Part shown: positions 1-64,000 of the stretch, one piece after another
How positions within the stretch are numbered: position 1 is the first letter of the stretch
How the letters are laid out: every line of letters begins with the position of its first letter
Assembly: GCF_030285665.1 (NCBI RefSeq)
Contig: NZ_CP127295.1
Location: forward strand, 8,928,001-8,992,000
Origin: Amycolatopsis mongoliensis
Lineage (GTDB): Bacteria > Actinomycetota > Actinomycetes > Mycobacteriales > Pseudonocardiaceae
Reading direction: 5' to 3'
Length of the DNA: 64,000 bases
Program-made: the position numbers and the translations under genes
The notes under the pieces: model-generated
What the model was told of the DNA's origin: nothing
Databases searched by the model: none
The model's input: the letters and a program-made list of their open reading frames with translations, nothing else

Positions 1-57
1 CCCATCCGCAGGGCTGTCAGCACGCTACATCCGTTGCATGGCAGCAAAAACTTCGTG

Positions 58-77
58 CATCCGTCAGCTGACGGATG
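58..77. promoter_or_regulatory. 20-bp perfect palindrome, operator candidate
   Basis: CATCCGTCAGCTGACGGATG reads identically on both strands. It lies 72 bp before the exporter start. A related half-site (CATCCGTTGCATGG) lies at 29-42. Such perfect palindromes usually bind dimeric TetR, GntR or MarR repressors; the regulator is probably encoded to the left, outside the window. The function is inferred. Confidence 0.55.
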
Positions 78-96
78 TCTGGCGTACGCGTGCCGC

Positions 97-109
97 GAAA
101 CATTGTTTC
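97..109. promoter_or_regulatory. GAAACA-T-TGTTTC inverted repeat
   Basis: Two 6-bp arms flank one central base, between the 20-bp palindrome and the ribosome binding site of the exporter. It could be a second repressor site or part of the promoter. Weak evidence alone. Confidence 0.3.
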
Positions 110-149
110 ACGGGGCCGACGCTCCGAACCTCGACGCCGAGGAGGAGCG

Positions 150-1298
150 ATGTCGCGTGCTACCACCACCGTCTCCACCGTTGTGATCTTCGTCCTGGCC
201 CTCAACCTGCGGCCGGCCGTGACGAGCCTGGGGGTGGCCCTGCCGGACATCTCGGTCGCCGGCAATCTGGTCGGCGCGGTGCTCGTCGCGCTCCCCCTGT
301 GGGCGATCGGCCTCGGCGGCTGGGCGACGCCGTGGCTGTGCGAGCGGCTCGGGACGCACCGGACCGTCACCGTGGCCCTCGCCGGGCTGGTGCTGTCGCT
401 GGCGGGGCGGGTCCTCGGGGGCTCGACGCAGCTGCTGACGGGGACGACGCTGGCGTGCCTGTCCATCGCCGTGCTCGGCACCATGCTGCCCCTGCTGGCC
501 AAGGGGTCCGCCGCCTTCACCCTCGGGCTCGGGCTCGGCAGCACGGCCGGCGCGCTGGTCACGCCCGCGGCGGTGCTGTCGTCGTCGTGGCGGGTCGGCC
601 TCGGCGTGTGGGCGATCGCGGCGCTGCTGGCCCTGCAGCTGTGGCAGCGCAACCCCGTCGAGTTCGCGGCGCCGCAGGCAGCCTCCGGGGCGATGCCGGC
701 GTCCGCCCTGACCATCCACTTCGGACTCATTTCGACGGTGACGTTCCTGGTCATGGGCTGGCTCCCGGGCATCCTGCGCGACGCGGGTGTCCCGCCGGCG
801 ACCGCGGGCGCGTGCCTCGCGGTGTCGATGGCCATGGGGCTGCCCATGATGTGGCTGGTGCCGGGCTGGACACGCCGCTGGCGCAATCAGACCCTCCTCG
901 TCGTCGTCCTGGCCGTACCCAACGTCATCGGGGTGGTCGGCCTGCTCGTGGCGCCCGCGGCCGCGCCCTGGCTGTGGGCCGTGGCCACCGGCACGGGCAT
1001 GGGTTCGCTCGCGTTCGTCCTGACGACGATCTCGTTGCGCAGCAAGGACAGCTCGCTCTCGCTGTCCGCCATGGTCCAGGGCGTGGGGTACCTCATCGCC
1101 GGCTTCGGCGTGCTGGCGTGCGGCTGGCTGCACACCTACACCGGCGCCTGGCAGACCCCGCTGCTGCTGGTGCTGGCGATCCTGCTCGGCCAGGTCGGCA
1201 GCGGGCACGCCGCCGTGTCGCGCCGGACTCCGGCGTCAACGGTCCCGCGCCCCCTCGTCGTTCCCCGCCAGGGGGACATCCCGGAGGTCGGGGTCTGA
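150..1298 (+). CDS. CynX/NimT-type MFS transporter
   Basis: This is a 382-residue, strongly hydrophobic membrane protein with about 11-12 predicted helices. The N-terminal stretch NLRPAVTSLGVALPDI is typical of the CynX/NimT branch of the major facilitator superfamily (cyanate, 2-nitroimidazole and related small-molecule transport). I chose the ATG at 150 because GGAGGAG lies at 141-147; an in-frame start further up at 75 has no such site and adds a charged, non-membrane tail. Two palindromes lie just upstream, so it is probably controlled by a local repressor. It ends at a strong shared terminator. The substrate cannot be told from sequence. Confidence 0.85.
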   Translation: MSRATTTVSTVVIFVLALNLRPAVTSLGVALPDISVAGNLVGAVLVALPLWAIGLGGWATPWLCERLGTHRTVTVALAGLVLSLAGRVLGGSTQLLTGTTLACLSIAVLGTMLPLLAKGSAAFTLGLGLGSTAGALVTPAAVLSSSWRVGLGVWAIAALLALQLWQRNPVEFAAPQAASGAMPASALTIHFGLISTVTFLVMGWLPGILRDAGVPPATAGACLAVSMAMGLPMMWLVPGWTRRWRNQTLLVVVLAVPNVIGVVGLLVAPAAAPWLWAVATGTGMGSLAFVLTTISLRSKDSSLSLSAMVQGVGYLIAGFGVLACGWLHTYTGAWQTPLLLVLAILLGQVGSGHAAVSRRTPASTVPRPLVVPRQGDIPEVGV

Positions 1299-1326
1299 TC
1301 CCCGCCCACGGTCGCTCCACTTCGGA

Positions 1327-1360
1327 CACCCGCGGTCCCGGGCAGCCGGGACCGCGGGTG
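1327..1360. terminator. bidirectional terminator between convergent genes
   Basis: A perfect 15-bp GC-rich stem (arms 1327-1341 and 1346-1360) with loop GCAG sits between the exporter stop and the stop of the convergent LuxR-type regulator. It has no clear T tract, as is common in actinobacteria. Confidence 0.8.
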
Positions 1361-1369
1361 GAGCCGGGT

Positions 1370-4201
1370 TCAGCCCGAGGCGGACTGGTGGCGGGCGGCT
1401 TCCCGCGCGATGTCGATGCGCGAATGCACGTCGAGCTTGGTCAGGATGTGCGAAACGTGCGTGCCGACCGTGCGCGGGGAGAGGTACAGGCGGGCCGCGA
1501 TCTGCGGATTCGACAGGCCTTCGACCACGAGCGCGGCGATCCGGCCCTCGGTCGGGGTGAGGCTGTCCCAGCCGTGCGTGCTCTGGCGGTGCTTCACCGT
1601 CGGGCCGCGCCGGATCCCGAACGCCCGGAAGAGGGCGCGCAGCCTCGCCACGTCCCAGTGCGCGCCCAGCTCCGTGTAGAGGTCGAGGGCGTGGGTGAAG
1701 GCCGCGCGCGCCGAGCCGCGGTCTTCGGCCCGGGCTTCGGCGAACGCGATCGCGGCGGCTTCCAGTGCCTTGGCCCGGGAGAGCGGCCGGCCCGCGTCCC
1801 GGTACCCGTCGGCGGCCCGCAGCAACGTCGTCGCGTCCCGCTCGAGCAGACCGCGGCAGTACAGCCCCAGCGCGCGGCGGTGCGGAACGGTGGACTCGGC
1901 GGCGATCGCGCGCACCCGGGCCTCGATCTCCGCCCCGGTCCGCGTGTCGCCGAGCGTCGCGGCCAGCCGGGCGGCGTCCCCCAGCAGGTCCTCCCCCGCG
2001 TCCCCGCCGGCCAGCACGGCGGTCAGCACGGCGAGCGCCCGCTCCGGTGCGCCGGCGTGCTCGAACGCGAGACTGCGGGCCCGCACCAGGGATTCCACGA
2101 CCCAGTTGCCGGTGCGTTCCGAGTACGGCGCCGCCCCGGCGAGGTGCCACCGTGCCGCGGCCGCCTCACCGCGGTGGAAGTGGATGATCGCGGCGACGCC
2201 GTGGTCGCAGCACACCACCCCCGGGTCCTTCTGGTCGTCCGGGAGGACGTCCACCTCGGCCAGCGCGTCGTCCCACCGGCCGGCGCCCAGCAGCAGCTGC
2301 CCGAGCGCGCTCTGGGCCTGGGTCAGGCGCACGACACTGCCCGTCCGGTCGGCCAGTTCGCGCGCCCGCTCGGCGGCGGCGAGCGCGTCGGGGTAGCGGT
2401 CGAGCGCGCCGAAGGTGACCGACTGGTTGATGTGCAGCAGCAGGGTGAGATCGGTCAGCGCGGGATCGCCCCGCGCGTTGGCCATCGCACGCTCGAACAG
2501 CGGCAACGCCGCGGTCCACTCGCCGCGCATCATCGCCACCAGGCTCAGCACGTGCAGCGCCCACCCCGTCGCCCAGCGATCTTCGGCCTGGCCGAGCTCC
2601 GCCAGCGCCGCGGTGGCGACCTCGCCCGCGGTGTCGACCTCGTCGAGATCGCGGTGCGTGCGCGCGATGAGCACCAGCAGCCTGGCCCGGTGCCGGGCCT
2701 GCAGACCCGGCCGGTTCGCCGCGGCGTTCAACGCGTCGAGGGACTCGGCGGACCGGCCGGTCGCCCCGCGGCACTGGACGACCGTCGTGTACAGGTCGAC
2801 GAGCACGTCGGGGTCGCTGACGTGCTCCAGGCCTCGGCAGGCGATCCGCTCGGCCTGGGCGATGTTGCCCACCCGGTAGTACGCGTTGGCCAGCCGGCAG
2901 GTCAGCACGTCCGTCGCGGCGTCGCCGGGCGGCGCGTCGCGCACCGCCCGGCGCAGGAGCGCGACGGCGACCGCGGGTGCCTGGCCGATCAACGGCGAGG
3001 CGACGTCCAGCAACCACCGCACGGCCCAGGCAGGCACCGGCTCCCGGCTGTCCGTTGTGGACACCATCGGGAGCAGCTGCCGCGCGACCCGTTCGACCGG
3101 TGCGCTCGCCTCGGCCAGCGCCCACGCGGCGGCCTGGTGCCAGGCGATCCGGACCGCGGTCGGCATCTCGTCGTACAGGGCCCGGTGGATCAACGGGTGC
3201 CGGAAGGCCAGGTCGTCACCCGCCGCCACCAGCACCCCGGCGGCCCGCGCCTCGTCGAGGGCGGGCAGCAGGCCGGTGAGCGAGGTGCCCGTCACGGTCA
3301 CGAGGTCCGCGACCGAGAAGCCGTCCCCGAGCAGTGCCGCCGCCCGCAGCACGGTCCGCACCTCCTCCGGCAGGAAGCCCAGCCGGTCCGCGATCGCCTC
3401 CGGCAGGGAGTCCGGCGTGGCCCCGCCGGACAGCTGCACGACGCCCTGGTCGTCGACGTCCAGGCACGAGCCCCGGGTCAGCGCGTCGAGCAGTTCGGTG
3501 AGGTACAACGGGTTCCCGGCCGCGCCGTCGGCCAGCCGCTCGAGCTCGGCACCCGGTGGACCGCCGGCCAGCGCGGCCACCAGCTCGGACACCGCCGGTT
3601 CGGCCAGCCGGCCCAGCCGCAGCCGCTCGCCCGGCCCGACGTTCCGGAAGAGCGACCGCAGGTCGTCGCGGCGCGGCACGGGGCGCAGCACGCCGATCAG
3701 GAGCAGCGGGAGCTGCCGGACCGAGCGAGCGAGCCTGCTCCACACGGCCACGGTCGTCCGGTCGGCCCACTGCAGGTCGTCGACGACCAGCACGGCCGGC
3801 CCGTCCTGGCAGAGCTCGTCCACCAGCGCGAGCAGCTGCTCGGCGGCCGCGGCCGCGAGGTCGGCGCCCTTGCCCGCGACGGCTCCGCCGTGCAGCAGCT
3901 CGGAGATGGCACCACGACGGGGATCCCGCGCGGCCGGTGTGATCCTCAGGGCGTCCAGGAGCGGCAGCAGGGGAAGCGCTTGCCCGAGCTCGTCGCCGGC
4001 TCCCCAGAACACCTGGCAGTCCGCACGGGTGGCGGCGGCGCAGCCGGCCCGGACCAGCGCGGACTTGCCGATCCCCGGCTCCCCGTCCACCAGCACCGCG
4101 CGGCCACGCCCCTCGGCAACATCACGGATCCAGGCGACCAGCCGGGACAGCTCACCATCCCGACCGACCAGCAGCTCAGTACCGTCCGTGAGCGGTCGCA
4201 C
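1370..4201 (-). CDS. LAL-type (large ATP-binding LuxR) transcriptional regulator
   Basis: This is a large regulator of 943 residues from the start chosen here. Residues 12-21 (LVGRDGELSRL) open the AAA/NACHT-like module, Walker A is GEPGIGKS at 40-47, and Walker B follows in VLVVDDLQWAD. The middle is alpha-helical, TPR-like. The last 65 residues form a LuxR/GerE helix-turn-helix (LTPTEGRIAALVVEGLSNPQ, then PRTVGTHVSHILTKL). LAL proteins activate antibiotic, sugar or stress genes; the target here is unknown. The frame is open to 4411, but TTGTTG-N17-TATTAT puts the predicted transcription start exactly on the GTG at 4201, so I favour a leaderless start there. Confidence 0.85.
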   Translation of the reverse strand: MRPLTDGTELLVGRDGELSRLVAWIRDVAEGRGRAVLVDGEPGIGKSALVRAGCAAATRADCQVFWGAGDELGQALPLLPLLDALRITPAARDPRRGAISELLHGGAVAGKGADLAAAAAEQLLALVDELCQDGPAVLVVDDLQWADRTTVAVWSRLARSVRQLPLLLIGVLRPVPRRDDLRSLFRNVGPGERLRLGRLAEPAVSELVAALAGGPPGAELERLADGAAGNPLYLTELLDALTRGSCLDVDDQGVVQLSGGATPDSLPEAIADRLGFLPEEVRTVLRAAALLGDGFSVADLVTVTGTSLTGLLPALDEARAAGVLVAAGDDLAFRHPLIHRALYDEMPTAVRIAWHQAAAWALAEASAPVERVARQLLPMVSTTDSREPVPAWAVRWLLDVASPLIGQAPAVAVALLRRAVRDAPPGDAATDVLTCRLANAYYRVGNIAQAERIACRGLEHVSDPDVLVDLYTTVVQCRGATGRSAESLDALNAAANRPGLQARHRARLLVLIARTHRDLDEVDTAGEVATAALAELGQAEDRWATGWALHVLSLVAMMRGEWTAALPLFERAMANARGDPALTDLTLLLHINQSVTFGALDRYPDALAAAERARELADRTGSVVRLTQAQSALGQLLLGAGRWDDALAEVDVLPDDQKDPGVVCCDHGVAAIIHFHRGEAAAARWHLAGAAPYSERTGNWVVESLVRARSLAFEHAGAPERALAVLTAVLAGGDAGEDLLGDAARLAATLGDTRTGAEIEARVRAIAAESTVPHRRALGLYCRGLLERDATTLLRAADGYRDAGRPLSRAKALEAAAIAFAEARAEDRGSARAAFTHALDLYTELGAHWDVARLRALFRAFGIRRGPTVKHRQSTHGWDSLTPTEGRIAALVVEGLSNPQIAARLYLSPRTVGTHVSHILTKLDVHSRIDIAREAARHQSASG

Positions 4202-4207
4202 ACGGCG

Positions 4208-4236
4208 ATAATAGAAGGAAAACTGTTCCCCAACAA
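4208..4236 (-). promoter_or_regulatory. Promoter for the LAL regulator (leaderless)
   Basis: On the minus strand TTGTTG (4236-4231), a 17-bp spacer and TATTAT (4213-4208) form a near-consensus sigma-70 promoter. The GTG at 4201 begins after a 6-nt gap, the spacing seen for leaderless mRNAs in actinobacteria. No Shine-Dalgarno sequence precedes this GTG. Confidence 0.6.
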
Positions 4237-5116
4237 GATGTACACTGCAGCCGCCCGGAACTCCGCCGGGAAACATCAATTTCGACAATTGTTCTGAATT
4301 GTGATCCCAGCGTGATTCCACCGTCTCACGCGGGTGGGTCCGCCGCCGGCCGCGTGTCGACCCGCCGCCTGACTCCACGCGGACCTCGCCCACCCCGAAC
4401 AGCGTGCTCACCAGGGAAAAGAGCCCAACACCTGCGTCCAGCCGACCCGGCGGGCCCGGACGAAGCGGCGCGCAACAGTGTTTTGCCCGAAGAAACGAGG
4501 CATCACCACGACGTCGGCCCCGGTCGGGAATTTCCCAGCCGTAGCCGACTCGGAGCCCCGGAAAGATCCGTTCGATGGCTTCGACGAAGTCTTGACCATC
4601 TTTTTTTCGATCTCACCGCGGGCCTCCTTCGCGATTACCCCCGAAATCGCCAGAAGACCCGAAGCCGGCGACGACACCGTGCCGGCAGGTGCCCTCGGGC
4701 CACGTTTTCCGCACCCGGCGCGGGGGCCGCCGGACTCGTCCACGGCAACCCGGCCGCAGGCTCGCACCAGCTTCGCGACGGGCGAGGCGACGGATGCGCC
4801 ACCCTCCCGCGCGCGACCGGGCTCGCACCCGCGCGGACCGATCGGAGATCTTCACGACGTCGCGGCGCGCGACCGCCTGATCGAATCGGCTTCGGCCGAC
4901 GATCAAGCCGGCACCCGGCCACGCCGCCCGGTAACAGAAAGCGACCTCCCTGAAATCCGCGACCCCGGCGTCCGCCGTTGCAGGGAATCGGTGGCGCGTC
5001 ACCTTCCCGCCGCAGCTATCCGTAGATCTTTTGATACCCGGCACGCAAAACAAGATCATTGATCACGTAGTCGCACCGCCATTCTGGTGAAATCCTGGTT
5101 CGGCGCACAGCACGCA
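4237..5116. other. Long intergenic stretch with no convincing gene
   Basis: About 880 bp between the regulator promoter and the promoter of the substrate-binding lipoprotein. Several frames stay open because of high GC, but their translations are Arg/Pro/Ala-rich and show no domain or ribosome binding site. The stretch holds AT-rich pockets (4260-4300, 4605-4620, 5020-5060). I see no RNA gene. Confidence 0.5.
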
Positions 5117-5145
5117 TTGTCAAGCGATGTCAAGGTCCCTACAGT
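5117..5145 (+). promoter_or_regulatory. Sigma-70-like promoter of the orphan binding protein
   Basis: TTGTCA (5117-5122), a 17-bp spacer and TACAGT (5140-5145) make a near-consensus promoter. Transcription would start near 5152 and leave a leader of about 70 nt before the TTG start at 5222. Confidence 0.6.
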
Positions 5146-5221
5146 GACCTGCCTGACACCGGGGAATGATTTTCGGACCTTCCTTGGATTCGGTACATCA
5201 ACCTCCTTCGAGGAGCAGGCC

Positions 5222-6232
5222 TTGTTTGGAATCGCCAGGAGCAGTGGCCGGGTTCGTGCTTGCCGCGCCGCGCTCGCCCTCGCGGCTGTCACGGTCCTCA
5301 CCGGTTGCGCCGCACTCGGTTCGACCAGCTCGGACACGTCGTCGAGCGGCAGCGGCTTGGAGAAGCCGACCCTGAAGGTCTCCATCCTCCCCACCACGGA
5401 CCTCGCGCCATTTTGGCTGGCCCAGGACAGCGGCTACTTCAAGGACGAGGGCCTCACCGTCGACTCCGTCGTCGCCGCCAGCGGCCAGGCCTCGCTGGCG
5501 AAGTCGATCTCGGGCGAAGCCGACATCGCGTTCTCGACATATCCGCCGTTCTTCACCGCGCGGAGCAGCGGCGCCGCCGACATGCAGCTGGTCGCCGACG
5601 CGACGTCGGTCAACGCGAAGTCCAATGCGATCGTCACGGTTCCGAATTCGCCGGTGAAAACAATCTTCGACCTGGCGGACAAGAAGATCGCCATCACGGC
5701 CAAGAACACCGCTTCGGATCTTCTCACCCGCTCGGTGATGCAAGATCACGGCGTGGATTACAGCAAGGTGAAATGGGTGCTGATTCCGCTGCCGAACATC
5801 GCGGCGGCGCTGCAGCAGGGACAGGCCGACGCCGCGTACCTGCCGGAGCCGTACATCACGCAGGCCGCCAAGACGGTCGGCGCGATTCCCGTGATCGACA
5901 TCAACTCCGGGGCGACCCAGGACTTCCCGCTGACCGGCTACGGCGCGACCAGGAAGTGGGTGCGGGAGAACCCGAAGACCCTGTCCGCGTTCCAGCGCGC
6001 CATGCAGAGGGCCACCCACGAAGCCACGAACGACCGCTCGAAGGTCGAGCCGCTACTGGTGAGGTTCGCCAAGATCGACGAGGACACCGCCAAGTTGCTC
6101 ACCTTGCCGGGTTACGGCTCGACCCTGGACTCGCGGCGCCTGCAGCGGGTGCCGGACCTGCTGCTGCAACTCGGCGTCATCCCGTCTCCGATCGACGTCA
6201 ACTCGATGATCGGACCGCAGGCGGGAAGATGA
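5222..6232 (+). CDS. ABC transporter substrate-binding lipoprotein (SsuA/THI5-like)
   Basis: This is a 336-residue lipoprotein. It has a short basic N-terminus, a hydrophobic stretch and a lipobox (VLTGC). The body begins LKVSILPTTDLAPFWLAQDSGYFKDEGL, the entry of the NMT1/THI5/SsuA fold that binds sulfonates, nitrate, pyrimidine precursors or similar ligands; the motif SISGEADIAFSTYPPFF follows. The start is the TTG at 5222, six bases after GAGGAG (5210-5215); a longer frame from 5087 would bury the signal peptide. No permease or ATPase is adjacent on either side, so it is an orphan binding protein that must share a transporter or act in sensing. Confidence 0.85.
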   Translation: MFGIARSSGRVRACRAALALAAVTVLTGCAALGSTSSDTSSSGSGLEKPTLKVSILPTTDLAPFWLAQDSGYFKDEGLTVDSVVAASGQASLAKSISGEADIAFSTYPPFFTARSSGAADMQLVADATSVNAKSNAIVTVPNSPVKTIFDLADKKIAITAKNTASDLLTRSVMQDHGVDYSKVKWVLIPLPNIAAALQQGQADAAYLPEPYITQAAKTVGAIPVIDINSGATQDFPLTGYGATRKWVRENPKTLSAFQRAMQRATHEATNDRSKVEPLLVRFAKIDEDTAKLLTLPGYGSTLDSRRLQRVPDLLLQLGVIPSPIDVNSMIGPQAGR

Positions 6233-6241
6233 CCCGGCGTC

Positions 6242-6260
6242 GGCCGGAGTTCTCCCGGCC
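6242..6260. terminator. Short hairpin after the binding-protein gene
   Basis: GGCCGG (6242-6247) can pair with CCGGCC (6255-6260) across a 7-nt loop, 10 bp after the stop codon. It is a modest stem, so a weak terminator at best. Confidence 0.3.
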
Positions 6261-6357
6261 CGGACGGGTCACCGCACCGGGACGGCGCCCACCGTGTCCG
6301 AACAGGACAGTGCGCGCCGGTCCTGGCGGGCGGCGCGGGGAAGCCGGAAACCGCGGA

Positions 6358-6831
6358 TCACGGTGACCACGCGCGGGAATCTCCGGTCAGGGGAGCGGCG
6401 AGGGCCGCCGCACGCGAGGTGTGGACGGCCAGGATTTCGTGCAGCCGGAGGATCCGCAACGGCCGCCACGTCGCCCGCGTCGTCGCCACGATGCGCAGAT
6501 CGGTCCGCGGGCCGGCCCGCCGGTGACAGGCGACCAGCACTTCGAGCCCCGCCGAATTCAGGAAGCCGACCCGCGAAAGGTCCACCACGAGCCGTTGCGG
6601 GCGCCGGCGCAGGATCACGTCGAGAGCCCGGTCGACCTCGGGCACGGCGTACAGGTCGAACTCGCCGTCCAGGGCCAGGATCGCGGTGTGACCGATCGTC
6701 TCCTCCGACAGCCTCAGGCCCGACGGGGGCGGCGGGGGCGGCGGCGTCCCGCGTGGGCCGGACATGACCGGTACCACCGGTGCCGACGGGAGGTCTTGGC
6801 CACGGAGGGTGGTCAGCGCGCTGAGTTTCAT
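6358..6831 (-). CDS. STAS-domain anti-sigma factor antagonist
   Basis: 157 residues. After a Pro-rich linker (residues 31-36) a single STAS domain follows: HTAILALDGEFDLYAVPEVD, then RLVVDLSRVGFLNSAGLEVL. The Ser in FLNSAG aligns with the phosphorylated serine of SpoIIAA/RsbV-type antagonists, which release sigma factors by binding an anti-sigma kinase. The ATG at 6831 has GGAG at good distance. No partner anti-sigma kinase is adjacent, so this is probably one of many scattered actinobacterial antagonists. A weak DosR-like site lies about 107 bp upstream. Confidence 0.8.
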   Translation of the reverse strand: MKLSALTTLRGQDLPSAPVVPVMSGPRGTPPPPPPPSGLRLSEETIGHTAILALDGEFDLYAVPEVDRALDVILRRRPQRLVVDLSRVGFLNSAGLEVLVACHRRAGPRTDLRIVATTRATWRPLRILRLHEILAVHTSRAAALAAPLTGDSRAWSP

Positions 6832-6937
6832 GGGGGTGCTCCAGGCGTCACCGTCCGGCTCTTCTCACATCGGACCCGGTGCTGGCCCGGTGCGGACGTC
6901 CGGTCGTCGGCTGTCGATCGTCGCAAGAGCGGGGACT

Positions 6938-6951
6938 GGGCACTTCGGCGC
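6938..6951 (-). promoter_or_regulatory. Weak DosR-like box upstream of the STAS gene
   Basis: The minus strand reads GCGCCGAAGTGCCC. Compared with the DosR core GGGCCNAAAGTCCC it matches about 10 of 14. It is the poorest of the set and may be chance. Confidence 0.25.
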
Positions 6952-6995
6952 TGTCCTCCTCAGCATAACGCCCCCGGGCGCCGGTGACCGTGATC

Positions 6996-7007
6996 GTTCA
7001 GCTGAAC
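6996..7007. promoter_or_regulatory. 12-bp perfect palindrome GTTCAGCTGAAC
   Basis: A perfect 12-bp palindrome lies in the divergent region between the STAS and USP genes. It could bind a regulator; no family is recognisable. Confidence 0.3.
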
Positions 7008-7012
7008 TTCTT

Positions 7013-7044
7013 CCCCGAATGCGCGCTGCCCCGAATGCGCGCTG
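7013..7044. repeat. Perfect 2 x 16-bp tandem repeat
   Basis: CCCCGAATGCGCGCTG occurs twice with no spacer (7013-7028 and 7029-7044). It is probably a recent slippage duplication in the upstream region of the USP gene. Confidence 0.85.
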
Positions 7045-7257
7045 CCGCCAATCCGGACGGCACCGGCCGCCGACCGGGACTGTCCATTGAGGACATCGCG
7101 GATCAGCTCGGCGGAGACCGCACGCCCGGGCGGCGCCGGCGCACCTCCCGGATTTGGTCACCGGACGAAGGGTCTTCGTGCTCTGACGCGCGGACGCGCC
7201 AGGGGGCATGCTGGACGGCGTCGCCGTCCGGGCGGCGCTGGACAGCAGGAGGCGGCG

Positions 7258-8082
7258 ATGGCCGAAAAGGCGAGGGCCGCGGTGATCGTCGGGGTGGATA
7301 CTTCGGAAGGGGCGCTGCGCGCGGTCCGGTGGGCGGCGCAGGAAGCGGCTCGGCGCGGCACGGGCCTGCGGTTGTTCCACGCCTGCGCGGCCGAACCGGG
7401 CGACGAGTCCGGGTTCCTGTCCGAAGCCGTGACCCGGCGGACGCGCCACGCGGCGAAGATCGCCCGCACCGCGGCACCGGGCCTCGAGGTCGAAACCGAC
7501 GTGCGGCCCGGGCTCGCGGCCGACCTGCTGCTCGCCGAGTCCGCGACCGCGCCCCTGATCGTGCTCGGCTCCCACGGCCTCGGCGGCCTGCGGGGCGCCC
7601 TGGTCGGTTCGGTCGCCCTCGGGGTCGCCGCGGCCGCGAAGTGCCCGGTCGTCGTCTTCCGCGGCCACGCCGACCCGAGGGGCCCGGTCGTGGTCGGCGT
7701 GGACTCCTCACCGGCGAGCGAAGCGGCGCTGCACTTCGCGGTCGACGCGGCGGTCGCGCGCGGCGTACCGCTGGTCGTGGTGCACGCCGGCCGCCGGCGT
7801 GCACCCAGCATCGAACCCTCCTTCGCCGACCAGCAGGCCGAGGACCGGCGAGAGCTCGAGGAGCTGGTCGCCGACTGGTCGCGGAAGCACCCGGAGCTGG
7901 AGATCACGACGCGGGTCGTCGAAGACCTCGAGCCAGCGCGAGCACTCATGGGGGTCGCGCCCGGCGCCCAGCTGATCGTGGTCGGCAGCCGCGGCCGCGG
8001 CCCCGTCGCCGGTGCGCTGCCGGCGTCGACGAGCAACGACCTGCTCGGGCACGCGACCTGCCCGGTCGCCGTCGTCCGTTGA
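7258..8082 (+). CDS. Tandem universal stress protein (UspA x2)
   Basis: 274 residues form two UspA domains (about 5-140 and 145-274). Each carries the Gly-rich ATP-binding motif near its end: LGSHGLGGLRGALVGS in domain 1 and VGSRGRGPVAGAL in domain 2. The ATG at 7258 follows AGGAGG (7247-7252) by 5 nt; an upstream in-frame start at 7087 lacks this site. Double-domain USPs of this form are abundant in the mycobacterial DosR dormancy regulon. A poor DosR-like sequence (7162-7175) lies about 85 bp upstream. A cytoplasmic nucleotide-binding stress role is inferred from the family. Confidence 0.9.
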   Translation: MAEKARAAVIVGVDTSEGALRAVRWAAQEAARRGTGLRLFHACAAEPGDESGFLSEAVTRRTRHAAKIARTAAPGLEVETDVRPGLAADLLLAESATAPLIVLGSHGLGGLRGALVGSVALGVAAAAKCPVVVFRGHADPRGPVVVGVDSSPASEAALHFAVDAAVARGVPLVVVHAGRRRAPSIEPSFADQQAEDRRELEELVADWSRKHPELEITTRVVEDLEPARALMGVAPGAQLIVVGSRGRGPVAGALPASTSNDLLGHATCPVAVVR

Positions 8083-8126
8083 GGGGGTAGCCGCGGACGG
8101 CCGACGTGCCTGAACGCCCGCGGCGC

Positions 8127-8600
8127 TCAAGCCGTTCCGGTGGCGGGGCCGAGGGCGCCGCTGGTGGTCAGGAGGAGCACGGCGGAGCCGACGGCGTCCG
8201 GCGCGGCGGCCGCTGCCAGCGCACGCTCCGCCGCGGCCGGGCCGGCGCCGGGCGGGACCACCAGCAGGGTCAGCCGGCGGATGCGCGGCCCGATCACGAC
8301 GATCGTGTGCCGGTCCAGGCCGAAGAACCCGGCCAGCCGCACGAGACCGGTTTCGAGTGCGAGTGCCCGGGGCGTCAGATCCCACATCACCGGGTTGAAG
8401 CCGATCCGGTCCACCGGGCCCGAGTCCGCGGCGAGCGCGGTGACCAGGGCGCTGAATTCCGCGACCGGCTCCCGCGAGCGTGGCCACCAGGCACCGTCGA
8501 AGCAGCCCTTGACCGCACCCGGCGGTTTCACCCGCAGCCGCCGCTCCACGGCCAGGGAGCCGACGACGGGTCCCGCGGTGCTGTCCCACAGGGAAGTCAT
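8127..8600 (-). CDS. DUF5994 family protein
   Basis: 157 residues. The core RRLRVKPPGAVKGCFDGAWWPRSRE, followed by VDRIGFNPVMWD, resembles the actinobacterial DUF5994 family, small soluble proteins of unknown function often encoded near stress genes. It starts at the ATG 8600, 25 bp after the stop of the upstream RGCVC gene on the same strand, so the two are probably co-transcribed. The C-terminus is Ala/Gly-rich. I know of no biochemical function. Confidence 0.75.
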   Translation of the reverse strand: MTSLWDSTAGPVVGSLAVERRLRVKPPGAVKGCFDGAWWPRSREPVAEFSALVTALAADSGPVDRIGFNPVMWDLTPRALALETGLVRLAGFFGLDRHTIVVIGPRIRRLTLLVVPPGAGPAAAERALAAAAAPDAVGSAVLLLTTSGALGPATGTA

Positions 8601-8625
8601 GGCCGGTGCTTCATGACGGAGTCAT

Positions 8626-8847
8626 TCACTTCCGGACCCGCATCACCGTGGTCACCACTTGTTCCGGGGCGCCGGTGCAGACGCAACCGCGGTTGAACAT
8701 GCCCGCCTTCGTCGCCGCGCAGAACCGGCGCGCGATCGTGTCGTGCGCTTCGATCGGATGGGGGCAGACCGCACAGGCGGCCACCGCCGGATCGCCGGGT
8801 TCGGCGACAGCGACGGCGACGCCGGGTTCGGCATCGATTCTCGACAT
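8626..8847 (-). CDS. Small cysteine-rich RGCVC-type protein
   Basis: 73 residues with four cysteine positions that could bind a metal: CAVCPHPIEAHD, then FCAATKAGMFNRGCVC. The CxxC / RGCVC arrangement matches small actinobacterial proteins named for that motif; a zinc site is likely but untested. The ATG at 8847 is set by GAGGAG seven bases upstream; the frame runs on to 8886 without such a site. It leads DUF5994 and is divergent from the two-component pair. Confidence 0.7.
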   Translation of the reverse strand: MSRIDAEPGVAVAVAEPGDPAVAACAVCPHPIEAHDTIARRFCAATKAGMFNRGCVCTGAPEQVVTTVMRVRK

Positions 8848-9071
8848 ACGGGATCTCCTCTTGCCGATGCCTGGCCATGCGAGCACGGTCCGATGAGCAG
8901 GCGAGAGAAGTCAGGACGCGCTGGAGACTCCGGCTTCGGGTCCCGGCTTCACGAATGCGCCGAGGTCCGGGGCGATACCTCCACCTTACGCCCGCGCCGC
9001 GAACCCCGAGCTCCCGGCCGCCCTCGCCCCGCCTCCGCGCCGCGGCCGTCACGCACAGGCATGATGACGGC

Positions 9072-9761
9072 ATGCCACACCGTGTCCTGCTCGCCGACGA
9101 CGACCGCGCCATCCGGGAATCGCTCGTGCGGGCCCTCGAACTCGAGGGCTACCACGTCACCGAGGTGACCGACGGCGTCAGTGCACTGGCCACGGCCCGG
9201 AAAGACGACTTCGACGTGCTGATCCTCGACGTCATGATGCCCGGCGTCGACGGCCTCGGCGTCTGCCGCGTCCTGCGCGCCGAAGACGACCGGACGCCGA
9301 TCCTCATGCTCACCGCCCGGGTCGAAACGGCCGACCGGGTCGCCGGGCTGGACGCCGGCGCCGACGACTACCTGCCGAAGCCGTTCGAACTCGACGAGCT
9401 GCTCGCCCGCCTGCGGGCCCTGCTGCGCCGCACCTCCGCCGACGCCGGGTCCGCGCCCGTGCGGACGCTGCGCCTCGGCGAGCTGGCGGTCGACCCGGCG
9501 GCCCGGCGCGTCTGGTGGCGCGGCACCGAGATCACCCTGTCGAAGACCGAGTTCGACCTGCTCGAACTGCTGGTCCGCAACGCCGGGATCGTGCTCGACC
9601 GCACCACGATCTACCAGCGGATCTGGGGCTACGAGTTCGGCTCCGAGTCCAAGAACCTCGCCGTCTACATCGGCTACCTGCGGCGCAAGCTCGACCAGGC
9701 GGGCGCGACGGAGCTGATCCACACCGTGCGCGGCGTCGGCTACTCGGTGCGGCCGGCATGA
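9072..9761 (+). CDS. OmpR/PhoB-family response regulator
   Basis: 229 residues. The receiver domain (1-120) has the acidic pocket (ADDD, 8-11), phospho-acceptor D53 in [11 protein letters not shown]81 and K103 in DYLPKPF. The C-terminal winged helix (about 130-229) ends with [13 protein letters not shown], typical of the MprA/PrrA-like branch. The ATG at 9072 is the only start that begins the receiver correctly. It overlaps the kinase start by four bases (ATGA), so the pair is translationally coupled. The following electron-transfer genes are a natural candidate target. Confidence 0.92.
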
Positions 9762-11128
9762 ACCTGCGCAGCAAGCTCGCGATCGCCTTCGCCGGAGTGG
9801 GCGCGGCGGCGGCGATCCTGGTCGGCTTGTTCAGCTACCAGGCGGCCTCGGAGCGCATCAACGCGGAGCTGGACCGGTCGCTGCTGACGACGTCGGCGGA
9901 GGTCGCCGCCGGTGCCACGCAGGTGCTCGCGCCGAGCCCGGTCACCCGAGGTCCCGACGACGACGACCACGACGAAGCCCAGCCGATGGTGGCCCAGGCG
10001 ATCGCCCCGGACGGCACCGTCCGCCACGTCGGCGGCCGTCCCATCCGGCTCGCCGTGGACGACGCCGACCGCGCGCTCGCCGCGACGGGCGCCTTCGGCG
10101 ACCGCCGCTACGACGACTTCACCGTCCAGCCGGACGACTACCGGGTCATCACCGTGGCGCTCGGCGGTGGCGGTGGCGCACTCCAGCTCGGCATCGACGT
10201 CGACGAGTCCCGCCACGTCCTCGGTGGGCTGGCTGCCCGGATCACCGCCGTCAGCGCGATCGTCCTGGTCGCGGCGGCCCTGGCCGGCTGGCTGCTGGCC
10301 CGCCAGATCACCCGCCGGCTGGTCCGGCTGACCCAGGCGACCGAGCAGGTGAGCGACGGCCGGCTCGCCGACGTCGCCGTCCCGACCGGCGGCCGCGACG
10401 AGGTGGGCCGGCTCGCGACGTCGTTCGACCGGATGCTCGGCCGCCTCGCCGACGCCCGCGCCGACCAGGAGCGCCTCGTCCAGGACGCTGCTCACGAGCT
10501 GCGGACGCCGTTGACCAGCCTCCGCACCAACGCCAGTGTCCTGCGCCGCTTCGCCGAGCTCGGCCCGGACGCCCGCGCCCGCCTGCTCGACGACGTCGAC
10601 GGCGAAACCCGCGAGCTGACGCACCTGATCGACGAGCTGGTCGAACTCGCCACGCACCGTTACGAGGCCGAAGAACGCGTACCGGTCGAGCTGGGCGAAA
10701 TCGTCGAGCGCGCCGCCGACCGGGTCCGCCGCCGGTCCGGCCGCACCATCGCGATCGACACCGACGGAACCATGCTGACCGGCCAGGCCAAGGCGCTGGA
10801 CCGCGCGGTGTCGAACCTGCTGGAGAACGCCGTGAAGTTCGCTCCGGACGGGGCGATCGAAGTGGTGGCGCGCGACGGCCGGATCGAAGTCCTGGACCGC
10901 GGCCCCGGCATCGGCGACGTCCGCGTGTTCGACCGGTTCCACCGCGCGGACGCCGCACGCAGCCTGCCCGGCTCGGGACTGGGGCTGGCCATCGTGCGGG
11001 AGATCGCCCTGGCCCACGGCGGCTCGGTGTTCGCCGAACCGCGGCCCGGTGGCGGGGCCGTGGTCGGGTTCACCGTCGGGGACGATCTGCTCTTACCGGA
11101 TTCTCACCCTCGTCACGTCGACGGCTAA
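9758..11128 (+). CDS. Membrane sensor histidine kinase
   Basis: 456 residues. TM1 is at about 7-28 and TM2 at 161-182, enclosing a ~130-residue extracytoplasmic sensor with an acidic patch (PDDDDHDE, 67-74) that could bind cations. HAMP follows (183-235), then HisKA with the phospho-acceptor H246 in [13 protein letters not shown], and HATPase boxes [19 protein letters not shown] and GSGLGLAIV. It starts inside the stop of the regulator gene. The D/H-rich patch hints at metal or redox sensing, which would fit the downstream reductase genes, but this is inference. Confidence 0.92.
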
Positions 11129-11179
11129 CCGCGCTCCTGAAGGGTGGTCGGAAAGGATCACCATCCCCGGGAGCGCCCG

Positions 11180-12577
11180 ATGTCGACCAGCTTCGCCACG
11201 CACCGTGTCGCGTACCGGCGTGCCCGCCCGGTCCGCGCGTGGTGGCGGGACGTCGCCGGCCTGACCGCCTGGCTGAGCGTCCTGTTCGTGGTCGCGCTGT
11301 GGGTGTCCGGCCGCGGCCTGCAGGACCTCGGCTCCCCCGCCGGTTTCCTCACGTCCGCCGGGCGGCTCACCGGCCTGCTTTCCGCGGACCTCCTGCTGTT
11401 GCAGGTGCTGCTGATGGCCCGGATCCCCTGGGTGGAACGCAGCTACGGGCAGGACGAGCTGGCCCGGCGGCACCGGCTCACCGGGTTCACCTCGATCACG
11501 TTGCTGGCCGCGCACGTCGTGCTGATCAGCCTCGGGTACGCCATGACCGACCGGTCGGGTCTGCTCGGCGAAGTCTGGCTGCTCGTGACGACCTACGCGG
11601 GCATGCTCCTGGCGACCGCCGGGACCGCCGCGCTGGTCATGGTCGCGGTGACGTCGGTGCGCGCCGCGCGGCGGCGCCTGCGGTACGAGTCCTGGCACCT
11701 GCTGCACCTCTACGCCTACCTCGGCGCCGGGCTCGCGCTGCCGCACCAGCTGTGGACCGGCGCCGACTTCACCGCCTCGCCGGTGGCGACCGCGTTCTGG
11801 TGGACCGCCTACGGCGCGGCCGCCGGCGCGGTGCTGGTGTTCCGGCTCGGGCTGCCGGTGTGGCTCAACGCGCGGCACCGCCTCGTCGTCGACCAGGTCG
11901 TGCGCGAAGGCCCCGGTGTCGTCTCGGTGTACCTGCGCGGCCGGCAGCTCGAGCGCCTTCCCGTGGCGGCCGGCCAGTTCTTCATCTGGCGGTTCCGGTC
12001 CGGCCCGGGCTGGACGCGGGGCAAGCCGTTCTCCCTGTCGGCGGCACCGGACGGACACCGGCTCCGCATCACGGCCAAGGACCTCGGGCCGGGCAGCCGC
12101 CGGCTCGCCCGGCTGCGCCCCGGGACCCGTGCCCTGTTCGAGGGGCCCTACGGCAGGCTCACCGGAACCGTCCGAAAAGGACGGAAGCTGGCGATGTTCG
12201 CCTCCGGCATCGGGATCACGCCGCTGCGGGCACTGCTCGCGGACCTGCCGCACCGCCCCGGCGAAGCCGTGCTGTTCCACCGGGCCGGCCGGCCGGCGGA
12301 CCTGCTTTTCCGGCGGGAACTCGAGGACCTCGCCGAGCGCCGCGGCATCAGGATCCACTACCTGCTCGGCCGCCGCTCCCGCGACCGCGCGTCGTGGCTC
12401 CCGGCGAACTACGCCCCGGTCCCCGACCACCAGGTGCTGCGCCACCTGGTCCCCGACATCGCCGACCACGACGTCTACGTCTGCGGCCCGGACGCCTGGA
12501 CCGAAGCGGTGCTGGCGTGCGCCCGCCGCGCGGGCGTCCCCGCCGATCGCGTCCATTCCGAACGATTCGGCTGGTAG
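11180..12577 (+). CDS. Ferric-reductase-like transmembrane flavoprotein
   Basis: 465 residues. The N-terminal half has about six helices of the ferric reductase/cytochrome b type, with histidines in membrane segments (for example LLAAHVVLISLG and ESWHLLHLYAYLG) suited to heme. The C-terminal half is a ferredoxin-NADP reductase module: FAD-binding KPFSLSAAP, then NAD(P)-binding FASGIGITPLRALL and a terminal DVYVCGPD. It should move electrons from NAD(P)H across the membrane. The start is the ATG at 11180 after GGGAG. It heads a cluster with an FMN-binding protein and ApbE, which are likely downstream partners. Confidence 0.87.
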   Translation: MSTSFATHRVAYRRARPVRAWWRDVAGLTAWLSVLFVVALWVSGRGLQDLGSPAGFLTSAGRLTGLLSADLLLLQVLLMARIPWVERSYGQDELARRHRLTGFTSITLLAAHVVLISLGYAMTDRSGLLGEVWLLVTTYAGMLLATAGTAALVMVAVTSVRAARRRLRYESWHLLHLYAYLGAGLALPHQLWTGADFTASPVATAFWWTAYGAAAGAVLVFRLGLPVWLNARHRLVVDQVVREGPGVVSVYLRGRQLERLPVAAGQFFIWRFRSGPGWTRGKPFSLSAAPDGHRLRITAKDLGPGSRRLARLRPGTRALFEGPYGRLTGTVRKGRKLAMFASGIGITPLRALLADLPHRPGEAVLFHRAGRPADLLFRRELEDLAERRGIRIHYLLGRRSRDRASWLPANYAPVPDHQVLRHLVPDIADHDVYVCGPDAWTEAVLACARRAGVPADRVHSERFGW

Positions 12578-12591
12578 GAAAGGACTTCCCG

Positions 12592-13053
12592 ATGCGCAGG
12601 ATCGCCATCGTCTTCGCGGCGACCGTCTCGGTCGTGGTGCTGCTGTTCAGCTACCGCACCAGCACCGACCAGACCCCCGTCGCCACCGGGCGCCCCCTCG
12701 GCGGCGGCACGCAGCCGACCCGCACCACGAGCCCCGCCGCCCCCGCCACACCCGGCTCGGCCGGCTCGACCGGCGGGGACGGCACCTTCACCGGCAGCGC
12801 CGCCGACACCCGCTACGGGCCCGTCCAGGTCCAGATCACCGTCAGCGGCGGCAAGATCACCGACGTCCAGGCCATCGAGTACCCCCAGGAAAGCGGCCGC
12901 GACGTCCGGATCAACTCCGCCGCCGTGCCGGAGCTCAACCAGGAGGCACTGCAGGCCCAGAGTGCGCAGATCGACACGGTCAGCGGGGCGACCTACACGT
13001 CCGAGGGCTACCAGCAGTCCCTGCAGTCGGCGATCGACGCGGCCCACGGGTGA
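12592..13053 (+). CDS. Extracytoplasmic FMN-binding protein (covalent flavin acceptor)
   Basis: 153 residues. Residues 4-20 form a membrane anchor or signal, a Ser/Thr/Pro/Gly-rich linker follows (22-63), then an FMN-binding domain of the RnfG/NqrC type. The flavinylation motif DTVSGAT ends at T134, the expected phosphoester site for FMN. It starts 14 bp after the reductase gene and its stop overlaps the ApbE start by four bases (GTGA). It probably accepts electrons on the outer face from the ferric-reductase-like protein and passes them to an unknown acceptor. Confidence 0.88.
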   Translation: MRRIAIVFAATVSVVVLLFSYRTSTDQTPVATGRPLGGGTQPTRTTSPAAPATPGSAGSTGGDGTFTGSAADTRYGPVQVQITVSGGKITDVQAIEYPQESGRDVRINSAAVPELNQEALQAQSAQIDTVSGATYTSEGYQQSLQSAIDAAHG

Positions 13054-13784
13054 CCAGCGCGTCCCGGCAGCGCCGGTCCTGGACCCGGCCCGTCATGGGC
13101 ACCCAGGCCAGCCTCCACCTCCGCGGCCACGGCGTGGACACCGACCCCGCGGTCGAACCGGCCGTGGCCGCGGTGTTCGAGCACCTGCGCACCGCCGACG
13201 AGCTGTTCAGCACCTACCGTCCCGGCAGCCAGGTCAGCGCCATCCGCCGCGACGAACTCCCCCGTGACCGGTGGCACCCGTGGGTCACCGAAGTGGTCGG
13301 GCTCTGCGAACAAGCCCGGGAACGCACCGACGGCTACTTCGACCCGTGGCGGCTGCCCGGCGGCTTCGACCCGTCCGGGCTCGTGAAGGGCTGGGCGACC
13401 GAGAACGCCGCGGCCCACCTCGCCGGCCTGCACGGCTACGACCACTACCTCAACGCCGGCGGCGACATCATCGCCTCCGCACGCACGTCACCGTGGCGGG
13501 TCGGCGTCGAGAACCCCGCGGACCCGAACGAGTTCCTCGCCGTGCTCGACCTGCGCACCGGCGGCCTCGCGACGTCCGGCTCGGCCGCCCGCGGCGCGCA
13601 CATCGTCGACCCGCACACCGGCCGCCACCCCAGTACCCTGCTGTCGGTGACGGTCACCGGCCCGACGCTGCTGTGGGCCGACGTCTTCGCCACGGCGGCG
13701 TTCGCCCGTGGCGGCAACGTCGCCCGCTGGGTCGCCGCGCTCGCGCCGGGTTACGAAGTCGCCGCGCTCGCCCGCGCCCCCTGA
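13050..13784 (+). CDS. apbE: FAD:protein FMN transferase (ApbE)
   Basis: 244 residues. ApbE hallmarks are visible: VMGTQASLHL at the start, LFSTYRPGSQVSAI, the substrate-binding GLVKGWATENAA, NAGGDIIAS, and the C-terminal GAHIVDPHTGRHP with TLLWADVFATAAF. ApbE cuts FAD and attaches FMN to a Thr in a SGAT motif, which the preceding gene product carries. The GTG start overlaps that gene by four bases. No signal peptide or lipobox is present, unlike many proteobacterial ApbE proteins, so the acceptor may be loaded before export or this protein may leave by another route. Confidence 0.9.
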   Translation: MTSASRQRRSWTRPVMGTQASLHLRGHGVDTDPAVEPAVAAVFEHLRTADELFSTYRPGSQVSAIRRDELPRDRWHPWVTEVVGLCEQARERTDGYFDPWRLPGGFDPSGLVKGWATENAAAHLAGLHGYDHYLNAGGDIIASARTSPWRVGVENPADPNEFLAVLDLRTGGLATSGSAARGAHIVDPHTGRHPSTLLSVTVTGPTLLWADVFATAAFARGGNVARWVAALAPGYEVAALARAP

Positions 13785-13835
13785 CCCCGCTCCCCCGACG
13801 CCGAACGACCCGACCCGCACTCCACAAAGGACACC

Positions 13836-14402
13836 ATGACCACCGTCAACGGCCTGCCCGCCCACATCCTGCTCGTGCACGCGATCGTCGTCCTGCTCCC
13901 GCTCGCCGCGCTGGTGCTGGTGCTCAGCGCGGTCTGGCCCGCCGCCCGGGCCAAGCTCGCGGGCCCGAACGCGATCCTGTCCGTGCTGGTGGTGATCCTG
14001 GTCCCGATCACCACCGAAGCGGGGGAATGGCTCGAACGCCGCGTCGCCTCGACCGCGGCGGTGCGCACCCACACCGAGCTCGGCGACACCGCCCTCTTCG
14101 TCGCGATCCCGGTCGCCGTGCTCGCCCTGCTGGTGTGGTGGCGACGCCGTGAAAGCCTCCGCGACCAGGCCGCCGACCCGGACTCGGCCGCCGCCGGCAC
14201 CGGCTCGACCGCCGTCGCCACCCGCCGCCGCACTTTCCTCGCCCCGGCGTCGACCGCGGTCACGGTGGTGCTCTCGGTGCTGGCGGTCGTGGCCGCGGGC
14301 GCGGCGTGCTACGACGTCTACCGCATCGGCGACTCCGGCGCGCAGGCCACCTGGCAGGGCCAGTTCAGCGCCACCCCGACCCCGCGCGGCCCGGAGCGTT
14401 GA
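13836..14402 (+). CDS. DUF2231-like membrane protein
   Basis: 188 residues with four predicted helices (near 8-28, 44-60, 85-105 and 136-158). The opening LPAHILLVHAIVVLLPLAAL with its His residues matches the DUF2231 family, thought to be heme or redox-associated membrane proteins. It follows ApbE by 51 bp, and a strong terminator ends the unit, so it probably belongs to the same transcript. A role as an auxiliary redox subunit is inferred from context. Confidence 0.7.
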   Translation: MTTVNGLPAHILLVHAIVVLLPLAALVLVLSAVWPAARAKLAGPNAILSVLVVILVPITTEAGEWLERRVASTAAVRTHTELGDTALFVAIPVAVLALLVWWRRRESLRDQAADPDSAAAGTGSTAVATRRRTFLAPASTAVTVVLSVLAVVAAGAACYDVYRIGDSGAQATWQGQFSATPTPRGPER

Positions 14403-14409
14403 GCCGCGA

Positions 14410-14439
14410 GGCCCCCGGCTCCCGACCGAGCCGGGGGCC
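14410..14439. terminator. Strong bidirectional terminator
   Basis: A perfect 12-bp stem, GGCCCCCGGCTC paired with GAGCCGGGGGCC, and a 6-nt loop lie between the stop of the DUF2231 gene and the stop of the convergent MDMPI-like gene. Confidence 0.8.
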
Positions 14440-14450
14440 CGCCCGCCCGG

Positions 14451-15224
14451 TCAGAAGCCGGGGAACACGCGGCGCAGGTCGTCGAGCGTGATGCTGCCCT
14501 CGACGGTGACGCCCTTGTCGTACGGTGCCTTCAGCCGACCGCTGACCAGCCGGACGAACGCTTCCGCCGGCCCGGTGAACGTCGCCGAAGGCGCCTCGAG
14601 GTCCTCCACCACGGTGACCGAGTCGTCGATCACCAGAGCGGCCCCCGGCACCGCGACGGACACCGGGGCCGCCAGCTCCTTCGGCTTCGCGACGAAGCCC
14701 AGTATGAAACTGACGGGCCCGGTCAGGAGGTCGACGAGCACCTCGGCCGACCCGGCGTGCACCGCGGCGTCCGGGTCGAAGGCCACGCGCACGTCCCACG
14801 AGTGGTTGGCCACCTCGCTGAGCCGCATGCCCAGGGCGGTCACCAGCGGGACCGGCTCCGGCAGGAACCCGAGGTCGACGGTCAGCGACGAGCGCTGCTC
14901 CGGCGTGAGCGCCTCGACCGTCTCGAGCCAGCGGCCGTTGTGCTCCAGGAAGCCCTCGGCCTGCACTCGCGGCGCGGACGCGTCCCAGCGGGCCCAGATC
15001 GTCTGGTTGTCTTCGGCGGCCACGGTCTCTCCGGCGGCCCGGGCGATCGGCGCGCGGCCGATCTCCGCGCCGCTGCCGAGGTGGGACAGGACCTGGGCGA
15101 CGGTCCAGTCGGTGGCACCGCTGGTGGCGGCCAGCTGGTCGTCGGTGAAGGTGCGGACGAGGCCGGCGAGATCGTCGTGCTCGGAGCGGAGGGCGGCGAT
15201 CGTGCGATCCACGAGTTGACTCAT
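14451..15224 (-). CDS. Maleylpyruvate isomerase-family mycothiol-dependent enzyme (DinB-like)
   Basis: 257 residues. The N-terminal DinB/MDMPI metal-binding helical bundle contains DWTVAQVLSHLGSGAEIG, with the first His ligand, and LSEVANHSWDVRVAFD, with the second; the C-terminal part is the MDMPI C-domain (SVAVPGAALVIDDSVTVVED). Such enzymes use mycothiol for thiol transfer or isomerisation and are typical of actinobacteria. The ATG at 15224 is divergent from the HNH-like gene. The substrate is unknown; it may act in detoxification. Confidence 0.82.
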   Translation of the reverse strand: MSQLVDRTIAALRSEHDDLAGLVRTFTDDQLAATSGATDWTVAQVLSHLGSGAEIGRAPIARAAGETVAAEDNQTIWARWDASAPRVQAEGFLEHNGRWLETVEALTPEQRSSLTVDLGFLPEPVPLVTALGMRLSEVANHSWDVRVAFDPDAAVHAGSAEVLVDLLTGPVSFILGFVAKPKELAAPVSVAVPGAALVIDDSVTVVEDLEAPSATFTGPAEAFVRLVSGRLKAPYDKGVTVEGSITLDDLRRVFPGF

Positions 15225-15313
15225 GCCACGCTCAACTCCCGGAGGAACGCCTGTGTTCCGTGCCGCCGGGGCGCTCGCCCGAGTGCGGTGCGCGGGCCGG
15301 CGGCCGGGCAGGC

Positions 15314-15319
15314 TAGTTT
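15314..15319 (+). promoter_or_regulatory. -10 element for a leaderless HNH-like gene
   Basis: TAGTTT fits the TANNNT -10 rule and lies 6 nt before the ATG at 15326. No good -35 is visible. The spacing equals that seen at the LAL and DUF222 genes of this window. Confidence 0.4.
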
Positions 15320-15325
15320 GCCCGG

Positions 15326-15766
15326 ATGAGTCTCCTCGATGACGTGGCCGAGCGCGACGGCTGGCGCTGCTGGGTGTGCGACGAACCGGTCGACCCCGGC
15401 ATGTCGGTGAACGACCCGCGGGGGCCCAGTGTCGACAGCCGGACCGCCGACCGGAAGGCCAAGCTCGCCGAGCGGCTCGCGCACCGCGGGTGCAACACCC
15501 GCAAGGGCGCGGTCAAGGTGGTCATCGCCTGGCCGGACCGCCTGCACGTGGTCGACCCCGCGCCGCTGATCACCGTGGCCGGGCGGCTGGAGCGCAAGGG
15601 GGGCCGCGAGATGGTGGCCCGGTGCCCGACCGAGCAGGACGCCCGGGAAGCGGCGGACTGGCTGGTGGACCGGTTCTCCCGGCTGGTACCGGGAATGCCG
15701 GTGACCGCCGGCGTCGAGGCGGGCGGCGGCCAGTTCCTCGTCATCCTGGCCACCGGCCGTCGCTGA
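15326..15766 (+). CDS. Small HNH-nuclease-like protein
   Basis: 146 residues. A CWVCDEPVD motif near residue 15 and LAHRGCNTRKG near residue 60 match the first Cys pair and the H-x-x-C-N-x-x-K-G end of HNH zinc folds, but the central His/Asn are not clear, so it may be catalytically weak. The second half (after about 75) is an unrecognised alpha/beta segment. No Shine-Dalgarno sequence is present; TAGTTT at 15314-15319 lies 6 nt before the ATG, suggesting a leaderless transcript. Confidence 0.6.
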   Translation: MSLLDDVAERDGWRCWVCDEPVDPGMSVNDPRGPSVDSRTADRKAKLAERLAHRGCNTRKGAVKVVIAWPDRLHVVDPAPLITVAGRLERKGGREMVARCPTEQDAREAADWLVDRFSRLVPGMPVTAGVEAGGGQFLVILATGRR

Positions 15767-15822
15767 GCGGGTCTCACCGAGCGCGGGCCTTGTGGACCCT
15801 GCCGCGGCGGTCGTGATAGAAA

Positions 15823-15836
15823 TAGAACGTGTTTCA
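15823..15836. promoter_or_regulatory. KstR-type operator
   Basis: TAGAACGTGTTTCA fits the KstR pattern TNNAACNNGTTNNA at every fixed position. It lies 31 bp before the acyl-CoA ligase start. KstR represses cholesterol/steroid degradation genes in mycobacteria and rhodococci, and fadD17 belongs to that regulon in M. tuberculosis. Confidence 0.6.
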
Positions 15837-15867
15837 CTTCTGACCGCCGGTGCTTGGAGGTGCGCGG

Positions 15868-17469
15868 ATGAGCGTCCCGACCGTGACCGAGCTGCTGCTG
15901 GCGCGCGCCCAGGACGAGCGTCCGGGCCTGCGGTTCGAGGACGAGACGTGTTCGTGGGCCGAGCACGTCCGGGCTTCGGCCCGCCGCGCGGCCGACCTCC
16001 GGGAGACGTTGCACCCGGACAAACCGCCGCACGTCGGGATCCTGGCCGACAACGTACCGGCCTTCTCCGTCCTCTTGGGCGCCTGCGCGTTCGCCGGGGC
16101 GGTGCTGGTGGGGCTCAACCCCACCCGGCGCGGGGAGGCCCTGGCGCGGGACATCCGGCTCGCCGACTGCCAGTTCGTGCTCGCCGAACGGAAGTACCGG
16201 CCACTGCTGGCCGGACTGGACCTCGGCGGGATCGGCGTGCGGGACCTGGAATCGTGGCCGTCGGCGAACGCGTCACTCGATCCCGTCCCCGCGTCGGCGG
16301 ACGACCTGCTCATGCTGATCTTCACCTCCGGCACCAGCGGCGACCCGAAGGCCGTGCGCTGCACCCAGGGCAAGATCGCGTTTCCCGGCGCGATGCTCGC
16401 CCAGCGCTTCGGGCTGTCCACATCGGACACGGTCTACGTCACGATGCCGATGTTCCATTCCAACGCCATCATGGCCGGCTGGGCGGTCGGGCTCGCGGCG
16501 GGCGCCGGCATCGCCCTGCGCCGCAAGTTCTCCGCATCCGGTTTCCTGCCCGACGTTCGGAAGTTCGGCGCCACCTACGCCAACTACGTGGGCAAGCCAC
16601 TGTCCTACGTGGTCGCCACTCCCCCACGCCCGGACGACGCGGACAACCCCCTGCGCCTCGTCTACGGGAACGAAGGAGCGAGCGCCGACCTGACCGCGTT
16701 CGAGAAGCGCTTCGGCTGCAAGGTCGTCGACGCCTTCGGCTCCACCGAGGGCGGAGTGGGTTTCTCCCGCACGGACGACACACCGCCCGGCTCCCTCGGC
16801 AGGCCGGCCGGCGACGTGGGCATCCTGCACCCGCACACCGGCCGTCCGTGCCCGCCTGCCGAGTTCGATCCCGACGGCCACCTGGTCAACGCCGAGGAAG
16901 CCGTCGGCGAACTGGTCAACACCACCGGCGCCGGCTGGTTCGCCGGGTACTACCGCGACCCCGAAGCCGACGCGGAGCGGCTGCGCGACGGCCGGTTCCA
17001 CACCGGTGACCTCGCCTACGCCGACGCCGACGGATTCTGCTACTTCGCCGGCCGGCTGGGCGACTGGCTCCGCGTCGACGGGGAGAACCTCGGCACCGCT
17101 CCGATCGAGCGAATCCTGCTGCGGCACCCCGCGATCACCGACGCGGCCGTCTACGCGGTCCCCGACCCGGTGACCGGAGACCAGGTGATGGCGGCCATCG
17201 TCACCGACGGCACGCCCCTGGACCCCGCGGACTTCGCCCGTTTCCTCGCCGGCCAGCCCGACCTCGGGCCCAAGCAGGTGCCCCGGTACGTGCGCACGGT
17301 CCCGGAACTTCCGCGGACATCGACGTTCAAGGTCCTCAAGCGCCGGCTCTCCGCCGAGGGCCTGAACTGCGCCGACGTGCTCTGGCAGCGGGCGGGGAAG
17401 GACATCGCCTACACCGCCCGGTCGTCCGCGGAAACCCTGCCCGGAGGTGACCCGATCGCCTCCCGGTGA
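15868..17469 (+). CDS. fadD17: FadD17-like fatty acyl/steroid side-chain CoA ligase
   Basis: 533 residues of the AMP-forming acyl-CoA synthetase family. Visible motifs are the P-loop-like IFTSGTSGDPKAV, the A5 region DAFGSTEGGVGFS, the A7 region FHTGDLAYADADGFCYFAGR with GDWLRVDGENL, and the C-terminal catalytic Lys region PRTSTFKVLKRRL. YVGKPLSYVVATPPRPDD resembles the FadD17 subgroup that activates steroid side-chain acids. The start is the ATG at 15868 after GGAGG (15856-15860). A KstR-type operator upstream supports a steroid-catabolic role. No other steroid gene is next to it. Confidence 0.8.
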   Translation: MSVPTVTELLLARAQDERPGLRFEDETCSWAEHVRASARRAADLRETLHPDKPPHVGILADNVPAFSVLLGACAFAGAVLVGLNPTRRGEALARDIRLADCQFVLAERKYRPLLAGLDLGGIGVRDLESWPSANASLDPVPASADDLLMLIFTSGTSGDPKAVRCTQGKIAFPGAMLAQRFGLSTSDTVYVTMPMFHSNAIMAGWAVGLAAGAGIALRRKFSASGFLPDVRKFGATYANYVGKPLSYVVATPPRPDDADNPLRLVYGNEGASADLTAFEKRFGCKVVDAFGSTEGGVGFSRTDDTPPGSLGRPAGDVGILHPHTGRPCPPAEFDPDGHLVNAEEAVGELVNTTGAGWFAGYYRDPEADAERLRDGRFHTGDLAYADADGFCYFAGRLGDWLRVDGENLGTAPIERILLRHPAITDAAVYAVPDPVTGDQVMAAIVTDGTPLDPADFARFLAGQPDLGPKQVPRYVRTVPELPRTSTFKVLKRRLSAEGLNCADVLWQRAGKDIAYTARSSAETLPGGDPIASR

Positions 17470-17546
17470 GGTGCCCGGACCGGTCCGCGATCGCCTCGAG
17501 CGCTGACCCCCGCGCCGGCCGCCTCTTCGAGGAGCCGGTCCGTTTT

Positions 17547-17867
17547 GCGCCACGCGTTGCGGCCTGCCAGGTGGCGGCCGCCGCGACCCTGGTGATCTCC
17601 GATTCCGGCGGCATCCAGGAGGAGGCGCCCAGTTTCGGCGTCCCGGTGCTGGTGCTGCGCGACGTCACCGAGCAGATGGCGGCCGTCGACGCCCGCTGCG
17701 CGCTGCTGCTGGGCACCGACCGCGGCCGGGTCACCGACACCGCGACGCGCCTGCTGACCGACGAGGACGCGCGCCGCGCCATGACGGCCTCGGGCAGCCC
17801 GTTCGGGGACGGCTTCGCCGCCGAACGCGCCGAACAGGCCGTGGCCTGGCTGCTGGGCTTGGCCGCA
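17547..17867 (+). pseudogene. C-terminal fragment of UDP-GlcNAc 2-epimerase (WecB family)
   Basis: About 105 residues read clearly as the C-terminal part of the non-hydrolysing UDP-N-acetylglucosamine 2-epimerase family: AATLVISDSGGIQEEAPSFG, then VPVLVLRDVTEQMAAVDA, VGTDR-like LLGTDRGRVTDTATRLL and AERAEQAVAWLLG. The full enzyme has about 370 residues; everything before the ISDSGGIQEE loop is missing. The open frame begins with a GTG overlapping the ligase stop and continues past the homology to 18113 as Arg-rich nonsense. It looks like the remnant of a deleted or recombined gene. Confidence 0.75.
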
Positions 17868-18014
17868 GAACCGGTGGTGGCGGCCGGGCGGCAGGGGGAG
17901 GGGGACGCGGCCCGGGCCACCACCACCGTTCTGGACGAGGGCGCCGCTGCGGGGTTTCGGGGCTGCGGACGGTCCCTCGACCTTCAGGATTCTCCTTCCC
18001 GGTGCCGCATCTCA

Positions 18015-18050
18015 GTGCACAAAGTCCCTGCGGGAGAAGGACAAAGACCC
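18015..18050. promoter_or_regulatory. Two DosR-like boxes upstream of the CoA-transferase
   Basis: GTGCACAAAGTCCC (18015-18028) matches GGGCCNAAAGTCCC at 12 of 14 positions counting the N; AAGGACAAAGACCC (18037-18050) matches about 9. Both share CAAAGNCCC and lie 120-155 bp before the gene start. They are candidate binding sites of a DosR/DevR-type regulator. Confidence 0.45.
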
Positions 18051-18170
18051 ACGTCGACGGCGGCCGGCAGGCCCCATGATCATCGCTGCCGGGACCGGGC
18101 GGTTCGGGCATGATCGACCAAGACGACGAACGCGAGGCCGCCGCGAAACGGCACGGCGGCCGAGAACGGG

Positions 18171-19415
18171 GTGCTGATGCGGTTCTTGTCCGAGGCGCAG
18201 CTGGGCGCGATGCTGGCGGGGGTGCCGGGCCCGGCGCCGCGGGTGGTCGTCAGCGGGAACTTCGCGACGCCGAGGCGCGCGCTGGCCATTTTGGACGCCG
18301 CGCTGCCGGAGTACCGGCTGTTCGCCCTGAACGCGCAGGCGGGCGTGCCGGACCGGGAGGGTGTGCTGCTCGAGACCCCCTTCGTGGGGCCGGGGATGCG
18401 GCACCGGGCCGGCCTGCGGTACTTCCCGTGCCGGTTGTCGCTGGTGCCCGAGCTGCTCAAGCAGTCGCTGCCGCCGGATGTCGTCCTGGTGCACACCTCG
18501 CTGCCGGTGGACGGCACGGTGTCGCTGGGGACCGAGGTCAACCTGCTGCCCGCGGCGATCGAGGCCGTCCGCGCCCGTGGCGGCCTGGTGGTGGCGCAGC
18601 TCAACCCGAACATGCCGTTCACCTACGGCGACGGGGTGCTGCCGATCGGCGAGATCGACTACGCGCTGGAGGTCGACGAGCCGCTGCTGTCACCCGAGCC
18701 CCGGCCGCTGGGCGACGCGGCGCGGACCATCGGCGCGAGGGTGGCCGAGCTGGTGCCGGACGGCGCGACGCTGCAGCTCGGGATCGGCGGTGTCCCGGAC
18801 GCGACGCTGGCCGCGCTGACCCGGCGCCGGGGCCTCTCGGTGTGGTCGGAGATGTTCAGCGACGGCGTCCTCGGCCTCGACCGCGCCGGGGCACTGGACC
18901 CGGCCGTCCCGGTGACGGCGTCGTTCGTGTTCGGCAGCGACGAGCTGTACCGGTGGATCGACCGCAACCCCCGCGTCCGGCTGCTGCGCACGGAGAAGAC
19001 CAACGATCCCGCCGTGATCGCCCGCCGGCGCTGTCTCGTCTCGGTGAACAGCGCGCTGGAGGTCGACCTGTTCGCCCAGGCCAACGCCAGCCGGGTGCGC
19101 GGCTCGATCCACTCCGGCTTCGGCGGCCAAACCGACTTCGTGGTCGGGGCGTTGCACTCCCCCGGCGGCCGGGCGGTCATCGCGCTCCCGTCGTGGCACC
19201 CGAAGGCGAACGTGTCGACGGTCGTGCCCCGGCTGGCGGGCCCGGTCACGTCGTTCCAGCACAGCTTCATCGTCAGCGAGCACGGCACCGCGACCATCTG
19301 GGGCAACGACTCGAGCGAGCAGGCCCAGCAGATCGTGGACCGGGTGGCGCACCCGGACGTCCGCGAGGATCTCCGGGCCCAGGGCCGTGAACTGGGGTTC
19401 TCCCTCCGGGGGTGA
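18171..19415 (+). CDS. Acetyl-CoA hydrolase / 4-hydroxybutyrate CoA-transferase family protein
   Basis: 414 residues. Family motifs: AQLNPNMPFTYGDG, the CoA-binding LQLGIGGVPDA (202-212), the catalytic glutamate E227 in WSEMFSDG, and the C-terminal SFQHSFIVSEHGTATIWG. Enzymes of this class move CoA between acetyl-CoA and carboxylates or hydrolyse it, giving acetate in fermentation-like metabolism. A GTG at 18171 and an ATG at 18177 are both possible; neither has a strong Shine-Dalgarno sequence. DosR-like boxes upstream and the flavohemoglobin downstream suggest a low-oxygen role. Confidence 0.83.
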   Translation: MLMRFLSEAQLGAMLAGVPGPAPRVVVSGNFATPRRALAILDAALPEYRLFALNAQAGVPDREGVLLETPFVGPGMRHRAGLRYFPCRLSLVPELLKQSLPPDVVLVHTSLPVDGTVSLGTEVNLLPAAIEAVRARGGLVVAQLNPNMPFTYGDGVLPIGEIDYALEVDEPLLSPEPRPLGDAARTIGARVAELVPDGATLQLGIGGVPDATLAALTRRRGLSVWSEMFSDGVLGLDRAGALDPAVPVTASFVFGSDELYRWIDRNPRVRLLRTEKTNDPAVIARRRCLVSVNSALEVDLFAQANASRVRGSIHSGFGGQTDFVVGALHSPGGRAVIALPSWHPKANVSTVVPRLAGPVTSFQHSFIVSEHGTATIWGNDSSEQAQQIVDRVAHPDVREDLRAQGRELGFSLRG

Positions 19416-19459
19416 CCCGGCTGGGCCCAGAGGTTGGCCCGATCGGCCGAATCCCCTTG

Positions 19460-19483
19460 ATGACCAAGGTCCTCACCTTGGTG
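19460..19483. promoter_or_regulatory. Tandem DosR-like boxes upstream of flavohemoglobin
   Basis: GACC-AA-GGTC (19462-19471) fits the GGGACYWWRGTCCC core at 11 of 14 positions over 19460-19473; CACC-TT-GGTG (19474-19483) is a second adjacent inverted repeat. They lie 108-131 bp before the TTG start. Confidence 0.45.
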
Positions 19484-19590
19484 CCCGAAGATCCCTGGGG
19501 ACCCCCCGCGCGCCCCGGCAGGATCGGGAACGAGACCGGTCGCACCCGCATCGGCGAAGCCCGGTCGTCTTCCTCGAAGAAGGAGAATCC

Positions 19591-20778
19591 TTGCTGTCCC
19601 CAGCATCCGCCGCGGTGGTTCGCGCCACCCTGCCCGTCGTCCGCGCGCACGCCGTGGAGATCACCGGTGAGTTCTACTCGTCGATGTTCGCCGCGCACCC
19701 GGACCTGCTCGACCTGTTCAACCAGGGCAACCAGGCCGACGGCCGGCAGCAGCTCGCCTTGGCGTCGGCCGTGGTCGGCTTCGCCGGGCACCTGCTCGAC
19801 GAGGACGCGGTGCCGTTCGACCGGATCGCCGAGCGGATCGCCCACAAGCACGTGTCGCTCGGCATCAGGGCCGGGCAGTACCCGATCGTCGGCCATCACC
19901 TGCTCACCGCCGTCGGCACCGTCCTCGGCGACGCGGTCACGCCCGAGATCGCCGCGGCGTGGCACGAGGTCTACTGGCTGCTCGCCTGCCGGCTGATCGC
20001 CGCCGAGGCCCGCCTCTACCAGCGCGGCGACCTCGACCCCGAGCACCTCTGGCGCCGCTGGCGGGTGGCCAAGCGCCTCGACGAGGCCGTCGACGCGGTG
20101 TCGTTCACCCTGGTGCCCGACGGCGGCGCGGCCGTTCCGGACTTCGCGCCCGGCCAGTACGTCTCCGTCGCGGTCGACCTGCCCGGCGGGCGTCGCCAGC
20201 TTCGCCAGTACTCGCTCTCCCACGGCCCCGGCCGGGGTTCGCTGCGGATCACCGTGCGCCGGGTCCGCGGCCGCGACGGCGCACCGGACGGCGCGGTGTC
20301 CCACCACCTGCACGACCACGTCACCGAAGACCAGACCCTGCTGCTCGGGCCGCCCGCGGGCGAGACGACGCTCGCCCCCGGCGACGGACCGGTGCTGCTC
20401 GTCAGCGCCGGCATCGGGATCACGCCGATGGCCGCCATGCTGGACCACCTCGCCCGTACGCAGCCGACCCGGCGGATCGTGCTCGCCCACGCCGACCGCT
20501 CGCCCGCCCACCACGCGCTGCGCCGCGAATGTGCCCAGACCGCGATGGGCCTGGCCGAGGTCGACGAACTGTACTGGTACGAGCACGACCACGACGACCG
20601 TTCACGCCCCGGCCGCATGGACGTCGACGCGCTGCCGCTGTCCCCGGGCACGACGGCCCACCTGTGCGGCCCGCTGCCGTTCATGCACGGGATCCGCGCC
20701 GGGCTGATCCGCCGGGGCCTGCCCGCCGACCGCATCCGCTACGAGGTGTTCGGTCCGGGGATGCTCGACCGGGACTGA
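19591..20778 (+). CDS. hmp: Flavohemoglobin, nitric oxide dioxygenase
   Basis: 395 residues with the three modules of Hmp. The globin domain (1-140) has the proximal His at H85 (IAHKHVSL). The FAD domain carries RQYSLSHGPG. The NAD domain has VSAGIGITPMAAML and ends AHLCGPLPFMHGI with YEVFGPG. It oxidises NO to nitrate with O2 and NADH in the cytoplasm. The start is TTG at 19591, five bases after AGGAG. The family is induced by NO and hypoxia; here DosR-like inverted repeats occupy the upstream region. Confidence 0.92.
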   Translation: MLSPASAAVVRATLPVVRAHAVEITGEFYSSMFAAHPDLLDLFNQGNQADGRQQLALASAVVGFAGHLLDEDAVPFDRIAERIAHKHVSLGIRAGQYPIVGHHLLTAVGTVLGDAVTPEIAAAWHEVYWLLACRLIAAEARLYQRGDLDPEHLWRRWRVAKRLDEAVDAVSFTLVPDGGAAVPDFAPGQYVSVAVDLPGGRRQLRQYSLSHGPGRGSLRITVRRVRGRDGAPDGAVSHHLHDHVTEDQTLLLGPPAGETTLAPGDGPVLLVSAGIGITPMAAMLDHLARTQPTRRIVLAHADRSPAHHALRRECAQTAMGLAEVDELYWYEHDHDDRSRPGRMDVDALPLSPGTTAHLCGPLPFMHGIRAGLIRRGLPADRIRYEVFGPGMLDRD

Positions 20779-20835
20779 CCGGAGCCGGTACGGGTCGGGC
20801 GATGTCTTGAAGCTGGCTGGGAGTCGTCCTGTAGG

Positions 20836-21360
20836 TCATCGGAGCCAAAGCACGATGGCGGCGATGGTGGGTTCGGGCTGGCAGTAGGCGACGCGTTTGG
20901 CGTTGCGAGTGGCCAGGTCACGGAACTGTCAGAGCCGGTTGAAGCGGCGTTCGACCACGTTGCGCTGCTTGTAGACCTCGACATCGAAGGCTGGTGGTCG
21001 CCCGCTGCGGGAGCTTTTGGCGACGCGGCGGGCGGTCTGGTCATCGCGTTCCGGGCTGAGAAACCTGACCCGCCGGTCCCGCATCGCCGCCCTGGACGAG
21101 GAATGGGAATACGCCTTGTCCGCGACCACCGTCTCAGGCCGGCAGTGTGGCGGGCCTGCTCCAATCCGAGCCGCGCTGATGCCGCCCAGCAACGGAACCA
21201 GCTGCGGATTGTCCCCCGCTTGGCCCGGGGTGGAAGGCGAGGGCTTCGGTCTGGTCGCTGCATCCCCTTTTTCCGGGCGCCAGCCGAGTGCCGATGAGCC
21301 CGGACCACGCTGGAATCGGGCCGAGACGTTCCACTCGATGTCGCCGACGGCGTCGTCTTG
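20836..21360 (-). pseudogene. Decayed IS5-type transposase
   Basis: Pieces of an IS5-family transposase are recognisable in three frames. DSSVVRAHRHSAGARKKG, the region around the catalytic Asp, is in one frame; VVADKAYSHSSSRAAMRDRR and PPAFDVEVYKQRNVVERRFNRL are in another; a TGA at 20929-20931 splits FNRL from QFRDLATRNAKRVAY, and the frame ends at 20836. The N-terminal third is missing, replaced by the next IS. The element is inactive. Confidence 0.8.
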
Positions 21361-22234
21361 GAAATCAGTTCAGAATGAGCTTGCGTAGGCAGATGATCGA
21401 GCATGCGAGGCTGAAGATGGCTTGGTGGAGGTCGGCTCGGCGTTCGGTTCGGATGCGGAGCCTGCGAAAGCCTTTGAACCAGGCGAAGGTGCGTTCGACT
21501 GGCCAGCGGATCTCGCCCAGGCCGGAACCGTGTTCGACACCGCGGCAGGCGATCAACGGGGTGATGCCGCCGGCTCGGACCAGGCGCCGGTACTTGTCGT
21601 GGTCGTAGCCGCGGTCGGCGTAGAGCCGCCGTGGCCGGCGACGTGGCTTGCCGACCACGCCCCGGATGGGTGGGACGGCGTCGAGCAATGGGATCAGCTG
21701 GGTGACATCGTTGCGGTGCCCGCCGGTCAGGGTGACGGCCAGCGGGGTGCCGTGTGCGTCGGTGATCAGGTGGTGCTTGGAGCCGGGTTTGCGTCGGTCG
21801 ACCGGGCTCCGTCCGGTGTGGTCCCCCCTTTGAGTGCTCGCAGATGAGTGGAGTCGACCAGCATGGCCGACAGGTCGAGCAGCCCGGCGGCGCGCAGCTC
21901 GGCGAGCAGTTGCTCGCGCAGTTGCTGCCAGGCTCGGCTCTCGTGCGACTCGGCCAGCCGTCGCCAGCACGTCGCGCCAGAGGCGCCGAACAGAGCGGTG
22001 GGCAGCCTGTTCCAGCCGATGCCGGTGCGCACGACGTAGAGGATGCCCTCCAACGCTGCTCGATCATCCGCACGCCTGCGACCTGGATGGCGAAAACGCC
22101 GCGGATACACCGGGATCAACGGCTCCAGCCGGTCCCACAGCTCGTCGGTCACAACCTCCTCGCGCATCCCGTGATCCTGGAACATCCAACACTGCACGCA
22201 AAGCCGACACACGAACTCATTCTGAACTGATCTC
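21361..22234 (-). mobile_element. IS5-family (IS427-like) insertion sequence
   Basis: An 874-bp element. Its left end GAAATCAGTTCAGAATGAG (from 21361) is the inverted copy of the right end, whose reverse complement reads GAGATCAGTTCAGAATGAG (to 22234); one mismatch. It interrupts the decayed IS5 copy. The right end is 1 bp from the next element. I see no clear target duplication, consistent with later rearrangement. Confidence 0.75.
21365..22185 (-). CDS. IS427-type transposase made by -1 frameshift
   Basis: Two overlapping frames encode one DDE transposase. The upstream frame starts at ATG 22185 (or 22167) with VVTDELWDRLEPLIP and ends after MLVDSTHLRALKGG; the downstream frame continues GDHTGRSPVDRRKPGSKHHL and ends KLILN, with RLYADRGYDHDKYRRLV and the catalytic-Glu region VERTFAWFKGFRRL. 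At the join the mRNA reads CTCAAAGGGGGGACC, a slippery run; one step back gives the family sequence LKGGDHTG. Programmed -1 frameshifting is usual in this IS group, so the enzyme may be functional. The stop lies inside the terminal repeat. Confidence 0.75.
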
Positions 22235-22246
22235 TTAACTTGAGTT

Positions 22247-23712
22247 TTAACCTGTTCGGCGGGGTCGTGGGTTGCTTGACTTGGTGTTCTTGCCGCGTTT
22301 GGGTTTCTGCTTGTTTGTGCTGGTGACGGTGTGGACGTCGTGACGTGCTGCGGGCTGGTGGTTAGGCAGTCCGGCGGGGCGTCCGGGGCCGGGCCGGGAG
22401 AGTTTCGGGACACCGGCCGGACAGGCGAGTTGTGGACGTAGGTTCCGAAATCCTCGACGGATCCTGGCTGGGGTGAGCCGCTGAGCGGGTCGGGGTTTCT
22501 CCCAGGGGCGGCGCAGGTCGGTGGTGAGGTCGCGGGCGAGCCGGAGTTGGGTGTAGGCGGTGAGAAGTAGCCAGGTCCAGCGGTCGGCCGCCTCGGGTGA
22601 GCGAAGTTTCGGGGTGGTCCAGCCGAGGGTTTGCTTGAGCATGCGGAAGGTGTGCTCGATGTCGAGTCGGCGCAGGAACGCCTGCCAGGCCAGATCGACC
22701 TCGGCGTGGTCGAGACCGGTGCGGGAGTGCCAGAGCCACACGGGTTTCGGGATCGCGCCGGAGGGCAGGCGCTCGACCTGCAGTCGGATCACGGTGCCCT
22801 CGATGACTGGAAGGGCACCGTCGTGGCCGGCCCAGGCGATGCGGTGGGTCAGCCGTGGGTGCAGCCGGTCCCAGGCCCGGACCAGCGCGGGACCGAGAGC
22901 CGGGTCGTGGTGTCGATGGTGACATCCGGCTCGCCCCAGGTGTTCGGGTCACCGAAGGCGAACTCGTCGCCGTGGCGGCGGGGCCTGCCCAACGTGCCGG
23001 GCGGCTGCGGCGGGACCGGGCGGTGCAGGACCCGATCGGTGCGCATCCGCACCAGCACGGTGATCGGAAGATCGGCCAGCACGTGGGCCAGGCGGGGACC
23101 GTCGTAGCCGGCGTCGGCGACCAGCAAGATGTCCGGGTCTCCCGGCCGCCAGTGCCCGGCCGCGATCAGGCGGCCCACCACGCCGCGGATCTGCCGAGCA
23201 GTCACGCTCGCGGCGTTGTCTCCGGGCGTGAGCCGGACCGCATCCAGCGGCGCAGTCCACGAATGGCGTCCTGTTTCCAGGGCGACGACGACGGAGTAGG
23301 GCCAGCCCGGCACCATTATGTGCTGGTCCTTGCCGCGGCCGTAGGTGTGACACAGGATCCGCTGCGAGCAGGTGTGTGCTTCCGGACGCAGCCAGCAGGT
23401 CACATCCACTGCCAGTACCAGCCGCTCGTCCGCGGCCCGCGGCAGCGGCACCGCGGTCAGTGCGGTGCGTAGCCGATCGATGTCGACACGTCCCCGGGCT
23501 AGCGCGGCATAGCCGCTGCCATACCCGCGGCGGTGCTCACCAGCCAGCGACAACTCCGCGACCGACCGCACCGGCCCGTCCGCGCACAACATCGCCTCGG
23601 TCAGCTCGAACAACGCATCCGCCCGACGGGTCAGACAGCGGTAGAACTCCTGCCGCAACGCCGAGAGCTCCCCGGCCACGCCGACGTCGCCGGCATGATG
23701 CACACTGATCAA
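22247..23712 (-). pseudogene. Frameshifted transposase of the 1.6-kb IS
   Basis: The upstream frame (23712 to about 22888) begins ISVHHAGDVGVAGELSALRQ and includes RLVLAVDVTCWLRPEA and DILLVADAGYDGPRLAHVLA. The reading then continues in another frame with GPALVRAWDRLHPRLTHR, GTVIRLQVERLPSGA, LRRLDIEHTFRMLKQTLGWT and PRPGRPAGLPNH-like tail. An extra base near 22888, in the TTTR/LGPAL region, splits the gene; no slippery run is evident, so it looks like an inactivating mutation. The family is a large actinobacterial transposase group of about 480 residues. Confidence 0.75.
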
Positions 23713-23714
23713 CT

Positions 23715-23771
23715 GAAGCCCTTGGTTCGATCTTCCATCTGTCGCAAGAGGAATGATCGACCAAGGGCTTC
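23715..23771. repeat. Inverted repeat before the IS transposase start
   Basis: GAAGCCCTTGGTTCGATC (23715-23732) is matched by the reverse complement of GATCGACCAAGGGCTTC (23755-23771) with one bulged base and a 22-nt loop. Hairpins at this place in IS elements often hide the ribosome binding site from read-through transcripts. Confidence 0.6.
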
Positions 23772-23824
23772 ACTCATGATCGACAGGGGCCCCGCCAACC
23801 ACTCAAACGTTGAAACTCAAGTTA

Positions 23825-23982
23825 GACGATCGCCCGGGTCGAGGATCTTGTCCCGGATGCTTTCCTTGATCCACAACCGCAGGCGTTGGTTCCGCTCTTG
23901 GAGGTAATCAGGGCTTTCGGCTCGCGGGCGTGGGTGTAGGCCCGGAGCCGGTGGCTGCGGGCCTTTCCCCCTCTTCGGTTGA
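23825..23982. other. Gap between IS and DUF222 gene
   Basis: 158 bp. A minus-strand frame gives a helical, charged stretch (SPDYLQERNQRLRLWIKES) that might be the tail of a broken gene, but no start, ribosome binding site or family can be named. Confidence 0.3.
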
Positions 23983-25212
23983 TCAGGCGGCGAACGGTAA
24001 CGGCACGTGGAGGTTGTTGCGCCTGGGTTTTCGGCGCCTGTCCAAGAACACCGGTGGCAGGAACTCGGGCAAGCCATCGGCGGCGATGCGGACCTGCCAA
24101 CCGGAACGGTGCAGCAACCGGTGATGGTGGCCGCACATCAGGACCAGGTTGCCCAGCTCGGTCGGCCCGCCATCAGCCCAGTGCCGGATATGGTGCCCCT
24201 GACAATGCCGAGGCGGCCGATGACAACCGGGGAAAGCACACCCACGGTCGCGCAAGTACAACGCCCGGCGAAGTCCGGGTGAGACCAACCGCCGGAGACG
24301 GCCGAGATCGAGGGGCTCGCTCTTGCCACCCAGGACAGCGGGGATGATCTGGCAGTCGCAGGCATGGATCCGGGCCTCGGCCGCCGAGATGCGGCCGGTA
24401 TCACCCAACGTCGCCTGACCGACACCAGACTTCAAGTCCTCCAACGAGACCGCGACCATCACGTGCGCCCGTTCACCCGCCTGCATCGGCAAGTCCGGGG
24501 AATTCAAGGCCAAGTCGATCGCGTCGGAGAACGCGTCGCCGTAACGTTCCTGCGGGGAACGGAAGTCGGGACCATCGTCGACTCTACGGCGTTCGGCCAG
24601 GGAATCCAGCAGGGCACTGGCCCGGGCACCGGTCTCGTCATCGAACCGGCCCTGAAGTTCCCACACCCCGGTTCTTTTGCGACGCAACGACAGTTCGCGG
24701 CTGGGGGTGGCCGGTTCAGCCTCATCGGGTTCGGCGCCATCGGGATCGAGGTGCGCCACGATCCGCGCACCCAGTGCAGCGACCTGCTTGTGTCCGGCTT
24801 CTTCGGCGAAGGACAGCAAGTCTCGTTCGGCGTTATCGCGGTGTTCGGGTGGAACTTGCGTCATGACACCGACGATGGTGTCGATCATCGGAGTGCTCAA
24901 CCAGCCGTCCAACGCGGCGGCGCCGGTGGCGGGAGCGACAGCCGGAATAGGAGTGCCGTCGAGATTGCAGCCAGGTGCGAGGGCTCGGGCTCGCTTGACC
25001 ACGTTCTCGGCGGCAGCCTTGGGAACATCTGCGAGGTGCTCGAATAGCCGCGCAACAGACCGGTATCCGAACAGGTCCATAACACCGCGCGACTCGATTT
25101 CCACGAGCAGAGAACCGATCTCAGCCTCAGCAGACCGAACAGCAGTGAGCAGTGTCGAGATGCGGTCGGCCAGGGCCACCGCATCCGCTTTCCACACCGC
25201 TTCGCTTTCCAC
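23983..25212 (-). CDS. DUF222 / HNH endonuclease (13E12-type) protein
   Basis: 409 residues. The N-terminal helical DUF222 region (about 1-280) contains RGVMDLFGYRSVARLFEHLA and ARDLLSFAEEAG-like helices; the C-terminal HNH zinc fold is DRGCAFPGCHRPPRHCQGHHIRHWADGGPTELGN followed by LVLMCGHHHRLLH. This family is highly multiplied in actinobacterial genomes and often lies beside mobile DNA, as here. The start is GTG 25212 without a Shine-Dalgarno sequence; TAATCT lies exactly 6 nt upstream, suggesting leaderless translation. Confidence 0.85.
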   Translation of the reverse strand: MESEAVWKADAVALADRISTLLTAVRSAEAEIGSLLVEIESRGVMDLFGYRSVARLFEHLADVPKAAAENVVKRARALAPGCNLDGTPIPAVAPATGAAALDGWLSTPMIDTIVGVMTQVPPEHRDNAERDLLSFAEEAGHKQVAALGARIVAHLDPDGAEPDEAEPATPSRELSLRRKRTGVWELQGRFDDETGARASALLDSLAERRRVDDGPDFRSPQERYGDAFSDAIDLALNSPDLPMQAGERAHVMVAVSLEDLKSGVGQATLGDTGRISAAEARIHACDCQIIPAVLGGKSEPLDLGRLRRLVSPGLRRALYLRDRGCAFPGCHRPPRHCQGHHIRHWADGGPTELGNLVLMCGHHHRLLHRSGWQVRIAADGLPEFLPPVFLDRRRKPRRNNLHVPLPFAA

Positions 25213-25218
25213 ACACCA

Positions 25219-25224
25219 AGATTA
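25219..25224 (-). promoter_or_regulatory. -10 element for leaderless DUF222 gene
   Basis: Minus-strand TAATCT is separated by 6 nt from the GTG at 25212, the spacing expected if transcription starts on the start codon. Confidence 0.45.
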
Positions 25225-25293
25225 CCGGCAGTCGCACGCATGTTCATCACACGAAAGGATGATCAAGCGAGACCGCGGCAGGGACACCGTAGC

Positions 25294-25354
25294 GTGGGGA
25301 ATCGGCGCTCCCGCACCGAGCGGGAAGCAAGAACAGGAAGCGCCGATTCCCCAC
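25294..25354. repeat. Large compound hairpin with 16-bp perfect arms
   Basis: GTGGGGAATCGGCGCT (25294-25309) pairs perfectly with AGCGCCGATTCCCCAC (25339-25354). Inside the loop CCCGC and GCGGG can pair as well. It lies upstream of the DUF222 gene and has no known family. It could be a terminator, an attenuator or a small mobile repeat. Confidence 0.7.
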
Positions 25355-25760
25355 ACCCCGGCGAAGCCGTATCTTGAAAAGCCGGGAAGCCCGAGATTCG
25401 ATACAACGCCTGGCCCGCCGCCCGAAAAGGGGTTCAAGCCTGATGCGTCTCCGGCAGGCCGCCTCCGCGGTGACACTATAGTGCGCACCCATCACCAGCG
25501 GTGGAATGAAACCGCCCAGGCCGCCCGCGGTGCCGACCCTGTTCCCCGGGGTCGGCAACGCGACGAGTGATCGTTCGCGGGGCCTGGCCGAGCGGACAAG
25601 ACGCGCCTCCTCCGGGCGGTCCGGCTCGGTGATCCCGCCTCGCCGCGACACCACCCTGGTGTCAGCCGCAGGCTGTCCGGCTTCGAGGAAAGCGCCGCAC
25701 CGATCACCAGCCGAACGTCACGGCTCGCAGTGACCTTCGTCCTCCGGCCGATCGCCCGGA
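25355..25760. other. Non-coding stretch downstream of pflA
   Basis: About 405 bp without a credible gene. It includes the palindrome CACTATAGTG near 25475 and a small hairpin GACACCA-CCC-TGGTGTC (25644-25660), about 100 bp beyond the pflA stop, which might end that transcript. Confidence 0.4.
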
Positions 25761-26504
25761 TCAGGTCGTGGGCAGGTGATGCCGGGCGAACTGCTCGCGA
25801 ACCCGCCGGACCAGATCCGCATCGGGAGCCGGGACGTGGGCGAGGGGGAACGGCAGGCCGAGCGCGGTGTACTTGGCCGCACCGAGCTTGTGGAACGGCA
25901 GCACGTCGACGCGTTCCACAGTGGACAGGGTGCTGACGAACGACGCGATGCCTTCGACGTCGTCCGGGTCGTCGGTGAGGCCGGGCACCAGCACGAACCG
26001 CACCCACATCGCCTTGCCCAGCTCGGACAGCCGGCGGGCGAAGGCCAGGGTCGGTGTGCGGTCGACGCCGGTGAGCCGGCGGTAGCGGCCGGGGTCCCAG
26101 GACTTGATGTCCAGCAACACGAGGTCGGTGTCCGCGAGCAGCCCGTCGGTGGCCCTTCCCCCGAGGTAGCCGGACGTGTCGAGCGCGGTGTGCAGGCCGA
26201 GCGCCTTGGCCCGGTGGAGCAGGTCGCCCACGAACGCGGGCTGCAGCAGCGGTTCCCCGCCGCTGACCGTGAGACCACCCCCGGCGACCTCGATGAACCG
26301 GCGGTACCGGCTCATCTCGGCGACGACGTCGTCGACGGAGACCCGCTTCCCGTCACGCATGTGCCAGGTGTCGGGGTTCTGGCAGTACAGGCAGCGCAGC
26401 GGGCAGCCGCTGGTGAACACCACGAACCGGGTGCCGGGGCCGTCCACCCCGGTGGAGAGGTCCCAGGAGTGGACGGACCCGGCGCGGGTGAGGGTGGTGG
26501 TCAC
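25761..26504 (-). CDS. pflA: Pyruvate formate-lyase-activating enzyme
   Basis: 247 residues, radical SAM. The cluster motif CPLRCLYC (C34, C38, C41) follows FVVFTSG; the SAM-binding GGxE-type sequence is [28 protein letters not shown] and [11 protein letters not shown] are also typical of PflA. It uses SAM to place a glycyl radical on PflB. The GTG start overlaps the pflB stop by four bases, so the pair is translationally coupled. The enzyme is oxygen-sensitive, which points to anaerobic or microaerobic use. Confidence 0.92.
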
Positions 26505-28759
26505 AGCGATCCGTGGAACGTCCGGTTGACCACGTCGCGCTGCTGTTCCGGGGTGAGCCGCACGAAGTTCACGGCGTAGCCGGACACGCGGATGGTCAGC
26601 TGCGGGTACTTCCCGGGGTGCGCCATCGCGTCGAGCAGCGTCTCCCGGTCCAGCACGTTGGCGTTGAGGTGGAACCCGCCCGCGTCGGCGTAGCCGTCCA
26701 AGATGCCGCAGAGGTTGGTGATGCGTTCCTCCCTCGTGCGGCCGAGGCCGGCCGGGACGACGGTCGCGGTGAGCGAGATCCCGTCCTGGGCCTGGTCGTA
26801 GGGCAGCTTGGCCACCGACAGCGCCGCGGCCACCAGGCCGTGGCTGTCCCGGCCGTTCATCGGGTTGGCGCCGGGGGCGAACGGCTCGCCGGCGCGGCGG
26901 CCGTCGGGGGTGTTGCCGGTGTGCTTGCCGTACACCACGTTCGAGGTGATCGTCAGCACCGACTGGGTGTGGACCGCGCCGCGGTAGGCCGGGTAGCGCC
27001 GGACCTTGGCCATGAAGTCCTCGACCAGCTCGACGGCGATGGCGTCGGCGCGGTCGTCGTTGTTGCCGTAGCGCGGGTAGTCGCCCTCGACCGCGTAGTC
27101 GACCGCGAGCCCGGTCTCGTCCCGGATCACCCGGACGCGGGCGTGCTTCACCGCGGACAGGCTGTCGGCGACGACCGAGAGCCCGGCGATGCCACACCCC
27201 AGCAGCCGCTGCACCGGGTGGTCGTGCAGGGCCATCTCGAGCCGCTCGTAGGCGTACTTGTCGTGCATGTAGTGGATGATGTTGAGCGCGTCCACGTAGG
27301 TCTTGGCGAGCCAGCCGGTCACCCGGTCGAGCGCGGCCCGCAGCTGCGCGTAGTCCAGGTACTCCCCCGACAGCGGCGGGAACGCGGGCGCGACCTGCTC
27401 ACCGGTCATTTCGTCGCGGCCGCCGTTGACCGCGTACAGCAGTGCCTTGGCCAGGTTCACCCGGGCACCGAAGAACTGCATCTGCTTGCCCACCCGCATC
27501 GCCGACACGCAGCAGGCGATCGCGGTGTCGTCGCCGAACCGGGGCCGGAGCAGGTCGTCGCTCTCGTACTGGATGGAGCTGGTGTCGATCGACACCTGGG
27601 CGCAGAACCGCTTGAACCCGGCCGGCAACCGCGGCGACCACAGCACCGTCAGGTTGGGCTCCGGGGCGGGGCCGAGGTTGTAGAGGGTCTGCAGGAACCG
27701 GAAGCTGGTCTTCGTGACCAGCGGCCGGCCGTCCTCGCCGATGCCGCCGATCGCCTCGGTCACCCAGGTCGGGTCGCCGGAGAACAGCTCGTCGTAGGCC
27801 GGGGTGCGCAGGAAGCGCACGATCCGCAGCTTGATCACCAGGTCGTCGACCAGCTCCTGGGCGTCCACTTCGGACAGCAGGCCGGCGTCGACGTCCCGCT
27901 GCAGGTAGACGTCGAGGAAGGTCGACACCCGGCCCAGCGACATCGCGGCGCCGTTCTGCTCCTTGGTCGCGGCGAGGTAGGCGTAGTAGAGCCACTGCAC
28001 CGCCTCCCGGGCGGTCGCGGCCGGGCGCGAGATGTCGTCACCGTAGGCCGCGGCCATTTCCCGCAGCTCTTCGAGCGCCCGGATCTGCTCGGCCAGTTCC
28101 TCACGGTCCCGGATGACCGCTTCGGTCGAGAGCACCGCGTCCAGCGCGGCCCGGTCGGCCCGCTTGGCCTCGATCAGCCGGTCCACGCCGTACAGCGGGA
28201 CCCGGCGGTAGTCGCCGATGATCCGCCCGCGCCCGTAGGCGTCCGGCAGCCCGGTGATGATCCCCGCCCGCCGGGCCGCCAGGATCTCGGCGGTGTAGGC
28301 GTCGAACACCCCGTCGTTGTGCGTCTTCCGGTACCGGGTGAAGATCTCCTTCACCGCCGGGTCCAGTTGGTAGCCGTAGGCCGTGAGCCCCGCCTCGACC
28401 ATGCGCAGGCCGCCGGCCGGCATGATCGCGCGCTTGAGCGGCGCGTCGGTCTGCAGGCCGACGATCAGCTCCCGGTCCCGGTCGAGGTACCCCGGCGCGT
28501 GCGCGGTGATCGACGACGGCGTGCGGGTGTCGACGTCGAGGATCCCGCGGCGGCGCTCCTCGGCGAACAGCCCGGTCAGCTTCGCCCACAACGCCTTCGT
28601 GCGCTCGGTCGGTCCGGCCAGGAACTCCGCGCCACCTTCGTAGGGTGTGTAGTTGTCCTGCACGAACCCCCGGACGTCGATGTTCCCGCGCCAGTCCTGG
28701 CCGTGGAACCCGGACCACGCGTCGGTCCGGGTCGTCGGACCGATCACCGGTGCCGCCAT
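26501..28759 (-). CDS. pflB: Pyruvate formate-lyase (formate C-acetyltransferase)
   Basis: 752 residues, normal length for PflB. The adjacent active-site cysteines C416-C417 lie in IACCVSAM and the glycyl-radical residue G727 in RVSGYAVNF. The enzyme converts pyruvate and CoA to acetyl-CoA and formate without oxygen. The start is the ATG at 28759, after a purine-rich AAGGCAGG. A DosR-like box lies 88-101 bp upstream. PPDK is encoded next upstream in the same direction, 122 bp away. A glycyl-radical enzyme is unexpected in a typically aerobic actinomycete and supports a hypoxic survival programme. Confidence 0.95.
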
Positions 28760-28846
28760 CACGCACCTGCCTTCCCTGTTCGGTGTCCTGCCACCACAAT
28801 GCTTCGTCCGATCGGGACGCCACAGGGAAAGCCGGTTGAAAAACCC

Positions 28847-28860
28847 GGGCCTTTGGTCCT
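28847..28860. promoter_or_regulatory. DosR-like box upstream of pflB
   Basis: GGGCCTTTGGTCCT has half-sites GGGCC and GGTCC around a short T-rich centre; as AGGACCAAAGGCCC it matches the DosR core at about 11 of 14. It lies between the ppdK stop and pflB. Confidence 0.5.
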
Positions 28861-28881
28861 CCGCCGCCGGCCCTTGTGCTC

Positions 28882-31563
28882 CTAGCGGTTGTCGACGGCG
28901 CTGTCGGCCTGGCCGACGGCGGCGCGGCCGGCCTCGAGCCGGGCGACCGGCACGCGGAACGGCGAGCAGGACACGTAGTCGAGGCCCACGTCGTGGAAGA
29001 ACCCGATCGACGCGGGATCGCCGCCGTGTTCGCCGCACACGCCCAGGACGAGGTCCGGGCGGGCGGCCCGGCCCGCTTCCACCGCGTCGGCGATGAGCTT
29101 GCCGACGCCGTCCCGGTCGATCGTCTCGAACGGCGACACCGCGAAGATGCCCTCGGTGATGTAGGCCGGGAAGACCGTCGCCTCGACGTCGTCGCGGGAG
29201 AAGCCCCACACGGTCTGGGTCAGGTCGTTGGTGCCGAAGGAGAAGAACTCGGCCGAACCGGCGATGCGGCCCGCGGTCAACGCGGCCCGGGGAAGCTCGA
29301 TCATGGTGCCGATCTCGTACGGGAACTGCGTTTCGGCGGTGATCGCGTCGAGGATCCGCCGCGCCCGCCCGGCCATGATGTCGAGCTCACGCACGTCGCC
29401 GACCAGGGGGATCATGATCTCCACGCGCGGCGTCCCGCCCGCCCGGACCCGGATCGCGGCGGCTTCGGCGATGGCACGCACCTGCATCTCGTAGAGGCCC
29501 GGCACGACCAGTCCCAGCCGCACCCCGCGCGTGCCCAGCATCGGGTTCTGCTCGTGCAGCCGGTCGACCGCGCGCAGCAGGGTTTCCGGCGCGTCCGGCC
29601 GGCCGAGGGCCTGGGCCACCGCCACCTGGGCGGTCAGCGCGGTGCGGTCGGGCAGGAACTCGTGCAGCGGCGGGTCCAGCAGCCGGATGGTCACCGGCAG
29701 CCCGTCCATCTCCTCGAGGATCCGCACGAAATCCTCGCGCTGCAGCGGAAGCAGCGCCGCGAGCGCGGATTCGCGCTCGGCGTCGGTCTCGGCGAGGATC
29801 AGCCGTTCGACCAGCACCCGCCGGTCGCCGAGGAACATGTGTTCCGTGCGGCACAGCCCGACGCCCGTCGCGCCGAGGCGCCGGGCGCGCCGCGTGTCGT
29901 CCGAGGTGTCGGCGTTCGCCCGCACCTCCAGCCGCCGTCGCGCGTCGGCGTGGGTGATGATCCGGTCGACCGCCTGCAGCAGGGCGTCGCGCCCGGGCGG
30001 GCGGCGGCCTTCGAAGTAGTCGACGACCGGGGACGGCACCACGGCCAGCCGGCCGAGGTACACCTCGCCCGCGGTCCCGTCGATCGAAATGACGTCGCCC
30101 TCGGCGACGACCGTGCCGTCCGCGGTCGTGAACCGGCGGTTCGCGGCGTCGACGTTCAGGGACTCGGCGCCGCACACGCAGGTCCGGCCCAGCCCGCGCG
30201 CCACGACCGCGGCGTGCGAAGTCTTGCCGCCGCGGCTGGTGAGCACGCCGCGAGCGTGGATGAGCCCGTCGAGGTCGTCCGGGTTGGTCTCCTTCCGCAC
30301 CAGGATGACGGCGGCGCCTGCCTCCGCCCGGCGGACCGCGGTGGCCGAGTCGAACACGACCTCACCGACCGCCGCCCCCGGAGAAGCCGCGACGCCGGTG
30401 GCGACCGGCCGGGTGGCGGTGTCGGCGAACCGCGGGAACATCAGCTGGGCCAGCTGGGCGCCGGTGACCCGCCGCAGCGCCTCGTCGGCGTCGATCACGC
30501 CTTCCTCGCGCAGGGCCTCGGCGATGCGGAACGCGGCGGCCGCGGTGCGCTTGCCGACCCGGGTCTGCAGCATCCACAGCTTGCCCCGCTCGATCGTGAA
30601 CTCGATGTCGCACAGGTCGCGGTAGTGCTCCTCCAGCGTCCGCATGATCGCCATGAGCTGTTCGTAGGGCCGCGGCTGCAGCTCGGCGAGCCGGTGCAGG
30701 GGCAGGGTGTTGCGGATGCCGGCCACGACGTCCTCGCCCTGCGCGTCGGCGAGGTAGTCGCCGTAGACGCCGGGCGCCCCGGTGGCCGGGTCGCGGGTGA
30801 ACGCGACGCCCGTGCCGGAGTCGTCGCCCAGGTTGCCGAACACCATCGCGCAGACGTTCACCGCGGTGCCCAGGTCCTCGGGGATGTGCTCGGCGCGGCG
30901 GTACACGTGGGCGCGCTCGGTGTTCCACGACTCGAACACCGACCTGATCGCGAGGTCCAGCTGCTCCCGCGGGTCCTGCGGGAACTCCCGGCCCGCGTGC
31001 TCGCGGACGATGTTCTTGAACGTCGTCGTCAGGGCCCGCAGGTCGGCCGCGTCCAGCTCGAGATCACCGGTGACGCCCTTGGCCAGCTTGGCCGCCCGCA
31101 ACGCGTCGGAGAAGTGGCCGGGCTCGACACCCAGCACCGTCGTGCCGAACATCTGCACCAGCCGCCGGTAGGAGTCCCACGCCAGCCGCTCGTCCCCCGA
31201 CCACGCGGCGAGCCCGGCCACCGACTCGTCGGTCAGCCCGATGTCGAGGACGGTGTCCATCATCCCCGGCATCGAGAACCGCGCGCCGGAGCGGACCGAG
31301 ACCAGCAGCGGCTCGTCCACCTGCCCGAGCTTGCGGCCCATCGCCCGCTCCAGCGCGTGCAGGTGCTCCCCCACCTCCTCGGCCAGCCCCTGGGGCGGCG
31401 CGCCGGTGGCCAGGTAGGCCCGGCACGCCTCGGTGGTGATCGTGAACCCCGGCGGCACCGGCAGCCCCATCACGGTCATCTCGGCGAGGTTCGCGCCCTT
31501 GCCGCCGAGCAGGTCCGCCATGGCGCGGTTGCCCTCGGCGAAGTCGTACACGTACTTGCGCAT
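28882..31563 (-). CDS. ppdK: Pyruvate, phosphate dikinase
   Basis: 893 residues. The N-terminal ATP-grasp domain starts [27 protein letters not shown]; the central phospho-His domain has [15 protein letters not shown] with the catalytic His; the C-terminal TIM barrel contains [12 protein letters not shown] and [18 protein letters not shown] with ends near VCGEHGGDP. It interconverts pyruvate and PEP using ATP and phosphate, useful for energy saving or gluconeogenesis when respiration is limited. Two ATGs lie close together; AGGAG at 31570-31574 is six bases from the second (31563), so I use that one. DosR-like repeats lie about 180-210 bp upstream. Confidence 0.93.
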
Positions 31564-31737
31564 CGTCATCTCCTGTCAGGTCCGAAGCGGAACGGCGCGG
31601 TCGGGGCCTCGCGTCCATCCACCGCGTGTGCGCCGCGTCCCGCGCGGCCGGGCCGAGCCGCGCCGATCCGGTCCGCCTCGGCCGTGCCGACCCGGATCTG
31701 CTCGCCCCGATCATTTCCGCTCCGCGCAGGTCCGCCC

Positions 31738-31774
31738 AGGACCGCAGGTCACCTGCCCGAAGGACCAAGGTCGC
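31738..31774. promoter_or_regulatory. Tandem DosR-like boxes upstream of ppdK
   Basis: AGGACCAAGGTCGC (31761-31774) matches GGGACCAAGGTCCC at 12 of 14. A related AGGACC-GCA-GGTCACC lies at 31738-31753. The shared core GACC-AA-GGTC is also found upstream of the flavohemoglobin gene. Confidence 0.5.
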
Positions 31775-31870
31775 CGACCTCGAGCGGCAGCCGGTCCAGG
31801 ACGTCGACCGCGGAGAGCGTCCCCTCGGTCCCCTTCCCGCCCTTCGGTTTTTCGATTGATTCGACAGCGG

Positions 31871-31882
31871 GATTCGCGAATC
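31871..31882. promoter_or_regulatory. 12-bp palindrome GATTCGCGAATC
   Basis: A perfect palindrome about 150 bp before the sugar-binding protein gene. It may be the operator of the ABC importer's regulator, which is not adjacent. Confidence 0.35.
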
Positions 31883-32033
31883 GGGCGCGCCGGTGCGTTT
31901 CACTGGGACGAACGGATGCCCCATCGTCCGCCGAAGGAAGGAACACCGGCCGCGCCGAAGGGCATACACTCGTGCCGCGGATCTTCGAATGTTTCCTGCG
32001 CTGCCGTCGAGACGAATGCGGGGTCACACAGTC

Positions 32034-33128
32034 ATGTCCGAAACAGGCGCTCCTTCCCGAAGAACAGCGTTGAAATACCTCGGCATGGGCGGTGGTGCGG
32101 TCGCCGCGAGCGCCCTGCTGTCCGCGTGCACCAGCGTCCAAGAAGGCCAGAACAACGCCAAGTCCGGACCGTTCCCCAGTACGCCGGGGTGGCGGTTCGT
32201 GTTCGTCAACCACGTCACCACCAATTCCTTCTTCGTCCCGACCCGCTCCGGGCTCGCCGACGCCGCGGCGCTGCTCGGCGTGCCCGAGCCACAGTGGACC
32301 GGCTCGGAAAACGGCAACGTCGCGCAGATGGCGAGCGCGATGGAAACCGCGATCAACAGCAAGGTCGACGGGATCGCCATCTCGCTGACCGACAACAACG
32401 CGTTCGTCGACCTCACGAAGCGGGCGCTGGGCCAGGGCATTCCGGTGATCGCCTACAACGCGAGCGCGGCCGGGAACTACCCGCTCACCTACGTCGGCCA
32501 GGACCTCTACCTGTCCGGGTTCCGGATGGGACAGCGCATCGCGCAGAAGATCACCTCCGGTGACATCCTGGTCGGCATCGCCCAGCCGGGCGGCAACAAC
32601 GTCCAGCCGCGGCTCGACGGCATCACCGACGCGCTGAAGCAGGCCGCGCCCGGCGTCCGCGTCCAGTCCGTGAACACCGGAGCCGAGCAGGCCGGCGAGC
32701 TCAACGCGATGACCGCGGCGTACACCGGGAACACCGGGGTGAAAGGGATCTACGCGGTCGACGCCGGCAGCACCGCCGCGTGCGCGAAGCTGATCGCCGA
32801 CCGCAGCCTCTCCGGCAAGATCGGCGGCGGCGGGTTCGACCTGCTCGACGACACGGTCGCCGGGGTGAAGGCCGGCGCACTGGACTTCACCATCGACCAG
32901 TCGCCCTACCTGCAGGGTTTCCTGTCGGTGCTCTACCTGTACCTCTTCCGGCTGTCCGGCACGCTGGTCGCGCCGCCGGCCACCGACACCGGCCTCACGT
33001 TCGTCACCAAGCAGAACGTCGACCCGTACGCGACGGCCCACAGCAGGTTCGAAGGCGGCGACAACAAGAACGTGCTCGCGATGCCGGGTTCGATCCCGCT
33101 GCCACCGGCTTCGGTGCTGAGCCGGTAG
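32034..33128 (+). CDS. Sugar-type ABC substrate-binding protein, Tat lipoprotein
   Basis: 364 residues. The signal peptide has a twin-arginine motif SRRTALKYLG and a lipobox (LLSAC), so the protein is probably exported folded and lipidated. The body is a periplasmic-binding-protein type 1 fold as in ribose/xylose binding proteins: FVFVNHVTTNSFFVPT, KVDGIAISLTDNNAF, GIPVIAYNASAAG and GFDLLDDTVAGVKAGALDFTIDQSPY. I chose ATG 32034; 32016 is also in frame. It is followed by permease and ATPase genes, forming a complete importer. Confidence 0.87.
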   Translation: MSETGAPSRRTALKYLGMGGGAVAASALLSACTSVQEGQNNAKSGPFPSTPGWRFVFVNHVTTNSFFVPTRSGLADAAALLGVPEPQWTGSENGNVAQMASAMETAINSKVDGIAISLTDNNAFVDLTKRALGQGIPVIAYNASAAGNYPLTYVGQDLYLSGFRMGQRIAQKITSGDILVGIAQPGGNNVQPRLDGITDALKQAAPGVRVQSVNTGAEQAGELNAMTAAYTGNTGVKGIYAVDAGSTAACAKLIADRSLSGKIGGGGFDLLDDTVAGVKAGALDFTIDQSPYLQGFLSVLYLYLFRLSGTLVAPPATDTGLTFVTKQNVDPYATAHSRFEGGDNKNVLAMPGSIPLPPASVLSR

Positions 33129-33141
33129 CGGGGCGACGCCG

Positions 33142-34106
33142 GTGAGATCGCTGCTGCTGCGCGTGATGCGCGTCAAGGAGCTGAGCATCCTGCTGGTCAC
33201 GGTCGCTGCCGGGATCTACTTCACGGCGACCAGTGGCGCGTTCAACTCCCTGGACAACTACCAGACGATCGCGCAGTACGTCGCACCGTGGGCGATCATC
33301 GCCGCGGGGCAGGTGATGCTGCTGATCTGCGGGGAGATCGACCTCTCCGCCGGGTTCGTGTTCACCCTCGCCCCGTTCATGCTGATGCAGTTCTTCGTCA
33401 ACGGCTGGCCGTTGTGGCTCGCGCTGCTCGGCGCGATCGTGGTGAGCACGCTGGTCGGGCTGGTCAACGGGCTGATCAGGACGGTGCTCGACATCCCGTC
33501 GTTCATCACCACGCTGGGCATGGCGTTCCTGTTGCAGGGCCTCGTCCTGATCATCTCGAACGCCCGCCCGGTCGGGGCGCCGAAGGACAGCTGGGTGGTC
33601 GACGTCTTCGGCGGGACGCACTGGACCGAGTTCCTGTGGGCCGTCGGCGTGGTCGTCGTCATGCAGGTGGTGCTTTCGGCGACCCGCTTCGGCATCCACA
33701 CGCAGGCCACCGGCGGCAACCCGGTCGGCGCCGCGGAGTCCGGCATCTCGATCAACCGGGTGAAGGTGGTCAACTTCGCGGTCACCAGCACCCTGGCCGG
33801 GCTCGCCGGCATCCTGCAGGGCACCCGGGTCGGTTCGTACGACCCGACCAACGGCGGGTTCACCACGATGTTCTTCGCGGTGGCGTCGGCCGTGATCGGC
33901 GGCACGGCGCTGCTCGGCGGGTCCGGCACGGTGGTCGGGGCGTTCCTCGGCGCGCTGCTGCTCGGCATCGTGTTCGACGGGTTCAACCTGACCGGGGTCA
34001 GCGCGAACGCGTTCAACGTGGTGCTCGGCGCGGCCATCCTGGTCGCGATGGTGCTGAACGTGACGCTGATCGTGCTGCGCAAACGCGTCGGATCCCGGGA
34101 GCTGAC

Positions 34107-34110
<4 letters not shown>
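33142..34110 (+). CDS. RbsC-type ABC sugar permease
   Basis: 322 residues, about nine to ten helices, of the RbsC/BPD_transp_2 family. Typical motifs: AIIAAGQVMLLICGEIDLSAG near residue 50 and ATGGNPVGAAESGI with STLAGLAGILQGTRVG later. The start is the GTG at 33142, 13 bp after the binding-protein stop; its stop overlaps the ATPase start (ATGA). It is the only permease and probably acts as a homodimer. Confidence 0.88.
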
Positions 34111-34874
<764 letters not shown>

Positions 34875-34890
34875 CACCGGTGCGGCGGCT

Positions 34891-37800
34891 TCACCCCGTG
34901 AACGCCGTCGCGAAGACGTGCAGCTGCTTGTTCACCGGCAGTGTCACGTACGCGACTTGCTTCGACGCCGTCAGCGGGACCGACGCCGCGTAGAGGCTCA
35001 CCTTCTGGTCGTGCGGATACGTGCTGCCCGCGGGCCGGTTCCAGTACGGCGTCGTCGCCACCAGCACGCAGCCCGCCACCGCCTGGTTCGCGTACCAGTC
35101 CGCGACCGTGACCGTCGAGGTCGACGTCGTGCCGTCCGTGTACGTCACCGTCACCGGGCCGCTCTGGGTGCCGTTCGTGCCGGCCGCCAGCAGCGCCAGC
35201 GCCGATCCCGCGCCGCTCACCGTGACGCTCTGGCCGGCCGTCGTCACCGTGTCGGGCCGGCCCGCCGGGACGTCCGGCCAGGTGAACGTCGCCGCGCCGC
35301 TCGTCACCGGGCCGCCGGGGTGGATGCCCACCGAGGCGAGGGCCTGGGCGGAGAAGCTGAAGCCCGCGCCGTCGAGGTTGCCCGGCGCCGGGTCCGCGTC
35401 GTCCGTGACGCCGACGTCCGTGTACGCCGCGGCCAGGTTCGGGTAGGCGACCTGCGTGGTCGCCGTTGCGCGGACACTGCCGCCGGCATACCGGGTGGTG
35501 GCGGACACCGAGGCCGGACCGGGCGCCGCCGACGCGCCGGCCGTCACCGACCAGGTCGTCGCCACCGACTCCCCCGGCCGGACCGTCCGGAAGGAGGCCG
35601 GGGTGCGCGGGCCCGCCGTCCAGCCCGCCGGGACGGCCAGGCTCGTCGTCGCGTCGTGCACGGCTTCGGTGGCGCCGTTGGTGAAGGTGGTCGTCACCGA
35701 GAGGGTCTTGCCGGGCGCCGCGATCGCGGGCGCGGCCACCTTCGTGAACCGCGGCCCCGTCGTGTGGTCGACGCGGAACCCGCCCGCCAGCGGGAGGTTC
35801 CGCGACGAGTCGCCGACGCGGACGGTGTACCTGCCGACGCCCAGCTCCCACGCGTGCGCGTCGGTGCTCCAGTACGACGCGTCCTGCGCGGTCAGCTCGA
35901 ACCGGACCCGTTGCGTCCGGTGCGGCTGGAGATCCACCTTCTGGAAGCCCTTGAGCTGGTTCACCGGCTCCCCGGTGGACGCCGGATCGCTCAGGTACAG
36001 CTGGGCGACCTCGGCACCACGCCGTGACCCCGTGTTCGTGACGTCGGCGCTGACCGAGATCCGGCCGTTCTCCCGCAGCGTGTCGCCGTCCACCTTCAGG
36101 TTCGAGAACCGGAAGCTCGTGTACGAGAGCCCGAACCCGAAGGGGTACAACGGGGTCAGGTTCTTCCGGTCGTACCAGCGGTAGCCGACGTCGAGGCCTT
36201 CGGAGTACCGGACCTTGCCGTCGACACCCGGCCATTGCTCCGGCGTGGACGCGGGGACCTGGCCGAGCGAGGCCGGGAAGGTCACCGGCAGCTTGCCCGA
36301 CGGCGCGACGTCACCGAAGAGCAGTGACGCGATCGCGTGGCCGGCCTCCTGGCCCGGGTACCACGCCTCGAAGACGCCCTTGACCTTCGCCAGCCACGGC
36401 ATGGTCACCGCGGAGCCGGTGTTGAGCACGACGACGGTGTTCGGGTTGGCCGCCGCGACGGCGTCGATCAGCTTGTCCTGGTCGGCGGGCAGGTCGATGT
36501 CGGCGAGGTCGCCGCCCTCGGACTCGTAGTCGTTGGCGTAGACGACCGCGACGTCGGACTTCGCGGCGAGCGCGGCCGCCTGCCCGAGGAGGTCCTCCCC
36601 CGGCGGCAGCCAGCCCAGGCTCACCGAGGCGTCCCCGCCGGCTTGGTAGTAGTCGACCTCGACCGACACCGGCTGCCCCGCGGTCAGCGGGACCTGCGCG
36701 GTCTTGGTGGCCGCGCCGTGGTCACCCCAGTTGTCGATCACCTGCTGCCCGCCGACGAGCAGCCGGCTGCCGTCGTCGCTGGTCAGGCCGAGGGTGTATG
36801 TGCCGGTCACGGGTGCGGTGAGGGTGCCCGTCCACCTGGCCGAGAAGTTCGTCGCGGGCACGCCGGGGGCGGGCGCGCCGGTGAAGGTGAACGCCACCTG
36901 CGGATCGGTGCGGGTCACCACCGGCGTCCCGGAGGAGTCGGTGTTCGCGTAGTAGTCGCCCTGCAAGCCGGTGCCGGTACCCGACGGCGGCTTGAGGTAG
37001 GTGCTCTCGATCGGCGGCAACGCGCTGCCCGTGCCGAGGTTGCCCTGCGCGTATTCGACGTCGATGCCGGAGCCCGCCCGCGCCTTGATGCCGTCGAACG
37101 GCGTGACCGTGCCGGTGCCGGCGATGTGCGCGCTGCCGCCGCCGGAGCTGAGCGTGTTCTTGCCCGCGCCGTCGCCGATCACCGCGACCGAGTGCAGCTT
37201 GTGCGCGTCCAGCGGCAGCAAGCCGTCGTTCTTCAGCAGGACCGTGCCGTCTTCGGCGGCCTTCTTCGCCACCGACAGATGAGCGCCCGTCGAGGCCGCC
37301 GCGTCCGGGGTGTCGGGCGACGGGTGGTCGAACAGCCCGAAGCGGAACTCCTCGCGCAGGATGCGGGTGACCATGTCGTCCAGCCGGGACCGCGGCACCT
37401 GTCCATTTTGGACGGCCGTCTTCAGCGCGGTGCCGAAGAAGTCCTGGCCGGGCATTTCCATGTCCATCCCGGCGTTCGCCGACGCGGCCGTGCTGTGCGT
37501 GGCACCCCAGTCCGAGGTGATGAAGCCGTCGAACCCGAAGTCCTGCTCGAGGATGTCGTTGAGGTACGGGTTCTCGCAGGCGTAGGTGCCGTTGATCGAG
37601 GAGTACGAGCACATCGCCGACGACGGCCTGGCCTGCGCGACGACGGTGCCGAACGCGCTCGTGTAGATCTCGTGCACGGTCCGGTCGTCGATCACCGCGT
37701 TGTCGGCCGTGCTGTTGCGGTTGGCCTCCTGGTTGTAGACGGCCCAGTGCTTCACCTGCGCCATCACGCCCTGGGACTGGACGCCGTCGATGTCGGCCGC

Positions 37801-38301
37801 GCCCATCCGCCCGGCCAGGTACGGGTCCTCGCTGTAGGACTCGAACGCCCGGCCCCAGCGCGGGTCGCGGACGATGTTGATGGTCGGGCCGAGGTCGACG
37901 TCGACGCCTTTCGTCCTGTCCTCGGCCCCGATCACCGACCCGTAGGTCTTCGCCAGCCCCGCGTCGAACGACGCGGCGACGGCGGACGCGGCGGGCAGCT
38001 GGGTGGTGTTGCCCAGGTTCACGCCGAGCGGACCGTCCTCCATCTTCAAGGAGGGGATGCACAGCCGGTCGTTGCCCGCGACCCGGCCGGTGTAGCCGCC
38101 GGTGGCGGTGCCGTGCACCATCGCGATCTTCTCGTCGAGCGTCATCTGCCCGAGGACCTGCGCGACCCGCTTGTCCACGGGCGCGGGGGACCCCACCCAG
38201 GGACACGGGGACGACGAAGCGGGTGCGGCCTCCGCGGCCGCGGGGACGGTCGTGCCGGTGATCAGCACGGCCGCGATCAGGGCTGCTCCACGCCACTTCA
38301 C
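34891..38301 (-). CDS. Secreted multidomain GH3 beta-glucosidase
   Basis: 1136 residues with a signal peptide (ALIAAVLITGTTVPAAAEA). The GH3 N-terminal barrel contains the nucleophile Asp in GFDGFITSDWGATH; a PA14 domain is inserted before the second GH3 domain (LQGDYYANTDSSGTPVV, TGTYTLGLTSDDGSRLLVGG); then come an Fn3-like domain (FGFGLSYTSFRFSNL), an NEW3-type repeat (TTFTNGATEAVHDATTSLAV) and a C-terminal jelly-roll-like module. The GTG start follows GGAGG and overlaps the GH78 stop (GTGA), so the two are coupled. The likely substrate is a beta-glucoside or plant glycoside chain. Confidence 0.9.
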   Translation of the reverse strand: MKWRGAALIAAVLITGTTVPAAAEAAPASSSPCPWVGSPAPVDKRVAQVLGQMTLDEKIAMVHGTATGGYTGRVAGNDRLCIPSLKMEDGPLGVNLGNTTQLPAASAVAASFDAGLAKTYGSVIGAEDRTKGVDVDLGPTINIVRDPRWGRAFESYSEDPYLAGRMGAADIDGVQSQGVMAQVKHWAVYNQEANRNSTADNAVIDDRTVHEIYTSAFGTVVAQARPSSAMCSYSSINGTYACENPYLNDILEQDFGFDGFITSDWGATHSTAASANAGMDMEMPGQDFFGTALKTAVQNGQVPRSRLDDMVTRILREEFRFGLFDHPSPDTPDAAASTGAHLSVAKKAAEDGTVLLKNDGLLPLDAHKLHSVAVIGDGAGKNTLSSGGGSAHIAGTGTVTPFDGIKARAGSGIDVEYAQGNLGTGSALPPIESTYLKPPSGTGTGLQGDYYANTDSSGTPVVTRTDPQVAFTFTGAPAPGVPATNFSARWTGTLTAPVTGTYTLGLTSDDGSRLLVGGQQVIDNWGDHGAATKTAQVPLTAGQPVSVEVDYYQAGGDASVSLGWLPPGEDLLGQAAALAAKSDVAVVYANDYESEGGDLADIDLPADQDKLIDAVAAANPNTVVVLNTGSAVTMPWLAKVKGVFEAWYPGQEAGHAIASLLFGDVAPSGKLPVTFPASLGQVPASTPEQWPGVDGKVRYSEGLDVGYRWYDRKNLTPLYPFGFGLSYTSFRFSNLKVDGDTLRENGRISVSADVTNTGSRRGAEVAQLYLSDPASTGEPVNQLKGFQKVDLQPHRTQRVRFELTAQDASYWSTDAHAWELGVGRYTVRVGDSSRNLPLAGGFRVDHTTGPRFTKVAAPAIAAPGKTLSVTTTFTNGATEAVHDATTSLAVPAGWTAGPRTPASFRTVRPGESVATTWSVTAGASAAPGPASVSATTRYAGGSVRATATTQVAYPNLAAAYTDVGVTDDADPAPGNLDGAGFSFSAQALASVGIHPGGPVTSGAATFTWPDVPAGRPDTVTTAGQSVTVSGAGSALALLAAGTNGTQSGPVTVTYTDGTTSTSTVTVADWYANQAVAGCVLVATTPYWNRPAGSTYPHDQKVSLYAASVPLTASKQVAYVTLPVNKQLHVFATAFTG

Positions 38302-41300
38302 GGCGTCACCTCCGCGATCCTCGTGAAACTGTTCTGTGCGGCCGCGACGGCGATCCGCACCTGGGTCGTGGTCACCGGCGCCGGGAACGGGATCCACCGG
38401 TGGACGGCGGTGTTGCCGGTGACGTGGACCTGGTCGGCCCACTGGGTGCCGTCCCAGGTCTGCACGGTGAAGTCGGTCGGGACGCCGTCCGGGTGGGAGG
38501 CGAAGCCGACGCCGGTCAGCGCGGTCGCGGCGGGCGCCGTGACGGTGAGCGTGTCCGGGTACCGGCTGTCGGTGTCGTCGTTCCAGAACGTCGCCAGGTC
38601 GTGGTCGATCGCGTTCGACGCCAGGTAGGTGCGGGTGGCGCCGTCGACGACGTTCGGCGCGTGCTCACTCGACGCCGAAGCCGTCGTGCCGCTCGCCCAG
38701 CTGCCGAAGACCGGCACGTTCACGGTCGTCTTCACGGCGTCGCCGCGCGGTGGCTTCACGGTCAGCGTCACCGGGTACAGCCCGCTCTTGGCGCCGGCGG
38801 GGACGGTGATCCGCACGCTCCCCGGAGTCTCGGACGTGGCCGGGGTCAACGGGACCCCGGCCGGGGTCGCCGTCGCGGTCCAGCCCGCCGGCACCTGGGC
38901 GCCGAGGGTGGCCTGACCGGCCACGGTGGACCGTCCTTCGACGACCACCGGGATGTCCCCGCTGCCACCCGCGGTGATCGCGGCCGGGGTGCCCGGGGTG
39001 AGCGTGAGCCGGGTGAACGGCGTGCGCGGCGGCGTCACGGTGAACGTGTAGTCACCCGAGCCGGCGGTCAGGGTGAGCGTCTCGTCGTCGGCGCGGCCGA
39101 CGGTCAGCCCGGGGTCCGGCTGGGCGGCGTGGCCCTCGGCGAAGATCGTCCGCCCGTTCTCCCGCACCGACGACTGCTTGCCGCCGAGCAGCGGCAGCCG
39201 GATCGTCGCCTTCGCGCCGACGGGAACCGTGGCGTGGTAGGTGAGCGTGCTGCCGTCGCGCTGCCAGGAACTGACGACGGTCCCCCGCACGGTCTGCTGC
39301 TGCGCCGTCACGTGGGTGAGGTTCCCGGCGACGGCCGGGGCGAGGGTGAACTCGCGCCAGCCGGGCGCGCCGGGCTGGATCCCGGCGAGCTGTTGCTGGA
39401 ACCACTGGCCGATCGCGCCGCCGAGCCCGATGTGGTCCTTCGACGACGTCCCGTCCGGCGCCGAGGAGTTGTCCCACTTCTCCCAGATGGTCCCGGGCCC
39501 CTGGTTGACCATGTAGCCGAAGCTCGGGTAGTCGGTGCGTTGCGCGATGGCGAGCGCGACGTCGTTGCGCTGGTACTTGCCGAGCGCCTGGAACACGAGC
39601 GTGGTGCCGACGAAGCCGGTGGTGACGTGGTTCTGGTGCGCCGCGACGTCGGCGACCAGGCGGTCCACCGTGGCCTGCTCGCGGCCGGGCGGGACGAGCC
39701 CGAACACGAGCGGCAGGGCGTAGGACAGCTGCGTCCCGGTGCCGAAGACGCCGGTGTCGGCGGAGTAGAAGCGCTTGAGGAAGCCCGTGGCGATCTGCCC
39801 GGCGAGCGCGCCGTACTTGGTGGCGTCGGCCTGTCTCCCCAGGACGCCCGCCATCTTCGCGAGCAGCGTCGCGTCGGAGTAGGAGAAGCCGGTCTGGAAG
39901 TAGCCGTGCGGGGTGCTGACCGTCGAGAGCCAGTCGTCGCCCCAGGACGTCGGCGGGGTGACGACGACGTGGTCGGCGTCGCTGATCGTGCCGAGGTAGT
40001 CGACCCACGCCTTGACGTGGTCGTAGTGCGTGGCGAGCAGCTGCGCGGTGCCGTACTGGGTGTAGGAGTCCCAGATGATCTGCGGGTACGCGGTGCCCCA
40101 CGCGGGGTCGGTGAGCCAGTCGGTGCGGCCGTTGACCGGCGCGACCGAGGGCAGGCTGCCGTCGGCGTTCCGGCTGGTGACCATGTCGCCGAGCCACTTC
40201 GTGTAGAACGCCTGCATGTCGAAGTTGGCCATCGCCTCCTGGTCGGAGTCGACGGCGTCGCCGAGCCAGCCGTGGCGTTCCCGGGTCGGGCAGTCCATCT
40301 GGATCGACTCGAGGTTGTTCAGCTGCGTCTGCGTGACGGCGGCCTGGATCTTGTCGAGGCCCGGGTCCGAGGTGCCGAACCGGCCCGTCGAGGCGACATC
40401 GGTGTGGATCTCCTGCGCGGTCAAGGTGACGGCGGCGTCGTCCGGGACGCCGGTCAGCTCGGCGTAGCGGAGGCCGGCGTAGTTGAAGTGCGGCTGGTAC
40501 GTCTCGGTGCCGGCGCCGCTGAACGTGTAGTGGTCGGTCTGGCGGGGTGGTTCGGAGCCGTCGAAGCTGATGTTCGCGGTCGTGACGCGGCCGTTCGCGT
40601 CGAGGATCTCGCCCTTCTTCAGCGACGCCGTCGTCCCGGCGGGCCGGGCGGCCCGCAGCGTCACCTGGCCGGTGCGGTTCTGGCCGAAGTCGTAGACGCG
40701 CACGCCCGGCGCGGGCCGGGTTTCCTTGACCGGGTCGTGGTTCGCGACGATCCGGGTCGGCGGGGTGATGTCGGCCTGCAGCTGCGTGACGCCGCTGCTG
40801 ACCACCGCGGAGTTCGGGCCGTAGACGCCGATTTCGGCCAGCCGGAACGTGCAGCTGGTGCCCACGCAGGCGAGTTTCGCCGCGGTCACCCGGACGTACC
40901 GGCCGGTGACGTCCGCGGGCAGGGTGACGGCCGCGGTGCCCGGGTTGGCCTGGTCGGCGTCCGTGCGGTCGGTGACGGTCGTCGCGGTGGCGAACGCCGG
41001 GTCGTCGCCGACCTGGACCCGGTAGCGCACCGGGAACCCGGCGCCGGCGAAGTCCCCGGCCGGGTCGTTGGTCGGCCGGGCCGGGAACAGCGCCACCGAG
41101 CCGATCTTCTGCGCCGAGCCGAGGTCGACCTGCGCCCACTTCGTGGTGTCGGCCGTGGATCCGATGGCCGAGTGGTAGCCCTCCGACGCGTCGATCGAGC
41201 CGTCGATGCCGTCGGTCGCGGCCGCCGGGGACCAGCCGCAGCAGGTCGTCGTGTCCGAGGCCGTCACCGGCTTGCCCTGCGCCAGGCTTTGGCGGTGGGA

Positions 41301-42230
41301 CGCCGGGGCGACGGCGTGCGCGGCGGGCCAGGCGCCGGCGTCGAACCCCGCCGTGTCCCAGCCCGCGATCTCCTTGCGGGCGTCGTAGGTCTCGCCGTAG
41401 TAGAAGTCGTCGCCGGTCACCGGGCCGGCGTGGGCCTTCCAGTCGGTTCCGGTGCCGAAGCGCTCGGTCGAGCCGTCGGTGTAGGTGACGTCGATCTGCG
41501 CGACGAGCGCCGGGCGCCCGGTGTACTGGCCCTTCCCGGCCATGAACGCGAGTGCGTTGCGGCCGGGCTTGAGCAGCTTCGTGACGTCGAGGTCGCGGTA
41601 GAGCACGCGGGCGGCGTAGTCGGTGACGGCGGAGTCGAGCACCTGCCCGGGCTGGACGCGGGTGCCGTTGAGGTGCGGCTCGGCGACGCCTTGGGCGCCG
41701 AAGTACAGCCGGGCGCGGGCGACGGGCTTGGCGACGTCGAAGCCGCCCCGGACGAGCGCGCCGTCGTCGACCTGCAGCCACCACGCCGACCAGTCGGCCG
41801 GCTGCAGCAGGCCGGTGTCGAAGCGGGCGGGCGCCGACCACGGCGACGGGCGGCCCCCGCTGTTCCAGGTCCGCACCGACCACTGGTAGGTGCGGTCGCT
41901 GCCGAGGGCGGGTCCGGTATAGGCGACATCGACCGAATTCGCCGACTCCACGCGTCCCGAGTCCCAGTGGGACCGCGGGCCGTCGACGCGGATTTCGTAC
42001 GCCGTCTGGGTTTCCGCGCGTCCGGAGTCGTTCACCGTCCAGGCCAGCGTCGGCCGCGGACCGCCGACCAGGGCGTCCGACGCTTGGCCGTCGGCGCGCA
42101 GCGCGGTCGGTGGCAGCGGGCCGCCGTGCGCGGGCTCCGCCGTCGCGGTCGTGGCGGGCAGGACCGCCGCGGCGAGCGCGAGCACGACGGCGACGGCCCG
42201 TCTCTTCGTCGAGGTTCCCGACCGGCGCAT
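38298..42230 (-). CDS. Secreted GH78 alpha-L-rhamnosidase
   Basis: 1310 residues with an N-terminal signal peptide (AVVLALAAAVLPATTATAEP). A bacterial rhamnosidase N-domain (PTLAWTVNDSGRAETQTAYEIRV) is followed by an inserted F5/8 (discoidin) lectin domain near residues 315-470, then the catalytic (alpha/alpha)6 barrel with the hallmark MDCPTRERHGWLGDAVD, holding the general acid Glu, and IWEKWDN. C-terminal NEW3 and a second discoidin-like domain follow. It removes terminal rhamnose from plant glycosides or polysaccharides. The ATG at 42230 is preceded by AGGAG. Confidence 0.92.
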   Translation of the reverse strand: MRRSGTSTKRRAVAVVLALAAAVLPATTATAEPAHGGPLPPTALRADGQASDALVGGPRPTLAWTVNDSGRAETQTAYEIRVDGPRSHWDSGRVESANSVDVAYTGPALGSDRTYQWSVRTWNSGGRPSPWSAPARFDTGLLQPADWSAWWLQVDDGALVRGGFDVAKPVARARLYFGAQGVAEPHLNGTRVQPGQVLDSAVTDYAARVLYRDLDVTKLLKPGRNALAFMAGKGQYTGRPALVAQIDVTYTDGSTERFGTGTDWKAHAGPVTGDDFYYGETYDARKEIAGWDTAGFDAGAWPAAHAVAPASHRQSLAQGKPVTASDTTTCCGWSPAAATDGIDGSIDASEGYHSAIGSTADTTKWAQVDLGSAQKIGSVALFPARPTNDPAGDFAGAGFPVRYRVQVGDDPAFATATTVTDRTDADQANPGTAAVTLPADVTGRYVRVTAAKLACVGTSCTFRLAEIGVYGPNSAVVSSGVTQLQADITPPTRIVANHDPVKETRPAPGVRVYDFGQNRTGQVTLRAARPAGTTASLKKGEILDANGRVTTANISFDGSEPPRQTDHYTFSGAGTETYQPHFNYAGLRYAELTGVPDDAAVTLTAQEIHTDVASTGRFGTSDPGLDKIQAAVTQTQLNNLESIQMDCPTRERHGWLGDAVDSDQEAMANFDMQAFYTKWLGDMVTSRNADGSLPSVAPVNGRTDWLTDPAWGTAYPQIIWDSYTQYGTAQLLATHYDHVKAWVDYLGTISDADHVVVTPPTSWGDDWLSTVSTPHGYFQTGFSYSDATLLAKMAGVLGRQADATKYGALAGQIATGFLKRFYSADTGVFGTGTQLSYALPLVFGLVPPGREQATVDRLVADVAAHQNHVTTGFVGTTLVFQALGKYQRNDVALAIAQRTDYPSFGYMVNQGPGTIWEKWDNSSAPDGTSSKDHIGLGGAIGQWFQQQLAGIQPGAPGWREFTLAPAVAGNLTHVTAQQQTVRGTVVSSWQRDGSTLTYHATVPVGAKATIRLPLLGGKQSSVRENGRTIFAEGHAAQPDPGLTVGRADDETLTLTAGSGDYTFTVTPPRTPFTRLTLTPGTPAAITAGGSGDIPVVVEGRSTVAGQATLGAQVPAGWTATATPAGVPLTPATSETPGSVRITVPAGAKSGLYPVTLTVKPPRGDAVKTTVNVPVFGSWASGTTASASSEHAPNVVDGATRTYLASNAIDHDLATFWNDDTDSRYPDTLTVTAPAATALTGVGFASHPDGVPTDFTVQTWDGTQWADQVHVTGNTAVHRWIPFPAPVTTTQVRIAVAAAQNSFTRIAEVTP

Positions 42231-42248
42231 GAACGTCTCCTGACGTTA

Positions 42249-42260
42249 TAAAACGTTTCA
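42249..42260. promoter_or_regulatory. LacI-family operator candidate
   Basis: TAAAACGTTTCA is one base from the perfect palindrome TGAAACGTTTCA, typical for LacI/CcpA-type repressors. It lies just upstream of the ribosome binding site of the rhamnosidase gene, where a repressor would block transcription. The regulator is not in the window. Confidence 0.5.
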
Positions 42261-42353
42261 ATCAGCCGAGGGACTGTCTACAACCATCCTCGCGGGGAAA
42301 CAAGAAACGGCGTCGATCCTGTCCGGTGACGCCGAAGAAGACACTCGATCAGC

Positions 42354-42704
42354 TCAGCGCACCTTCTTCGCGCAGGCGATGCAGATCCGCGTCGCCGGGA
42401 GGGCGGCCAGCCGCTCTTCGGCGATGGGACCGCCACAGCGTTCGCAGGTTTCCCAGACACCGGCACGCACCCGCTCGGCGGCGCGGTCGAGGTTCACGAG
42501 GTCGTCCTGGGCCTGGCGCAGGAGCGCCTGGACCTGCGCCCGTTCGAAGGCGATCGTGACGCCTTCCGGGTCGTGCTCGTCGTCGTTGCTGGTGAACTCC
42601 GAGGCCTCGACGATCCCGTCCCGCTGCCGCGCGAGCGAGGCGGCCAGCCGCGCAGTCTCGGCGCGGGCCCGCTCGATCAGCTCGATCGCGGCGCGCTCAT
42701 CCAT
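42354..42704 (-). CDS. DksA/TraR-type zinc-finger protein
   Basis: 116 residues. An N-terminal coiled-coil (about 1-85) ends in a C4 zinc finger: CERCGGPIAEERLAALPATRICIAC. These proteins enter the RNA polymerase secondary channel and adjust transcription during starvation. The ATG at 42704 starts the coiled coil; the frame is open further up but has no better start. A strong DosR-like box lies 54-67 bp upstream, placing the gene in the putative low-oxygen set. Confidence 0.83.
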   Translation of the reverse strand: MDERAAIELIERARAETARLAASLARQRDGIVEASEFTSNDDEHDPEGVTIAFERAQVQALLRQAQDDLVNLDRAAERVRAGVWETCERCGGPIAEERLAALPATRICIACAKKVR

Positions 42705-42757
42705 GGGTGCGATCCCGTCTCGACGGCAGCCTGCGCCAGGCCGGCGCAGGGGACGAA

Positions 42758-42771
42758 GAGCCGAAAGTCCC
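42758..42771 (-). promoter_or_regulatory. Strong DosR-like box upstream of the DksA-type gene
   Basis: GAGCCGAAAGTCCC matches GGGCCNAAAGTCCC at 13 of 14 positions. The same GAGCCGAAAGTCC string occurs at 45446. This is the best match in the window. Confidence 0.6.
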
Positions 42772-42778
42772 CACCACG

Positions 42779-42796
42779 GCCCTCCGATCGGAGGGC
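42779..42796. promoter_or_regulatory. 18-bp perfect palindrome
   Basis: GCCCTCCGATCGGAGGGC is a perfect palindrome 7 bp beyond the DosR-like box. It is an operator candidate, or a hairpin in a divergent transcript. Confidence 0.45.
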
Positions 42797-43076
42797 GTAC
42801 GGCCCTCGCGAGCAACGACTTCCGTCCCTGGGACGGATCCGCCCGACATGGCAGCCTTGCTTGCGCAGCCAGGAAAAGGAGCAGGAGCGTCAGCCGCGCG
42901 AGCGGTTCTCGGGCTGAAGAGTTCCGAGCTGATAGTCCCAGATAGTTCCCCGTGCCGTCCCCGGCCGGCACGGCGTGCTGCGGCACAGGCTAGGCGGGCG
43001 AACGGACGCTGAGCGGGCAGTAGCAGGCCCGTCCGAGCTCTTGTCGGGGGAACGTGGACGGACGTGAGAGCGCAGC
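42797..43076. other. Divergent intergenic stretch
   Basis: 280 bp without a gene. GATAGTCCCA / GATAGTTCCC form an imperfect 10-bp tandem repeat at 42931-42950. No clear -35/-10 pair is visible for the pentapeptide-repeat gene. Confidence 0.35.
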
Positions 43077-43087
43077 GGAGGACGGGG

Positions 43088-44398
43088 ATGTCACCATCGC
43101 GGTCCTTCGTGAACCGATCCGTCCATCCACGTTCGGCTCCCGCCGAGGCAGCGGTCCCGCCGCCGGCCGGCCCACCGGTCGCAGGCGAACCTCCGGCGAA
43201 GCGGACCGACTCGCTGTTCTGGGTCGTCATGGCCGCCTACCTCGTGACCGTTGTCGCCGGCCTGGTCGCCTCCGCGTGGGTGATCCTCCGGGGCAACAAT
43301 ACCGCTCTGGCCGCACTCACCCCGTTGATCGTCGCAATCGGCGGGCTGGCCGCCGGCATGTACCAGCTGAACACCCAGCGAGCGGCCCGGGCCGACGAGC
43401 AGGTCAAGGAACGTCAGGAGCGGGCGACCCGGGAGAAGGCCGCAGTCCGGGAGAAGGAGCAGGAACGCATCCGCCGGTTCGACACCCGGTTCGCGGAGGT
43501 CGTGACCGCGGCGAAGGCACGCGATGCCGGCTCGCGGGCCGGCGCGGCGGCCGAACTCATCTCGTTCCTGCGCGAACCGAACGCGCCCCATTTCCGAGAG
43601 CAGACCTATCGGTTCGCCTTGTCCTACCTGCAGCTGTGCGGGCCGGAAGAGCCGGCCGTGACGCACGCTTTCGTCCAGGTCTTCCAGCTCGCGGCCCGGC
43701 AGTTGCTGCTCGAGCCGGACCGGTTGGCGGTGGACTTCGCGTGGGCGCACCTGCCCAAGGTCGACCTCTCCGACCTCGAACTGGCCGAAGCGGACCTCAC
43801 CGACACCGAGCTCGGCCGCGCCGATCTCACCGGATGCTGCCTGTGGCGGGCCAGGGGCGAGCGCACCGTGCTCGAAGGCGCTTCGTTGAGGCGCGCCAAC
43901 CTCGACGAGGTGGTCCTCGTCGGCGGCCTCAGGGCCAGGGGAGCCGACTTCAGCTTCGCCAACCTCACCGCGGCGCGCTTCGCCTCGCGCGGCGGTTCCG
44001 CCGGAGCAGATCTGCGAGACGCTTCGTTCACCGGCGCCAGGCTGCAGGGTGCCATCCTCAACCGAGCCGATCTGCGCTCCGCCCGTTTCGAAGGCGCGAA
44101 TCTCAAGGGCACGAGTTTCTTCGGGATCAGGCTCGCCGGCAAGCCAACCGAAGCCGGCCGAGGCCCGCTCCTCGACGAAGCCACCTGCTACTCGATCTTG
44201 CGGTCCCACAACTGGCGGGAGGCGTTCTGGGAGCCGGACGTCTTCGCCGCGCTGAGGGCACTGCAGGAAAACACGAGAAGAGCGCACCGGCTCCGGACGA
44301 GCAAGCGCAAGCCATCGGACCTGCCGGCCGCCCACTACCGCCGGCACCCCTACCCCCACCACCGCAACCACCCCAGCCGCAGCCGCATCGTGAGCTGA
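43088..44398 (+). CDS. Membrane-anchored pentapeptide-repeat protein
   Basis: 436 residues. Two helices (about 42-66 and 76-95) are followed by a charged coiled coil (about 100-140, KERQERATREKAAVREKEQE) and a helical region. Pentapeptide repeats A(D/N)LXX start near residue 225 (VDLSDLELAEADLTDTELGRADL) and continue to about 345 (LRSARFEGANLKGTSF). The tail is His/Pro/Arg-rich. The repeats form a right-handed beta helix, a protein-interaction surface. The ATG at 43088 follows GGAGG by 6 nt. The function is unknown; the gene downstream also encodes a coiled-coil membrane protein. Confidence 0.82.
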   Translation: MSPSRSFVNRSVHPRSAPAEAAVPPPAGPPVAGEPPAKRTDSLFWVVMAAYLVTVVAGLVASAWVILRGNNTALAALTPLIVAIGGLAAGMYQLNTQRAARADEQVKERQERATREKAAVREKEQERIRRFDTRFAEVVTAAKARDAGSRAGAAAELISFLREPNAPHFREQTYRFALSYLQLCGPEEPAVTHAFVQVFQLAARQLLLEPDRLAVDFAWAHLPKVDLSDLELAEADLTDTELGRADLTGCCLWRARGERTVLEGASLRRANLDEVVLVGGLRARGADFSFANLTAARFASRGGSAGADLRDASFTGARLQGAILNRADLRSARFEGANLKGTSFFGIRLAGKPTEAGRGPLLDEATCYSILRSHNWREAFWEPDVFAALRALQENTRRAHRLRTSKRKPSDLPAAHYRRHPYPHHRNHPSRSRIVS

Positions 44399-44504
44399 CC
44401 GACGGGTCGACGAGGAAGAGCATGAGTGAAACGTCAGAACGCCGGCGCGGCCCCACCGCGAGCGACCTTCGACGGCCCCGCTTCGCGGGCTTCCCACCGG
44501 GCAG

Positions 44505-44900
44505 GTGATTCCCGCCATGTACCCGCGATCCGACCGTGAGACCGACGAACTGGACCGGCTCGTCACCACCGGTTCACTGTTCCAGGACCGGATACAACAG
44601 GCAGAAGCCGCACTCGACCAAGCCGGAAAGCTCGTCCGGCAGCTCCAGCAGGACCTGCGGAACCGAGCCGACCAACTGGCCAAGGCAAAAGCCGAAGCCA
44701 AGTACCACGAGGCACGCAAACCCTATGAAGATCCCCAAGAGGACATCCGCGTCGCCACGATTCCGGGCAAGTTCGAAGACCAGGCGAAGACGAGTACCCG
44801 CCAATGGCTGTGGGGACTCGTCCTCGCTTTCGTCATCAGCCTCATCGTGAATTGGATCAGCTCACCCGCGCTCCACTGGATCACCGCCGTACTCCCCTGA
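44505..44900 (+). CDS. Coiled-coil protein with C-terminal membrane anchor
   Basis: 131 residues. A long coiled coil (about 12-75, QQAEAALDQAGKLVRQLQQD and NRADQLAKAKAEAKYHEARK) leads to one hydrophobic segment near the C-terminus (WGLVLAFVISLIVNW), so it is a tail-anchored-like protein. The start may be GTG 44505 or ATG 44517. It lies 106 bp after the pentapeptide-repeat gene in the same direction and may interact with that protein through its coiled coil. No family is recognised. Confidence 0.65.
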   Translation: MIPAMYPRSDRETDELDRLVTTGSLFQDRIQQAEAALDQAGKLVRQLQQDLRNRADQLAKAKAEAKYHEARKPYEDPQEDIRVATIPGKFEDQAKTSTRQWLWGLVLAFVISLIVNWISSPALHWITAVLP

Positions 44901-44961
44901 CTTCGAGGGGTGCCGCTGGCCGCCGACCCATGGTGAGGCCGCACTCAGTGCCGGCTCCCCT

Positions 44962-45228
44962 TCAGCACAGGCAGGTGGGGTCGTCGGCGCAGGGGTGCGC
45001 GGCGACCAGGACCGGATCGGCCGCGGGGTGTTCCCGCCGGTGGCCGGCGGCACAGACGTTGCAGCGCAGGGTGCGACCGGCAGGCTCACCGGGGACCAGG
45101 CCGGCCGGGTGGCCGGGGGTGTGGCTGATCCAGGCGTGCTGGAGACAGACGGCCGCGCCGCAGTCGTGGCACACCACCACCGCCGGGGTGTCCTTCTGGT
45201 TCAGGACCAGGCATTGCAGGCAGTTCAT
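44962..45228 (-). CDS. DUF2180 small zinc-binding protein
   Basis: 88 residues, rich in Cys and His. MNCLQCLVLNQKDTPAVVVC followed by HDCGAAVCLQHAW forms a B-box-like treble-clef as in DUF2180 proteins of archaea and actinobacteria; another pair, RCNVCAAGH, and a terminal PCADDPTCLC follow. The ATG at 45228 has GAAAGGGG upstream. The function is unknown. DosR-like sites lie 165 and 218 bp upstream. Confidence 0.78.
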   Translation of the reverse strand: MNCLQCLVLNQKDTPAVVVCHDCGAAVCLQHAWISHTPGHPAGLVPGEPAGRTLRCNVCAAGHRREHPAADPVLVAAHPCADDPTCLC

Positions 45229-45392
45229 GAGGAAACCCCTTTCTCCTCGTGGGTGGTCGTGCGGCGGGAGGCCCGAGCCGGAACCGGAGCCGGCGGGTGG
45301 TCGATGGTCATCCGGCCTCCTTCCCGCGAGCAGGCGCGGCCGCTCAGTACCCGGCCATAACCGACAATGCGCCCAGCCCAGGGGGCACACCA
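45229..45392. other. Leader region of the DUF2180 gene
   Basis: 164 bp without a credible gene; open frames here are Arg/Gly/Pro-rich shadows. It may hold the 5' leader of the DUF2180 transcript. Confidence 0.35.
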
Positions 45393-45459
45393 TGGTCGTT
45401 GGTCCTGTCGCGTGCGTCTTTGGTCTCCAACGGATCCGGGCGGAAGAGCCGAAAGTCCT
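45393..45459. promoter_or_regulatory. DosR-like boxes between DUF2180 and a membrane protein gene
   Basis: GAGCCGAAAGTCCT (45446-45459) matches GGGCCNAAAGTCCC at 12 of 14. On the minus strand AGGACCAACGACCA (45406-45393) is weaker, about 10 of 14 against GGGACCAAGGTCCC. They could serve both divergent genes. Confidence 0.5.
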
Positions 45460-45540
45460 CGGAAGCCGTTCCGCGCGAAGGCCTTCGATCCCTGTGCCGG
45501 GCACTGCCGCGGGAGGATCCTCCTGCTCGGAGGTATGCGC

Positions 45541-46014
45541 ATGGCGGGTACGGAACGGGTGCTCAGGTACGTTGCGTTCGGCGTGCTGATGGCGTTCGCC
45601 GCGTTCGGCGCGCTGTTCATCGTCGGCGAGACCATGCTCGACCCGGGCGGAGCGCCGGGCGTCCTGCTCACACTGTCGTGGTCGGTCCCCATGGCCGTCC
45701 TGACGTTCTGCGCGGCCCGGTGGCCGCGAGCGGCGGCCGGGGTGCTCACGGTCGTCGCGGTGGCGGTGGCGCTGTTCGTCGTGGCGGATGCGCTGTTCGG
45801 CTTCAGGGCCGGCCCCGCCGCCTTCATCGCCGGGTTCGCGGTCGCCGTGCCGCTCGGTGTTCTCGGCCTGCGCCGGCCGGTGCGCGCGGGATGGCTGCTG
45901 CTGGCCGTGGGCACGCTGCTGACAGCGTCCGGCGCCGTCACCGTGGGCATTCCGGTGCTGGTCGGCGGCGGGATTTTCCTGCTCGCGGCCGCATCGGGGA
46001 GACCTCGAGGGTGA
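45541..46014 (+). CDS. Small polytopic membrane protein, unrecognised
   Basis: 157 residues with about five predicted helices (near 12-30, 40-58, 63-85, 90-107 and 115-150). The start is the ATG at 45541, seven bases from CGGAGG; an ATG at 45535 is too close to it. No family motif is seen. A DosR-like box lies about 82-95 bp upstream, so it may be part of the stress set. It is followed by a 390-bp gap and an ABC exporter. Confidence 0.6.
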   Translation: MAGTERVLRYVAFGVLMAFAAFGALFIVGETMLDPGGAPGVLLTLSWSVPMAVLTFCAARWPRAAAGVLTVVAVAVALFVVADALFGFRAGPAAFIAGFAVAVPLGVLGLRRPVRAGWLLLAVGTLLTASGAVTVGIPVLVGGGIFLLAAASGRPRG

Positions 46015-46403
46015 CAGTGCGAGTCTCGGTCGCCGACGTGCCGGCGTTCCGGCCGGCCGCCAGCACCTGACCGAACAGCCCGCCGGGGTCGGCCGCGCAG
46101 GCGTTGGACGCCCGGGGCGAAGGCCTCACGCCCGCCCGGATGCACCGCGCCGACGACCTCGACGCGCTGCGCTCGGCCCCCACCCCCGCGCGGGCTGCGC
46201 CTGCTGCCCCGCACGCCCCTGTACTCAGGCACGCGACCGCGAGACCCTCGTCGCCCAGCAGTTCCACCCCGCACTTCGGCGGCGGCAGGCCGCCCGCCGA
46301 GGAGGAAACCGGGGACGTAGGTCACCCGAACCGAGGACCTCCGCCCTCGCGTGCGGGCCGCAGTCCTCTACGGGATCGGCGTCCGCCCGGACATCCTGGG
46401 CCG
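46015..46403. other. Gap upstream of the ABC exporter
   Basis: 389 bp. An in-frame upstream extension of the ATPase and two minus-strand frames are open, but are low-complexity and lack ribosome binding sites. A short stretch near 46328-46420 could encode VRAAVLYGIGVRPDILGRWL in another frame, possibly a gene remnant. Nothing firm. Confidence 0.35.
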
Positions 46404-47315
46404 ATGGCTGGCGAACCGGCGATCCAGGTTGAAGGTCTCACCAAGGCATACGGGCGGACCACGGCTCTGCGCGAAGTGAGTTTCGCCCTCGATCCGGGCG
46501 AGGTGTTCGGCTACCTGGGCCCCAACGGGGCCGGGAAGACGACCACGCTGCGCCTGTTGATGGGCATGATCCGCCCCACCTCCGGAGCCGCGCGGGTGCT
46601 CGGCATGGACTCGTGGCGGGAGGCGGTGGCGGTGCACCGGGTCGTCGGCTACGTGCCGGGTGAGACGAGGCTGTACGACCGCCTGACCGGCCGCCAGCAC
46701 GTGGCCTACTTCGGGCACCTCCGCGGCGACCCGGGCGAGAAACGGGCGACCGTACTGGCCGGCCGGCTCGACCTCGACCTGGACCGGCCCACGCGGTCGC
46801 TGTCGAAGGGCAACCGGCAGAAGCTGGCCGTGGTGCTGGCCCTGATGTCGGAGCCCCGCGTCCTGATCCTCGACGAACCGAGCGGTGGCCTGGATCCCCT
46901 GGTGCAACACGAGTTCCACGCCCTGCTGCGCGAACACACGACCACGGGTGGCAGCGTGCTGTTCTCCTCGCACGTGCTCGCCGAGGTGCAGCGGGTGGCC
47001 GACCGGATCGGGGTGCTGCGCGCCGGTCGCCTGGTCACGGTGGACCGCGTCGACGACCTGCGGGCGAAATCGCTGCACCACATCCGCGCCCGGTTCGCCG
47101 AAGACGTCCCGGCGACCACGTTCGCCGCGGTGCCGGACGTGCGCGACGTCGCGGTCGCCGGCCGCGTACTCACCTGCAGTGCGCCCGAACTCGCCCTCGA
47201 CGCGCTCGTCAAGGAGATCGCCCGGCACCGGCTGCTGGACTTCGAGTGCGTCGAGGCCGACCTCGAAGAGACGTTCCTGACCTACTACGGATCCGGTGCC
47301 GACGATGCTGCGTGA
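46404..47315 (+). CDS. ABC-2 exporter ATP-binding protein
   Basis: 303 residues. Walker A is GPNGAGKTTT, the signature region is SLSKGNRQKLAVVLAL, and Walker B is VLILDEPSGGLDPL, with the switch His in LFSSHVLAEVQ. The C-terminal 80 residues are the regulatory tail of CcmA/DRA-type exporters. The ATG at 46404 begins right at the ABC domain. It overlaps the start of the permease gene. Such pairs export drugs, lipids or act in stress resistance; the substrate is unknown. Confidence 0.87.
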   Translation: MAGEPAIQVEGLTKAYGRTTALREVSFALDPGEVFGYLGPNGAGKTTTLRLLMGMIRPTSGAARVLGMDSWREAVAVHRVVGYVPGETRLYDRLTGRQHVAYFGHLRGDPGEKRATVLAGRLDLDLDRPTRSLSKGNRQKLAVVLALMSEPRVLILDEPSGGLDPLVQHEFHALLREHTTTGGSVLFSSHVLAEVQRVADRIGVLRAGRLVTVDRVDDLRAKSLHHIRARFAEDVPATTFAAVPDVRDVAVAGRVLTCSAPELALDALVKEIARHRLLDFECVEADLEETFLTYYGSGADDAA

Positions 47316-48105
47316 CATCCTGCTCAAGACGCTGCACGACCAGCGACGCGGCCTGCTCGCGTGGTCGGTGAGCCTGCTCCTGCTCGTGGCCATGTACGTG
47401 GCACTCTGGCCCAGCATCCGCGACCAGCCGACCATGGGCCAGTTCCTGCAGAACATGCCCGAAGCCATGCGCGCGCTGTTCGCCGCGTCCGGCGCGGACA
47501 TGTCCACGCCGACCGGCTACGTGCAGGTCGAACTGCTCTCGTTCATGGGGCCGATGCTGTTGCTGATCTACGCGATCACCACGGGCGCGGCGGGCATCGC
47601 GGGCGAGGAGGACCGGCACACCCTCGAACTGCTCATGGCGAACCCGGTCAGCCGGACCCGGGTCGTGCTGGAGAAGTTCGGCGCTCTCGTCGTGGGCACG
47701 CTGCTGCTCGCCCTGGTCGCCGGGCTGGCCCTGGTGCTCGAAGGCCGTCTCGCTGGGCTCACGCTGCCCGCCGGCAACGTCGCGGCCGCGATGCTCCACA
47801 TGGCGTTGCTGGCCCTCGTCTTCGGCGCGCTCGCCGCCGCGATCGGCGGCCTGACCGGGCACGGCGGCGCCAGCCGCGCGATCCCGGCGGTGGTCGCCGT
47901 CGTCGCGTACGTGCTCAACGGCCTGGCTCCGGTGGTGTCCTGGCTGGAACCCGCCCGGAAGATCTCCCCGTTCTTCCAGTACATCGGGCACGACCCGCTC
48001 CGGAACGGCGTCTCCGCGCCCGCGGTCCTGGTCGCCCTGCTCACCACCGTCGTGCTCGCCGCCGTGGCCGTCGTGGGGTTCCGCCGCCGCGACCTGGCCG
48101 CGTGA
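47305..48105 (+). CDS. ABC-2 type exporter permease
   Basis: 266 residues, six predicted helices, with a soluble loop after helix 1 (PTMGQFLQNMPEAMRALFA) and the conserved EEDRHTLELLMANPVSRTRVVLEK segment of ABC-2 permeases. The ATG at 47305 lies inside the end of the ATPase gene; a GTG at 47296 is an alternative. It works with the preceding ATPase. Confidence 0.85.
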   Translation: MLRDILLKTLHDQRRGLLAWSVSLLLLVAMYVALWPSIRDQPTMGQFLQNMPEAMRALFAASGADMSTPTGYVQVELLSFMGPMLLLIYAITTGAAGIAGEEDRHTLELLMANPVSRTRVVLEKFGALVVGTLLLALVAGLALVLEGRLAGLTLPAGNVAAAMLHMALLALVFGALAAAIGGLTGHGGASRAIPAVVAVVAYVLNGLAPVVSWLEPARKISPFFQYIGHDPLRNGVSAPAVLVALLTTVVLAAVAVVGFRRRDLAA

Positions 48106-48135
48106 GCGGCCTTGGGTGAGCCACCGGGTCCCCGC

Positions 48136-49572
48136 TCAGCCGGTGTCGCCCAGGTAGGTGATCTCCTGGATCCGGTCCTGGTAGCCGCCCGGGCCGGGCG
48201 CGAGGTGGACCAGCCAGACCAGCACGGCCGCACTCGCCGGACCGGGTGGCACCGGGATCCTGGTCGTGCCCGATGCCAGCGTCGCGGTCGCCAGCGGGAC
48301 GGTATCGGCAAGGGCGGCCGGTGCCGAGGCTGCGACGCGGATCTCCACCACCGATCCGGCGCTGGGTGAGGAGACGTCCACCTCGCGCACCCGCAGCGGA
48401 CGCCCGAAGCCGGCCAGCAGCCCGACCCCCGGGGCGAACTTCGGGAACTGCTCCCGGTACTGGTCGGTGGGCCACGCGGTCGCCGGATCACCGTCGACGG
48501 CCAGCCCGGCCTCGCGCGGGTGGTCGGGGCTTCCGGTCACGCTGTACACGGTCACGCTGTCGGGCCGGACCGGCGCGGGAGCGGCCGGCGTCGTCGAAGA
48601 CGGGGCCGGCGGTGGGGCGGGACGCGGCCGGACCGCCGTCGGCGCCGGCGAAGACGCGGGCTCCGGGGCTCCGGCCGGGGCACGGTCGAACAGCCCGCTC
48701 ACCTGCGTCACCCCACCGGCGACGAGCACCACGACCGCGATGGCCAGGATCGTGGTGAGCATCGAGTACCGGGTGCGGTGACCGGCGCGCACGGGCCGGG
48801 TCGGGTCGGCAGACCGGGCCGGCACGCGGCGGGCAGCGGGCGGTTCGGCGCCGAGAGCACCGGACTCGAAGTCCGCCATCGCCTCCAGCAGCGGCGTGGC
48901 CGTGTGGATCTCGCCCAGCCCGGGGCAGCCGAGGCTCAACTGCACCGCGAGCCGCAACGGCTCCGGAACGGCGTCGGGCAGGCATTCGGCCGCGCCGGGA
49001 GCCGGCCACTGGCCGACGATCAGCGAGTACAGCAGCGCGCCCAGGCCGAAGACGTCCTCCCGCTGCGTCGCGGTCGGCGCCGGCCCGGGGAAGGCCAGCA
49101 CCAGCGCGCCGTCCGGCCCGACCTTGGTCCGTTGTGGACAGTCGATTCCGGCGAGCAGGCCGCGGTGGTGGAGGTGGTCGACCGCGGTGGCCAACGGGAG
49201 CAGCATCCGGCAGGCCCGCTCGGGCGGGACCGGAGCGCGTCGCACGGCCTCGAGCACCTCCGGGCCGGGCGTCCACGCGGCGACGACCAGGCCCACCGCC
49301 CCGCCGCCGGGCTCCTCGTCCGGACCGAGAACGTCGAGTACGGGTGCCACGGCCGGTTCCGCGGCCGCCGCGGTCAGCCGGGCGTGCTCCAGCACGCGTG
49401 CACCTTCGCCGAAGGGGTGGCCGTCGGGGCCGGCGGTGAGCACGGTGACCGCGACGTCCCGCGCGTCCGCTGCGTCGTGGGCCAACCAGAACTCGGCACC
49501 GGCACGGGTGGCACCACACCGGCTCGACAGGTGGTAGCGACCGTCGGCGAGAGAGGTACCCGTGACCAGCAT
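48136..49572 (-). CDS. Membrane pseudokinase with extracytoplasmic discoidin-like domain
   Basis: 478 residues. The N-terminal kinase-like lobe (about 10-250) keeps shape motifs (LADGRYHLSSRCG, LPLATAVDHLHHRGLLAGI, EDVFGLGALLYSLIVGQWP) but lacks HRD and DFG; GIDCPQRTKVGPDGALVLA takes their place, so it should not phosphorylate. One helix (MLTTILAIAVVVLVAGGV) leads to a Pro/Ala linker and an extracytoplasmic beta-domain (GLAVDGDPATAWPTDQYREQ, VREVDVSSPSAGSVVEIRV). This resembles the pseudokinase part of mycobacterial MviN (Rv3910) and its FhaA partner system. The ATG at 49572 is followed by the kinase lobe; the Shine-Dalgarno sequence is poorly spaced. Confidence 0.75.
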   Translation of the reverse strand: MLVTGTSLADGRYHLSSRCGATRAGAEFWLAHDAADARDVAVTVLTAGPDGHPFGEGARVLEHARLTAAAAEPAVAPVLDVLGPDEEPGGGAVGLVVAAWTPGPEVLEAVRRAPVPPERACRMLLPLATAVDHLHHRGLLAGIDCPQRTKVGPDGALVLAFPGPAPTATQREDVFGLGALLYSLIVGQWPAPGAAECLPDAVPEPLRLAVQLSLGCPGLGEIHTATPLLEAMADFESGALGAEPPAARRVPARSADPTRPVRAGHRTRYSMLTTILAIAVVVLVAGGVTQVSGLFDRAPAGAPEPASSPAPTAVRPRPAPPPAPSSTTPAAPAPVRPDSVTVYSVTGSPDHPREAGLAVDGDPATAWPTDQYREQFPKFAPGVGLLAGFGRPLRVREVDVSSPSAGSVVEIRVAASAPAALADTVPLATATLASGTTRIPVPPGPASAAVLVWLVHLAPGPGGYQDRIQEITYLGDTG

Positions 49573-49608
49573 CTCCCCAGTGCACCCGGGCCACGGAGCT
49601 TCCCACAA

Positions 49609-49622
49609 GAGCACAAAGTCTT
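49609..49622. promoter_or_regulatory. Weak DosR-like box near the pseudokinase start
   Basis: GAGCACAAAGTCTT matches GGGCCNAAAGTCCC at about 10 of 14. It lies 37 bp from the pseudokinase ATG and about 130 bp from the hibernation-factor start. Confidence 0.3.
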
Positions 49623-49669
49623 CGGTGGCAACGCTTGTGCCCTGCACAGGGCGGAAGTGCCGCGCACAG

Positions 49670-49683
49670 GTGTCCTTCGGCCC
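49670..49683. promoter_or_regulatory. DosR-like box upstream of the hibernation factor
   Basis: The minus strand reads GGGCCGAAGGACAC, about 11 of 14 against GGGCCNAAAGTCCC. It is 68-81 bp before the GTG start, a usual place for an activator site. Confidence 0.45.
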
Positions 49684-49696
49684 TTTCAGCCGACCT

Positions 49697-49731
49697 GGGA
49701 TCCGTCGTACCCAGGAGGTACGACGGATCCC
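49697..49731 (+). promoter_or_regulatory. Perfect 15-bp hairpin in the hibernation-factor leader
   Basis: GGGATCCGTCGTACC (49697-49711) pairs with GGTACGACGGATCCC (49717-49731); the loop is CAGGA. It ends 5 nt before the ribosome binding site AAAGGA (49737-49742). It has no T tract. It may stabilise the mRNA, bind a factor, or end read-through. Confidence 0.65.
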
Positions 49732-49750
49732 CACCGAAAGGATGGCAGCA

Positions 49751-50554
49751 GTGACTCCTCCCCGGACCTCCAGCGCCGTCACCGTCGAAGTGAGCACCGA
49801 CGGACGCGAACTGTCCCACGCACCCGACTACGCCCGCCGCAAGATCGGCGCCCTGCTCCACCTCGCCCACGGTCCCGTGCTCTCCGCGCACGTCCGGCTG
49901 ACCCGCCACCCCGATCCCGCCGTGCCCTACCCGGTCACAGCGCACGCCGACATCGACGTCGACGGCCGGCTCGTGCACGCCCACGCCGACGGGGAAAACT
50001 CCACCGAAGCGATCGACCGGCTCGAGGACCGGCTGGCACACCGGCTGGAACGCGCGGCCGAACACTGGGAAGCCCGCCGTGGCCGCATGCCCGCCACCGA
50101 ACCGCACGAGTGGCGGCACCAGTCCGAACCCGCCCGCCACGACAGCTGGTACCCGCGACCGGAAGCAGACCGCGAAACCATCCCCCACTTCTCGTACACC
50201 CCGCACCCCTGCACCGTCGACGAAGCCGCCGTCGACCTCGGCCGGCTCGGTCACGAATTCCAGCTGTTCACCGAAGCCGGCACCGGCCGCGACGCCGTCC
50301 TCTACCGCGCCGGCGCCACCGGATTCCGGCTGGCCCTGCTCACCCCGCCCGCGGCAGGCGAACTGGCCCGGTTCCGGCTCCCCCTGACGATCAGCGCACA
50401 GCCGGCACCGCTGCTGTCCACCGCCGAGGCGATCGTCCGGCTCAACGACCTCGGACTGCCGTTCCTGTTCCACACCGACGCCGAACACGGCCGCGGCGCC
50501 GTGCTCTACCACCGCTACGACGGCCACTACGGGCTCATCGTCCCCGCGGAATGA
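49751..50554 (+). CDS. Ribosome hibernation factor, RafH-like (long HPF with two C-terminal domains)
   Basis: 267 residues. The N-terminal S30AE/HPF domain (about 8-110) contains VTVEVSTDGRELSHAPDYAR and ADGENSTEAIDRLEDRLAHRLERA. Two C-terminal S30AE-C-like modules follow: VDEAAVDLGRLGHEFQLFTE with VLYRAG, and STAEAIVRLNDLGLPFLFHT with VLYHRYDG. Standard long HPF has one such module; the doubled form is like mycobacterial RafH, a DosR-regulated factor that silences ribosomes in hypoxia. AAAGGA (49737-49742) sets the GTG at 49751; an ATG at 49742 is too close. Confidence 0.82.
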   Translation: MTPPRTSSAVTVEVSTDGRELSHAPDYARRKIGALLHLAHGPVLSAHVRLTRHPDPAVPYPVTAHADIDVDGRLVHAHADGENSTEAIDRLEDRLAHRLERAAEHWEARRGRMPATEPHEWRHQSEPARHDSWYPRPEADRETIPHFSYTPHPCTVDEAAVDLGRLGHEFQLFTEAGTGRDAVLYRAGATGFRLALLTPPAAGELARFRLPLTISAQPAPLLSTAEAIVRLNDLGLPFLFHTDAEHGRGAVLYHRYDGHYGLIVPAE

Positions 50555-50556
50555 CA

Positions 50557-50587
50557 GCGGCCGAGCCGGGTCGCCGGGCTCGGCCGC
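50557..50587. terminator. Terminator between convergent genes
   Basis: GCGGCCGAGCC (50557-50567) pairs with GGCTCGGCCGC (50577-50587), loop of 9 nt, just after the hibernation-factor stop and before the stop of the convergent USP gene. Confidence 0.7.
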
Positions 50588-50619
50588 GCCGCGCTCCGCC
50601 CGCTCTCTTCAGGCGGGCT

Positions 50620-51519
50620 TCACGGCCGGGCCGGGGGGACGACGGCGACAGGGCAGGTCGCATGGTGGATCAGCGCCTGGCTGGTCGAGCCCAGCAGCAG
50701 GCCGCGGAAGCCGCCCCGGCCGCGAGATCCGACCACGACGAGCTGGGCCGTGTGCGCGTGGCCCAGCAAGGTGCGCGCGGGCCCGTCGGTGGCGATCTCC
50801 AGCTGGACCGGCACATCGGGATACCGGCCCCGGAACGGAGTGAGCCGCTCCTCCAGCAACCGCAACTGCTCGTCCCGGACCTGTCCCCAGTTCGTCGCCA
50901 GCGAGGACTCCCAGGCGATGGCGATGGCCTGGTCCATCCAGGTGTGCACGGCCAGCAGCGGGACACCGCGGGTGGCGGCGGCCTGGAACGCGAACGGGAT
51001 TGCCGCCGCGCCGGCCGGGGACTCGTCCACGCCGACCACCACCGGGCCGTCCTGCGGCGCTCCGGTCGCAGCATCGGCCTCGCGGACGACCACGACCGGG
51101 CAGTGCCCGTGGGAAGCCACCGCCACCGCGACCGAGCCGACCAGCAGGCCGCTGAACCCACCCAGGCCGCGTGAGCCGAGCACCAGCAGTTCCGCCGAGG
51201 TCGACCGGCCGATCAGGTGCTCGGCGGCCCAGCCGTTGGTCAGTTCCGTGCTGACCCGGACCTCCGGTGCGGCCTCCTTGGCCGCGTCCCGGGCCGCGGC
51301 GAGCCAGGCCCGCCCTTCCTCCACCAGCACGTACTTGTAGGCGCCCAGCGCCCCCGCGAACGGCACGGCCACCGGGACCAGGGCACACACGTGCACGACC
51401 ACCAGGGGCAGGTCACGCCGGACGGCTTCGCGCGCGGCCCAGCACACCGCCTGGGTGGCCGAGGTGGAGCCGTCCACGCCCACCACGACCGGCCGGGTCA
51501 CCGTCACCTCTGTCGTCAC
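50620..51519 (-). CDS. Tandem universal stress protein (UspA x2)
   Basis: 299 residues, two UspA domains (about 8-148 and 158-295). ATP-binding motifs: LGSRGLGGFSGLLVGSVA in domain 1 and VGSRGRGGFRGLLLGSTS in domain 2; both domains start with VVVGVDGS / VVVGVDES. The start is GTG 51519 after GGGGGTGGGA. It is convergent with the hibernation factor, and a DosR-like box lies 134-147 bp upstream. It is the second double-USP of the window. Confidence 0.9.
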   Translation of the reverse strand: MTTEVTVTRPVVVGVDGSTSATQAVCWAAREAVRRDLPLVVVHVCALVPVAVPFAGALGAYKYVLVEEGRAWLAAARDAAKEAAPEVRVSTELTNGWAAEHLIGRSTSAELLVLGSRGLGGFSGLLVGSVAVAVASHGHCPVVVVREADAATGAPQDGPVVVGVDESPAGAAAIPFAFQAAATRGVPLLAVHTWMDQAIAIAWESSLATNWGQVRDEQLRLLEERLTPFRGRYPDVPVQLEIATDGPARTLLGHAHTAQLVVVGSRGRGGFRGLLLGSTSQALIHHATCPVAVVPPARP

Positions 51520-51652
51520 ATCCCACCCCCGCGGTCGCCGGGGTGGTCCACGGCGACGAGTCGGCTCCTCGCGTGGCCGTCGTGCCCGCGATCAGGCGTC
51601 ACCCTGCCCGGTTCGGTCCCCGGCCGACGAGAGCCGTCCTGCTCATGCGGAG

Positions 51653-51666
51653 AGGACTTAGTTCCC
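51653..51666. promoter_or_regulatory. DosR-like box upstream of the second USP
   Basis: AGGACTTAGTTCCC matches GGGACTWWAGTCCC at about 11 of 14 positions. It is the only such site in the 440-bp divergent gap between the USP and the monooxygenase gene. Confidence 0.45.
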
Positions 51667-51954
51667 CTCGGGGGCTCAACGATCTCGGTGACCGCGGGCG
51701 CCGAGCCCAAGTCGATTCTCGGCACCACCAGGCGCGGCCGGCCCTGACCAGAACTCAGCGGGCTTGTCAACGGGCGCACCAAGAGTGGACGCTCACAGTG
51801 CGTTCCGGACAGGTCCGCGGCTACGGTGGAACCGCACACGAAACTGCATCCCGGTTGGTAGTCCGGGTCGCTGGCCGGCGAAGTTCCCCGGTCGCGCAAC
51901 ATCCTTGCCTGACGGGTGAGGCCCCGGTGTGTTCCGAGTAAGCGACTATGCACT
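51667..51954. other. Remainder of the USP/monooxygenase divergent gap
   Basis: About 290 bp. No gene, tRNA or strong hairpin seen. It should contain the monooxygenase promoter, but no clear -35/-10 pair is visible. Confidence 0.35.
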
Positions 51955-51963
51955 GGGAGCACT

Positions 51964-53178
51964 GTGTCCGAGATCCGTATCGTCATCGCCGGCGCCGGGC
52001 TGGCCGGCCTGACGCTGGCCCACTACCTGCACCGCCACGGCATTCAGGTGACCGTCTACGAGCGCGACAACGGCCTGTCGGCGCGCGAGGCCGGGTACCG
52101 GGTGCACATCAATTCGACCGGAACCTCCGCCCTGCACGCCGCACTGGAACCGCGGTCGTGGGAGTTGTTCCTGGCGACCTGCGGCATGCCCGACGACGAC
52201 ATGCTGCTCTTCGACGAACAGCTCACCCCGCGCCCGCCACGCGACAAGGCCGCGTCCAAGGGCACCGGGGCGCCCGCCGAGATCCCCGAACACCTCGCGG
52301 TGTGCCGTTCGACCCTGCGCCGGATCCTCTTCCTCGGCCTCGAAGACGTCGTGCACTTCGGTGCCAAGGTCACCGGCTACCGGAGCAACCCCGACTCGAC
52401 GGTCACCGCGCTGCTGGAGGACGGCGGCACGGCCGAGGCCGACCTCCTCGTAGCGGCCGACGGCATCAATTCCGCCGTGCGAGCCCAACGGCTGCCGCAG
52501 GTCCGGGTCGCCGACCTCGGTGCCCGATCGATCGCCGCCAAGATCCCCCTCACCGCGGAGACCAAGGCGAAGCTCCCGGCGCAGCTGTACAACGCGTTCT
52601 CCATGGCCTACGACGGCGACTTCACCGGGCTCACCCTCGGCCCCCTGGACCGCACCGACCCGCACTCGCCCCTGATCACCCGGCAGGACCCCGAGTTCCG
52701 GCAGGAGGCCCGGGAGAACTACGCGCTGAGCATCTTCAACTCGACGGTCGAGCACATGCTCCCGGACGCAGAGCTGTTCGGCGCCGGACCGGACGAGCTG
52801 AAAGCCTACGTGCTGCGGCGGCTGGCCACCTGGCATCCCGCGCTGGTGGGGATCGTCCGGCTCTGGGACACCGCGACCGTGCAAGCCCTCGCCGTCCGCA
52901 GCTGTGTGCCGGTCGCCACTTGGGAACCGTCGGCCGTGACCGTCATGGGCGACGCCATCCACGCGATGAGCCCGGCGCTGGGCATCGGTGCCAACACGGC
53001 ACTGCGAGACGCACACGTTCTCGGCAGCCGGCTGCTGGCCGCGGCCCACGGCGACACGACTCTGCTCGGCGGCACCGCCGCCTACGAGGAATCGATGCGC
53101 GAGTACGCCTACCGGGCGCTGCGGAAGTCGGCGTTCGTCGGGCAGCAGGTGATCGGCCACCTCCCGCTGCCCGAGTAG
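51964..53178 (+). CDS. FAD-dependent aromatic-type monooxygenase
   Basis: 404 residues of the PHBH-like class A flavin monooxygenase family. FAD-binding GAGLAGLTLAHYL at about residues 9-21 and VYERD; the DG motif is VAADGINSAVRAQRL; the GD motif is VTVMGDAIHAMSPALGIGANTALRDAHVL. It inserts oxygen into an aromatic or polyketide-like substrate using NAD(P)H. The GTG at 51964 follows GGGAG (51955-51959). It stands alone, with a strong terminator after it. The substrate is unknown. Confidence 0.87.
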   Translation: MSEIRIVIAGAGLAGLTLAHYLHRHGIQVTVYERDNGLSAREAGYRVHINSTGTSALHAALEPRSWELFLATCGMPDDDMLLFDEQLTPRPPRDKAASKGTGAPAEIPEHLAVCRSTLRRILFLGLEDVVHFGAKVTGYRSNPDSTVTALLEDGGTAEADLLVAADGINSAVRAQRLPQVRVADLGARSIAAKIPLTAETKAKLPAQLYNAFSMAYDGDFTGLTLGPLDRTDPHSPLITRQDPEFRQEARENYALSIFNSTVEHMLPDAELFGAGPDELKAYVLRRLATWHPALVGIVRLWDTATVQALAVRSCVPVATWEPSAVTVMGDAIHAMSPALGIGANTALRDAHVLGSRLLAAAHGDTTLLGGTAAYEESMREYAYRALRKSAFVGQQVIGHLPLPE

Positions 53179-53185
53179 CCCGAGC

Positions 53186-53215
53186 GGTGGTCCAGGGCAC
53201 CTGCCCTGGACCACC
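53186..53215. terminator. Strong bidirectional terminator
   Basis: GGTGGTCCAGGGCA (53186-53199) pairs perfectly with TGCCCTGGACCACC (53202-53215), lying 8 bp after the monooxygenase stop and before the convergent oxidase gene. Confidence 0.8.
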
Positions 53216-53322
53216 TCGCTCCCCCAGGTGGGTGGCCGCACGCCCCCGCCCGCCGGACGGCCGCAGTGCGGGACAGCGGGTTCCCCGCCGCGGAACCCGC
53301 CCCACGAGGTCGTTCGGCGGGC

Positions 53323-54465
53323 TCAGCTCACGCCCAGCCGGTCGAAGGTGAAGGGCCGCAGCGCTTCCGGGCGCTCTCCGTCGAGGGCCCAGTCCGCCAG
53401 CGCCTCGCCGACCGCCGGGGCCAGTGCGAAGCCGTGGCCGCTCCAGCCGGTGCCGGCGAACACCGAGCGGTGTCCGGGCACGGTGTCGATGACCGGGATC
53501 AGGTCGATGGTGCTGGTGTCGGCGCGGCTGTTGTCGACGGCGAGCACCTCGGCGCCACCCAGCGCCGGGATGGTGGCGGCCACGTCGGCCAGGCTGGCCC
53601 GCAGGACCGCCGGATCGGGCGTGCCGACGCCTCTCGCCGCGTCCCAGCCGCCCGGCCGTCCGCCGGACAGCATCACCTGGCCCTCGTCGGTCAGCTTCAC
53701 CGACAGCGCGCGCCGGGTGTGACCGACCTGGTGGTTCAGGGCGAAACCCGGTGGTGGCGCGACGAACGTGACCTGAGTGGCCTTCTCCCACACGGGCAGG
53801 CTCAGGCCGAACGAGTCCGCGAGCAACCGCGGCACCGCCCGGTTGGCCGCGAGGACCACCCCGCGGGTGGCGCGCAGTTCGTCGCCCTCGGCCAGGCGCA
53901 GCGTGACCGAGCCGTCGGGATGCGGGACGAGCCCGGTCGCCGCGGTGTGCTCGAGGACGCGTGCGCCCAGCTCGCCGGCGGCCTTGGCGAACGCCCTCGT
54001 CGTCGCCGGGTGGTCGCCTGTGCCGTCTTCGGGGGTGAACAGCGCGACCCGGATGTCGCCGGCGAGGCCCGGCTGCATTTCGTCCAGCCGCTCGCGGTCG
54101 ACGACCGAGCACGGGATGCCCGCCGCCTGCTGCGCTTGCGCCCGGGCGGGCACGCTCTGCCAGCCGGAAACCCCGGCGACCTCGACGTCGTAGACGCTGA
54201 GGAGGCCGTTGCGCCGGTAGCCGGTCGGCGCCCCGAGCGCCGAGTCCAGCTCCGGCCAGAGCTCCATCGCGCGCCGCGCCAGCGGCAGTTCCCTCAGGTC
54301 CCGGCCGCCGGCGCGGACCCCCCGGCGGCCCGGGCCGCCCGACGCGCCGGACGCGAGCTCGCCCGCTTCCAGCAGAACGGCTTCAGCGCCGCGGCGGGCG
54401 AGGTTCCACGCGGTGGCGGTGCCCACGACACCACCCCCGATGACGGCGTACTCGACGGATTGCAC
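53323..54465 (-). CDS. FAD-dependent amino acid oxidase (DAO family)
   Basis: 380 residues. The N-terminal dinucleotide fold is YAVIGGGVVGTATAWNLARRGAEAVLLEAG; GASGGPGRRGVRAGG follows, and the C-terminal FAD contact is FAGTGWSGHGFALAPAVGE. This is the glycine/sarcosine/D-amino-acid oxidase fold, which deaminates an amino or imino acid and makes H2O2. The GTG at 54465 has GGAGG eight bases before it. It is the last gene of an operon with an amino-acid-type ABC importer (16-bp gap), so it probably oxidises the imported compound. Confidence 0.85.
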   Translation of the reverse strand: MQSVEYAVIGGGVVGTATAWNLARRGAEAVLLEAGELASGASGGPGRRGVRAGGRDLRELPLARRAMELWPELDSALGAPTGYRRNGLLSVYDVEVAGVSGWQSVPARAQAQQAAGIPCSVVDRERLDEMQPGLAGDIRVALFTPEDGTGDHPATTRAFAKAAGELGARVLEHTAATGLVPHPDGSVTLRLAEGDELRATRGVVLAANRAVPRLLADSFGLSLPVWEKATQVTFVAPPPGFALNHQVGHTRRALSVKLTDEGQVMLSGGRPGGWDAARGVGTPDPAVLRASLADVAATIPALGGAEVLAVDNSRADTSTIDLIPVIDTVPGHRSVFAGTGWSGHGFALAPAVGEALADWALDGERPEALRPFTFDRLGVS

Positions 54466-54481
54466 GTGCGATTCCTCCCTT

Positions 54482-55246
54482 TCAGCCGACCCGCTCGAGG
54501 AAGCGGCGAGTGCGGTCCTCGCGCGGGGCGTCGAGGACCTGGTCCGCCGGCCCCCGTTCGACGATCCGGCCCTGGTCCATGAAGACGATCGTGTCCGCGA
54601 CCTGCCGGGCGAACCCCATTTCGTGCGTGACGATGACCATGGTCATGTCGTCCTCGGCCAGGTCGCGCAGGACGTCGAGGACCTCGCCGACCAGCTCGGG
54701 GTCCAGTGCGCTGGTGGGTTCGTCGAACAGCATGAGCTTCGGGTTCATGCACAGGGCGCGCGCGATGGCGACGCGCTGCTGCTGTCCGCCGGACAGCTGC
54801 GCCGGGTAGCTCGCGTGCTTGTCGGACAAACCCACTTTCGCCAGCAGCTCTTCGGCGCGCTCGAGGGCCTCGCGCCGCGGCACACCCAGCACGCGGACCG
54901 GCGCTTCGATCAGGTTCTGCAGCACCGTGAAGTGCGAGAACAGGTTGAACTGCTGGAACACCATCCCGATGTTCCGGCGCGCCCGGCGGGCCTGGCGCGG
55001 CGTCGCCTCCTGCAGGTCGGCGCCGGACCACCGGTAGCCGACCAGGCCGCCGTCCACGAGGATCGAGCCCGCCTGGATCTTCTCCAGGTTGTTGATGCAG
55101 CGCAGCAGCGTGCTCTTCCCGGAGCCCGAAGGCCCGATCAGGCAGACGACCTCGCCGGGCCGGACGACCAGGTCGACGTCGCGCAGGACGTGCAGGGCGC
55201 CGTACAGCTTGTGCACGCTCCGGATCTCCACCGCGGGTGTGGTCAC
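54482..55246 (-). CDS. Polar amino acid ABC importer ATPase (GlnQ-like)
   Basis: 254 residues. Walker [11 protein letters not shown]-loop [16 protein letters not shown], signature [15 protein letters not shown], Walker [17 protein letters not shown], and switch [13 protein letters not shown]: all standard for GlnQ/HisP-type ATPases. The GTG start overlaps the permease stop (GTGA at 55243-55246). It energises the uptake system encoded just upstream. Confidence 0.9.
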
Positions 55247-56103
55247 TGGCTCGCCTCCCCGCGGTTGAAGTGCCGTTCGATGCGTCGCTGGGCGACGGTG
55301 AGCAGAGCGGTGATGGCGAGGTACCAGAACGTCACGACCAGCAGCAGCGGGATCGTCTCGTAGGTGCGCGCGTAGATGATCTGCGCGCTGTAGACGAGTT
55401 CGGGCATCGCGATCACGCTGACGATCGACGTCGTCTTCACGACGTTGACGAACTGGTTGGTCAGCGGCGGGACGATGGCGCGCATCGCCTGCGGCAGGAT
55501 GATCCGGCGCAGCGCCAGTGCACCGGGCATCCCCAGCGCCTCGGCCGCTTCGCGCTGACCGCGGCCCACCGAGATGAGCCCGGCGCGGAAGATCTCCGCG
55601 CAGTACGCCGCCTCGTGCAGCGTCAGCCCGATGATCGCGGCACCGGCCACCGTGATGACGGTGTTGGTGTCCACCGCGAACAGGTCGGGTCCGGACGGGA
55701 TGCCGAGGGAGAGCTTCGGGTACAGCGCGGCCAGGTTGTAGAGCAGGAGCAGCAGCACGAGCAACGGCGTCGCGCGGAAGACCCAGACGTACGCGCCCGC
55801 TGCCGTCGTCAGCACCTTGTTGGCGGACTGGCGCATCATGGCCAGGACAACCCCGAGGACGATCGACAGCGCCATCGAAATCACGGCCAGCTCGACGGTG
55901 TGCCCCAGCCCGAGCAGGATCGAGGGGCTGAAGAGGTAGTGCCCGAACGCGGGCCAGGAGAAGTTCTCGTTCGTGAAGGCGGACGCGAGGAGCAGCGCGA
56001 CGACCACCGCCGCGACCGCGCCGGCGACCCACGTGCCGTACCTCCTCCGGCCGATGATCCGGGCCGGCAGCCGCGTTTCGGTGCCGTGGTCGAGGGAAAC
56101 CAT
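55243..56103 (-). CDS. Polar amino acid ABC permease (HisM family)
   Basis: 286 residues with an extra N-terminal helix and about five core helices. The PAAT permease EAA-type loop is [59 protein letters not shown] opens the domain. One permease type is present, so a homodimer is likely. The ATG at 56103 lies 2 bp after the binding-protein stop. Confidence 0.9.
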
Positions 56104-56105
56104 GC

Positions 56106-57002
56106 TCAGGACCGTCCTTTCAGGATCTCCGTGGTGTCGAGGTGGTTCTCCTGGAGGCCCCACTTGCCCAGGATCGTGCGGTAGGTGCCGTCGGCCATCA
56201 GGCGGCGCACGGCTTCGTGGACGGCGCCGGTCAGCGGCGAGTCCCGCTTGAGCCCCAAGGCCACGATCGCCCGCTTGTACCGCCCGGCCAGCCGGAACAG
56301 GCCGGGCGACCGGCTCGCGACGTACTGCGTCAGCGAGATCGAGAAGTACAGGACGTCGATGCGGCTGCTGCGCAGGGCCAGCACCGCCGCGTTGCCGTTG
56401 GGGAACAGGCTGAGCCGCCAGGCGGGCCTGCCGGCCTTGGCGCACGTGCCGGCCGCCTGGTCCAGCTGTCCCTGCTGGACAGACCCGACCACGACGCCGA
56501 CCGCGCGGCCGCACAGGTCCGCGTAGGTGGTCACCGCGAAGTTCGTGCTGCGGCTCGCGAGGAAGCCCTGTCCACCGTTGTAGTAGGTGACGAAGTCGGC
56601 TTTCTTCCGGCGCTCGTCGGTCGGGCTGAGCGAGGCGAGCACGAGGTCGTAGCGCCCGGCCGCGAGCCCGGGCACGACCGCGTCGATGTTGGTGGGAACC
56701 GGGTCGGTGCCGACGCAGAACACGTCGGCGATGGCCTGGCTCATGTCGCGGTCGAAGCCGACGATCGTCGCGTCGTCCTCGGCGTAGTAGGCCATCGGCG
56801 GCGTGTCCGGCACCATCGCGACCTGGAACGCACCGTGCTGGCGGACGGGCGCGGGCAGGGCCGCGGCCATCGCCGGGTCGCAGCGGCCGTGGGGCCGGGT
56901 CACCAGCGCCGGGTCGGCGGCACCCGCCGAACCCAGCCCACAGCCGGTCAAGATCAAGATCGGGACCAGCGCCGCCGCGAGCAACCGGGGTGTCCGTGGC
57001 AT
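56106..57002 (-). CDS. Polar amino acid ABC substrate-binding lipoprotein
   Basis: 298 residues with a lipoprotein signal (LILTGCGLG). The SBP_bac_3 fold is seen in [70 protein letters not shown] and [35 protein letters not shown]. The ATG at 57002 follows GGAGG; an upstream start at 57020 has no site. It is the first gene of the operon, divergent from an RpiR regulator. The ligand is probably an amino acid or amino-acid derivative. Confidence 0.88.
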
Positions 57003-57033
57003 GTCACTACCTCCGCCCATCAGGGTGATGTAG

Positions 57034-57062
57034 TGTGTACTTCATGAATTCGAGAATGTCTA
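57034..57062 (-). promoter_or_regulatory. Promoter of the amino-acid uptake/oxidase operon
   Basis: On the minus strand TAGACA (57062-57057), a 17-bp spacer and TACACA (57039-57034) form a plausible sigma-70 promoter. Its -35 overlaps the CTAGTG palindrome beside the RpiR start. Confidence 0.5.
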
Positions 57063-57073
57063 GTGGTCACTAG
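57060..57073. promoter_or_regulatory. CTAGTG-GT-CACTAG operator candidate
   Basis: A 14-bp inverted repeat with perfect 6-bp arms, ending right before the ATG of the RpiR gene and overlapping the -35 of the divergent operon. It is the most likely RpiR-binding site and would control both directions. Confidence 0.55.
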
Positions 57074-58012
57074 ATGGAACCCACGCTCACGAAACGCATC
57101 GCCCAGGTCCGCGACCAGCTGAGCGCCGGCGGGATCCGGGTGGTCGACTTCTTCGCGCGCCACCCCGCCGAAGCGTCGGTCTTCTCGGCGCAGGAGATCG
57201 CCCGGCGCGCGGAGGTCAGCGACGCGACGGTCATCCGGACGGTCAAGCAGCTGGGCTTCAGCGGCCTCGGCGAGCTGCGCCGCGCGGCCGCCGCGGTGCT
57301 CAACCCGGTCCGCGACCCGGAGCAGACCCTCGCCGAGCACCTGACCCGCTCCGACGACGGCGGCCAGCTCCTGGCCAAGATCAGCCTGGACGCGGCCGAG
57401 CTCGTCCGGGCACTCCCCCGGTCGGTCCCCCCGGAGACTTTCGAAACGGCGGCCGCCACCCTCGCCGGGGCGGCGAGCACGCTGGCCGTCGGCTACGGAT
57501 CGGCGCTGCCGGTGGCCGATTCGCTGGCGCTGGGGCTGCGCCGCATCGGCCGGATCGCGACGGTGACCGGCCTGACCGGCTACAACTTCGCCGACGAACT
57601 CGGCCAGCTGCGGCCGGACTCCGCACTGGTGCTGGTCGCACCGCTGCGCCACGTGCGCGAACACGACGTGGCGATCAGCGAAGCCCTCCGGATCGGCTGC
57701 CCGATCGTGGTGCTCACCGAGATGCTGGCCAGCCACTTCGCGGACCGGGTGGACACGATTCTCGTGACGCCGTCCACGGAGAACTCGCTGCCCAGCGGCC
57801 TGGTGTGCCAGCTCCTCCTGGTGGACGCGCTGCTCCTGGCGGTTTCGGCCGCCGACCCGGCCCGGGCCCTGGACGGCTGGAAGGCCACGAACCGGCTGCG
57901 GACGGAACTCGTCGAAGGAAGTCTCGACGTCCCGCTGACCCCGTCGATCGCGGCGAAGTTCTCATTGCCGGGCAACGGATTCGACTCCCGGGGACCGGAT
58001 CGGTCGCCCTGA
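57074..58012 (+). CDS. RpiR-family transcriptional regulator
   Basis: 312 residues. N-terminal HTH (about 1-80) with VVDFFARHPAEASVFSAQEIARRAEVSDATVIRTVKQLGFSGLGELR, and C-terminal SIS domain (about 125-265) with LAVGYGSALPVADSLALGLRRIG and VLVAPLRHVREHD, which binds sugar phosphates or other small effectors. The ATG immediately follows the palindrome and lacks a Shine-Dalgarno sequence, so it may be leaderless. It should regulate the divergent amino-acid uptake/oxidase operon. Confidence 0.87.
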   Translation: MEPTLTKRIAQVRDQLSAGGIRVVDFFARHPAEASVFSAQEIARRAEVSDATVIRTVKQLGFSGLGELRRAAAAVLNPVRDPEQTLAEHLTRSDDGGQLLAKISLDAAELVRALPRSVPPETFETAAATLAGAASTLAVGYGSALPVADSLALGLRRIGRIATVTGLTGYNFADELGQLRPDSALVLVAPLRHVREHDVAISEALRIGCPIVVLTEMLASHFADRVDTILVTPSTENSLPSGLVCQLLLVDALLLAVSAADPARALDGWKATNRLRTELVEGSLDVPLTPSIAAKFSLPGNGFDSRGPDRSP

Positions 58013-58013
58013 C

Positions 58014-58295
58014 CGGAATCGACCGCGTTTCCGATGTCGGCGAGCAGACCGTCGAAATCGAAAGTCCCGAGTGCATCCGGACTCAACCCGTCTTCGGCGA
58101 CCCTCCCGGCGAGCGCGGCGTAGACCGCCTCACGAGTCGGCTCACCCACCAGCACCTTCGCCAGGTCCTCAGCCCAGTCGTCGTACTCGGTGGGAGCGGA
58201 CCGGCGATCCTCACCGACCCGTAGACATCCCATCTCCACAGGTAGTCCCCGGCGACGCGCTGCAGCAGCTTCCACCGTTCGAGCTGGTCCTCCAT
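58014..58295 (-). pseudogene. Small frameshifted gene (unrecognised)
   Basis: From ATG 58295 the frame gives MEDQLERWKLLQRVAGDYLW and VYGS, gene-like, and then turns to nonsense near 58215. A second frame picks up as EYDDWAEDLAKVLVGEPTRE, YAALAGRVAEDG and FDFDGLLADIGNAVD, also gene-like, and runs into antisense of RpiR without its own stop. This looks like a small (about 95-residue) actinobacterial protein broken by a frameshift. I do not recognise the family. Confidence 0.4.
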
Positions 58296-58538
58296 CGGCG
58301 AGCCATCCGCCTTTCTGCTCTGGCCCAGCTGACCGGATCGACAGGACGTGACAAATGGCCACGCCCGGAGCGAAAGCCTGACAGGCAACGGCGAGCCCCG
58401 CGAACGGACGGCCGATCCCCTCACCCGGGCGTACCTGACGGTGACGGGGCTCGCCTGAACCCACGCCGTGCTATCGGCTGCCGAACCGTTCGCTCCGCCA
58501 CGCGGCGATCTCACCACGGCGGAGGGCTCGCGAGTCCG
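58296..58538. other. Gap without recognisable gene
   Basis: 243 bp between the broken small gene and the DUF6351 stop. Frames are Arg/Ser-rich. No hairpin of note or RNA gene seen. Confidence 0.4.
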
Positions 58539-60701
58539 TCACCGCGGCTTCGTCGGCGGGGTGGTCCCGGTCCGTTCGTCACCGTAGCTCAGCCAGGTGC
58601 CGATCGGGGCGTGCTGCCCGACGCCCGGACGGCTGTAGTCGCACACACCGCCGGGGAACGCCGCCCGCAGCTTCTTCGCCTCGGCTGCGGTGAAGGCGAC
58701 CGGGTAGTCCCGGAAGTCCAGCGGCTTCAGCCGGCACTTCAGCACATCGAGGGCCAGGTTCTCCCCCGCGACCATCCGGGTGTTGGCCGCCACCGGGTAC
58801 AGCGCGCCGCACTGGCCACTCGCCGGGTACGTCAGCTTCTCCGTGATCCGCGACCCGGCGGAGAGGTAGCACCCGTCGCCGAGGTCGGGCGGCCGGTTCG
58901 CCAGCACCTTCTGCTGGAGACTCCGGTGTGAACCGTCGGCGTCGATCGCGGTGAGCCAGCGGTCCATCGCGTCGAGCTCGTAGCCGCCGGCGGCCGCCGC
59001 TTCGGCCGCGGTGGCGTGGTTTTCGATGATGACCTGGTTGCCCGCGGTGCCGTTGGCCCGCAGAAGCCGTTGCCGCATCACATAAGACCACTCGGTGGTG
59101 TGGATGTCGTTGCCGAACCCGGCGAGGTCGAGATCGGTCCGCTGGTCGATGATCGGCGTTTCGCGCAGGCCCTGCGACGCCGAATTCACGATGTCGTCGG
59201 CGTAGACCGTGCTGAGCGCCTTCGGATCGGCCGCGATCCGCTGCGCCACCGGCTTTCCGGTGTGGTCGAGGCCGCCGATCGCGGCATTGAGGTCGGCGAA
59301 CTGCGCCGCGGTGATCGTCCCGGCCTTCAGCGCGGCCAAGCCGTACTGCACGCCGGTGGTGTCCAGTGGGCTGCGCACGAACCCGGTCTTCGGGTCCCGC
59401 CCGATCTGGTTGGCCAGCTGCTCGGTGGAGTTGCACTTCACCCCGCGCGGGTTGGTGACCGGATCCCACCGGGCCGAGACCGGGATGGCCGCGGTGCAGC
59501 TGCCGGTCGCGGTGGCGCGGTTGGCGAACGTCTGCTCCCAGGAAACGCAGGTGTCGTAGCTGGCGAAGCCCGCGACGGCCTGCTTCTGCGCCGCGGTGAA
59601 CGACGCGCCCGGCCCGGCGAAGTACTGGTTCAGCAGGCGGCAGTCCGACACCGGGCCGCCCACGCTCAGCGGGTCCGGGAACGAGACGCCGGGGACGATG
59701 CCGTCGACGATGCCGGGGTAGTTCTCGGCGATGTCGTACTGCTGGATCGCGCCGCCGGAGCCACCCCAGCCGATGGTGTGGGCGACCGGGCCGTAGGTCT
59801 CGACGAAGTGCTCCTTGACCATCATCGCCGCTTCGGCCGAGATGATCGGGCTGCAGTTGGTGTCGAGCACGTTCAGGCTCGACGACGCGACCGCGTAGCC
59901 CCGGGCCAGGAACAGGTCGTTGACGACCCCGCCGGTCGAGGCGCCCTGGTGGTAGCCCGCGTTGCAGCCGCCCCCGAAGGTGTAGACCAGCTTCCCGTTC
60001 CAGCTGTGGTCCGGCGCGACGGGCGACGGCGCGCCGGCGTAGAGCGCCGCCATCTCGTAGACGGCGCGGTCGATCGTGCCGCGCTCGACGCGGACCACGT
60101 ACGGCACGGCGTGCCCGTTGACCGTGGCCGTCGCGAGGTCCGCGGGCCGGGTCGCCGGGTCCGCCAGCGGCGCGAACGCTCCGGAGGTGGTCCGGTACTG
60201 GTAGCTCACTTGCGTCGGCGCGCTGCAGAACGGCTGGGACGCCGCGGGCAGACCGAAGGCCTGGGTCTCGCAGTAGAACGGGAGCTGCTGCGAGCCGGAG
60301 AAGACGGGCCCGGTGATCGGGTGGTTGGTGACGCGCAGGTTCGCCCGCTGGTCCGGGCCGTGCCCGCTCGTCCTGGCGCTCACGTCGTTGGCGCCGTCAC
60401 GCAGGCCGGTCACCAGGCCGAGCAGGCTGCCGTCCGGCTGGGCGCGGAAGTTCGCGGTGACGTCGTGCCCGTTGGTGCTGACGGTGACCCGCCCGGCGTG
60501 CGTTCGCTCCGGTGGGACGACCCTGACCAGGACCTGTCCCCCGCTGACGAGCGCGGGCCGCGGGTTCGACACCGTCTCGATCGTCAGCTGCCGCCCTTGT
60601 GGGACGTCGGGAGCGGCCACCGCGGTCGCGGTCCCCGTCAGGAGGGCGGGTGCGGTCAGGACCGCCACCACGACGGATGAGCGCCAAGTACGGTTCGCCA
60701 C
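58539..60701 (-). CDS. Secreted DUF6351 hydrolase-like protein
   Basis: 720 residues with a signal peptide (SSVVVAVLTAPALLTGTATAVAA). After an N-terminal beta-domain (TIETVSNPRPALVSGGQVLV) comes an alpha/beta-hydrolase-like core: GKLVYTFGGGCNAGYHQG, the nucleophile elbow IGWGGSGGAIQQYDIAENYP, and a late acidic/His part. The pattern resembles tannase/feruloyl-esterase-like folds and the DUF6351 family. The GTG at 60701 has GCGGAG seven bases upstream. Secretion and neighbouring glycosidases suggest ester removal from plant material, but no substrate is known. Confidence 0.75.
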   Translation of the reverse strand: MANRTWRSSVVVAVLTAPALLTGTATAVAAPDVPQGRQLTIETVSNPRPALVSGGQVLVRVVPPERTHAGRVTVSTNGHDVTANFRAQPDGSLLGLVTGLRDGANDVSARTSGHGPDQRANLRVTNHPITGPVFSGSQQLPFYCETQAFGLPAASQPFCSAPTQVSYQYRTTSGAFAPLADPATRPADLATATVNGHAVPYVVRVERGTIDRAVYEMAALYAGAPSPVAPDHSWNGKLVYTFGGGCNAGYHQGASTGGVVNDLFLARGYAVASSSLNVLDTNCSPIISAEAAMMVKEHFVETYGPVAHTIGWGGSGGAIQQYDIAENYPGIVDGIVPGVSFPDPLSVGGPVSDCRLLNQYFAGPGASFTAAQKQAVAGFASYDTCVSWEQTFANRATATGSCTAAIPVSARWDPVTNPRGVKCNSTEQLANQIGRDPKTGFVRSPLDTTGVQYGLAALKAGTITAAQFADLNAAIGGLDHTGKPVAQRIAADPKALSTVYADDIVNSASQGLRETPIIDQRTDLDLAGFGNDIHTTEWSYVMRQRLLRANGTAGNQVIIENHATAAEAAAAGGYELDAMDRWLTAIDADGSHRSLQQKVLANRPPDLGDGCYLSAGSRITEKLTYPASGQCGALYPVAANTRMVAGENLALDVLKCRLKPLDFRDYPVAFTAAEAKKLRAAFPGGVCDYSRPGVGQHAPIGTWLSYGDERTGTTPPTKPR

Positions 60702-60874
60702 CGGCCACTCCGCTCGCTTGTGGCATCGCGTCGTCGCGACACCGGGCAGCTGCCGGTATAGCACCTGCGACCCGCCCGGAACAACATCCGGTTCCGGGCC
60801 GTATCCGTTGCGGAAGAACCAAAACGTCCGGTTCGGCCGGCGAGAACGGCACCCCCGGCGCGGACACGGACTGC
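60702..60874. other. Short gap between DUF6351 and GH2 genes
   Basis: 173 bp holding the DUF6351 promoter region; CCGGACGTTTTGGTTC on the minus strand is AT-richer than the surroundings, but no firm promoter hexamers can be assigned. Confidence 0.3.

Positions 60875-64000
<3,126 letters not shown>

Follow-up and report, generated by a model that had tools for sequence, protein, structure and literature searches.

The DosR consensus of mycobacteria is a GGGAC-type palindrome, and the mycobacterial DosR regulon is not known to contain a pyruvate formate-lyase (PFL), PFL activase or pyruvate phosphate dikinase (PPDK). Control of the ribosome hibernation factor RafH by DosR in mycobacteria has already been published (PMC10799931). 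The OsdR/OsdK regulon of Streptomyces coelicolor and S. lividans involves the same regulator family; predicted OsdR targets include PPDK, universal stress proteins (USPs), nitrate reductase and a DksA/TraR protein (PMC5069765), and PPDK and a putative PFL are listed among the OsdR-correlated genes (PMC6302529). This type of system is already known from both genera. Judged from its sequence, the window studied here, i.e., the whole stretch of 64,000 nucleotides that was analyzed, very probably carries accessory members of a low-oxygen regulon of the DosR/DevR (OsdR) kind; the host is an Amycolatopsis-like actinomycete. As in Mycobacterium, the genome contains a regulator close to DevR, GAF kinases of the DevS/DosT type and a GGGAC-type palindrome, and RafH and USPs are among the boxed genes. 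In contrast to Mycobacterium, PFL with its activase and PPDK are added, four DosR-like regulators are present, and the boxed genes are divided among several distant islands. Compared with Streptomyces, the PFL activase has an open reading frame in the window, while a putative pseudogene fragment appears in the Streptomyces listing (PMC6302529), and RafH is not among the OsdR targets in the available portions of the published Streptomyces accounts (PMC5069765, PMC6302529).

A search for a DosR/DosS pair elsewhere in the genome, proposed in the initial annotation, located such a pair ∼320 kb from the window. The DosR at 8606663, a LuxR-type response regulator of the DosR class, matches M. tuberculosis DevR/DosR (3c3w) over residues 1–209 (E 1e-94, 319 bits), and the alignment is gapless through the DNA-binding end. 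Three kinases match the GAF structures of DevS/DosT best and retain the HPPM motif, whose histidine we take to be the haem ligand; they are assigned to the DosS/DosT type of sensor kinase with a putative haem-GAF domain. A box of 17.9 bits at 8607390 lies in dosR's own promoter region, ∼97 bp upstream of the gene, and is common to dosR and a cytochrome bd gene. The main island at 8.55–8.71 Mb contains dosR and many boxes. The targets in the window, at their distance from dosR, are not clustered near the regulator. Such clustering is not obligatory, since the published OsdR sites are scattered along the gene order of S. coelicolor (PMC5069765, Table 1).

Similar 14-mer boxes had been claimed at eight coordinates of the window, and the described sequences were found at all eight. 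They scored 10.8–16.4 bits with a palindromic 16-bp matrix whose training data came exclusively from the island around DosR (8.55–8.71 Mb), at least 218 kb from the window; the scored 16-mers begin one base ahead of the 14-mers. The box at 18014..18029 (16.4 bits) lies ∼149 bp upstream of a gene for an acetyl-CoA hydrolase/CoA-transferase family protein (18171..19415, plus strand; above the cut-off of PF13336, under the NCBIfam cut-offs), and the box at 19459..19474 (14.1 bits) lies ∼148 bp upstream of a flavohemoglobin-like gene (19615..20778, plus strand) with globin, FAD and NAD domains, whose NF009805 score of 344 bits is under the cut-off of 432. The minus strand carries ppdK (28882..31569; TIGR01828, 1233 bits, cut-off 843), pflB (26501..28747; TIGR01255, 1153 bits, cut-off 994) and pflA for the PFL-activating enzyme (25761..26504; TIGR02493, 304.5 bits, cut-off 231.75). 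One box is located ∼199 bp upstream of ppdK (31760..31775, 10.8 bits) and another in the ppdK–pflB gap, ∼107 bp upstream of pflB (28846..28861, 11.9 bits). Further along, a box at 42757..42772 (14.6 bits) lies ∼61 bp upstream of a gene for a DksA/TraR-type C4 zinc-finger protein (42354..42704, minus strand), and a box at 45445..45460 (13.8 bits) lies between the divergent genes for a DUF2180-like small protein (44962..45228, minus strand) and another small protein (45559..46014, plus strand). The remaining two are found ∼113 bp upstream of rafH (49790..50554, plus strand) at 49669..49684 (13.1 bits) and ∼153 bp upstream of a gene for a USP with two Usp stretches (50620..51507, minus strand) at 51652..51667 (15.9 bits).

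The identities given in the initial annotation for the CoA-transferase, flavohemoglobin-like, pflB, ppdK, DksA/TraR, rafH and USP genes held. DUF2180 stood slightly under its Pfam cut-off (20.8 vs 22.2 bits), and the product of 45559..46014, earlier called a membrane protein, matched no Pfam or NCBIfam family. The core gene content of such a regulon, with USPs, a hibernation factor and low-oxygen metabolism, is present, and pflB, pflA, ppdK and rafH all have open reading frames.

The matrix also revealed boxes absent from the earlier list. A second box stands near the DksA/TraR gene at 42791 (11.1 bits), further ones near 45445 at 45392 (10.8 bits) and 45297 (10.1 bits), and one at 49608..49623 (12.1 bits). 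The box at 46311..46326 (15.0 bits) is located ∼157 bp upstream of an ABC transporter (46476..48105, plus strand) consisting of an ATPase (46476–47315) and an ABC-2 permease (47305–48105), and a weaker one at 7169..7184 (11.0 bits) ∼80 bp upstream of another gene for a USP with two Usp stretches (7258..8082, plus strand). A strong box at 25729..25744 (15.8 bits) directly beyond the pflA stop has no clear target, the nearest downstream start being that of a DUF222/HNH gene ∼520 bp off. With respect to helical phasing of paired boxes, spacings below 90 bp were few, with 22 occurring three times and the others scattered.

RafH matched its M. smegmatis counterpart (8whx) over residues 2–254 (E 3.2e-89), including two C-terminal S30AE-type stretches, and is thus a full-length, dual-domain hibernation factor. 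It differs in that the divergent neighbour of the Amycolatopsis gene encodes a hypothetical, distantly kinase-like protein (48136..49485, minus strand); this protein matched no Pfam or NCBIfam family, the longer frame 48136–49797 matched no Pfam family, and relatives recovered by protein search bear kinase-like names. Among nine rafH loci, our own included, six had a box of at least 9.5 bits within ∼200 bp; the other three lacked a box close upstream, and in two of these a USP-like gene lies just upstream. RafH was not found in 28 of 35 sampled congeners.

The pflB product, a curated equivalog match with a glycyl radical domain and a paired activase, is the sole PFL-family match in the genome. 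We compared it with the 35 best-scoring actinobacterial loci among the matches listed. In 6 of these 35, pflB lies near DosR and DosS, yet a search of 35 sampled congeners found PFL in none, which suggests that PFL is an accessory module that perhaps arrived with its control sites in place. With the window-independent matrix, the upstream pflB regions of 17 of these best-scoring loci beat dinucleotide shuffles (p < 0.05) and 18 failed; with a matrix built from the printed S. coelicolor OsdR sites, 11 of the 35 passed the same test. Compared with random stretches from the same loci, the pflB boxes stand out less than they do against shuffles, and one of two PFL genes from the same order had no box of at least 9 bits in front. 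Among the matches listed in the synteny comparison, the two window ends match several scattered places in five congeners.

High GC content raises the question of chance palindromes, and matches to the loose consensus are indeed common in the window DNA. However, sites of at least 11 bits were found in 8 of the 12 upstream gaps of the 17.9–52 kb segment, compared with 1 of 139 in 19 control stretches (Fisher p 8e-10) and none of 48 in the flanks. Box density is thus not equal upstream of arbitrary other genes, whereas equal density is what the initial annotation had named as contrary to its reading. Noncoding sites of at least 12 bits numbered nine in the 9953 bp of this segment, none in 6200 bp of the remaining window, none in 24,000 bp of flanking DNA and one in 76,560 bp of the 19 arbitrary 20-kb stretches, while coding DNA was close to background. 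None of 300 column-permuted matrices reached the noncoding count of the whole window at 10, 11, 12 or 13 bits, and one did so at 8 bits. A motif derived de novo from 15 window upstream regions correlated at 0.91 with the trained matrix; its score of 45.9 vs 34.8, 41.4 and 33.1 in three shorter control samples is a moderate excess. The controls excluded four stretches chosen for USP genes (740, 6165, 610 and 7565 kb) and three adjoining ones (760, 6145 and 6185 kb); the 7565-kb stretch had no noncoding site of at least 8 bits. Five stretches outside the islands, chosen for a strict-consensus match, contained two to six noncoding sites of at least 11 bits each, some adjoining genes without an evident low-oxygen tie such as a GH32 glycosidase. 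The consensus of the initial annotation alone would not prove the boxes, because neither a loose nor a strict pattern is enriched: the loose form (GGGACYNNNGTCCC, up to two mismatches) was rarer in the window than in shuffles (70 vs a mean of 107), and the strict patterns did not exceed reversed controls genome-wide (17 vs 19 and 9 vs 13). None of these 17 or 9 places lies in the window; the islands at 740–780 kb, 6.166–6.187 Mb and 8.55–8.71 Mb together account for 6 of the 17 and 4 of the 9. By matrix, the scan proposed earlier, covering ∼1 Mb of the 10.8-Mb genome, came out in favor of a palindromic GGGAC/GGGCC-type box upstream of the targets and above background. The box signal is local and lies upstream of genes, and, provided that the control stretches are representative, we regard an origin by chance as next to negligible.

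The boxes could also be real and read by something other than the DosR beside cytochrome bd, namely a DosR-like paralogue (780540, 7479073 or 2195219) or another LuxR/NarL-type regulator. Four DosR-like regulators favor this view; the second is 69% identical and is accompanied by a HisKA_3 kinase, a nearby nitrate reductase gene and more boxes. However, the matrix derives from the island of DosR 8606663, whose promoter contains one of the best boxes, and the 16-kb stretches around 7479073 and 2195219 contain no noncoding site of at least 11 bits and that around 780540 one; another reader therefore seems unlikely. That the boxes arrived with imported genes and are now out of use appears improbable. 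The absence of PFL and scarcity of RafH in the sampled congeners and a nearby DDE_5 transposase gene (22849..23712, minus strand) would fit such a history, but the sites are strong and occupy most upstream gaps, the frames are open, and the boxes fit the host's own matrix better than a Streptomyces matrix. The Streptomyces box has the centre AGGGCCGATCGGCCCT, and the window boxes fit poorly (−9.9 to 9.5 bits) to the matrix built from published S. coelicolor OsdR sites, so the window box is not of the Streptomyces form.

The upstream enrichment of boxes, the DosR/DosS pair and the confirmed gene identities support the low-oxygen regulon proposed in the initial annotation. In the predicted scheme, the sensors would be DosS/DosT-type GAF kinases, of which the nearest lies ∼320 kb off; via haem, they would sense the loss of oxygen or NO and then phosphorylate a response regulator of the DosR type. 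This regulator would bind to the 16-bp palindrome, whose consensus is about RGGGACCWWGGTCCCY, ∼60–200 bp upstream of its targets and activate them. PpdK would recycle PEP and PflB-PflA would split pyruvate without oxygen, while the CoA-transferase may move CoA during acetate or succinate fermentation and the flavohemoglobin may remove NO. RafH would put ribosomes into hibernation, the DksA/TraR protein may adjust transcription and the USPs may buffer stress.

Tentatively, the DosR box might travel with accessory energy modules between distant actinomycete genera, their promoters being DosR-readable; ppdK-pflBA, RafH and the V/A-type ATPase operon of the main island might be such modules, although we would sooner doubt this than assume it. 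If true, an aerobe could acquire a fermentation and ATP-economy programme by one transfer, and a DosR-controlled V/A-type ATPase would be a new physiological element. With our results, the dormancy regulon described in mycobacteria and Streptomyces gains an Amycolatopsis-like host, where it is suggested to reach PFL fermentation, PEP recycling and ribosome hibernation via accessory islands of uneven distribution. For studies of DosR-controlled anoxic survival outside mycobacteria, a soil-type actinomycete that has the complete set would be convenient.

The initial annotation had proposed eight DosR-type boxes in the 17.9-52 kb stretch of the window (8928001-8992000 of a single 10,811,244-base contig; GC 71%), and all eight were found in place. 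A scan of the window with a loose consensus did not support them, yielding 70 matches compared with a mean of 107 in shuffled sequences, and therefore a matrix was learned elsewhere. Universal stress genes are clustered at 8.57-8.66 Mb, and the matrix was derived by EM from 60 upstream regions of 8.55-8.71 Mb, the main island holding dosR. The EM was started from three points, including the printed Streptomyces OsdR consensus, and converged each time on the same 16-bp palindrome. Genes were called by the analysis itself with a GC-frame gene finder, so that start positions are approximate and some genes were missed.

With this island matrix, 9 noncoding sites of at least 12 bits were detected in 9953 bp of the 17.9-52 kb stretch (0.904 per kb), compared with none in 6200 noncoding bp of the remainder of the window, none in 24,000 noncoding bp of the 120 kb of flanks and one in 76,560 noncoding bp of 19 arbitrary 20-kb stretches (0.013 per kb). 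Coding DNA of the window, flank and control sets was near background. Enrichment upstream of genes was confirmed, sites of at least 11 bits being present in 8 of 12 upstream gaps of the stretch versus 1 of 139 in the controls (Fisher p 8e-10), statistics that are biased in favour of the stretch because it was picked by the initially annotated sites. Over the whole window, the density (9 sites of at least 12 bits in 16,153 bp) was still about 40 times that of the controls. Upstream gaps with a site of at least 11 bits numbered 2 of 8 in the remainder of the window and 0 of 48 in the flanks; one of the former two presumably precedes the CoA-transferase gene and starts just outside the 17.9-kb cut. 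For convergent gaps, the counts were 0 of 3 in the stretch versus 1 of 31 in the controls. Among 300 column-permuted matrices, the noncoding count of the whole window was reached by one at 8 bits and by none at 10, 11, 12 or 13 bits.

A de novo search of 15 upstream regions of the window alone (about 15-52 kb; 150 random starts) returned a GGAC...GTCC palindrome whose matrix correlated with the island matrix at 0.91, versus other words in three control samples. The score of the window (45.9) was only moderately above those of the controls (34.8, 41.4, and 33.1), which were shorter (2.8-3.7 kb versus 7.0 kb), and the weight of this result rests on the identity of the motif, not on its score. 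The box finding in the window is real.

A DosR/DosS pair was located elsewhere in the genome: the response regulator at 8606663-8607301 matched M. tuberculosis DevR (3c3w) over its full length (E 1e-94), and the kinase at 8603735 matched DevS/DosT GAF structures (best E 9e-65), as did the kinases at 8613279 and 748717 (5e-46 and 2e-42). The gap between dosR and a cytochrome bd gene holds a 17.9-bit box. Three additional DosR-like regulators (69%, 55%, and 55% identity) are encoded in the genome, and a HisKA_3 kinase lies close to each (780540, 7479073, and 2195219). Other box-rich places are at about 748-764 kb, which includes a nitrate reductase gene, 6.166-6.180 Mb, and 4.726-4.744 Mb. The latter and four other stretches were chosen for strict-consensus matches and are not a fair sample; they contained 6, 4, 2, 4, and 3 noncoding sites of at least 11 bits, partly adjoining genes without an evident low-oxygen tie. 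At 4726264-4743548, one of the stretches so chosen, 6 noncoding boxes of at least 11 bits in 20 kb adjoin genes for a metallo-beta-lactamase and rhodanese, a rhodanese, a class V aminotransferase, and TauE, and the regulon is possibly tied to sulfide or persulfide there.

The gene names initially assigned in the window stood for pflB, ppdK, RafH, the DksA/TraR-type gene and the USP. The curated equivalog cut-offs were passed by pflB, pflA, and ppdK, and the hibernation factor matched M. smegmatis RafH over residues 2-254 (E 3.2e-89). The CoA-transferase and flavohemoglobin were identified to family level, and the DUF2180-like gene fell below its cut-off; a DksA/TraR gene, an ABC transporter, and two USPs make up the rest. 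For one window protein, the nearest relative with a species name comes from Amycolatopsis lexingtonensis (76% identity). Divergent from rafH, with two DosR-type boxes between them, lies a hypothetical protein (48136-49485) for which no family was found in Pfam or NCBIfam; its relatives include several with the name "protein kinase", and those that are named and aligned at full coverage come from Amycolatopsis, Prauserella or Pseudonocardiaceae.

The genes ppdK, pflB, and pflA follow in that order on one strand, with boxes at 31760 before ppdK and 28846 before pflB, the sole PFL family match in the genome. A 15.8-bit box at 25729-25744, on the 3' side of pflA, is followed by no clear gene, and a DDE_5 transposase (22849-23712) and a DUF222/HNH gene (23983-25212) are located between the flavohemoglobin gene and pflA. 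Among the best 80 pflB loci of the matches listed from named genomes, 35 were actinobacterial by title; the best upstream site reached at least 11 bits in 11 of these versus 3 of the 45 others, a weak control that includes many low-GC genomes. Compared with dinucleotide shuffles (p<0.05), 17 of the 35 upstream regions stood out with the island matrix and 11 with the printed OsdR sites. Relatives of both DosR and DosS were encoded near pflB (flank up to 10 kb) in 6 of the 35 loci (L057, L060, L061, L062, L080, and L085).

Sixty genomes were surveyed: our own, 35 of the same genus and 24 of the same order. PFL (E 1e-200 or better) occurred in 0/35 and 2/24, respectively, with a 13.5-bit box ahead of one gene and none of at least 9 bits ahead of the other. 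We read the PFL module as an accessory unit moving among actinobacteria inside DosR islands, and we infer that it was imported into A. mongoliensis already wired. RafH (E 1e-30 or better) was found in 7/35 and 1/24. A box of at least 9.5 bits lay within about 200 bp upstream of rafH in 6 of the 9 loci L136-L144, our own included; none was present in that range at the rafH loci L141-L143, and at L144 rafH is followed by a DosR-type gene (57% identity). DosR relatives (E 1e-60 or better) were present in all 35 congeners, in 6 of them only in the class of about 55% identity.

The DosR island also contains, outside the window, an operon for a V/A-type ATPase (8689176-8697360). Pfam cut-offs were exceeded by subunits I, c-ring, A, B, and D but not by C and F; three genes without a match, the first two of the operon among them, were included by position. 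Boxes at 8689019, 8689081, and 8689675 (14.1, 15.1, and 15.4 bits) precede its first genes, the first two also fronting a divergent P-type ATPase gene. The A subunit (E 1e-100 or better) was found in 1/35 genomes of the genus and 1/24 of the order. Matches were obtained in 560 plasmid records, mostly distant, and related operons were inspected on two Streptomyces plasmids. One lies among genes annotated as USP and CBS, with no 11-bit box ahead; in our comparison, the other is close to genes resembling those for USP, CBS, PPDK, and hydrogenase, and a 13.0-bit box separates it from a divergent CBS-like gene. None of the V-ATPase titles listed concerned this ATPase in a DosR regulon, which is no proof of novelty.

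Predicted targets of OsdR in S. coelicolor include PPDK, USPs, nitrate reductase, and a DksA/TraR gene (PMC5069765), in S. lividans PPDK and a putative PFL are OsdR-correlated, as is a putative pseudogene fragment of the PFL activase (PMC6302529), and in mycobacteria RafH is controlled by DosR (PMC10799931). In the papers searched, the names Amycolatopsis and DosR occur together in one, which judging by its title deals with M. smegmatis. Taken together, the reading of the window as part of a DosR/DevR-like regulon is supported at the sequence level. The regulon is of a kind already known, as is the membership of PFL in it; less expected are the uneven and accessory nature of its members in the window and, outside the window, the V/A-type ATPase operon.
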